From positions 1-34,970 of IMG/VR virus record IMGVR_UViG_3300032241_002742: 34,970 nucleotides of DNA; one strand, given 5' to 3'. Positions 1-34,970 of the stretch are shown here, one piece after another. The position numbers and the translations under genes were made by a program. This DNA comes from a virus. Position 1 is the first letter of the stretch, and each line of letters begins with the position of its first letter. The notes under the pieces were generated by a model. The model saw only the letters and a program-made list of their open reading frames with translations, was not told where the DNA came from and ran no database searches.

Positions 1-1646
1 GCAACACTATAAGTTTGATTATAATAAGTTTCACCAACACCTACTGTGCTGACTGTAACTGTTGAAATACCACCAACTAATCCAGTAATTGTAGCAATAC
101 CAACTGCATTAAAGTTATATCCAGAAGCACCATTTCCGTCTAAAGTATCCTCACTAAAACTTGTTCTTTTGACTCTATCTTCTATCAGAGTTCCATCCAA
201 TAATCTACGACGAGTGACCACATATAAGTCATCGGTGACTTCAAAGAATATACCATTAAATGCCGTAAATAATCCTCTGCGTTTGGTGCAGTTTTGTTGT
301 CTTCCTTGCCAATTCAAAACAGCAATCCACTGATGAGATACTCCAGGACGCATCTTAAATCTACGACGACTTCCTCTGGTATAATATCCATTCGTAGAAA
401 TACCAGAAGTATAACGAATACTTGCTAGATTTTGTTCAAAAGCACTTGTGCATCCAGTTCCTACAAAACTTTCAATATATTTGTAATCTCCATCCTTATC
501 TACTGACGGAACATAGTAATTTTGCTGCCCTGTTTGAGCAACACGCAATCTATTTGAACTATCAACTTGAGTATTGGTTTTATCAATAAACTGAACTAAT
601 GTTGCTGATGTAGATGCGGTGCTTACAATCGTTGCAGATACTGGAAGTGGATTGGAAGAACTTACAGGAGAACCATTCAAATCAATTGTAACTTGCCCTG
701 TGGTTCCAATACCTACTGTTCCTTGAACCGTTACATTTGAGGTAATACTGGATACTGCGACTGTTGTAACTGGATTGGTTATGTAGAAAGCAGTGTTGGA
801 TATTGATACTGTGTTTGCAACAGATACAGTTCCCCCTACGGTTACTGATGTTACTGGATTGGTTATGTAGAAAGCAGTGTTGGATATTGATACTGTGTTT
901 GCAACAGATACAGTTCCCCCTACGGTTACTGATGTTACTGGATTAGTTACATAGAAGGCAGTATTGGATATTGATACAGTATTAGCAACAGATACAGTTC
1001 CACCTACAGTCACATTAGTAACTGGATTAGTTACATAGAAGGCAGTGTTGGATATTGATACTGTATTAGCAATAGAAACAGTTCCACCTACGGTTACTGA
1101 TGTAACTGGATTGGTTATGTAGAATGATGTATTTGATATTGATACTGTATTAGCAATAGAAACAGTTCCACCTACGGTTACTGATGTAACTGGATTGGTT
1201 ATGTAAAATGATGTATTTGATATTGATACTGTATTAGCAATAGAAACAGTTCCACCTACAGTCACATTAGTAACTGGATTGGTTATGTAGAATGATGTAT
1301 TAGATATTGATACAGTATTTCCAATCGTTACTGTATTGTTAAGAGTGGAAATACCGACAGGAAGATATGTAAGATTTAAATTACTAGTTCCAATACCAAC
1401 GGGCATATATGGAACACCTTCATCTTGTAAAACCCCACTTGAACCAATTTCAGTAATATGACTATGAACTGGATTTGCAGGAGAACTTGCAACACTTACA
1501 GTTGTTGGAATTGTGATACTTCCATTAATTGTAATGCTTGAACTTCCAAGAGATACTGGAAATGGATTTGCAAATGTTACTACTGATGTTCCTGAACCTG
1601 TAAGAACTACAGAAGTTGCTGGTTGTGGAAGAGGATTATAAGACAT
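1..1646 (-). CDS. Fibre-like virion structural protein, 3' end outside window
   Basis: The minus strand is open from the ATG at 1646 to the left edge (548 codons) with no stop, so this is the N-terminal part of a longer protein. The first 90 residues are rich in Ser, Thr, Val and Gly. Residues about 100-295 are seven 28-residue repeats, each carrying a core like FYITNPVTSVTVGG, which suggests a regular beta structure. Then comes a globular segment with NRLRV, YYVPSVDKDGDYKY, several RRR clusters, three cysteines and a GIST-rich stretch. No signal peptide or membrane segment is seen. A late-promoter match lies 19 nt upstream, overlapping the stop of the endonuclease gene. I infer a tail-fibre or other surface structural protein; the exact role is not recognised. 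It could equally be a head decoration or a baseplate appendage. Confidence 0.75.
   Translation of the reverse strand, partial: MSYNPLPQPATSVVLTGSGTSVVTFANPFPVSLGSSSITINGSITIPTTVSVASSPANPVHSHITEIGSSGVLQDEGVPYMPVGIGTSNLNLTYLPVGISTLNNTVTIGNTVSISNTSFYITNPVTNVTVGGTVSIANTVSISNTSFYITNPVTSVTVGGTVSIANTVSISNTSFYITNPVTSVTVGGTVSIANTVSISNTAFYVTNPVTNVTVGGTVSVANTVSISNTAFYVTNPVTSVTVGGTVSVANTVSISNTAFYITNPVTSVTVGGTVSVANTVSISNTAFYITNPVTTVAVSSITSNVTVQGTVGIGTTGQVTIDLNGSPVSSSNPLPVSATIVSTASTSATLVQFIDKTNTQVDSSNRLRVAQTGQQNYYVPSVDKDGDYKYIESFVGTGCTSAFEQNLASIRYTSGISTNGYYTRGSRRRFKMRPGVSHQWIAVLNWQGRQQNCTKRRGLFTAFNGIFFEVTDDLYVVTRRRLLDGTLIEDRVKRTSFSEDTLDGNGASGYNFNAVGIATITGLVGGISTVTVSTVGVGETYYNQTYSV
769..1356 (-). repeat. 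Seven tandem 84-bp units in the fibre-like gene
   Basis: The plus-strand 10-mer actggatt(g/a)g or its close variant recurs at 769, 853, 937, 1021, 1105, 1189 and 1273, exactly 84 bp apart each time, so each unit codes 28 residues in frame. The units at 769-852 and 853-936 are identical over all 84 bases. The others differ at scattered positions, and the last unit degenerates near 1340. The protein core is I/V-TNPVT followed by VTVGGTVS and NTVSISNT. Confidence 0.95.
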
Positions 1647-1664
1647 AACAATTATATTGATACC

Positions 1665-2231
1665 TTATTTATTGTTCCGTTTTAGTTCTTCTCTTAATAA
1701 TGCTTTTTCTCTCATTTTTTGTTTTGTTTCTTCGGAATGTTTTCTTCCCATTCTACTTTTTTGAATTTTTTCTCTAAATTCATCAGTGATAATTCTCCTA
1801 ACCTGAGCATCACTCATTTTTTTTCTTGCTTCTTCCGTGTGTTTTTTTCCTTTTCTATGCAATCCTATTTTTTTCTTATGCTCCTCACTTTTTGGTTTTT
1901 TCATATTTATTGTTGTTTTTTTAGGAGTTCTCATTTTTAATTTTGTTTCTTCACTTCTTTTTGCTCCAGAACACCCTTCACCACCATCAGTTCTATTATG
2001 AAGAATACCAGTTCCTAAATCTATCCTGCCGAACACGGTAATCATATAGATTTCGTGCTTAAATGCTTCTTCTTCGGTTAAGTTTTGTTTTAGGAAAATT
2101 ATTCTTGACTTATCCTTTGGTGCTCTTACTTCACCTTTATATCTTCTTCTATATGCCCTATTACCTTTTCCTTTTCCTATGTAATAAGGTGTTCTATCTA
2201 CCCGCAAATATGCGTAAGTGTAATAAATCAT
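1665..2231 (-). CDS. Free-standing GIY-YIG homing endonuclease with NUMOD3 repeats
   Basis: This 188-residue protein starts at the ATG at 2231. A GTG 28 codons upstream is rejected because that extension would be coded by the terminator hairpin and the promoter. The N-terminus YTYAYLR...[11 protein letters not shown] is a GIY-YIG nuclease core with YAY in place of GIY, followed by a conserved Glu/His stretch ([12 protein letters not shown]) and [11 protein letters not shown]. The C-terminal half is very basic and holds NUMOD3-type DNA-binding repeats such as [22 protein letters not shown] and [14 protein letters not shown]. Such free-standing enzymes (compare T4 Seg proteins) cut alleles lacking them and spread by recombination. 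It sits between two structural genes with its own promoter and behind a terminator, as expected for a selfish insert that leaves its neighbours intact. Whether it is active is unknown. Confidence 0.88.
1666..1673 (-). promoter_or_regulatory. Late promoter candidate, AATAAATA
   Basis: The minus strand reads AATAAATA, a one-base variant of the T4 late motif TATAAATA. It lies 19 nt before the ATG at 1646 and overlaps the stop codon of the endonuclease gene. The spacing agrees with the other candidates in this window. The same 8-mer also occurs inside genes (for example near 1900), so position is the main support. Confidence 0.5.
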
Positions 2232-2257
2232 TTTTATTCTGTTATGGTTCGCAATAC

Positions 2258-2265
2258 TATTTATA
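2258..2265 (-). promoter_or_regulatory. Late promoter, exact TATAAATA
   Basis: The minus strand reads TATAAATA, the exact T4 late consensus, 26 nt before the endonuclease ATG at 2231 and directly downstream of the hairpin terminator at 2270-2293. This gives the endonuclease gene its own late transcription. Confidence 0.7.
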
Positions 2266-2269
2266 CAAG

Positions 2270-2293
2270 AAAAGGTGCCCGAAAGCACCTTTT
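2270..2293 (-). terminator. Hairpin terminator after the 334-aa gene
   Basis: A perfect 9-bp stem (AAAAGGTGC / GCACCTTTT) with a six-base loop lies 40 nt after the stop of the structural gene at 2334. In the minus-strand direction it reads AAAAGGTGC TTTCGG GCACCTTTTCTTG, with the T run inside the 3' arm. The stem is symmetric and could also stop plus-strand transcription. Confidence 0.75.
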
Positions 2294-2333
2294 CCACCTG
2301 ATAGATGCGAACCACACAGGTATTGATATTTAG

Positions 2334-3338
2334 TTAGATAATAAACCAATTGTTTCCATTAAAAAAATATGTTAGTGATTGATGATTGATACTCATAATA
2401 ACCGATGTATCATTCTCTACACTTACACCCGCACCAACAGTTACGGTAATATTATATGTAGCAATTTGATTTCCCTCATCTTTTACGGTAATCTTTTTAC
2501 CAGACACTGGTGAAGTTGGTAGAGCAATTGTGACGGGATTGCTTGCATTTACTCCAATATAATCATCATTATTAGTTGCCTGATAATAAGTGGTAACTCC
2601 ACTAATAGAAACAATACTTGTAACACCAACGGCATTTGGATTTACAAACTCTGCCTTATTAGTAGTTGAATTCCATTGTAAAAACTTACCATCATAAGCA
2701 CCTGGATTTGTCTTGATACCCACAATACCATCAAGGAATCTAAAACGATACTCTCCTCCACCACCTAATGTGGAGAGTTGTTGTTGAATACGAGTGAGAA
2801 AAATATTGTAATGTTTTTGTAAATCATCAAGTGTTGCAAACTTTTGATCCAGTGGAGTGAGTGGATCATTTTGTTGTTTAACATCACTTGGTTCAGCAAG
2901 AAGACCCAATGATTTTTCAATGAGTTCTTCTTTTGGTTCTTCAAGTTCTTTTTTGTGATCTTCTAAAACCTCAAGAACTTCTTCCAGGGAATCTTCAATT
3001 ACATCTTCAATTATTTCTTTTTGTTTTGTGGGGGTATCAGAATATAACCATTTCTCAAATGCCTTAATGGTTTTCTGTTCTTTTATTTTTTTCTTCTTAT
3101 TTTCTTTTTTTAAATTAGCAACTTCTTTAAAAACAGAGTCAAGACTAATATCTCCAATTAAAGATTCTTCTTCTTTTTTTTCTTCTATCTTTTTTTCTTT
3201 TGCTTTTCTTTTGAGCGAGGCAAATTCTCCAAAAAGAGAATCTAATTCCAAATCTCCGACTATAGAATCGATTTCTTCTTTTTTCTTTTGTTTTTCTTCT
3301 GCTAATAATTTAAAGAAATCAGATAATTCAGAAGACAT
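2334..3338 (-). CDS. Virion structural protein with N-terminal coiled coil
   Basis: This is a 334-residue protein. Residues 1-160 are highly charged (Lys/Glu) and probably coiled coil, with an internal duplication of about 40 residues: GDLELDSLFGEFASLK near 28 and GDISLDSVFKEVANLK near 62, each followed by KKxKKIxE-type sequence. A linker with LSTLGGGGEYRFRFLDGIVGI leads to a Ser/Thr/Val-rich C-terminal domain (about 215-334) of likely beta structure. I recall similar GGGGEYRFRFLD sequences in cyanophage structural proteins, but no function is established. The start is 1 nt from the upstream gene's stop, so the two are co-transcribed. It may be a fibre-attachment or chaperone-like factor for the nearby fibre gene; that is inference only. 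Confidence 0.75.
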   Translation of the reverse strand: MSSELSDFFKLLAEEKQKKKEEIDSIVGDLELDSLFGEFASLKRKAKEKKIEEKKEEESLIGDISLDSVFKEVANLKKENKKKKIKEQKTIKAFEKWLYSDTPTKQKEIIEDVIEDSLEEVLEVLEDHKKELEEPKEELIEKSLGLLAEPSDVKQQNDPLTPLDQKFATLDDLQKHYNIFLTRIQQQLSTLGGGGEYRFRFLDGIVGIKTNPGAYDGKFLQWNSTTNKAEFVNPNAVGVTSIVSISGVTTYYQATNNDDYIGVNASNPVTIALPTSPVSGKKITVKDEGNQIATYNITVTVGAGVSVENDTSVIMSINHQSLTYFFNGNNWFII

Positions 3339-3339
3339 A

Positions 3340-4965
3340 TTAGCAATTCCACTTTCTTAATGATTTATTGATTCTTGAATTGGGATCATGTGCGGTTTTT
3401 GCACTTGTTAATTTTGCTTTCATGCCCTTCATTCTGGAGCAAAATGATTTTCTACGATTTGCAGATTTAGATCCAGGTTTTAATTTTGAAGGTTTTGTAG
3501 TAACAGCAAGCGAAAGATGAGAACCTGGATGTTCTTTACGATAAGAAGCGATACCTTTTTTATTTAAACCACCTTCAGGATTTTTACCTTCTTTACGCTG
3601 CCATGCAGCGGATGCTTCCGATACAAAACTTTCAAATGAAACTGGAGGAGCTTTGGATGCTGAATTTGATGGAGTTGTTGAATTTGTATTTCCTGGAGAA
3701 TTTCTAGGATCATCACCAATAGATCCTCTGGTTCCATCTATAAGAGTTTTGTTTAAAACACTTGCACTTGTATTTTTAGATTCTCTCGTAACAGTTTGCC
3801 CCCATTGACCTGGAACAATCACATCAACAATTTCAACGAAAGCATTACCATATGCGTCTTCAATTGTTACATCTTCTTTTTGATATTTTTTTGATGGAAC
3901 GCAATTTGGAACCATTTTATTTCCTTTTTTCTTTAATCCCCTTTGCTCATAACCATCCCAACAATCTTCCTTTACTTCTGATTTTGGTTTAATTCCTTTC
4001 TTTTTCATATTAATTGCAATTGCTGCCTGTTGGGCAAGATTATGTTCACTTACAGTTTTCCAACCACCACCAGCTTTTTTATATTCCTTTGCTGCCCAAC
4101 CATTTGCATAAGCACTTGGATATACGTCAAATTTTGATTTTGCTCTCGCTTTTATACGAGACCAAAGTGAAGGATTTGTTGGCACATTTTTTTCTTCAAT
4201 ATATTCTTCTTTAAATGAAGGAAGTTTAGGTCCTTTTAATTTTCTTTCTGCTGCCTCCTTTTCACCAGTATTTTTAGTTCCTTTTAAAAGATTTGCAATT
4301 TTTGCTTGTCTCTTTGCTTTATTGTGTTCTGAAGGATTAATTTCAAAACTCTCAGGGAAATTTCCTGGATGTGGTTTAGTGGGATTGTATCCTTTAATTG
4401 AATATCTATCCCAAAAGTTTCCTCCCCAGGAACATTCATTACGAGTTTCCATTTTTCCACAAAGTTTACAATATCTGTGCTCTTCTTTTGTTTCGTTAAT
4501 TTTATTAGATACCATGATTGGTTTTCCTCCTTTACCTGATCTATCGGATATTGGATCCTTTTTCCTCTTTCTTTTCACGGCATTTGCAATTGCCTTCACA
4601 CCCCCTTGAGAACGCAATTGGTTTGCTTTCTCTTTGCTCAGGCATTTCGGTTTCGCTTCGCTTGGATTCTCCCTTGCACATTTACCAATCCTCTTTCCTT
4701 TACTGTTGTATCTATCCCAACCACCACCACCAACTCCACCTTCTTCCCCCTTTCCAAACCAATTCCGAAGATCTTCGTTCATTTGTTTTTTGATCCAAGT
4801 ATCGGGTGTATTATGATATTTATTTACAAAAGCATTATGAAGTTCTTTCGCAGTCATATCATATTTTTTCATAATACGACGCATTAAATGATCAATAGAA
4901 TCATAAGAGATGCTATCAAGCTCTAAAAGTTTATTCCGAAGCTCTTTTACAGCACCTGTTTTCAT
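3340..4965 (-). CDS. Basic modular protein with WDxY/cysteine motifs (DUF5872-like)
   Basis: This 541-residue, strongly basic protein appears built from short modules. Residues 1-60 form a helical start (KELRNKLLELDSIS). Three WDxY modules follow: WDRYNSKG at 83, WDRYSIKG at 185 and WDGYEQRG at 336; the first and third continue into a Cys pair. A CKLCG...C cluster (166-178) could bind zinc. Residues 268-302 (WSRIKARAKSKFDVYPSAY, then GW and GGGW) match what I recall of DUF5872, a small domain of phages and large DNA viruses. The C-terminus (506-541) is a KSFCSRMKGMK...LRKWNC module also seen in many phage proteins. No enzymatic motif is visible. It follows gp16 by 7 nt, in the place where gp17 is usual. 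The role is unknown; a virion or DNA-binding role is a guess from charge and context. Confidence 0.75.
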   Translation of the reverse strand: MKTGAVKELRNKLLELDSISYDSIDHLMRRIMKKYDMTAKELHNAFVNKYHNTPDTWIKKQMNEDLRNWFGKGEEGGVGGGGWDRYNSKGKRIGKCARENPSEAKPKCLSKEKANQLRSQGGVKAIANAVKRKRKKDPISDRSGKGGKPIMVSNKINETKEEHRYCKLCGKMETRNECSWGGNFWDRYSIKGYNPTKPHPGNFPESFEINPSEHNKAKRQAKIANLLKGTKNTGEKEAAERKLKGPKLPSFKEEYIEEKNVPTNPSLWSRIKARAKSKFDVYPSAYANGWAAKEYKKAGGGWKTVSEHNLAQQAAIAINMKKKGIKPKSEVKEDCWDGYEQRGLKKKGNKMVPNCVPSKKYQKEDVTIEDAYGNAFVEIVDVIVPGQWGQTVTRESKNTSASVLNKTLIDGTRGSIGDDPRNSPGNTNSTTPSNSASKAPPVSFESFVSEASAAWQRKEGKNPEGGLNKKGIASYRKEHPGSHLSLAVTTKPSKLKPGSKSANRRKSFCSRMKGMKAKLTSAKTAHDPNSRINKSLRKWNC

Positions 4966-4972
4966 CTATGAA

Positions 4973-5401
4973 CTAAGATTTGTCTTTATTATTTAGAAAT
5001 CCTTGTTTGAGAAGTTTTTGTAATTCGGAGGTTGACCCAACAAATACAGCATTATTTGTAACATTATTTGTAGTTTTGGATGCTGTTTCTTCTACATCTT
5101 TAAGTTTCTTTTGTAAATCAATTAATTTATCTGTAACGTCACCAACACTTTTGATAAGTTGTCCAGCAACTTCGTAAGCTCTGGGACTATCACTATCACT
5201 CGCCAATTCCATAATCCCATTGATAGCTTCTTGCCCCTTTTCAATTAATGAATACAGATTAGCTCTTGTATACTCATAATCTTTTTGAATATCATTTTCT
5301 GTAGATTTAATAATTTCAATTTCAGGTGATTTTACATCAATATCTACAATACTACTTTCAGTATTTAATGCCTTATCAAGTTCTTCAAATTTATTTGCCA
5401 T
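4973..5401 (-). CDS. gp16: Terminase small subunit gp16
   Basis: This 142-residue protein (T4 gp16 has 164) is largely helical. It has the cyanophage-type core YTRANLYSLIEKGQEAINGI, SDSPRAYEVAGQLIKSV and DVTDKLIDLQKKLKDV, then NNAVFVGSTSELQKLLKQ at the C-terminus. In T4, gp16 forms a ring that stimulates the gp17 ATPase/nuclease and helps start packaging at the portal. The acidic N-terminus, coiled-coil centre and basic tail fit that family. The gene follows gp15 after 9 nt in the conserved order 13-14-15-16. gp17, normally next, is not in the window; a basic modular gene follows instead. Confidence 0.88.
   Translation of the reverse strand: MANKFEELDKALNTESSIVDIDVKSPEIEIIKSTENDIQKDYEYTRANLYSLIEKGQEAINGIMELASDSDSPRAYEVAGQLIKSVGDVTDKLIDLQKKLKDVEETASKTTNNVTNNAVFVGSTSELQKLLKQGFLNNKDKS
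4990..4997 (-). promoter_or_regulatory. Late promoter candidate, TCTAAATA
   Basis: The minus strand reads TCTAAATA inside the last codons of gp16, 24 nt before the ATG of the 541-aa gene. It departs from TATAAATA at the first two positions but keeps the TAAATA core and the spacing seen elsewhere. Confidence 0.4.
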
Positions 5402-5410
5402 GTTAAAATA

Positions 5411-6208
5411 TTAAATGTCTATTTTTTGGGTTGGGCTATAAGTTTTAGCATCTGAGAAAATATCTATTTCTTCAGTATAAGTATAAGCATCTCCTGGATT
5501 AGCTGTAGGTGGATTTGGAGTCACAGTATATCTCATCTCCCTCTTAGCAGTCGTAATATCAGTGTCAGTAAAAAAGTCAATCTGAACCTTACGAATAAGA
5601 CCATCAGAAGTATCAGAAATTGGCCCAAAGAGATTTATCTTGGATGTAAATTGTAAAGTATAAATTAACGCTCTTCTTGTTTCAAAATCTCCTTCATAAT
5701 CATCTTGAAATGAAACACTGTTTAATGTAAATGGAATATCTCTTTTTTCTCCAATTTCTGGAATTAAATCTACAGTAACTGTAAATGTTGGTTGAAAGAA
5801 TGGTAAAATCTGCTCCACAATTTGCAATGCATCATCTTCCAACTTAGTGAGAATATTTAATTCCAATCCAATGTTATATGGAACAGGCATAAAAACTTGT
5901 TTTAAGTTCACTCCATCAGAAGCTTTAAATGTTTGAGTTGGAGTTCCTTTCCTGGTTCCATCATATTCAATTGAAGTCATCTCAAAAGACATTCTTGGCA
6001 AAGTAATCTCAATTGGTTTATTAAGATCAGGTTGTTGCTCAAGACGTGCTAAGAATTTTTGAACAGGACCATATGCTATAGGAACTTGAATTTGACTGAT
6101 TTCATCACCATTAGAATTTTGATGATTAATATAGGTATCTTTAAAAAGTGTTCCAAAAGCAACAATAGTTTTTTTTATAATTTGATGATAAAAATATGGT
6201 CCCAGCAT
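5411..6208 (-). CDS. gp15: Tail sheath stabilizer and completion protein gp15
   Basis: This 265-residue protein (T4 gp15 has 272) has the family's N-terminal MLGPYFYHQIIKKTIVAFGTLF and central RLEQQPDLNKPIEITLPRMSF stretches. In T4, gp15 forms the hexameric ring that caps the contracted or extended tail and docks the tail to the neck (gp13/gp14). The domain is complete. The C-terminus carries a Pro/Thr-rich extension (TVTPNPPTANPGDAYTYTEE). Its ATG overlaps the last base of the gp14 stop codon, showing tight coupling with gp14. Length, position and sequence all agree, so the call is firm. Confidence 0.9.
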   Translation of the reverse strand: MLGPYFYHQIIKKTIVAFGTLFKDTYINHQNSNGDEISQIQVPIAYGPVQKFLARLEQQPDLNKPIEITLPRMSFEMTSIEYDGTRKGTPTQTFKASDGVNLKQVFMPVPYNIGLELNILTKLEDDALQIVEQILPFFQPTFTVTVDLIPEIGEKRDIPFTLNSVSFQDDYEGDFETRRALIYTLQFTSKINLFGPISDTSDGLIRKVQIDFFTDTDITTAKREMRYTVTPNPPTANPGDAYTYTEEIDIFSDAKTYSPTQKIDI

Positions 6209-7587
6209 TAGTATGTACCAAATGGATTAGATTCTGAAAAATCAACAATTAGATTTGCCTCTGTCTGAAGATCTTTGTTTTCTTCATATTTATTATATAA
6301 ATCATAAGGATCAAAACTTTGAACTGCATATGTTGCAGAAGAAGCAGTTCCGACAACAAGTTCTCCAGGATAAAAGACACCATTATTAATAGAAATCTCA
6401 AGAATATTTGTATCTTTATCCCAAGATTTAACTCTTGCGTTTGTTCCAGATTTAGATCCAACAACAATTTCATTGAAAATATAAGTTCCAATACCAGAAA
6501 GTATTGATGGTGGATCTATACTAATTGTAGGTGCCGTTGTATATCCAGATCCAGCATTTGTAATTAAAATCTGAGATATTGAACCATTGTTTACTGTTGC
6601 TATTCCTGTAGCGGTTGTTCCACCTCCTATTGTTGGAGAACTAAATGTAATATTTGGATTTGTAATATATCCTGTTCCCGAATTGGTGATTAGAATATTC
6701 TGAACACCTTGATATGTTGTTTCAATTGCACATGTAGCTGCAGCTCCAGATCCACCACCACCTATAATTGTAACTTGAGGAGTAACAGTATATCCATATC
6801 CAGAGTTAATCAAACCAATATTTTTTATGATAATATTATTTCCTTTGGATGTTGTTATGGCAACAGCACTTGCATTTGTTCCTCCAGAAAAAGCAGAACT
6901 AATTGCAACTGTTGGAATGGAAGTATAATTATATCCATCATTGTTTAAAATAAATGTCTTAATATATTTGGAACCCAATGCAGCACTTGCCTGAGCTTGA
7001 GTTCCAGACGAAACAAGTTGTAATGTTGTAATATATCCTTGATTTTGAATAAGAGTATCAACTTCATCAATAGAAGTATCAATAACTTCATCTTCATATT
7101 CAAAGAGTTCACATTTTAATTCATAAACATAAAGTTTTCCGAGTTGATAAAATGGTTGCTCATGTTCAACAAATTTAACTTCAAATAATCTTTGACCAAG
7201 TGGAAAATAAACAATATCACCCTCTCTAGGTCTTGATGCCAATATAATCTCATCCGTATCCATGGATGCCAAAAATGGTGCTATAAAATCTTCAAATCGA
7301 TCTCTGGAAATGATAAGACTCACATCATCTCGTAAACTCATTCCAAATTTCGATAAAATATCTCCACCTCCAGTATATCCTTCATAACTATTCACATAAG
7401 CCTCTATAGAAAAATTATCATTAAATTTTGAAGCAGTAACTTCTTTTACAATAGTTTTTCTATCTACAAATTTTCTTGGAATATAGATAACTTCTACACC
7501 AAAAATTTTTAACTGTTCATTGATTAAATCTTGAACTAGTCTTTGTTCACTTGGCGATCCTTGAAGAAAATAGGGATTAAGAGCCAT
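6208..7587 (-). CDS. gp14: Neck protein gp14 with an insert of GxGY repeats
   Basis: Residues 1-195 are a recognisable gp14: MALNPYFLQGSPSEQRLVQDL, then EVIYIPRKFVDR, FGMSLRDDVSLIISRDRF and RPREGDIVYFPLGQRLFEVKF. The C-terminus (about 430-459, ending NLIVDFSESNPFGTY) is also typical. Between them, residues about 200-375 are four Gly-rich repeats with the motif NxGxGYTxxPxVxI, followed by two SGxxAxV units (VVGSKSGTNARV and VVGTASSATYAV). T4 gp14 has 256 residues, so this insert explains most of the 459. In T4, gp14 and gp13 seal the portal after packaging and provide the tail docking site. The inserted repeats probably project from the neck. The ATG is 6 nt from the gp13 stop. Confidence 0.9.
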   Translation of the reverse strand: MALNPYFLQGSPSEQRLVQDLINEQLKIFGVEVIYIPRKFVDRKTIVKEVTASKFNDNFSIEAYVNSYEGYTGGGDILSKFGMSLRDDVSLIISRDRFEDFIAPFLASMDTDEIILASRPREGDIVYFPLGQRLFEVKFVEHEQPFYQLGKLYVYELKCELFEYEDEVIDTSIDEVDTLIQNQGYITTLQLVSSGTQAQASAALGSKYIKTFILNNDGYNYTSIPTVAISSAFSGGTNASAVAITTSKGNNIIIKNIGLINSGYGYTVTPQVTIIGGGGSGAAATCAIETTYQGVQNILITNSGTGYITNPNITFSSPTIGGGTTATGIATVNNGSISQILITNAGSGYTTAPTISIDPPSILSGIGTYIFNEIVVGSKSGTNARVKSWDKDTNILEISINNGVFYPGELVVGTASSATYAVQSFDPYDLYNKYEENKDLQTEANLIVDFSESNPFGTY

Positions 7588-7593
7588 TTTTTA

Positions 7594-8454
7594 TCATCCA
7601 ATCGTGTCGTATGGGGGCATTTCGTAATCCATAGACATTCTATCCATAATTTGATCTATTTCTCTTTGAGCATCTTCATAAATTTCTCTACCATTTAATT
7701 CAACTCCACCAGGCAATTTTACACCTTTAAATTTAATTAAGTTTTGACCCCACTGCCTTTTCATAATTGCAGTAAGATATCTTTTTAAGAAACGATCATT
7801 ATATACGTTAGTGAAAGTATTTGGATCTAAAATACGATAACAATCAATAACAAAAAATGTTCCAAGAGGGGCATATCCCCAATCGATATCTAAGTATAAT
7901 CTACCTTGTCTAATATTAAATCTAATTTGTTTATCCGTTTCTAATAAGAAATCGATATCTTCAAGATATGATTTAACCATTGAATATTGAAGTAATTCAA
8001 CAGAGTTAAAATAATATAAGTCATTCAAAAATAATTGATATTTAATACTAAACATTCCACCAGAAATTGTACTAGTATCAAATTTAAATACTTTTTCAAT
8101 TCCAATTACACTATCAGGAACTTGAATATAATTTGAGTTTTCATAAAAACTAAATGTGGTTGCAGTTCCTACGATATTAGAAGTTCCAGTGGTAGTAACT
8201 ATTCCAGCTCCTGTTGTAGAAACTGATCCTGCAGTCATGGTAAGACCACGACCTCTATTAATGTCATCTTGAGTAACTTGATACTTAAGATACATGCGTT
8301 CAATGCCATCGTAGTGCCTCTCCTGGAAGAGCTGAAGAGCATCATCTACTAAATCATCTATTTGGTCATCATCAAGGTTAATTTCCAATACAGGGTATCC
8401 TAGACGCCTTAAACAGTAGTCAATGAGATCTTGGCGACTTGCTGGCTTAGACAT
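7594..8454 (-). CDS. gp13: Head completion/neck protein gp13
   Basis: This 286-residue protein (T4 gp13 has 309) begins MSKPASRQDLIDYCLRRLGYP, followed by DDDQIDDLVDDALQLFQERHYDG, a classical gp13 N-terminus. The C-terminal half contains KRYLTAIMKRQWGQNLIKF and GREIYEDAQREIDQIMDRM, also characteristic. A Ser/Thr/Gly-rich insertion lies at about 70-105. gp13 joins gp14 on the portal after DNA packaging and is needed for tail joining. The ATG overlaps the last codon of the preceding gene, so translation is coupled. Confidence 0.92.
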   Translation of the reverse strand: MSKPASRQDLIDYCLRRLGYPVLEINLDDDQIDDLVDDALQLFQERHYDGIERMYLKYQVTQDDINRGRGLTMTAGSVSTTGAGIVTTTGTSNIVGTATTFSFYENSNYIQVPDSVIGIEKVFKFDTSTISGGMFSIKYQLFLNDLYYFNSVELLQYSMVKSYLEDIDFLLETDKQIRFNIRQGRLYLDIDWGYAPLGTFFVIDCYRILDPNTFTNVYNDRFLKRYLTAIMKRQWGQNLIKFKGVKLPGGVELNGREIYEDAQREIDQIMDRMSMDYEMPPYDTIG

Positions 8455-8876
8455 TAATAAGTTCCTCCTGTTATAGTATCTGTCCAGATAGGATTACCTG
8501 AATTATCGACTGTAAGAATATAACTACTGTTTGATTGATAAGAATTTGTATTTGGGGATGATACTAAATTTCCACTACTATTAAAATATGCGATTCCATT
8601 TGGGCCATTATAAATTCCATATGCATAATTAATTGGATTTAAAAAAGTCGTATTATTATCAAAATTTACATTCCCATAAAAAGTGGATACTCCAGTTACT
8701 TGGAATGTAGATAATATACCAACTCCACCTATTACATTAGTAGAAACTCCAGCAACATATGCATAACTAGCAACATCTGAATTTGATACATGGGTAATAG
8801 AATTAGCAACTCCAGATATACTGGAAATTACCTTAATTGCATTTTGTTGACCTACTCTTACAGTAATATCTCCCAT
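8454..8876 (-). CDS. Small virion structural protein upstream of gp13
   Basis: This 140-residue protein starts at ATG 8876; a TTG one codon earlier is a less likely start. The ATG overlaps the TGA of the preceding gene (ATGA). It opens MGDITVRVGQQNAIKV, a motif I recall in cyanophage structural proteins in this neighbourhood, and continues with Ser/Thr/Asn/Gly-rich sequence (YVAGVST, VTGVSTFYGNVNF, AYFNSSGNLVSS) of likely beta structure. It ends SGNPIWTDTITGGTY. No cysteine, signal peptide or membrane segment is seen. Position between the baseplate and neck genes suggests a virion component where T4 has gp11, gp12 and wac, but no homology to those is visible. Confidence 0.7.
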   Translation of the reverse strand: MGDITVRVGQQNAIKVISSISGVANSITHVSNSDVASYAYVAGVSTNVIGGVGILSTFQVTGVSTFYGNVNFDNNTTFLNPINYAYGIYNGPNGIAYFNSSGNLVSSPNTNSYQSNSSYILTVDNSGNPIWTDTITGGTY

Positions 8877-9217
8877 CAATAAGTAGCCCCCTCTCTTACA
8901 AGAGCCATGCCTTCAACTACTCTAGTTTTTTGATTATTAATATCAATAACAACAATATCATATAAGTACCTTCCAGGTTTTATTATGGAAGTCACTGATG
9001 TCGTTAATCCAATTTGAACTGTTCCTTCAGTTGGATTTGGTATTGACGTATTAAAATTGTATACAGTAGAACTATTGGTATATTTTCTCATTTGAGAACT
9101 TACACCATAACCAGTAAGATTTAATGCAGAATTAGTACTAGAATCATCAAGTATAAAAATTTGATTAAAATCCGTACCCACATTAATAACAATATTGCTA
9201 ACGTATACGGTGGCCAT
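8876..9217 (-). CDS. Small virion structural protein, likely beta-sandwich
   Basis: This 113-residue protein begins MATVYVSNIVINVGTDFNQ and has alternating hydrophobic strands (FNQIFILDD, GTVQIGLTTSVTSIIKPGRYLYDIVVID, TRVVEGMALVREGATY). The pattern resembles the small Ig-like or BppU-type beta proteins common in phage baseplates and cyanophage virions. It leads the 113-aa/140-aa/gp13/gp14/gp15/gp16 unit: an exact TATAAATA lies 24 nt before the ATG. No function can be named from sequence. Confidence 0.7.
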   Translation of the reverse strand: MATVYVSNIVINVGTDFNQIFILDDSSTNSALNLTGYGVSSQMRKYTNSSTVYNFNTSIPNPTEGTVQIGLTTSVTSIIKPGRYLYDIVVIDINNQKTRVVEGMALVREGATY

Positions 9218-9241
9218 CTATATCAGAGTATACCTAATAAG

Positions 9242-9249
9242 TATTTATA
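9242..9249 (-). promoter_or_regulatory. Late promoter, exact TATAAATA
   Basis: The minus strand reads TATAAATA, 24 nt before the ATG at 9217 and overlapping the stop codon of the 60-aa gene. It would drive the neck and packaging unit (9217-4973). Confidence 0.7.
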
Positions 9250-9427
9250 TTTGAGGATTTAAATTTAAAGAAATAATGGTTTCTTCCTGCTTTAGAAAAA
9301 GTTTTACATAAGATTTTGCAATATTTTTAAGTTGATCTGCATCATTACATGAATCTATTTCTCTAGAAATTTTTTCATATTCAAAAAGTTTAGAAATATT
9401 TTCTAATTTTATTTTATTCGGATTCAT
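9245..9427 (-). CDS. Small helical protein of unknown function
   Basis: This 60-residue protein is mostly helical: NPNKIKLENISKLFEYEKISREID, then NIAKSYVKLFLKQEETI. It resembles small conserved hypothetical proteins I recall from T4-like cyanophages, in which a KLFEYE-type segment is kept. It overlaps the end of the 69-aa gene by 14 nt in another frame, so its translation is probably coupled. Its position between a baseplate gene and neck genes suggests a chaperone or regulator, but nothing in the sequence proves it. Confidence 0.65.
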   Translation of the reverse strand: MNPNKIKLENISKLFEYEKISREIDSCNDADQLKNIAKSYVKLFLKQEETIISLNLNPQI

Positions 9428-9623
9428 TTTTTTCTAGCAATTGTCTGAGTAAACTTTTAATTTCACTAATATCATTTTTCATATTTTCAATTTCCATTTT
9501 TTCTTTTTCTTTTCTGGAAACTGAATTCAAATAATTAAAATATGCATTAGTATCACAATTAATTATAGCACCAGTTTCCGAATCTCTATAAAGATTTGGA
9601 TAACCTTCTACAGGAATTCTCAT
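9414..9623 (-). CDS. Small protein with C-terminal coiled coil, unknown function
   Basis: This 69-residue protein has two parts. The N-terminus MRIPVEGYPNLYRDSETGAI, continuing INCDTNAY, is a compact motif I recall at the start of small proteins conserved in T4-like cyanophages. The C-terminus (residues 36-66) is a charged coiled coil, KEKEKMEIENMKNDISEIKS. The ATG overlaps the TGA of the 2399-aa baseplate gene (ATGA), so it is co-translated with it. It may assist baseplate assembly; that is inferred from position only. Confidence 0.7.
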   Translation of the reverse strand: MRIPVEGYPNLYRDSETGAIINCDTNAYFNYLNSVSRKEKEKMEIENMKNDISEIKSLLRQLLEKNESE

Positions 9624-12600
9624 AGAATTGCAATTGATTGTATTGAACTAATAGCAGGAGATAATGCTTGATTTGTTCCGGTCATAACTATTTTAATACG
9701 ATATCCATTAAAATAACCTAGATTATCTGCAGTAAATTGATATTCCAAATATTCTCCACTATTACTTGAACGAACAAAAGCATCTGGTAATCCATCATTA
9801 TTTGCTGGATTAATAATAGTATCTCCATAACCATCACCAGTTGTATCCCTAAGATTATCATAACCTGGGAACAAATAAAATGATTGATTGATAGAAGATA
9901 CATTTGAAGTTATCAAACTGTATAAAACTCTAAAATCTGCAGAAGCATCTCTATATGCACTAATAATAACCTTCAATCCTCTTGCTGGTTGTGCTAAGTT
10001 AATTGGAACTGAAACGTATACAGCAGCATTTGGATCATAATTAAATGAATTAACTCTACCATCTAAAGCATAGTTTGTAATTGGTTCATTAACGCGATTA
10101 CTATGGAACTCTGTAGTTGCATTATCCAAATAAATTACAGGAGATAAATTATTATCAGTAGTTGATAAATTAATCGCAGTTGTAAATGATTTATTTCTTG
10201 GTAAAGAACTCAAATAATTATTTTCATTAACTTTTGAGCAAACTATCCTAGTTGTTGATAATTTATTTAAAGCATTCAATTGTACTGGTTCAAATCCTTG
10301 ATCAATAAATGAAGATTCATTTCCACCCATGCTAGTTCCGCTAACAGTTCTGATAGATGCTGAAGCAGAAGTGGATGATCCTGGAGTAATAATTGCATAA
10401 TTTGGAACTAAAGCATCGAATTGAATATTTCTTGTTGCAGTAATTTGATCTCCACCATCAGATGATTGATTACTAAATGCTAATTGTGGCCAATTGCTTC
10501 CTCCAATATTATCTGAACTTCTATCAATTCCATTTGTATTAATTCCTACTTGTACATAATATCCATTACTTGAAGGATAGACACTATCAATATTAAAAGT
10601 AGTATTAATTCTTCTTAGAGAAACACCACTTAATTCATACTTATAAACTTGAGAAGAATTGTCATGTGACTGAACTAATGTAGAATCTATTCCACGAGTA
10701 ATTCCGCTTAACTGATTGACACCAACTGTGGTATATTTAATTATTTCGTTATCAATTTTAACATATCCTGGATTTGTAGATCCAATAGAAACTCCTTCAA
10801 ATGTTGTAAAGTTACTGGTACTTGCAATTGAAATTGAAGTATCAGAAGCTGATAATCCAGTTGTAAGTGTTGTTGGAGATACATTTGATTTAACATTATT
10901 AAGTGTAACAAAATTTGAAGTTGAATACATTCCATGATCAAAATGATTTACACCAATAAATGTTCCCGTATTATATCCACTTGTTAAGGTAGAAGATCTG
11001 ATTGTAGTTGAAGCAAGAGAAATTGGATTTCCACTATTATCATAATAAACTAAACTTTGACCAAAAGTAAATGAATTTCCTTGAACATTTGAAAGATATA
11101 AAGTGTCAACACCACTAATAGTTGTAACTGTAATTTGAGATCCATTTCCAGTTCCACCAGCAGATGAAGTTACAATACCGACAATATCTCCTGCAACATA
11201 TCCATTTCCTGCATTAACTATAGTTGCTGAAGTAATTGTTCCAACTCCACTTATTGATAATGTTAAACCAGATCCATTTCCAGTAAGAGCATAAGTTGAA
11301 ACGTTTGATTGTGTAGTGTAATTAATACCTCCAGTTGTAATTCCAACAGTTGCTGCTGCACCGCCAGTATTTACAATGTTTCCATAATTATAAATTTTTG
11401 AAGAATCACTGACCTTTCTTCCCGTGGTAAGAATACCAATCATTGAAGAATTAGTAACAGTTGTAATTCCTACACTTAAGTTTCTTGTAAAAGTTGTAAC
11501 TGCATTTGCATCTAAAGTTGTAACATAACCATTACTTGTGTCTAAAGTCGGATTATAAAAATATGCAGTTCCATTCATAGAAGAAGAGAAATCTGCTTTA
11601 TACAACTTAAACATCATATCTTGATATTGGTTCGCTGTCCAAAGAGAACCATTTTGAGATCTAAAGAAACTTCCGAGAGAATACTGTTGAGAATAAACTC
11701 CACCTTGCCCAAGATTAAAGTTTTGACCATTAAAGGTAGATTTGCCCATTTCAGCGATAAAGACTTCATAGGCATCACTATTTGGTGATATTAAGACAAG
11801 TGCATATTGATTGCCAGGAGCCAAATAAATTGGATAATCAAACTTGAAGTTTGTTGCTACTGGAGTTACTGAAGTAATATTTTGTTGACTATCTCTTACT
11901 ATATTCGTAGGGATATTAATTAAATCTGGAGTTAATGTTTTAGATCTTCCAAGAACTGTTGCAGTAGGTGTACCATTATCATTATTAACTGTTCTAATTT
12001 CCAAAGTAACTGGTGCATTCCCCGAATCTTTAGAATAGAAATATATATCGGCTGAAGTTATAAAGGCACCATTTACATCATTTGGAACTGCATTTACAGG
12101 ACTTGAAGAATTATTTGCACCGACAACAAATGTTTGAGCAATTGGATCAACATAATAATAAGTATTTGCAGTAGTTACTGTAGTTTGGAAAGTGCTGGTA
12201 ATTCCAGCAGATCTATAATTAACTGATGCATAAGAAAATGTTTGATCTCCAGATATTGGGGGTAGATTTGTAGAATTTGAATTGAGAACATAAGTTTTAG
12301 TTCCAGTTGAAATTCTTATTGCAGGTGGAGGATTTGTTAAAGGATTTCTTATGAAAAATGTTCCAATCAAATCTCCATATACATCAGAAATTAACCTAAG
12401 ATTTTTAACATATGCAGTTGCCCCACTAGTTTGACCAACTAATTGCATACCCTGAACTAGATATCCAGAATATAATCCTTGTGCTTGTGTGGAAAGAGCA
12501 TAAGTATCAACATTTAAAACTTTACTTGACGCACTGTAAGATGAAGGAACACTTTCAGATGTTACATATGGATTTGCATTATAAGTTTTGGTTGGATTAT

Positions 12601-15600
12601 TATAAAGACCTTCTTTATGATTTGGAGTAGCAACTCTAAATGTGATTAAAGTATTATTGTTATATGTTCCTACTACAGTCTCTCCAACTTGGAATGTTCC
12701 AGATGATCCATAATTTTGTAGTGTTGAATCTGTTGCAATTTCGACTAATTTAGGAACAAAATCAACTCCCGAAACACTATCCAAGAATTGATAAAATTGA
12801 GTGCTTGGTTTAAGATTTTTTGCTCTAAATTCAGTGTTACGTGATCTCATATAAAGATCATTTGTGCTTGAAACTAATACTGTACTGGAAGAAACTGAAC
12901 TAGAAACTCCAACCCATACAATATGACCTGGACCATCACCTTTTCGTACGTTTTTATCAATAGTAATATATTGTTGTGGTAGATTTACAGTTGTAACCCA
13001 TGAATCTGCTGCAGGGGATAAAGTAATATTTCCAGTATATTGAACAATATTAAAAGGATTTACATTTTCAACTTGTGTAGTTAATGGTTGATTAATCCAG
13101 GGAACTTCATTATAATTTAATAAAACAGTATTACTTCTCTTAACTACATTTGGATCTATTAAAGTAAAATCTGTAGATAGATCTAAAGAAACATCAGGAG
13201 TACTGAGTGAAGGTGCTATCTGACTATCTAAACTGTTTACACTCACAATTGGAGTAAGTAATTTACTGTTAGAATCTATTTGAGCATTTGAATATGCTGA
13301 ATCTATAAATGAAGTAGAAGTAAAATTATCTACAAAAATTCCACTCTTAAATCTATTATTTCCTTGAGCATCTTGAATTTGAAGACTTTGAGTATTTACT
13401 TCTAATAAAGAAAGTGAAGTTGTAGTCTCTAAATTTGTAACTCTATTATCAATTGTTCCAATATCTCTCATCGTATATCTCTTATTATCACTATAAGTTA
13501 TTGATGCACTTTGTGGATAAAAAAGATATGGTGGAAGAGTAATGGTAGCAACTTCCATTACTTCATCAATAGTTGATGGGGGAGATGGATTATCAGAAGA
13601 AGTTCCATTTAAAAGAACAAAATTTCCATTTTTATCCAAAACTATTTTATCAATTCTTCCCAAATAATAACTATATCCAATTAATGATCCTTCATTTGGA
13701 GTAATAATTATTTTTGGTGTTAAGAATCTTGATGAGAAATCAAATGGTGAAGATGAAATTCCAGTAAAAGGAATAACCGCAGGTCTAAAATCTAAGACAT
13801 CAGATGCTCTTACATTATTATTTCCAATATCTGGAATATCGGATTCATATCTTGGATTATCATAACTTAAAACTGTAAATAAATCTCCAGTATCATTTGA
13901 TGGAACTGTATAATAATCATATACAACCAATAATGGATGTGATGGTTCTCCAGTTGTTTTGTTTCTTACTATTTTTGAATAATCATAATATTGATCTTTT
14001 TGGTTTTTATTCAATCTATAATTATTTCTTATATCTTTATACAAACCAGGAGTAATTGCTTGTACAGATGCTGCGGGAATATTTGATTCTAAAAATGTTA
14101 CAGTTTCATATAAAGAAAATCTATTTGCATTCAAATATACTATTCCTAAAATATTAGAATTTGGTTTTGTAACAATTCTAGCTACTGCTCCACTAGATTG
14201 ACCAACAATATTTTCACCAATGAGTGCATTATTAGAAACGTTTGCAACAGAATTGAACGTAATTTGATCTAAAGTTGGAGAACTCGTAGTAAGAGATTCG
14301 TAAATTGCAACAATACTTACAACATCTGGAACATTTAAACTAATTTCTTCATCTTCAACTCTCAAACCATAAAATTGATTGTAGGTTAATCCATTATTTA
14401 CTGAAGTGTTTATTCCAGTTCCAGATTGGGGGTATTTTGAAAGATTTATATTCAAAGTTTGACTTCTTGTAAAAGTCTTAATTCTACTTTGAATATTATT
14501 TTTAATCAAAGTTGAATTAATTGAAACAATTGTCTTACTTGGAGAAAGACCACTAATTGTCACATTATTACCACTTAAAGAAAATTTGTCTGATGTTAAA
14601 GTATCAGTCGTTCCATCTGAATAGAAAATTGAATATCTTTGATTATTAAATGGTAAGAAAAATGCACTACTCAATCCAGTTACATTTGATAAATTAAATG
14701 TAACTGTTCCGAGACCACTGCTTGTAACACTAGTTATTTGAGAACTAACTGTTATATTTGATCCTGTTAGATTTACTGAAGATATTGGTGAATTTGGTAA
14801 CTGTGCATATAATGAACCATTATTTTGAGTGACTAGTGCTCCAATTGAGAAGTTTACAGATGAAACTCCAAAACCAACTGCACCGTCACAAACTCCCGAA
14901 ACTGTAGAAAGACTAGTCAAAGTCATTGACTGTCCAGTTGGAGATACTGAAATTACCCTATTAAAAGTCTCAGTAGTAAATCCTGGTCTTTGATATCTAA
15001 TTACAGTATCTGATGTAATACCAGTGAAAAATCTTCCTGGACAAGTTACATTACCAGACTGATCAATTGAAATTAGATCAGTGGGAGTAAATCCAGTTGC
15101 AGTTATTTTTTCTAAATTTACGTCTGCACTAAATGCAGTTGAGAATCCAGAAATTGTAGTTGATTGATAAACAGATCTTATATCTTTAGTATCAAAGAAT
15201 CTAATTGAAGATATAGTTCTTGATACATTTGGTGTTAATCCATTGATTAAAATTTGTTCACCTACTTGGAAAGATCCAGAAACTTGTCTTAAGAAAATTA
15301 CAGTTCCATTTCCTGATGCAGTTGCATATCCACTTGCCCCACTACTAGCACCTTTCACATAAGAAGTTGCTGGTAAATCTACACTAGAAACTGTTTGATT
15401 TAATGTTAATTGTGTATAAGTTTGAATATCATACAAGTATAATCCCCATCTAGTTGCTGGGGAACTATTAATACCAGAAGTTGTAGAATCATTTAGATTC
15501 AACATATAAACTCTGGCATCACCTACTTGAAGTCCTGTAGGAACACTTGCTCCTTTTCTATTATTATATAAAGCAATATTTGCCTTAAATGCTGGAGTAC

Positions 15601-16819
15601 CTGAAACATTATTAATTCTAAAGCTACTTCCTAGTTGAAAAGGTATTTCTGTGGAATTAATTGTTTTAGTATCTCTTGGTTTTGGAGAATCTAAAATTGT
15701 CGTTTTATCTTTATAAACATCATATCCTCTTACATAAGAAATACCAGGAGAAATATTTACACACATCAAATCTTTTGAGGGTGTATTTCCCTGATCAGTT
15801 TTTTGACTATTTAAATATATTCCATCATTTCCAAGTAAATCATTTAAAGAATTTTGAATTTTAACTGTATATGGAGTTACTGAAAAATTTCCAGCTTCAT
15901 CATAAGTTCTTTTTGCTAAATAATCTCTTAAATTGCTGCTAGGATCTTTTGGTCTTGGAGTTTGTTGAATTTTTCCATTTATAACTCTAAAAAGTTCAAC
16001 AAAATCAGTATCATCAAGATCTGTTAATAATTTTTTACTTAAAGTTAAATTTATTTTAAATCTATCTGCCCCTGGTGCAGAATAGTTGGAAAATCCTTTT
16101 GCATTATCATATAATGAATTATCGGAATAAGCAGTTACAATTTCTTCTCCTATCAGTAATCCAATTCTGTATGATGGATCATTATCATAATAATCAAGAA
16201 TTATTGTTTGCTTTAATACATTTACAAAATATCCTCTAATAAAATAGACACCATCTGCAATTGATACTGCAGATCCAGTTGAAGTTGCATTGGAAGAAAT
16301 TAATCCTACGAGAGGAGTTCCTGCATTAATTACCGTACCAGAAGTGGTTGCAATATTATCGTTTTGTGCAAATAAAAGTTCACCATCTTGGAATGGGTTT
16401 ATTACAAAATTACTATCAGAACTTCTATATTTTACATAAATTGTTATATTATTGACTTCATCATTATTTGGAAGTTGAACATATTGAACACTGGCGGTAA
16501 CTCCAGAAGATTGCCCAGTTAAAGTTATTCCAATGAGATTGTTAATATATGTTGTAATATCAACTCCATAAAGAGTTGGATTTAATTGAACAGCACAAAA
16601 ATTTGAATCATAAGTAGTTCCCCCAGGAACGACCATTGAACCATTTTTAAAAGTATTACTACCAAATTTTTCAAGTTGATCTTGTAATGTTGATTGGAGA
16701 GTTGTTAATTCTCTAGCTTGAATTGGTTTTCCTGGATTAAATAATACTTTATAGTAATTATTTGATGAATTAAAATCATCATAATAAGGACTAACATTAA
16801 GATTTGTCTTTTGTGCCAT
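9620..16819 (-). CDS. Giant DUF4815 baseplate protein in the gp10 position
   Basis: This protein has 2399 residues. Its N-terminus (SPYYDDFNSSNNYYKVLFNP, then GKPIQARELTTLQSTLQDQL and EKFGSNTFKNGSMVVPGG) is a clear DUF4815 start, as in cyanophage baseplate proteins listed as gp10-like. Two more family parts are visible: RYTMRDIGTIDNRVTNLE near 1120-1140, and a jelly-roll-like stretch (DIYFYSKDSGNAPVTLEIRT to MMFKLYKADF) near 1590-1760. Between and after them are Ser/Thr/Gly-rich repeats: four SGAxAxV units, two GxGY repeats near 1830 and 1873, and a DNEIIKYT...SGITRG module near 2026. T4 gp10 has 602 residues. I infer a peripheral baseplate wedge protein enlarged by surface repeats. The match to T4 gp10 is positional, so no symbol is given. 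It follows gp8 by 3 nt. Confidence 0.82.
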   Translation of the reverse strand: MAQKTNLNVSPYYDDFNSSNNYYKVLFNPGKPIQARELTTLQSTLQDQLEKFGSNTFKNGSMVVPGGTTYDSNFCAVQLNPTLYGVDITTYINNLIGITLTGQSSGVTASVQYVQLPNNDEVNNITIYVKYRSSDSNFVINPFQDGELLFAQNDNIATTSGTVINAGTPLVGLISSNATSTGSAVSIADGVYFIRGYFVNVLKQTIILDYYDNDPSYRIGLLIGEEIVTAYSDNSLYDNAKGFSNYSAPGADRFKINLTLSKKLLTDLDDTDFVELFRVINGKIQQTPRPKDPSSNLRDYLAKRTYDEAGNFSVTPYTVKIQNSLNDLLGNDGIYLNSQKTDQGNTPSKDLMCVNISPGISYVRGYDVYKDKTTILDSPKPRDTKTINSTEIPFQLGSSFRINNVSGTPAFKANIALYNNRKGASVPTGLQVGDARVYMLNLNDSTTSGINSSPATRWGLYLYDIQTYTQLTLNQTVSSVDLPATSYVKGASSGASGYATASGNGTVIFLRQVSGSFQVGEQILINGLTPNVSRTISSIRFFDTKDIRSVYQSTTISGFSTAFSADVNLEKITATGFTPTDLISIDQSGNVTCPGRFFTGITSDTVIRYQRPGFTTETFNRVISVSPTGQSMTLTSLSTVSGVCDGAVGFGVSSVNFSIGALVTQNNGSLYAQLPNSPISSVNLTGSNITVSSQITSVTSSGLGTVTFNLSNVTGLSSAFFLPFNNQRYSIFYSDGTTDTLTSDKFSLSGNNVTISGLSPSKTIVSINSTLIKNNIQSRIKTFTRSQTLNINLSKYPQSGTGINTSVNNGLTYNQFYGLRVEDEEISLNVPDVVSIVAIYESLTTSSPTLDQITFNSVANVSNNALIGENIVGQSSGAVARIVTKPNSNILGIVYLNANRFSLYETVTFLESNIPAASVQAITPGLYKDIRNNYRLNKNQKDQYYDYSKIVRNKTTGEPSHPLLVVYDYYTVPSNDTGDLFTVLSYDNPRYESDIPDIGNNNVRASDVLDFRPAVIPFTGISSSPFDFSSRFLTPKIIITPNEGSLIGYSYYLGRIDKIVLDKNGNFVLLNGTSSDNPSPPSTIDEVMEVATITLPPYLFYPQSASITYSDNKRYTMRDIGTIDNRVTNLETTTSLSLLEVNTQSLQIQDAQGNNRFKSGIFVDNFTSTSFIDSAYSNAQIDSNSKLLTPIVSVNSLDSQIAPSLSTPDVSLDLSTDFTLIDPNVVKRSNTVLLNYNEVPWINQPLTTQVENVNPFNIVQYTGNITLSPAADSWVTTVNLPQQYITIDKNVRKGDGPGHIVWVGVSSSVSSSTVLVSSTNDLYMRSRNTEFRAKNLKPSTQFYQFLDSVSGVDFVPKLVEIATDSTLQNYGSSGTFQVGETVVGTYNNNTLITFRVATPNHKEGLYNNPTKTYNANPYVTSESVPSSYSASSKVLNVDTYALSTQAQGLYSGYLVQGMQLVGQTSGATAYVKNLRLISDVYGDLIGTFFIRNPLTNPPPAIRISTGTKTYVLNSNSTNLPPISGDQTFSYASVNYRSAGITSTFQTTVTTANTYYYVDPIAQTFVVGANNSSSPVNAVPNDVNGAFITSADIYFYSKDSGNAPVTLEIRTVNNDNGTPTATVLGRSKTLTPDLINIPTNIVRDSQQNITSVTPVATNFKFDYPIYLAPGNQYALVLISPNSDAYEVFIAEMGKSTFNGQNFNLGQGGVYSQQYSLGSFFRSQNGSLWTANQYQDMMFKLYKADFSSSMNGTAYFYNPTLDTSNGYVTTLDANAVTTFTRNLSVGITTVTNSSMIGILTTGRKVSDSSKIYNYGNIVNTGGAAATVGITTGGINYTTQSNVSTYALTGNGSGLTLSISGVGTITSATIVNAGNGYVAGDIVGIVTSSAGGTGNGSQITVTTISGVDTLYLSNVQGNSFTFGQSLVYYDNSGNPISLASTTIRSSTLTSGYNTGTFIGVNHFDHGMYSTSNFVTLNNVKSNVSPTTLTTGLSASDTSISIASTSNFTTFEGVSIGSTNPGYVKIDNEIIKYTTVGVNQLSGITRGIDSTLVQSHDNSSQVYKYELSGVSLRRINTTFNIDSVYPSSNGYYVQVGINTNGIDRSSDNIGGSNWPQLAFSNQSSDGGDQITATRNIQFDALVPNYAIITPGSSTSASASIRTVSGTSMGGNESSFIDQGFEPVQLNALNKLSTTRIVCSKVNENNYLSSLPRNKSFTTAINLSTTDNNLSPVIYLDNATTEFHSNRVNEPITNYALDGRVNSFNYDPNAAVYVSVPINLAQPARGLKVIISAYRDASADFRVLYSLITSNVSSINQSFYLFPGYDNLRDTTGDGYGDTIINPANNDGLPDAFVRSSNSGEYLEYQFTADNLGYFNGYRIKIVMTGTNQALSPAISSIQSIAIL

Positions 16820-16822
16820 TTT

Positions 16823-18406
16823 TTAGAATTCCAGGATAATTTTAACGTCTTCTTTTTGTCTAGAATTTCTTGAAATCGTGGGTCTATTATCGATATAAAT
16901 TATATCCCCAGACGATTTATTTATGTCTGGATTAGCAAGACCACTATTGAAGGTTATACTTAGATTAATTATATTGTTTCCTGTTGGATTTGTAGTGATT
17001 CCACTAAAAGTTAAATCAATAGAACCAGAAAAACCTCCAGTAGTTACAACTGGAGTTGATGTAGATTGAAAGTTTAAAACTTCTCCACTAACAGAAACTC
17101 CAGAATAATCAGATTGATTTGCGGTTAGAGGATTAAAATATAAAGATCTATCTTTAAAATATTTTATAACATTGGTTTGAGTATCAAAAGATGCAACATA
17201 TCCATATGCAGTTCCAACACCAGATATTGATTGTGAAATTATATCACCAACATTTAATGTTCCAACATATCCATTTTGTACTTTAATTGCATACAAAGAA
17301 GAAAATGAATTATTAGTAAAAACTGCGGTTGAACCAAACGAAGTTGGATTTTTTATAATTCCAACTTGAGCATATTTTGTATCTATTGGATAATCTTTTG
17401 TAGAATCATCAAATCTTGAATAAACTAATACTTTATCTGTTCCTAATTCTTTATAGATATCATATCCATGACCAAGTGATGGTGGAATAATTGGGATTAA
17501 TTCTGCTGCATTTGCAGGATTAAGTGGATTTGGTGCTATTGCTCCAAGATCTACAATTCCATATGTATATCCAGAACCACCAGAAGTTATTGTTACTTTA
17601 GTTACAGATCCTCCAACAACATCAACTAAAGCAGTGGCTCCAGATCCATCTCCCAAAATATTAACTGATTGCCCCGTTACATTTGTGTAACCACTTCCAC
17701 CATTTGCAATATAAACTGTTTTAATTTGATTATTATTTAAAGTTGAATTTCCATTAGTTCTAATTGCAGTAATCTGAGCATCGGTAGATGAACTCCAATT
17801 GTCAGGAACTGTAATATATTGTAGAGAGTCAAATTTAATAATATCACTTGGAGAAACTGTAAAAAGATATTTCCAAACATAACCATCACCACTTGTACCT
17901 GCAGCGGATGGTTCTAAATCTGTAAAAGTTGGTTGGTCTAAAGAAATATTTCCTGTGGTATTAATACCACTAGATCCATTATTAATACAAATATAAACAT
18001 TATAATTAGAATTCATTACATAATAGTTTGCATCATACAATCTATATGATTGAGTTACTGGAGAGGGATTAAGAATACTATAATCATGACGATACATTTC
18101 ATATCTTGAACCCGATGCCCAATCTACTCTTCTTACTATTCTTCTTATATTTGATGCATTTATTGATTGCCCAAACATCATAGGATCATGATAGGCATTC
18201 ATGTAATCATTACAATCAATAGGGTTTGGGGTAGTTTGATCCCAAGTACTACTTCTACCAAATCCTACAGATGATCCAGTAATTGTTGTTCCTGTTGGAT
18301 TTGGTAATGCTGTAAAAACGTAGTAAGAATTTGAAGAATTTTCTACAGAGTTTACAAAATTATCAGCATTAAATAATCTAAATTGATCCGTTACAATTGA
18401 AGCCAT
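16823..18406 (-). CDS. gp8: Baseplate wedge protein gp8
   Basis: This 527-residue protein (T4 gp8 has 334) shows the gp8 N-terminal domain: ADNFVNSVENSSNSYYVFTA, WDQTTPNPIDCNDYMNAYHD, MMFGQSINASNIRRIVRRVDW and SGDGYVWKYLFTVSPSDIIKF. Residues about 235-300 are two GxGY repeats (ANGGSGYTNVTG and TSGGSGYTYGIVDLG), and the rest up to 527 is beta-rich with an SGVGTAYGYVASFD unit near 400. gp8 is a dimeric wedge component that binds gp10, gp7 and gp6 in T4. An exact TATAAATA lies 19 nt upstream, in the gap after the gp7-like gene. Confidence 0.9.
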   Translation of the reverse strand: MASIVTDQFRLFNADNFVNSVENSSNSYYVFTALPNPTGTTITGSSVGFGRSSTWDQTTPNPIDCNDYMNAYHDPMMFGQSINASNIRRIVRRVDWASGSRYEMYRHDYSILNPSPVTQSYRLYDANYYVMNSNYNVYICINNGSSGINTTGNISLDQPTFTDLEPSAAGTSGDGYVWKYLFTVSPSDIIKFDSLQYITVPDNWSSSTDAQITAIRTNGNSTLNNNQIKTVYIANGGSGYTNVTGQSVNILGDGSGATALVDVVGGSVTKVTITSGGSGYTYGIVDLGAIAPNPLNPANAAELIPIIPPSLGHGYDIYKELGTDKVLVYSRFDDSTKDYPIDTKYAQVGIIKNPTSFGSTAVFTNNSFSSLYAIKVQNGYVGTLNVGDIISQSISGVGTAYGYVASFDTQTNVIKYFKDRSLYFNPLTANQSDYSGVSVSGEVLNFQSTSTPVVTTGGFSGSIDLTFSGITTNPTGNNIINLSITFNSGLANPDINKSSGDIIYIDNRPTISRNSRQKEDVKIILEF

Positions 18407-18425
18407 ATTAATATTGTTTTTTCTA

Positions 18426-18433
18426 TATTTATA
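18426..18433 (-). promoter_or_regulatory. Late promoter, exact TATAAATA
   Basis: The minus strand reads TATAAATA in the 45-nt gap between the gp7-like gene and gp8, 19 nt before the gp8 ATG. It is one of the few real intergenic gaps in the structural block, which strengthens the call. Confidence 0.75.
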
Positions 18434-18451
18434 TTAAGTGTGTGACTGAAT

Positions 18452-21400
18452 TTAGAAAATATTGGTATATTTTAGTGCCCCAGTATCTCTAATCCCATAA
18501 GATCTTCTTTGAATAGAAGCAAATGTGGATAAACCAGAATCAATAGTAAACCCAGTTACTGCAATAGAAACTGGAGAAGATGACCTACTAAATCCTGATA
18601 ATTTACCCCATGAAAATTGTCCCACATAATTTCCATTAGTTGCTATTCCAGTTACTGAAGTTGTAGAAAGTATATTTGATGTGACAATTCCAATTGTATT
18701 CCCTGCTCCAGTATAACTAATTGCATGAATATAGTAAATATTGTCAAGATGAGAAGTTCCAATCCCAACACATGCAGTATCATTACTATCAATTGAAGTA
18801 ACACCTTTACCCACACTTGTATTATAAACATAAATTGGATATCCAACAGATAATTGTGAAAAATCTCCAGAAGAATTTAAATAAAACTTAAGTGCCAATG
18901 GATTTCCAGATGTTCCAGATGTTGTTCCAATACCAGTTATAATTCCAGAAAAACCTGATATATTTGTTATTCCAGAAATATATTCTTTTGAAGTTGTAGG
19001 TAATGGAGTAATCACTTGAGGAGGAGTGGTATATCCAAATCCAGAATTAGTTATTGTAATTGGTGTCGTTAAAGATCCACTACTTGAAACTGATATTGTT
19101 GCAGTAGCAGTTGTTCCAATACCAATACCAATAGTTTTTGGTTTTGATATTTTAACTGTAATGCTATTTCCAGTATATCCAGAACCAGCACTTACAATAC
19201 TTAAAGAACTTATAGTTCCATTTGAACTTACAATTGCAGTTACTGCAGCAGCAACGGGATCTTTAGAACCATTTACAATTAAACCATCAACAGATAATCC
19301 AGTAATACTAGAATTTAAATTTTGCTCATATTTGAAGAAGTTTGCATCATCAACAAATATTTGAGTATCTGTTGATGAAAAATTCTTAATTATTTTTGCA
19401 GTTGGGTAAACCAAAGATTCAATAGAATCTCTTGACTTATAAATTAATTGCTCACTTATTTGAGAATCAACTTTTTGTTTAGTCCAACTTAATGGTTTAA
19501 GATTTGTAGGATCAATACCAATATCAGAATATATATTTGTTTGAATTTTATCTGATGATGGTATATCATAGACAGTTCTTTGATTTTGTGTTGTAGTAAT
19601 TCCTAAAATATTATTATTACTAAAAATTTGTATAGTATCTCCAGTTTTAATTGTCTGATAGACTGTTTTTAAATCACTATCAACTCCTCTAGTTCCTCTA
19701 TAGAAAAATATTGAGATATTATCCTGTGGTAATGGAGGTTCAGTAAATGTAAAAGATGAACCACCATTAAATTGATAAGAATCATTGGGTTTTTGAATGA
19801 CTCCATTTACAAATATCAATAATAAAGAATTTAAATCTATATTTAATGAATCTATATTATTAATATTTGTTTGGAAACTTAACAAACTACCATTATAATA
19901 AAGTGGAAATCTAGTTCTAGATCCATCTTGTAAATTTGCAATAGAATCAATATAATCCAATTCTCCAAAATTCCAAGCAGAAAAAGAATCTGAAAAAGTA
20001 TCAATTACTGTTAACTGGAATTGTGATAAAGGAGAAGAAAGCCTTGAATCAGTTACTAATCCTACTGGAGTAAATACATCACCTTTTTGGAATGCATATC
20101 CATTTCTAGTGATTTGGAAAGAATCTACTTGGAATAATGTTGATCCAATTCCAGTAGTTGAACTTGCAGAAACATTTACATTTAAAAGTAATCCAACTCC
20201 AGTAGTTGTAGTTGTTCCTAAACCAACCCTAGAAACTCCAATTACTGGCATATTACTATAGCTGGGAGAAGGTATTTGTAAAACTGGATTTTTATATCCA
20301 GTTCCTCCAGCACCAATATTAAAAATTAGTGTTCCTCCTACACCAACAGTAGCAGTAATTGAAGCATAGTTATTTCCAACATGGGTTGGATCTGTTACTC
20401 CAATAGAAACATTTCCAAAATATCCAGATCCATAGGTTAATCCTGTTGTTCCAATTCCAATTGAAGTTATTGTTCCATTTGCATCTATAGTTGCACTAAC
20501 AGCAGCTCCAACTAATGGTGCATATCCAAGACCACCACTAGATCCCAGAGAAACAATTACCCCTCCTCTAGGTAAGCGATTTTGATTAATGTCATATATT
20601 GAAGTTATTAAAGAACCATTATTTGAAGAAACACCAGAAAAAATAATACTTGTAATTCCAACACTATTATTTGATATGATTGAATAATCATTTCCTACAT
20701 TATTTGCCGTTGTTGGGGTTTGGAAAATATTATTAATAAAAACAATTCCATTTCCAGTTGAACCCAATCCAACAGTATTAATTCCTTGTGTTGTTAATGT
20801 ATATGTTTGCCCAATTCCAGTAAATTTATAAGAAATATCATCAAACAAGGTATTAGTTGAATAATCTTGTTTTAAATAAACTCTACCTTCAAAAGAAGAT
20901 TTTGGTTGTGGTAGATTTTCTGGAGTTACTGAATTTAATAATGTTCCTATAGGAGGATCTATAAAATGTATTTGTTTTCCAACTATATTAAAAGATCCTC
21001 TATAAATTCTTGCAATAGTAGAATCTGTATGAGTTGTTAAAGAAGATCCTACAGATCCTCTTGATACATTTACAAGTGAAAAACTACCACTATTAGTAAT
21101 TGGTCCAACATTAGTAGTTCCAATTCCAACATTAAGTATCTTCATATATTCATCATCAACACGAAGTAAATCTCCAGCCTTGATTGAAGAAATTCCACTT
21201 AATGCAAATGTAGTTGATGAAGCACTTACTGTTCCACCATTATTTTGTAGAGTATAATTTATTGAAGTATAAGTGATGGGATATTGTACAATATTGTCAA
21301 TTGAAATAATAGATCTTTCTAATCTCTTATTCATCTGTAACGAATGTGCATTTCCTAATCCATAGGAAGTGAATGTTACATAAATTCCTGCACTAGCATA

Positions 21401-24400
21401 ATCAGGTCTTGTGGATAACTTAAAACTATTAGAATCTATTTTAATTGGATAAACTACAGATGGAAGTATTGTAGTTACGACACCAGAAACATTTAATGTT
21501 GCACCAATTCCAACAGAAGTAGATCCAATGCCAATAAATGTTGATCCAGGTGTATAATTTAAAGGTTCTCCTGTGCTAAAGAAATGATTTGGTATTGTAA
21601 ATACCCCAGTTACTGGATTCAATACTGCACTATCAGTTGGATTGAATGTTTTTTGGAATATTGGAGTTCCTTGATAATTTAAATCAAAATCTAGTCTTTG
21701 AATTCTATTGCCATTAGCAGCAGAATATTGTGCAGTATTGACCGTTTCTATCATAGAACCATACTGTAGAGGTGGTGGAACATTAATAGTATCAATATCA
21801 GTATATAAACATTCACTAAATGCACTAATTTTGATATTATTGCCAATTGATTGATCGGGATAGAATACCAAACTAAAATTATTAGAACTATCAAGACTCC
21901 CACCAAAAGTTCCAATTCCTGTAGTGCTTCCTATAGAAAGATATGGATACTGATTAACGTAAGTATTATTGCCATCTTGAATCAGCATTACTTGATGTAA
22001 TACATTTGTAGATCCAACACTTACCTGAACTATTGATTTTATAGATGAAGTATCGTAACGATTTACTGAAACTATACTGGATGCAGTTGATACTGTTGAG
22101 AAATCTGATTGATATTTTATGGTTCTTTCAGATCCTTCAATTTGACCAGGTAGTATAAATCTATAAGTTCCAATACCAGCAGATGTTGAACCGAATCCAA
22201 TATTTTTAGATTTTAAAATTACAGGATTTGTTCCAGTATTTGTAAAGTTTAAAGATAATATTCCAGAGGAAATTGAAGCACCAAATGTTCCGATAGGATT
22301 ATAGGATCCAAATAAACTTGCACTTGTATCAAAATAATATTCGGTAAAATAAGTATCATTTCCATCAGTTGTTACATATAATTCAACATAATTCATTAAA
22401 TTAGTAACAGTATCAATTAATTGGATATTTGAAAATATTGAAGTAGTGCTAGCTGCTGATACTGAAACAAAAGATGTTGATGCTGTAGAAGCTACAGTAT
22501 TATTTGTAGATACTTGACTAATAAATCCTATTGAAGTAGATCCAATACCTATTATTCCACTATAAAAATTATTTTGTAATATTTTTATATCATAATCATA
22601 GTCATATGGATTTACAAGATTAAGATATAAGTAAGATTTTTTAGTTGATGGTTCAGTGTATACTGATAAATCTGTAACTTTTGTGTTATAAATTGATCCT
22701 TTTTCTAATTCAAAAATATTATTAATCGTAATATCATTTAAAGTAATTAATTCTGTTAATTGAAATTGGGATCTATTTGTGTCTATAATTTGAACTAAAA
22801 ATCTATTATAATCTTGTGATGTAATTTCTATAATTTTATTTTGATCAGATGCTGATAAACCTAAACTAGAAAATTGAGAACTTATATCATCAATCTCTAA
22901 AACCCTATTTGTGTTGCAAGTAATATAACTTTGTAAAGATTTATTTTTAAATTTTACAAAATTAGAAGAATTATTGATTATATTATAATCAGTCACAATA
23001 TCAAAATTATTAATGGTATCAACACGATTTTGGTCAATAATATCATAAAGAACAATTGAACTTGTGATACCAGTACTAATTCCTTGAGCACCTGATGTAA
23101 TTCCAACATCAGCAAAATTCTTAAGTCCACTAGTATGAAGAAGATTATTTACTGGTGAAATTAATTCATTAAATTGAATTGGACTTTTAATTGTATATGA
23201 CAAATCTTGATAGTAATCACTATTTTCAATTACTTGACTATCTTTATTTAATTTTCCAATTTCATTTTTCCAACCAAAATCTTTCTTTGTAGAATAATTT
23301 ACTATAAATCTACCATAATTTTCTGCAATTGTTTGAATAGTTGCTATAGTTCCAGATTCTTTACCTTTTATAATAGCACCTACAAATAAATCATATTGAT
23401 ATTTTCCTGAAACGGTTAGATTTTGATTTTGATTTTTATTTGATACTACTGTTAAATTCTGTTCAATAAATGATCCATTTATATTGATAAGTAATTTTTC
23501 CCCACTTTTAAATGCAGAGGATTTTTGAATAACATTAAATTGTGGATATGAATCATATTTAATTGCCGATGCTAAAGAATCTTGCGATGTTTTTGCAATT
23601 CCTGGATTAGAAGTTAAATTAGAAAGATTATATTCAAATTGAAATGGGTTTGCACCAGCAGTTGATGCATTTGTTACAGTAAAGAAATTATACCCATAAT
23701 CTGCTGAATTAAATCCTGTGCCATCATCACTATACTTTTGAATTCCCTCAACAAAAATTGAATCACCAATGGAAACTACTGGATTATAATATGTACTAAA
23801 TCCAAGAATTGGTGTTGTTAATACGCAGGTAACAATACCAGATGCTGAACTATAAACATTATTAATACTTAAACCATTAGAATTATTAGTTGAAATTATA
23901 GTATTTCCACTTCTAGATAATCCTTTTGGCGAATCTACAATATCTACAGAATTTATAGAATTTCCAGATAAATTTGCTTTTAAAAATCCATTATCAATTT
24001 GATTTCTAGAAATAGAATCAATTAAAATTAAATTGGGTGCATATTGATAATTTTTTCCTCCAGATACTACTTCAATGCTTGAGATAGTATCAAAAGAAGT
24101 TAACGTTAGATTTTGTGCTATATTTGCTGTTGGTTTTAATGTTTTATCGGAAGAATATTCAAATCCTTCATTTAAAACAGAAATATTTTTTATAATTCCA
24201 ATTGTTTTTGATTTTGGATTAATTAATGCACCATTACCAATAGACGAAGCAAAACCAGTAATAATAGGTAATTTTTTATAATTTACTCCACCAGATATTA
24301 ATTTAATTTTATTAATTGGTCCAGATGCTATTAATGATTTGGTAGAATACTTTAATACATCAGTTTGAGATTGATTATAGTATAAATTCTCGGGAACATT

Positions 24401-27400
24401 TGAAAGAGAAATATTGAAAGTAGTTGTTCCAATTCCAGAAATAATATAGTCTCCATTATAAACACTATCAGAAAATAGTATTTGTGACGTATTTTGGAAA
24501 CTAGTATCTGAAGTGCTAATAAATCCAGAGTTTTCCAAAGTATAGTATAGAATATTTGGTAAATCTGAAGTATAATTTATTGTTAAAGATGCATCTGTAG
24601 TAACTCCAACAATACCATTCCTAGAAACATTAAAATTACTAGTTGTTCCAGTTGAAACTAATTCATTATTGAAATTACTATCAAAATAAATTCTGAGATT
24701 ATATCCAATCAATGATGAATCTGACAAATTAAATACTAAATTATTATCCTTTATAGTTTGAATTTGTGGATTTATGGGATTTATTTTTTGCAATGCTCCA
24801 CCTGTTGATGCAATAGATACAATCGTTGGTGGAACTATTTGGGAATCATAGTATGTTTTACATAATTGAATATGATCATTATCAACTTTATATGTAAAAT
24901 AAGTAGTTGTAGAAAGACCAGACGCTAATAAATCTTGTGCAGAATAAATGATTTTATTCCCAGTATTTAAATTATGAGAGGGAATATAAATTGTGCTATT
25001 TAAAGTATTAATTCCTACACTACTAAATCCAATTGGATTAATAATTACCTTTTGGAATATTGGATCATATTTTACATATACTGAGGTTGAAGTTCCAATT
25101 CCTACTGAAAGATTTGGTTTAACAACTAGTTGAATGGAATCATTATTTGATAAATTGTGAGTAGATGCTGTTGATACTGTAGTTTGTATTTTTTGTGCTG
25201 TTGCAGTTACTTGATTATATGTTGTTTCTAAAGAATAAAAATAGCTATCTGAAGTTAATCCCAATCCAACAAAAAATACTTCTGAAGAGTTTAGAGTTGT
25301 TTTAATACCAATTGTATTTCTTGATTTATTAGTAACGTATACTATTGTAGAAATACCAGATATTGGTAAATTAAAGGGTGTTGATCCAAACGAAGTTGAT
25401 ATTGAAAGTGGGGAATATGTTATATCAGGTAATGATAAAATTACCTGTTGATTATTTGAAAATTGATGATTTTCAATATAAATTGATTGTGAAGGTATAG
25501 ATCTAGAATATGATGTTATTCCGGCAAATGCAAATGTAGTTGAACTTGATACTCCTGCACTTACTCCATAACCAACCGATTCTTTTGGATTAAAGAATAC
25601 TTGATAATTTAACTTAGAATCAAAATAATTTGATTTTTTTGTAAAAACAAAAGAATCTGGAATATACTCTATAAGTGTGGAATTAGTATATGCAGTTCCA
25701 GAAACTCCTCTATTAACTCTAATTACATTTTGAGGATTGAAAATATTTACAACAGATAAAAATTCATTTCCTATAGAGATACTACTACCAATAGACAAAT
25801 TATTTGGTATGGAAGAAACATAAATGTCTGTAACTACTCCACTTGATGGATTAGTTGGAATATATTGAGTAGTTACTGCATAATATGTGGTTACCCCAAT
25901 GTTATATAAACCATTCAATCCTGCGAGAGATGTTGATAATCCAGAAATTACTACATTATCTCCATTTAAAAAATTATGATATGGATAAACATTTACTTGA
26001 ACTTGATTTCCATCCTTCCATGTAAGAACTGAATTATTATATGTTTGAATATTTGTTTGAATATTATTGATGTCAATTCCAATTATACTATCAACTGAAG
26101 CACTTGCTCCAGTTCCATTTGTTCCAGAATTGTCAAATTGAATCCTATCTCCAACTTGATAATTTTGACCACCATACAGAATATCAAAATCATCTATACT
26201 TCCTTCAGATACGGATTCAACTATTGATTGTTGATTAACAGAGTCACTAGATTCAATTATAAAATCATTAGTTGCATATTGATAATTAAGTTTATATGGG
26301 AAAGTGTTTCTTACTAAGGTAGAATTGTTAAAATCAAATGTTTGGTCTATTATAGAATTATCTGTAATATAATTTGAAGCGTAAGTATTTCCTATAAAAT
26401 ACGGAAAATCACTTATTAAATTTGAACTTAAAGAAGGATCTGTAGTAATTCCTGCAAAATATGCATATACTCCATTTGGAAATTCTGGAGTTTTTGCAAA
26501 TCTTCCATTACTTTCATCTAAATCTCCAGAGTTATTAAATGTATAATCCTCAACAAAAAATCCTGCAGAAAATCCAGATGGTCTATTAATTACTAAACTT
26601 GTGTTTATGTCATAACCTGTATTTAAAATTTTGATAGTTGATGATGTATTTTGTGGGTCAGAATATCCAAATGCTCCATAAATTGGATTTCCATCATATG
26701 CCCATCCAATTATTGGAGAATGTTTGGTTTTATCAGTATCACTAAATGCAGTTCTAATTCCAGAAGAGTATCCAAATACTGAATACTGCAATCCATTATT
26801 TGTTGAATTAATAACTTCATCAGAATTATATTTAAATTTGTTATTAACTGTTAATGATCTAATACTGACATCAAATGAAGCATTAGATCCAGAAGAAACT
26901 ACAGTAATTGATGTATTAGTGCTCGTATATCCTAATCCCGAATTAACAACTACTGCATCTGTTATTAATCCATTATTAATAATAGGTTGAATTACCGCAC
27001 CAGTTCCAGATCCATTTACAATTATATCTGGAGTTGAATAATAATTACTACCACCATATAAAACATTAACATCAGTTATTTTCCCATCTAAAATTACTGG
27101 AGATAATCTTGCGTCTTTGCCATTTAAAATTGATACTAATGGTTTTTTCTCTAAGTTTAAAACGGTAGATCCATAATCACTTCCAGTCTCATACAGATAG
27201 GCATCAATAATACTACCTTTTACAATTGGAGTTGCCGTAACTATTCCAGATGCATATTTAATTGATGTAGTTCCTACACCAACAGTTGCAGAAGTTACTA
27301 CAAGTGAAATTGGTGGATAACTAAAATATTGATATCCAGATCCTGTTCCTCCAAAATCTATAGTATTGTTTCTAATATAATTTGTAATATTAGTTCCACC

Positions 27401-30400
27401 AATTCCAGCATCACATAATTTAAAATAATTATTATCAACTTTAGAAATATAATATTGATTAGTTGTGTTTAATCCTGATATTGCACTAGTTTGATAATTA
27501 TATACAACTAAATCACCATCATTAAATCCATGGTTACTAAAATAAATTGTATCATTAACTGTAGAAATTCCTGATGATTTTACAATTAATTTTCTATTTG
27601 TATAATTTTTCCCACCATCTAAAATTTTTATTTCAGTAAGTGTGTTTTGAATAGTTCCACTTTTAAATTTATGATTTCCTGTGTTATTGACATTTGTAAA
27701 TGATATGGAATTAGTGCCATTAATTGCATCGGATTTTGAATTATAAAGTTTAATAGTTGTATTATTTACAGGAGAGATATAATAAGTGGCATTTTGTGAC
27801 AGATATAGATTCTGATCAGAATTTGATCCTCCTCCACCAGCGGTTGCTATTCCTATTGGAGAATTTCCATTAGAATCATAAATTACAGAATCGCCAGTAT
27901 TTAAATTGTGATTTGATAAAAATGTAATAGTTTCATTAGTTGTATCTACTCCACCATAAAAGTTGGTTAAAAGTCGTGCATCAAATAAAATTTCTCTTCT
28001 TCTTTTTTGAATGACTGGTGTAAGTATTGATCCAGAACCATTTCCTCCAGTTAAAGCCACAGAAACTACTGTATTCAAATCAAAATTTTGTGGTGTTACA
28101 AAAATTTTACTAAGAAATCCACTTACGACTGGTTGAACAAGAGCAGTTGTTCCTGCACCAGAACTTACAGATAATTGAGGAGGATTAATTACATCATAAT
28201 TACTTCCACCATTTAATACTTTAATTGAATTTAAAGGCCCATAGTAAATTTTATCATTTGACTTATAGTTTTGAATTTCAACACCATTAATTAAAATTCC
28301 AATTGATCCAGGATTAGTTTTTTGACCTAAACCACTTTGAATATTTTGAGTTAAGGGGAATTTTTTAAGTAAAAGTTGTGGAGAAATATAAGTATTATTT
28401 GAATTAGTATTTAAAAGGAAATTCTGTGCCCCAGATCCTGATGAAAGATTTCCAAATTCTACATAATTTCCACCAGATCCAATAAATGATCTTGAAGTAT
28501 ACAGTCTAATTTGATTTTTATTAGATAATACTTCAACATAATAATTTCCTTGAGTCAATCCTGGAATAAGAGTTGAACTTGGATAATAATAAACCCAATC
28601 TCCAGTTATAAACGGAACTGGATTACTGAATGAAATAACAGAGTATAAGTTATTGAATGAATTTTGATTTTGAATATAGTTTCCAGAAGCACTTGGTATT
28701 GAAGCACTGATTAAATTTTGATTTATATTATATGAAGGAAGACCATTTGCTGCAACATAAGCATAATTGGTACCATCATCAACATAAAGATTTTGAATAT
28801 CTGAAGTAATTGAATTTCCAAATCCAATGGGAGTTCCACTACTGGAAGCTTTATTTAATCTTCTTCTTATATCATAATTTACATTTGAACTTGGTGTAAA
28901 ACCAATATTGCTTATATTTACTTGATTATTGTTTACATTTATAGCACTAATACTCGGGGGATTTGAAGTTGAAGATACAATTGTTTGAGTTCCTTTTATT
29001 AAAATATCAATTTTATCTCCAATTTTAAGACTAGATTTATCAATTGGACTTGATAATGTAAAAGTACTACCATTATTACCAATTGCATTTACTTGATATC
29101 TTGAACTGGTATTATAAATCCAAGAGTTTGCAAATATTTCTTTATATGAATTATTTGTAGTTGAATTTTTTATAATTTCTCCAAGATAATCTACTGATAT
29201 TATGTCACCTTCATCTATACTATAATTGTTTAATAATGAAGTAAAGTCAGATATTACTCCAGTAATTCTCAAATATACTGGTTTAGTGATATCTCCATCT
29301 TCATATCCAAAAACAGTTTCATTTACTCTTATATCATCTGTAGGATTAATAGTTGCTGTAATTCCTGAACATCCATAAAATTGATTTACACTTTTATTAG
29401 TATAAGTTATACTATTAATTCCACAAATAAGATTTCCTGATTGTGGGAATCCAATCGTAGTATCTACTGTAATAACGGAAGATCCTGGTAAAGTTTGTTC
29501 AATAACTTTTGTTTTTCCAGGGATAGTAAAGGTGCCTACAATTGCAGAAGTATCATTATAACCAACAAAAAGTGAAATTTTATAATAAAGTTTTTGATTT
29601 ATTGTAAATGGTTCTGCTTGAGATACTGAAGCATATGTATTTGGATCATCAGATTTAGTAATTGTTTGCCCAATTAATTTATTTGCATTACCTGATATTA
29701 CCTCTACTACTATTTCTTCTGTTCTTAAGTATTCTGCAGATGATGGTCTTATTAATGAATCACTTAAATTTACAACAGTTGGAGTAACTCCATAAAGAAC
29801 ATTAAATAAAATTCTGAATGATTCTTTTGTTCCTTTAGATTGGTAAAATGATTTTGCACTTTTAATAAAATTTCCAATATTTAAATTAGAATTAAAATCA
29901 CTATTTTCTAATCCTGGAGTAAAAGTATATTTAAATTTCTTATAAAATTCTTTTAAAAATAATACACTTAAATTAGATACAGAAGAATTTGCTGTATGTG
30001 ATGATTGATTAGAAGTAGAAAAAACAAGTTCTTCTGGATCTGATGAATTATGATAACTAGTAATTCCACTAAATCCCCTAATACAACCAGTAAAGGAATT
30101 TGTTGTTATTCCAGTATAGGTAATAATTTCATCATCAATTTTTAATAGACCATAAGACTGTGGATATCCCTTTGTGTTATTAACTATAATCGTAGAATCT
30201 GTAGATGTAATACCAACAGAAAGATAAGTATTATCAACTACAACTTCTGGTGTTAAATTATCTAACTTTAAATATTGATCTAAATTTTCAGCAATATCAA
30301 CTGGTCCACTCTGATATTCCTGAGAAGTATAATACTGCTTTAAGAAATCTGATGTTAAAGGACTTTCTTGTAGTATAAATTCTGGAAGTTGGCTTTGAAT

Positions 30401-30445
30401 TATATCCTGAACTTTAACTCTTGTTTCAAATCCAGTCTGTATCAT
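18452..30445 (-). CDS. Giant gp7-like baseplate wedge protein
   Basis: This protein has 3997 residues (T4 gp7 has 1032). The N-terminus contains PEFILQESPLTSDFLKQYY and SGPVDIAENLDQYLKLDNL, as in large wedge proteins between gp6 and gp8 of marine T4-like phages. A YHYH-like domain lies at about 1190-1350, with GWAYDGNPIYG (His1242 just before it) and NGRFAKTPEFPNGVYAY. About fourteen GxGY/GGxNY repeats are spread over residues 745-3810. DDEIITYTG/TGCIRG modules occur near 60-130 and again near 3098. Residues about 3493-3590 (DGSRTRFPLYYNG, IFVNGVIQ, ISIFFYRGTRG) form a further module. Gly-Ile-Gly-Thr strings are frequent. I infer an extended surface-exposed wedge protein that nucleates the wedge and perhaps contacts the host. 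The gp7 name rests on position. It starts 1 nt after the gp6 stop. Confidence 0.8.
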   Translation of the reverse strand: MIQTGFETRVKVQDIIQSQLPEFILQESPLTSDFLKQYYTSQEYQSGPVDIAENLDQYLKLDNLTPEVVVDNTYLSVGITSTDSTIIVNNTKGYPQSYGLLKIDDEIITYTGITTNSFTGCIRGFSGITSYHNSSDPEELVFSTSNQSSHTANSSVSNLSVLFLKEFYKKFKYTFTPGLENSDFNSNLNIGNFIKSAKSFYQSKGTKESFRILFNVLYGVTPTVVNLSDSLIRPSSAEYLRTEEIVVEVISGNANKLIGQTITKSDDPNTYASVSQAEPFTINQKLYYKISLFVGYNDTSAIVGTFTIPGKTKVIEQTLPGSSVITVDTTIGFPQSGNLICGINSITYTNKSVNQFYGCSGITATINPTDDIRVNETVFGYEDGDITKPVYLRITGVISDFTSLLNNYSIDEGDIISVDYLGEIIKNSTTNNSYKEIFANSWIYNTSSRYQVNAIGNNGSTFTLSSPIDKSSLKIGDKIDILIKGTQTIVSSTSNPPSISAINVNNNQVNISNIGFTPSSNVNYDIRRRLNKASSSGTPIGFGNSITSDIQNLYVDDGTNYAYVAANGLPSYNINQNLISASIPSASGNYIQNQNSFNNLYSVISFSNPVPFITGDWVYYYPSSTLIPGLTQGNYYVEVLSNKNQIRLYTSRSFIGSGGNYVEFGNLSSGSGAQNFLLNTNSNNTYISPQLLLKKFPLTQNIQSGLGQKTNPGSIGILINGVEIQNYKSNDKIYYGPLNSIKVLNGGSNYDVINPPQLSVSSGAGTTALVQPVVSGFLSKIFVTPQNFDLNTVVSVALTGGNGSGSILTPVIQKRRREILFDARLLTNFYGGVDTTNETITFLSNHNLNTGDSVIYDSNGNSPIGIATAGGGGSNSDQNLYLSQNATYYISPVNNTTIKLYNSKSDAINGTNSISFTNVNNTGNHKFKSGTIQNTLTEIKILDGGKNYTNRKLIVKSSGISTVNDTIYFSNHGFNDGDLVVYNYQTSAISGLNTTNQYYISKVDNNYFKLCDAGIGGTNITNYIRNNTIDFGGTGSGYQYFSYPPISLVVTSATVGVGTTSIKYASGIVTATPIVKGSIIDAYLYETGSDYGSTVLNLEKKPLVSILNGKDARLSPVILDGKITDVNVLYGGSNYYSTPDIIVNGSGTGAVIQPIINNGLITDAVVVNSGLGYTSTNTSITVVSSGSNASFDVSIRSLTVNNKFKYNSDEVINSTNNGLQYSVFGYSSGIRTAFSDTDKTKHSPIIGWAYDGNPIYGAFGYSDPQNTSSTIKILNTGYDINTSLVINRPSGFSAGFFVEDYTFNNSGDLDESNGRFAKTPEFPNGVYAYFAGITTDPSLSSNLISDFPYFIGNTYASNYITDNSIIDQTFDFNNSTLVRNTFPYKLNYQYATNDFIIESSDSVNQQSIVESVSEGSIDDFDILYGGQNYQVGDRIQFDNSGTNGTGASASVDSIIGIDINNIQTNIQTYNNSVLTWKDGNQVQVNVYPYHNFLNGDNVVISGLSTSLAGLNGLYNIGVTTYYAVTTQYIPTNPSSGVVTDIYVSSIPNNLSIGSSISIGNEFLSVVNIFNPQNVIRVNRGVSGTAYTNSTLIEYIPDSFVFTKKSNYFDSKLNYQVFFNPKESVGYGVSAGVSSSTTFAFAGITSYSRSIPSQSIYIENHQFSNNQQVILSLPDITYSPLSISTSFGSTPFNLPISGISTIVYVTNKSRNTIGIKTTLNSSEVFFVGLGLTSDSYFYSLETTYNQVTATAQKIQTTVSTASTHNLSNNDSIQLVVKPNLSVGIGTSTSVYVKYDPIFQKVIINPIGFSSVGINTLNSTIYIPSHNLNTGNKIIYSAQDLLASGLSTTTYFTYKVDNDHIQLCKTYYDSQIVPPTIVSIASTGGALQKINPINPQIQTIKDNNLVFNLSDSSLIGYNLRIYFDSNFNNELVSTGTTSNFNVSRNGIVGVTTDASLTINYTSDLPNILYYTLENSGFISTSDTSFQNTSQILFSDSVYNGDYIISGIGTTTFNISLSNVPENLYYNQSQTDVLKYSTKSLIASGPINKIKLISGGVNYKKLPIITGFASSIGNGALINPKSKTIGIIKNISVLNEGFEYSSDKTLKPTANIAQNLTLTSFDTISSIEVVSGGKNYQYAPNLILIDSISRNQIDNGFLKANLSGNSINSVDIVDSPKGLSRSGNTIISTNNSNGLSINNVYSSASGIVTCVLTTPILGFSTYYNPVVSIGDSIFVEGIQKYSDDGTGFNSADYGYNFFTVTNASTAGANPFQFEYNLSNLTSNPGIAKTSQDSLASAIKYDSYPQFNVIQKSSAFKSGEKLLININGSFIEQNLTVVSNKNQNQNLTVSGKYQYDLFVGAIIKGKESGTIATIQTIAENYGRFIVNYSTKKDFGWKNEIGKLNKDSQVIENSDYYQDLSYTIKSPIQFNELISPVNNLLHTSGLKNFADVGITSGAQGISTGITSSIVLYDIIDQNRVDTINNFDIVTDYNIINNSSNFVKFKNKSLQSYITCNTNRVLEIDDISSQFSSLGLSASDQNKIIEITSQDYNRFLVQIIDTNRSQFQLTELITLNDITINNIFELEKGSIYNTKVTDLSVYTEPSTKKSYLYLNLVNPYDYDYDIKILQNNFYSGIIGIGSTSIGFISQVSTNNTVASTASTSFVSVSAASTTSIFSNIQLIDTVTNLMNYVELYVTTDGNDTYFTEYYFDTSASLFGSYNPIGTFGASISSGILSLNFTNTGTNPVILKSKNIGFGSTSAGIGTYRFILPGQIEGSERTIKYQSDFSTVSTASSIVSVNRYDTSSIKSIVQVSVGSTNVLHQVMLIQDGNNTYVNQYPYLSIGSTTGIGTFGGSLDSSNNFSLVFYPDQSIGNNIKISAFSECLYTDIDTINVPPPLQYGSMIETVNTAQYSAANGNRIQRLDFDLNYQGTPIFQKTFNPTDSAVLNPVTGVFTIPNHFFSTGEPLNYTPGSTFIGIGSTSVGIGATLNVSGVVTTILPSVVYPIKIDSNSFKLSTRPDYASAGIYVTFTSYGLGNAHSLQMNKRLERSIISIDNIVQYPITYTSINYTLQNNGGTVSASSTTFALSGISSIKAGDLLRVDDEYMKILNVGIGTTNVGPITNSGSFSLVNVSRGSVGSSLTTHTDSTIARIYRGSFNIVGKQIHFIDPPIGTLLNSVTPENLPQPKSSFEGRVYLKQDYSTNTLFDDISYKFTGIGQTYTLTTQGINTVGLGSTGNGIVFINNIFQTPTTANNVGNDYSIISNNSVGITSIIFSGVSSNNGSLITSIYDINQNRLPRGGVIVSLGSSGGLGYAPLVGAAVSATIDANGTITSIGIGTTGLTYGSGYFGNVSIGVTDPTHVGNNYASITATVGVGGTLIFNIGAGGTGYKNPVLQIPSPSYSNMPVIGVSRVGLGTTTTTGVGLLLNVNVSASSTTGIGSTLFQVDSFQITRNGYAFQKGDVFTPVGLVTDSRLSSPLSQFQLTVIDTFSDSFSAWNFGELDYIDSIANLQDGSRTRFPLYYNGSLLSFQTNINNIDSLNIDLNSLLLIFVNGVIQKPNDSYQFNGGSSFTFTEPPLPQDNISIFFYRGTRGVDSDLKTVYQTIKTGDTIQIFSNNNILGITTTQNQRTVYDIPSSDKIQTNIYSDIGIDPTNLKPLSWTKQKVDSQISEQLIYKSRDSIESLVYPTAKIIKNFSSTDTQIFVDDANFFKYEQNLNSSITGLSVDGLIVNGSKDPVAAAVTAIVSSNGTISSLSIVSAGSGYTGNSITVKISKPKTIGIGIGTTATATISVSSSGSLTTPITITNSGFGYTTPPQVITPLPTTSKEYISGITNISGFSGIITGIGTTSGTSGNPLALKFYLNSSGDFSQLSVGYPIYVYNTSVGKGVTSIDSNDTACVGIGTSHLDNIYYIHAISYTGAGNTIGIVTSNILSTTSVTGIATNGNYVGQFSWGKLSGFSRSSSPVSIAVTGFTIDSGLSTFASIQRRSYGIRDTGALKYTNIF

Positions 30446-30446
30446 A

Positions 30447-32384
30447 TTATACTATCCTCGTTAATTGCCCGTTTTCTACATCTGAATAACTTGAGATACT
30501 ATTAAATGTGGATCCAGAAATATTGTCGCCAGATGAAATAGTATCTTTAACCATATTTATTTCACTTTTTGAAAGATCAAAATAAATGTAGAGATTATTC
30601 AATCCAACAACATCATTTGATTCTGGATATGCCTGAACTTCTATTACATTGTTTTCCAACATGGTCGAAGTTATATAAACAGGATTTAATAAAATTTCTC
30701 CAGTATAATAATTAATTGTGCCCGCATTTGCCACGACTACTGTGTATGGGGAAGAAGTTGTATTTATTCCAACATTAGGATTGGGTTTTACAATTAAAAT
30801 AATTCCTTTTCCACTCCCATCTAAATTCCCTAATGAATTTTTATTTGGCATATCTGTAAAATATACCATATTTTGTTCTGATGAAATATAAAATCCTGTT
30901 GATTTAATATTATATCCTTTAGGGTCAATATGAAAAGCATTTCCATAACACAACTCATATTGAGCTAATCTATTTGTAGATGCGACTAAATCTCTTCTAA
31001 TTCTGACTCTGGTAATATTTGAAGTAATCGAAGCATCAGTGTTATCTATAATTTGCAATACCTTACTATATTTAAATCTACCACCAAATTTATTCAGATC
31101 AATTGAATTTCCATAAGTATTTAAAGAAGAAATAACAGCATTCTTTAAGTTATTGACTGAACTTACTTGAGAATTTGTGTAATAAACATAAGATTCAACT
31201 TCAATATTCAGCAATTGTAAATCTACAATTGTTTGTCTAATTCCAGATAGACTATATTGTTTTAATTGATTTAATATATTTGTCTTATCAAAGTCTGATA
31301 CATAAACTCCATTCTTAGGTTTAATACTAATTTGCACAACTCCATATTGTGGTGGATTTAATTCTTCACCACCAACAATTGAAACTGATTCCGCATTTGG
31401 ATAAATTCTAGGAATAATTGCTTCATAATCACGAGCAGTGACTACTCTGTTTTGAGCAGAATATACTTTAGGTGAAAAATATTTAATTGAATCAATTGAT
31501 TCAATATCTGCACCATTTATTGAGGGAGTATTCGTAACAATTGTAACATTTCCATTTGGAATAACTGGAACTCCATTAATATCACTCAAACTTCCTGCGA
31601 ATGTGAAATTAGCGGCACCATTTCCATCCAATCCATTTGTGACAATATATGATGTGGTAATGATTGCACCATTATCAAGTTCTTTGCCAAATACACCATC
31701 ACCAAAAAAGATTTGATATTCTTCGTCTTGAACTTCTTGAATTAAATAAATCTCAGATTGAGAATCAACATTAAGAATATTATCAACTAAAGAATACTCA
31801 AGACCCAATCCAGTATCCGCAGTTCCTTTTACATAAACCATCAAAGTTGAAGTATCAATTCCTTGATTGGATAAAATAAATCGTTGATCAAGTGATCCAT
31901 CATATGTAAATACTTGAGTTAAATATGTGCCCTCATATACAGTAATATTATTAAAATTTGCAACACCAGATACAATTGGAACGGTAATGCTCTCTTTTGT
32001 TGAGAAAACATAAGAACCATTTGAAGATGTTCCTGTACAAACGAGACCAGGATTTAAAGTAAGTGTGGGGCTTGTGCTACTTGTAGCGACAGAAAAAGAT
32101 ATATTTGCTTGCGATGCCTGGTTTGAGCGAGGAACATATCCAATATTTCTCGCCAAAGAAACGACATTTTCTCTAAGAGTTGCCGAATCCAAAAAGGATT
32201 CGTTTACAATCATATTAGAGTTAAACGCCGTAATATAAGTGTTATATGCTAATGTATCGATTAAGATAGAAAAATTTGATCCTTCAAAATCAAAATCCGT
32301 GAAATTAGAATTTGCACGGAGATAATCTTTGATTGAAGTTTTGATTTGATCAAAATCTAAATTCGTAAACTTTGTAAAAGGCAT
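30447..32384 (-). CDS. gp6: Baseplate wedge protein gp6
   Basis: This 645-residue protein (T4 gp6 has 660) belongs to the gp6 / Mu gp47-J family of wedge proteins. The N-terminus MPFTKFTNLDFDQIKTSIKD, then FEGSNFSILIDTLAYNTYITAF, MIVNESFLDSATLRENVVSL and ARNIGYVPRS, is highly typical. DEEYQIFFGDGVFGKELDNG and VYSAQNRVVTARDYEAIIPR are conserved central motifs. Dimers of gp6 form the continuous ring of the T4 baseplate. The domain is complete and close to usual length, without the repeats that enlarge its neighbours. Its ATG lies 1 nt after the gp25 stop. Confidence 0.95.
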   Translation of the reverse strand: MPFTKFTNLDFDQIKTSIKDYLRANSNFTDFDFEGSNFSILIDTLAYNTYITAFNSNMIVNESFLDSATLRENVVSLARNIGYVPRSNQASQANISFSVATSSTSPTLTLNPGLVCTGTSSNGSYVFSTKESITVPIVSGVANFNNITVYEGTYLTQVFTYDGSLDQRFILSNQGIDTSTLMVYVKGTADTGLGLEYSLVDNILNVDSQSEIYLIQEVQDEEYQIFFGDGVFGKELDNGAIITTSYIVTNGLDGNGAANFTFAGSLSDINGVPVIPNGNVTIVTNTPSINGADIESIDSIKYFSPKVYSAQNRVVTARDYEAIIPRIYPNAESVSIVGGEELNPPQYGVVQISIKPKNGVYVSDFDKTNILNQLKQYSLSGIRQTIVDLQLLNIEVESYVYYTNSQVSSVNNLKNAVISSLNTYGNSIDLNKFGGRFKYSKVLQIIDNTDASITSNITRVRIRRDLVASTNRLAQYELCYGNAFHIDPKGYNIKSTGFYISSEQNMVYFTDMPNKNSLGNLDGSGKGIILIVKPNPNVGINTTSSPYTVVVANAGTINYYTGEILLNPVYITSTMLENNVIEVQAYPESNDVVGLNNLYIYFDLSKSEINMVKDTISSGDNISGSTFNSISSYSDVENGQLTRIV

Positions 32385-32385
32385 T

Positions 32386-32787
32386 TTATCTTGTTGCCTC
32401 TAGTAAGAATGTAAATTGTTGTGTTGGGATTTGTTGCCCAATAATATCAAATGAAATAATGACTTCAAAATTATTTTGATCTGGTTGTGGATTCACTCCA
32501 ACTACGACATTATTGACTCTTTGCTCATAATTACGAATTACGGTTTCAATTTGAGTCTTAATTGCAGAAGCAGTACCATAATCAACAAAATCAAAAAGAA
32601 GAGAAACCACATCAGACCCAAGTAAAGAATTAAAAAATCTTTCTGTTGGTATTGTCTCTACAAGATTTCTAACAGATCTTATGATTGCATTTTCATTTGT
32701 TATGACTGGTAAATCCTTTGTAACTGGATGAGGTACAAAGGATAAACTAATATCTTTAAATGATCTAGATATCCTTTGTACTGCCAT
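32386..32787 (-). CDS. gp25: Baseplate wedge protein gp25
   Basis: This 133-residue protein (T4 gp25 has 132) carries the conserved ITNENAIIRSVRNLVETIPT and ERFFNSLLGSDVVSLLFDF stretches. gp25 is a small lysozyme-like-fold wedge protein that, with gp6 and gp53, forms the core bundle of the wedge and starts sheath polymerisation; the same family occurs in type VI secretion (TssE). It is the first gene of the gp25-gp6-gp7-like unit, with CATAAATA 21 nt upstream. Confidence 0.95.
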   Translation of the reverse strand: MAVQRISRSFKDISLSFVPHPVTKDLPVITNENAIIRSVRNLVETIPTERFFNSLLGSDVVSLLFDFVDYGTASAIKTQIETVIRNYEQRVNNVVVGVNPQPDQNNFEVIISFDIIGQQIPTQQFTFLLEATR

Positions 32788-32808
32788 TCTGAAACAAATT
32801 TCTTCAGT

Positions 32809-32816
32809 TATTTATG
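32809..32816 (-). promoter_or_regulatory. Late promoter candidate, CATAAATA
   Basis: The minus strand reads CATAAATA directly after the stop codon of the 78-aa gene and 21 nt before the gp25 ATG. No other promoter-like gap exists in the following 14 kb, so it probably serves gp25, gp6 and the gp7-like gene. Confidence 0.6.
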
Positions 32817-32817
32817 C

Positions 32818-33054
32818 CTATTTCCATGAGGAACCATAGGATGGTTCAGTGCCGTATTCCCAATCATCATAATCTTCGTCATTACGAATTTTTTCATGAA
32901 GATCAGTTTGTTTTTTTAAATCATGCATTGGGGCATGATCATGCATAATTTCTTGCAAAACTTTTTGTTCTGTAGTGTAATCAGTCGCAAGTTTTGTGGT
33001 TCCCCACATTTGTCTCATATATTCTTTGTCTCTATCAACTTTTAGATTTGACAT
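32818..33054 (-). CDS. Small acidic protein of unknown function
   Basis: This 78-residue protein has a charged helical centre and an acidic, aromatic C-terminus (RNDEDYDDWEYGTEPSYGSS). It holds five histidines, three of them in HDHAPMHD at about residues 39-46, which might bind metal; this is only a suggestion. A good ribosome site (AGGAG, 5 nt before the ATG) supports the start. A perfect 8-bp hairpin lies just upstream and touches that site. It stands between speD and gp25. I do not recognise a family. Confidence 0.7.
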   Translation of the reverse strand: MSNLKVDRDKEYMRQMWGTTKLATDYTTEQKVLQEIMHDHAPMHDLKKQTDLHEKIRNDEDYDDWEYGTEPSYGSSWK

Positions 33055-33062
33055 TTTAGCTC

Positions 33063-33082
33063 CTGTTTTTGTGAAAAAACAG
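33063..33082 (-). promoter_or_regulatory. Hairpin in the leader of the 78-aa gene
   Basis: A perfect 8-bp inverted repeat (CTGTTTTT / AAAAACAG, four-base loop) ends directly at the AGGAG ribosome site of the 78-aa gene. It could mask the site or act as a weak processing signal. There is no T run after it, so it is not a standard terminator. Confidence 0.4.
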
Positions 33083-33092
33083 AACTTTTATA

Positions 33093-33112
33093 AAGGAGGT
33101 TGCTATCTCCTT
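33093..33112 (-). terminator. Possible weak hairpin terminator after speD
   Basis: In the minus-strand direction AAGGAG, an 8-base loop and CTCCTT lie about 9 nt after the speD stop, followed by TATAAAAG rather than a clean T run. The hairpin could end speD mRNA or protect its 3' end. TATAAAAG (33085-33092) is also a poor late-promoter match. Confidence 0.35.
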
Positions 33113-33120
33113 GTAATTAT

Positions 33121-33447
33121 TTAACGATCTAAATGTCTGAGATTATAATGATCCGAATTAAAATATTTTAATAACTCTAATGCAATTAATTTGGGATTTC
33201 CACCGCCGCAAGTATAGACATCAATGGCAATACATCCTTTTTCGGGCCATGTATGACATGAAACATGACTTTCCGAAAGTGCAATTACAATCGTAACACC
33301 TTGTGGAGTGAATTGATGAGTGAAAATATTCAAAATTTCCATCTGAGCACGTTCAATTCCCCTCTTCATAACCTCCAAAAGGGATTGAACATCATTTAAT
33401 AATTCATAGTTGACAGCATAAATCTCTAATAAGATATGATTACCCAT
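33121..33447 (-). CDS. speD: S-adenosylmethionine decarboxylase proenzyme
   Basis: This 108-residue bacterial-type SpeD converts S-adenosylmethionine to decarboxylated AdoMet, the aminopropyl donor for spermidine synthesis. The motif SESHVSCHTWPE is the self-cleavage site: Ser60 becomes the pyruvoyl group after cleavage from Glu59, His65 matches the processing histidine, and Cys80 in DVYTCGGGNP matches the catalytic cysteine (by comparison with Thermotoga AdoMetDC). All key residues are present, so it should be active. The reading frame can begin at TTG 33462, but I prefer ATG 33447 because the family starts near GxHxLLExY. speD is a known auxiliary metabolic gene of cyanophages. It stands alone, with no speE beside it, so it must feed host enzymes. 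ACTAAATA lies about 50 nt upstream. Confidence 0.93.
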   Translation of the reverse strand: MGNHILLEIYAVNYELLNDVQSLLEVMKRGIERAQMEILNIFTHQFTPQGVTIVIALSESHVSCHTWPEKGCIAIDVYTCGGGNPKLIALELLKYFNSDHYNLRHLDR

Positions 33448-33496
33448 TGAAAATTTTTCCAATTCACATTAATCCTCAAAATTATCTCCGAAAATC

Positions 33497-33504
33497 TATT
33501 TAGT
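33497..33504 (-). promoter_or_regulatory. Promoter candidate ACTAAATA before speD
   Basis: The minus strand reads ACTAAATA 49 nt before the preferred speD start (34 nt before the TTG). It keeps the TAAATA core of the late motif, but the spacing is longer than in the other cases. Confidence 0.3.
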
Positions 33505-33534
33505 TTCAAAATTTTGTTGGTTTTTTTGCCTTTC

Positions 33535-33546
33535 TTCAAGACGAGA
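33535..33546. repeat. Direct repeat ttcaagacgaga, copy 1
   Basis: The 12-mer ttcaagacgaga occurs here and again at 33574-33585, 39 bp apart, in the non-coding gap upstream of speD. The flanks differ apart from an A/T-run context. A protein-binding site pair or a remnant of a small duplication are both possible. Confidence 0.5.
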
Positions 33547-33573
33547 GTGACGCGATTTGTTTTTTTATTTCTA

Positions 33574-33585
33574 TTCAAGACGAGA
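33574..33585. repeat. Direct repeat ttcaagacgaga, copy 2
   Basis: This is the second copy of the 12-mer. Between the two copies the plus strand holds a T-rich run. In the minus-strand direction the AT box CTTTATATACC lies just upstream of this copy. Confidence 0.5.
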
Positions 33586-33656
33586 AAAAGGTATATAAAG
33601 CTCAAAATTCGCCATAAAATCGCTCAAAAACACAAAAATCTTAAAGAATGAAGAGT

Positions 33657-33809
33657 TTATTCCATAAAACTTCCGAATCCTACAATGTTTTTGCGTGCAA
33701 ATGTTAGATTTTTCTGTATTCTGATCTCAGAATTCTGAAAAGTCCAACAATATCCGCCATCATCTAAGAATACCACCCATTCTAGGTCGTGTTCCTGTGA
33801 ACGATCAAT
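33657..33809 (-). pseudogene. Start-less 50-codon ORF behind the T9 terminator
   Basis: Reading from 33809 the minus strand codes IDRSQEHDLEWVVFLDDGG, then YCWTFQNSEIRIQKNLTFAR and KNIVGFGSFME before a TAA. The sequence looks like a real protein: mixed charge, three aromatics around a WxxxFxDxG motif, and no low complexity. No in-frame ATG exists near the beginning; the first options are ATT at 33809 and GTG at 33776. One frame away, ATG with a strong AAGGGGAAAGG site lies just before a T9 run, and a change of +1 or -2 T would join it to this frame. So it is a frameshifted gene, a gene with a rare start, a slippage-dependent gene, or a decayed remnant. I do not recognise the family. Confidence 0.45.
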
Positions 33810-33853
33810 TAAAAAAAAATGCCCATCCTTTCCCCTTCGGGGTGAGAACGGGT
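33807..33853 (-). terminator. Rho-independent terminator after the glycosyltransferase unit
   Basis: In the minus-strand direction ACCCGTTCTCACCCCGAAGG forms an imperfect stem with GGGGAAAGGATGGG. Its CCCC/GGGG core is closed by a GAA loop, with outer CCC/GGG pairs, and nine T follow (33811-33819). It lies 30 nt after the stop of the 47-aa gene and closes that unit. Confidence 0.75.
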
Positions 33854-33882
33854 ATTTGAGGATTCAATTGAATCATGAAGAA

Positions 33883-34026
33883 TTACCTTCCTTGACCTCT
33901 ATAAGCTTTTCTTGCTTTATTACGTGAGGTTGCAGCATATTTTGTATTTGCACCATCACCTTGACGAGTATTCTTTGGGCGGGATTCAATTAATTTAGCA
34001 CCGCTCAATGATTTTTTAGTTGCCAT
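33883..34026 (-). CDS. Very basic 47-aa protein, unknown function
   Basis: The protein has 7 Lys and 6 Arg against one Asp and one Glu. It reads MATKKSLSGAKLIESRPKN, TRQGDGANTKYAATSRNKAR and KAYRGQGR. A strong ribosome site (AGGAG, 7 nt before the ATG) and the 2-nt gap to the preceding gene support it. I recall small proteins with the KLIESRPKxTRQG pattern in T4-like cyanophages, with no known role. The charge suggests nucleic-acid binding, for example to phage DNA or RNA, but this is inference. Confidence 0.75.
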   Translation of the reverse strand: MATKKSLSGAKLIESRPKNTRQGDGANTKYAATSRNKARKAYRGQGR

Positions 34027-34028
34027 AA

Positions 34029-34184
34029 TTATTCTCCTATTAATTCGGTATCAATATCAGTTGGTTCTGGAGAACCGGTCTCATAGAATTGAGATGACAG
34101 ATCCTCCATAATATCAAAATATTCTTCTTCAGAAAGTTCTGAATAGATTTTTCTTCCTTTTACAAGAATATTATACTTAGTCAT
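34029..34184 (-). CDS. Small acidic 51-aa protein, unknown function
   Basis: The protein reads MTKYNILVKGRKIYSELSEE, EYFDIMEDLSSQFYETGSPE and PTDIDTELIGE. It resembles a small conserved hypothetical of T4-like cyanophages with the GRKIYxxLxxEEYFDIMxDL pattern (from memory). A beta strand followed by a helix and an acidic tail is likely. The ATG overlaps the TGA of the glycosyltransferase gene (ATGA), so translation is coupled. It is followed after 2 nt by the basic 47-aa gene; the opposite charges could mean the two interact, which is speculation. Confidence 0.75.
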   Translation of the reverse strand: MTKYNILVKGRKIYSELSEEEYFDIMEDLSSQFYETGSPEPTDIDTELIGE

Positions 34185-34939
34185 CAGATAATACGAGTTT
34201 TTTCATGCCCGACGCGAATACGAGGATCGCACCAGATTTCAAATCCAGACTCTTTGGCATCCAGACAGAATGAAACATCTTCTCCGCACATATCTTGCAC
34301 TTCTCCGGATTCGAAGACTTGCATTTTAGGTGCAAACCAAGGATACTTCATTTCAGGATGTTCAAACACACCGTGCTTGATCAGAAGCCATCCGAATCCG
34401 GTATAATCAACGGTGAATGGTTTACGACGCTTTGAAATACTTTCAAGAGTTTCGTGATTCATCACACCGCCATTTTTGCGGAAATCATCTTCTTCCAACC
34501 AGTGAGCAACTGAAGTGGTCATACCATCTTCTGTGCAATACCATCCAGCGGCAATATCTTTATCCATCAGAATCAGTTGCCAAAACTGTTGAGTATTAAA
34601 AACGATATCGCTATCAATCCACAACTGATAATCATACTTCAGATTTCCTTGCCATGGAAGTTGATCGGGTCCTGCTAATACATTGGCACCAAGGCATTTG
34701 CAGCGTGCGAAGTTAACCATGGAAGAATAGTCTTGTGAAATCTGAATACTTGCACCAGACTGCACAAGATCAAAACAGAGTTGCACAAAATTTTTCAGGT
34801 ATGTGTATGAAACGCCACGCCCAGGAAGACAGAATACAACTGTCTTTCCACGAATCATTTCTCTTGCCAAATCATAATCCCATTCGTCAGTTTGAGGCTT
34901 GACGGGCGCCTTTGCTTTTACAGTAAATCCTTTAGACAT
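34184..34939 (-). CDS. GT-A fold glycosyltransferase-like protein
   Basis: This 251-residue protein has the layout of a GT-A glycosyltransferase. VVFCLPGRGVSYTYLKNFVQ opens the nucleotide-sugar fold (residues 34-53). YQLWIDSDIVF carries the DxD-type metal motif (Asp109-Ser-Asp111). CGEDVSFCLDAKESGFEIWC (218-237) is the typical late acidic motif with a likely catalytic acid, and GHEK (His245) can complete metal binding. Such proteins are frequent in T4-like cyanophages; the acceptor (phage DNA, virion protein or host glycan) is unknown. Its base composition is clearly richer in G+C than the structural genes. It begins a three-gene unit that ends at the 33807-33853 terminator. Confidence 0.78.
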   Translation of the reverse strand: MSKGFTVKAKAPVKPQTDEWDYDLAREMIRGKTVVFCLPGRGVSYTYLKNFVQLCFDLVQSGASIQISQDYSSMVNFARCKCLGANVLAGPDQLPWQGNLKYDYQLWIDSDIVFNTQQFWQLILMDKDIAAGWYCTEDGMTTSVAHWLEEDDFRKNGGVMNHETLESISKRRKPFTVDYTGFGWLLIKHGVFEHPEMKYPWFAPKMQVFESGEVQDMCGEDVSFCLDAKESGFEIWCDPRIRVGHEKTRII

Positions 34940-34970
34940 AATTGAAATTGGTTTACATCAGTATCATAAC

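Follow-up and report, generated by a model that had tools for sequence, protein, structure and literature searches.

In a marine cyanobacterial phage, four or more virion proteins carry copies of one beta-repeat that is not catalogued in the family and structure databases we searched, as do structural proteins unrelated to them in other phages. The unit spans about 40 residues with the consensus (I/V)x(I/V)xNxGxGYTxxPxVxI-x(n)-GxGAxAxA (GxGY repeat), and its copies descend by position within their genes. We consider it probable that the family provides self-assembling structural proteins with a rigid, exposed extension module, placed early and inherited in place since. The window analyzed is the whole 34,970-nucleotide stretch; its repeat-bearing genes are listed in Table 1.

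Table 1. Repeat-bearing genes of the window and their repeat copies
Feature	Coordinates	Strand	Evidence
gp14-like neck protein, 459 aa	6208..7587	-	Pfam T4_neck-protein E 5.6e-32; PDB T4 gp14 E 3.4e-24 over aa 3-172; AF2
gp14 repeat 4, aa 338-369	6481..6576	-	34.5 bits; same-position identity 0.51
gp14 repeat 3, aa 296-330	6598..6702	-	35.8 bits; same-position identity 0.42
gp14 repeat 2, aa 255-286	6730..6825	-	34.1 bits; same-position identity 0.64
gp14 repeat 1, aa 212-243	6859..6954	-	35.0 bits; same-position identity 0.63 across 80 phages
DUF4815 / 'VrlC' virion protein, 2399 aa	9620..16819	-	Pfam DUF4815 E 6.6e-63
DUF4815 protein repeat, aa 1866-1891	11147..11224	-	13.7 bits; orthologous position in S-SRM01, P-SSM2, S-CAM7
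DUF4815 protein weak repeat, aa 1830-1851	11267..11332	-	7.3 bits, near noise
gp8-like baseplate wedge protein, 527 aa	16823..18406	-	Pfam Phage-Gp8 E 4.6e-11; PHROG 438 E 3.3e-153
gp8 repeat 2, aa 271-288	17543..17596	-	16.0 bits; AF2 strands 267-278, 283-286
gp8 repeat 1, aa 231-259	17630..17716	-	22.9 bits; AF2 strands 230-235, 243-252, 255-264
giant gp7-like baseplate wedge protein, 3997 aa	18452..30445	-	PHROG 2885 E 0, 'baseplate wedge subunit'
gp7-like repeat, aa 3796-3813	19007..19060	-	25.5 bits
gp7-like repeat, aa 3749-3781	19103..19201	-	18.5 bits
gp7-like weak repeat, aa 3380-3394	20264..20308	-	8.0 bits
gp7-like repeat, aa 3339-3357	20375..20431	-	15.6 bits
gp7-like repeat, aa 2124-2145	24011..24076	-	17.9 bits
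gp7-like weak repeat, aa 2047-2063	24257..24307	-	8.2 bits
gp7-like repeat, aa 1425-1449	26099..26173	-	14.0 bits
gp7-like repeat, aa 1166-1190	26876..26950	-	18.9 bits
gp7-like repeat, aa 1131-1150	26996..27055	-	22.2 bits
gp7-like repeat, aa 1035-1060	27266..27343	-	10.6 bits
gp7-like repeat, aa 939-962	27560..27631	-	22.8 bits
gp7-like repeat, aa 741-768	28142..28225	-	34.7 bits; collinear copy in eight further phages (aa 738-754)

One repeat family in at least four virion genes

An HMM trained on cyanophage copies and run over the window's proteins in sliding windows placed four copies in gp14 (aa 213-368, 34-36 bits), two in gp8 (aa 231-288, 22.9 and 16.0 bits) and, in the gp7-like protein, ten at 10 bits or more and 14 at 6.6 bits or more. 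The DUF4815 protein holds one clear copy (13.7 bits) and one weak one (7.3 bits), and no repeat at the reported level was found in gp6, gp13, gp15 or gp25. The scan bears out the counts of an earlier sequence-only reading of this DNA (four, two, two and about 14 for gp14, gp8, the DUF4815 protein and the gp7-like protein), with the second DUF4815 copy and three to four of the gp7-like copies being weak. Whole-protein hmmsearch with a gp14 model overlooked the gp8 and DUF4815 copies that sliding windows recovered, probably because domain calling fails in long proteins. Five-copy counts for gp14 came from a weak N-terminal half unit, and a fifth copy was rejected.

The repeat-bearing proteins have a high content of G, S, T, N and I, and the sequence-only reading had itself raised Gly/Tyr composition as a possible sole cause of the match. 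An HMM built from the gp14 copies alone nevertheless scored above shuffles in each of the three other genes: 11.0 and 10.4 bits in gp8 against 7.8 at most over 40 shuffles, up to 25 bits in the gp7-like protein against 10.2, and 10.3 bits in the DUF4815 protein against 8.4. At 9 bits, a pooled HMM returned 156 real matches where shuffling that preserved local composition gave an expectation of 0.5; as matches of this type had served to train it, the gp14-only comparison is the independent test. Composition is excluded as the sole cause, and chance likeness of this kind is vanishingly improbable. The GxGY repeat is one family across these genes, as a single-gene model finds the copies of other genes above composition.

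Predicted fold and database novelty

Structure prediction, which the same reading had expected to reveal the fold, gives a three-strand unit. In the AF2 model of gp14, aa 190-429 form a confident array (per-decade pLDDT about 73-94) with one DSSP strand triplet per repeat and a unit of about 42 residues, and the model of gp8 has the same strand order over aa 230-290, so that one strand order is predicted for two host proteins. In these models a long strand A would run to the GxGY turn, PxVxI would form strand B, which is short, and GAxAxA-V would form strand C; neighbouring units would stack through a C-A hairpin. Because the model of gp14 has a poor core and an extended chain, Foldseek TM and rmsd values are left out. 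A Foldseek search of the PDB with the gp14 model returned nothing at E<=0.001, the best weak match being the T4 gp14 core, and a viral library gave 66 matches, many of them being tail fibre, baseplate and structural proteins of cyanophages.

No match to the repeat was found in Pfam, NCBIfam or the PDB; a PDB profile search returned insignificant matches only, to unrelated proteins. A plasmid search gave no match, and neither the motif strings nor a described cyanophage repeat of this kind was found in the open-access literature.

Placement in gp14 and gp8

The window's gp14 consists of a core (aa 1-170), the repeat array (aa 212-369), a second module (aa 370-429) and a conserved tail (aa 430-459). 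The beta-barrel region of the core is homologous to T4 gp14 27-184 (hhalign 99.6%; Pfam; PDB chain). Homology stops near T4 residue 181-184, and the repeats occupy the C-terminal arm beyond, which has about 290 residues here and 72-80 in T4. The sequence-only reading had described the repeats as inserts in otherwise standard T4 proteins. That description suits gp8, where T4 homology flanks the repeats on both sides (T4 10-211 at E 7e-9, 244-334 at E 3e-4) and places them in an internal expansion standing in for about 32 residues of T4. For gp14 'extended arm' is the safer term, because the last 30 or so residues resemble the T4 end only weakly (2.8 bits, E 6.5). T4 shares the N- and C-terminal parts of gp8 and aa 1-170 of gp14 with the window, and its genome has no match to the repeat.

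Where the gp14 array sits in the virion is inferred from T4, as the AF2 core of gp14 is poor. The C-terminal 80 residues of T4 gp14 are disordered in the isolated neck and bind the tail terminator gp15 in the virion (PMC12270204). It is possible, if unlikely, that the array is a purely internal structural part that bridges the neck to the tail terminator or sheath, with the likeness elsewhere reflecting a favourable beta-repeat fold. Contact of the T4 arm with gp15 at this place and the strong conservation of repeats 1 and 2 by position both agree with such a role, and the near-constant copy number of four in gp14 could be the sign of a particular contact inside the virion, such as one with gp15 or the sheath, and not of an exposed coat. 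Array length is not fixed, however (two clear copies in S-ShM2, six in two metagenomic gp14s), and tail tube proteins carry the unit as an optional insert.

Inheritance by position

The sequence-only reading had proposed that the module moves by recombination between the genes of one genome. The copies instead cluster with those of the same gene, and in gp14 with those at the same position, the pattern that the reading had itself set against its proposal: 119 of 120 gp14 copies are closest to the same copy position in another phage. Across genes, the nearest relative of 113 of the 153 copies lies in another phage's version of the same gene; for just three copies it lies in a different gene of their own genome, against 8.1 expected. 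The positions in gp8 and most of those in the gp7-like protein are collinear across genera, no high-identity DNA repeats linking the genes were found, and the extra gp14 copies in L084 and L096 are nearest each other, which points to local duplication. An actively copied cassette would still account for the presence of the same repeat in at least four genes and for a cross-gene identity that is marginally higher within genomes than between them (0.316 and 0.310, with 25 of 500 relabelled sets attaining as much). This proposal is largely refuted over the time depth that was sampled, and we regard it as very improbable. Judged from these comparisons, the sharing between genes appears to be ancient, with rare local tandem duplication.

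Inheritance in place fits an early-placed extension module. Units would have been gained in cyanophages before the sampled genera split, in the C-terminal arm of gp14 past the neck barrel, as two units in the internal expansion of gp8, and as many units each in the gp7-like protein and the tail fibres. The copies would then have been fixed in place and have diverged vertically under purifying selection, with an occasional tandem duplication.

Carriers beyond the window

GxGY copies are present in 14 of the 15 phage records searched, and cyanophage tail fibres carry many units. In Pseudomonas phages, PseuP_224 among them, lambda-type tail tube proteins hold a two-copy cassette at a site that is clean and empty in phage D3; the cassette is optional at a fixed site of homologous proteins. 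A prophage major head protein (L187) has copies at its C-terminal end, a flagellin (L209) has 12 between Flagellin_N and Flagellin_C, and secreted bacterial carriers include a GH64 protein and a pectinesterase that has a secretion tail. Copies have a modal spacing of 39-42 residues in bacteria and cyanophages alike, the bacterial carriers being mostly MAG sequences picked by similarity to gp14. Its presence on structural proteins of no relation to one another, both in cyanophages and outside them, together with the empty tail tube site, upholds the earlier suggestion of a portable module, which is probably surface-exposed. A broader interpretation, in which one undescribed beta-repeat family is an adhesive surface currency common to phages and bacteria, exchanged between them and displayed on capsids, tail tubes, necks, baseplates, fibres, flagellin and secreted glycan-acting enzymes, seems to us doubtful.

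Possible functions

The likeliest job of the extension module would be to form a non-catalytic strut that also coats the surface of neck, baseplate and fibres. By analogy with the Ig-like domains of other phages, it may add reach, bracing and weak non-specific contacts.

A more specific role is conceivable, albeit with a low probability, in which the neck, baseplate and fibre repeats weakly bind cyanobacterial lipopolysaccharide or capsule and so hold virions near the cell. The repeat is carried by surface or secreted proteins, among which are enzymes that act on polysaccharides; Ig-like domains, exposed on phage tail tubes and other virion proteins, have been proposed to adhere weakly in this way (PMC8718954); and in cyanophage adaptation experiments changes arose in virion genes such as those of the baseplate, with gp8 among them (PMC9910659), which we count for glycan binding. 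Against this, the residues that do not vary are the Gly, Tyr and Pro of turns, a pattern that looks structural, and no dedicated carbohydrate-binding family matches the repeat. Positive selection, considered as a sign of receptor contact, was not seen: the repeats' median dN/dS is 0.42, with no diversifying selection.

Such cyanophages are abundant in seawater, and unannotated giant proteins make up much of their structural mass. Naming a repeat of neck, baseplate and fibre proteins offers a handle on these. The existence of tail tubes both with the cassette and lacking it opens its function to direct testing in a growable Pseudomonas phage.

Comparison with known systems

The window's proteins fall into PHROG 460, 438, 2885 and 701 (cyanophage gp14, gp8, gp7-like and virion structural proteins), which cluster whole proteins; the GxGY repeat is neither named nor modelled in any of them. 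Their profiles cross-match through it, and the shared repeat makes them match a prophage head protein or a tail tube. The protein at the gp7 position of HTVC008M is labelled 'head closure Hc2', consistent with such cross-matches, and the repeat may explain automatic mis-annotation of this sort. The tandem BACON domains of crAss-like phages are likewise a repeated phage module and are discussed as carbohydrate binding (PMC6949934); the likeness is one of description.

The closest parallel is with the Ig-like decoration domains (Big_1, Big_2, FN3), which are also optional beta-modules on unrelated phage structural proteins and bacterial surface proteins. Each of those domains is one globular sandwich, of a kind that has solved structures and Pfam families, whereas the GxGY unit, of about 40 residues, is repeated in tandem and often lies within its carrier instead of at one end. 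No Ig-like or FN3 Pfam family matched gp14 or gp8 at E<=1, and the sole fn3 match among the repeat-bearing bacterial proteins scanned was one stretch in a single protein (L183). The modelled gp14 array does not show an Ig sandwich: the Foldseek search of the PDB was empty at E<=0.001, and DSSP gives the repeating three-strand unit. On the best reading, the GxGY repeat works like the Ig-like decoration domains, yet forms a separate, uncatalogued family.

Copy number and predicted fold of the repeat

Scanning in short windows with a profile built from cyanophage copies recovers four copies of the GxGY repeat in gp14, two in gp8, ten clear copies and up to 14 in all in the gp7-like protein, and one clear plus one weak copy in the DUF4815 protein, essentially the counts of the sequence-only reading; the same scan finds none in gp6, gp13, gp15 or gp25. 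Composition fails as an explanation: under an independent model made from gp14 copies only, the copies of the three other genes score 10-25 bits and exceed shuffled sequences, whether global or local composition is preserved. The observation is confirmed.

By sequence search, no entry for the repeat turned up in Pfam, NCBIfam or PDB, even when bacterial carriers of 10-14 copies were the queries. In an AlphaFold2 model built from 62 gp14 sequences, pLDDT per ten residues is roughly 73-94 across the repeat zone (aa 190-429), and each unit is predicted as a long strand, then a short strand, then a third; the predicted strand order in gp8 is the same, with pLDDT near 85 in the repeats. Because the gp14 core is poorly predicted, we infer where the array lies with respect to the neck. 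Foldseek matched no solved fold and many predicted viral proteins.

Placement in the virion genes

The source of the window, a complete IMG/VR record of 34,970 bases, is a T4-like cyanophage. Judged by gp14 and gp8, Synechococcus phages S-SRM01 and S-T4 and Prochlorococcus phage P-SSM2 are among its nearest named relatives. Its run of structural genes, gp25 through gp15, is on the minus strand and has the same order as in S-SRM01. The T4 gp14 match covers aa 1-170 of the window's gp14, and the C-terminal arm beyond it holds the four copies; in T4, this arm (178-256) has no ordered structure in the isolated neck, and in the virion it makes contact with gp15 (PMC12270204). Both ends of gp8 show homology to T4 gp8 (T4 10-211 and 244-334), and the expanded middle contains its two copies. 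The whole T4 genome has no GxGY match. Matches occur in 14 other phage records; in some of these, genes annotated as tail fibre, baseplate wedge, tail protein or virion structural protein have them as well.

Other features share these proteins and this genome (table). For the second module, copies in the DUF4815 and gp7-like proteins reach 8-12 bits, where shuffles reach at most 7.5, and the third, repeated in the gp7-like protein and present once in the DUF4815 protein, scores 21.4 bits (shuffle maximum 11.1). The decarboxylase-like ORF is a putative auxiliary metabolic gene; S-SRM01 has an annotated S-adenosylmethionine decarboxylase at a similar place. The GIY-YIG-like ORF is possibly a homing endonuclease. 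The HTVC008M label fits a transfer of annotation by way of the repeat.

Coordinates of features in the window and in other loci
Feature	Protein or locus	Residues (aa)	Nucleotides	Remark
Second shared module (GE..xG..SGA)	gp14	370-429	6301-6480	Directly after GxGY repeats
Second shared module	DUF4815 protein	860-881, 1372-1388, 1429-1473		
Second shared module	gp7-like	2341-2375		
Third shared module (L-I-DDEIITYTG...RG)	gp7-like	85-133, 324-371, 1540-1590, 3079-3135		
Third shared module	DUF4815 protein	2019-2042		
YHYH domain	gp7-like	1213-1333	26447-26809	Pfam E 3.2e-26; embedded in giant protein
S-adenosylmethionine decarboxylase-like ORF	Window		33121-33462	Upstream of gp25
GIY-YIG-like ORF start (YTYAYLR...YYIGKGKG, read by eye)	Window		1665-2315	Adjoins tail fibre-like genes
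gp7-position protein	L016 (phage HTVC008M)		33435-36485	Annotated 'head closure Hc2'
Flagellin, twelve GxGY copies	L209 (Opitutia MAG)		3663-7172	Copies between conserved end domains

Inheritance in place

Nearly all of 80 gp14 proteins carry four copies and two carry six; five-copy calls mostly reflect a weak N-terminal half unit. Copies at the same position in different phages are 42-64% identical, and copies at different positions about 34%, whether within one protein or between proteins. The sequence-only reading had proposed shuffling between genes of one genome, which is unsupported: the closest relative is the same position in another phage for 119 of 120 gp14 copies, and among 153 copies from four genes and ten genomes it lies in another gene of the same genome for only three, against eight expected, and in the same gene of another genome for 113. 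Collinearity across genera also holds for the gp7-like copies near aa 740, 940, 1120 and 1160. Both gp8 sites are kept, with much drift, in 79 aligned proteins, of which only 45 have one or both copies scored by the model. Position-specific identity and collinearity therefore indicate that spread between genes was ancient and that the repeats are now inherited in place. In the six-copy metagenomic gp14s, L084 and L096, the two extra copies have each other as closest DNA relative, a sign of local duplication in tandem. Median dN/dS, with many pairs near saturation, is 0.42 for the repeats against 0.12 for the core, indicating purifying selection weaker than that on the core.

Carriers beyond cyanophages and likely role

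A genome-collection search found the repeat in 55 bacterial loci; units have a modal length of 39-42 residues in cyanophages and bacteria alike. Two sequences from Pseudomonas belong to the lambda-type tail tube proteins (Pfam Phage_TTP_11); aligned with phages D3 and PseuP_224, they show a two-copy cassette at one site, which is empty in D3. From Arthrobacter comes a phage major head protein (PHROG E 5e-28) whose C-terminal end carries copies. Other carriers include the Opitutia flagellin and secreted proteins such as a GH64 glucanase and a pectinesterase with a secretion tail. The empty D3 site and these carriers support the earlier proposal of a portable surface module. The flagellin repeats occupy a region that is surface-exposed in other flagellins. 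GxGY, a repeat family without an entry in Pfam, NCBIfam or PDB, extends over surface proteins of both phages and bacteria.

The array may bind glycans, as had been suggested, may stiffen the neck and baseplate, or may do both. Virion genes, gp8 included, mutated during experimental evolution of cyanophages (PMC9910659); this result fits exposure but is not about the repeat as such. On the most economical interpretation, the array would serve as an exposed module for extension and coating, comparable in use to the Ig-like domains of phage tails. Those domains are optional and exposed, and weak contacts with carbohydrates of the cell surface have been proposed for them (PMC8718954).
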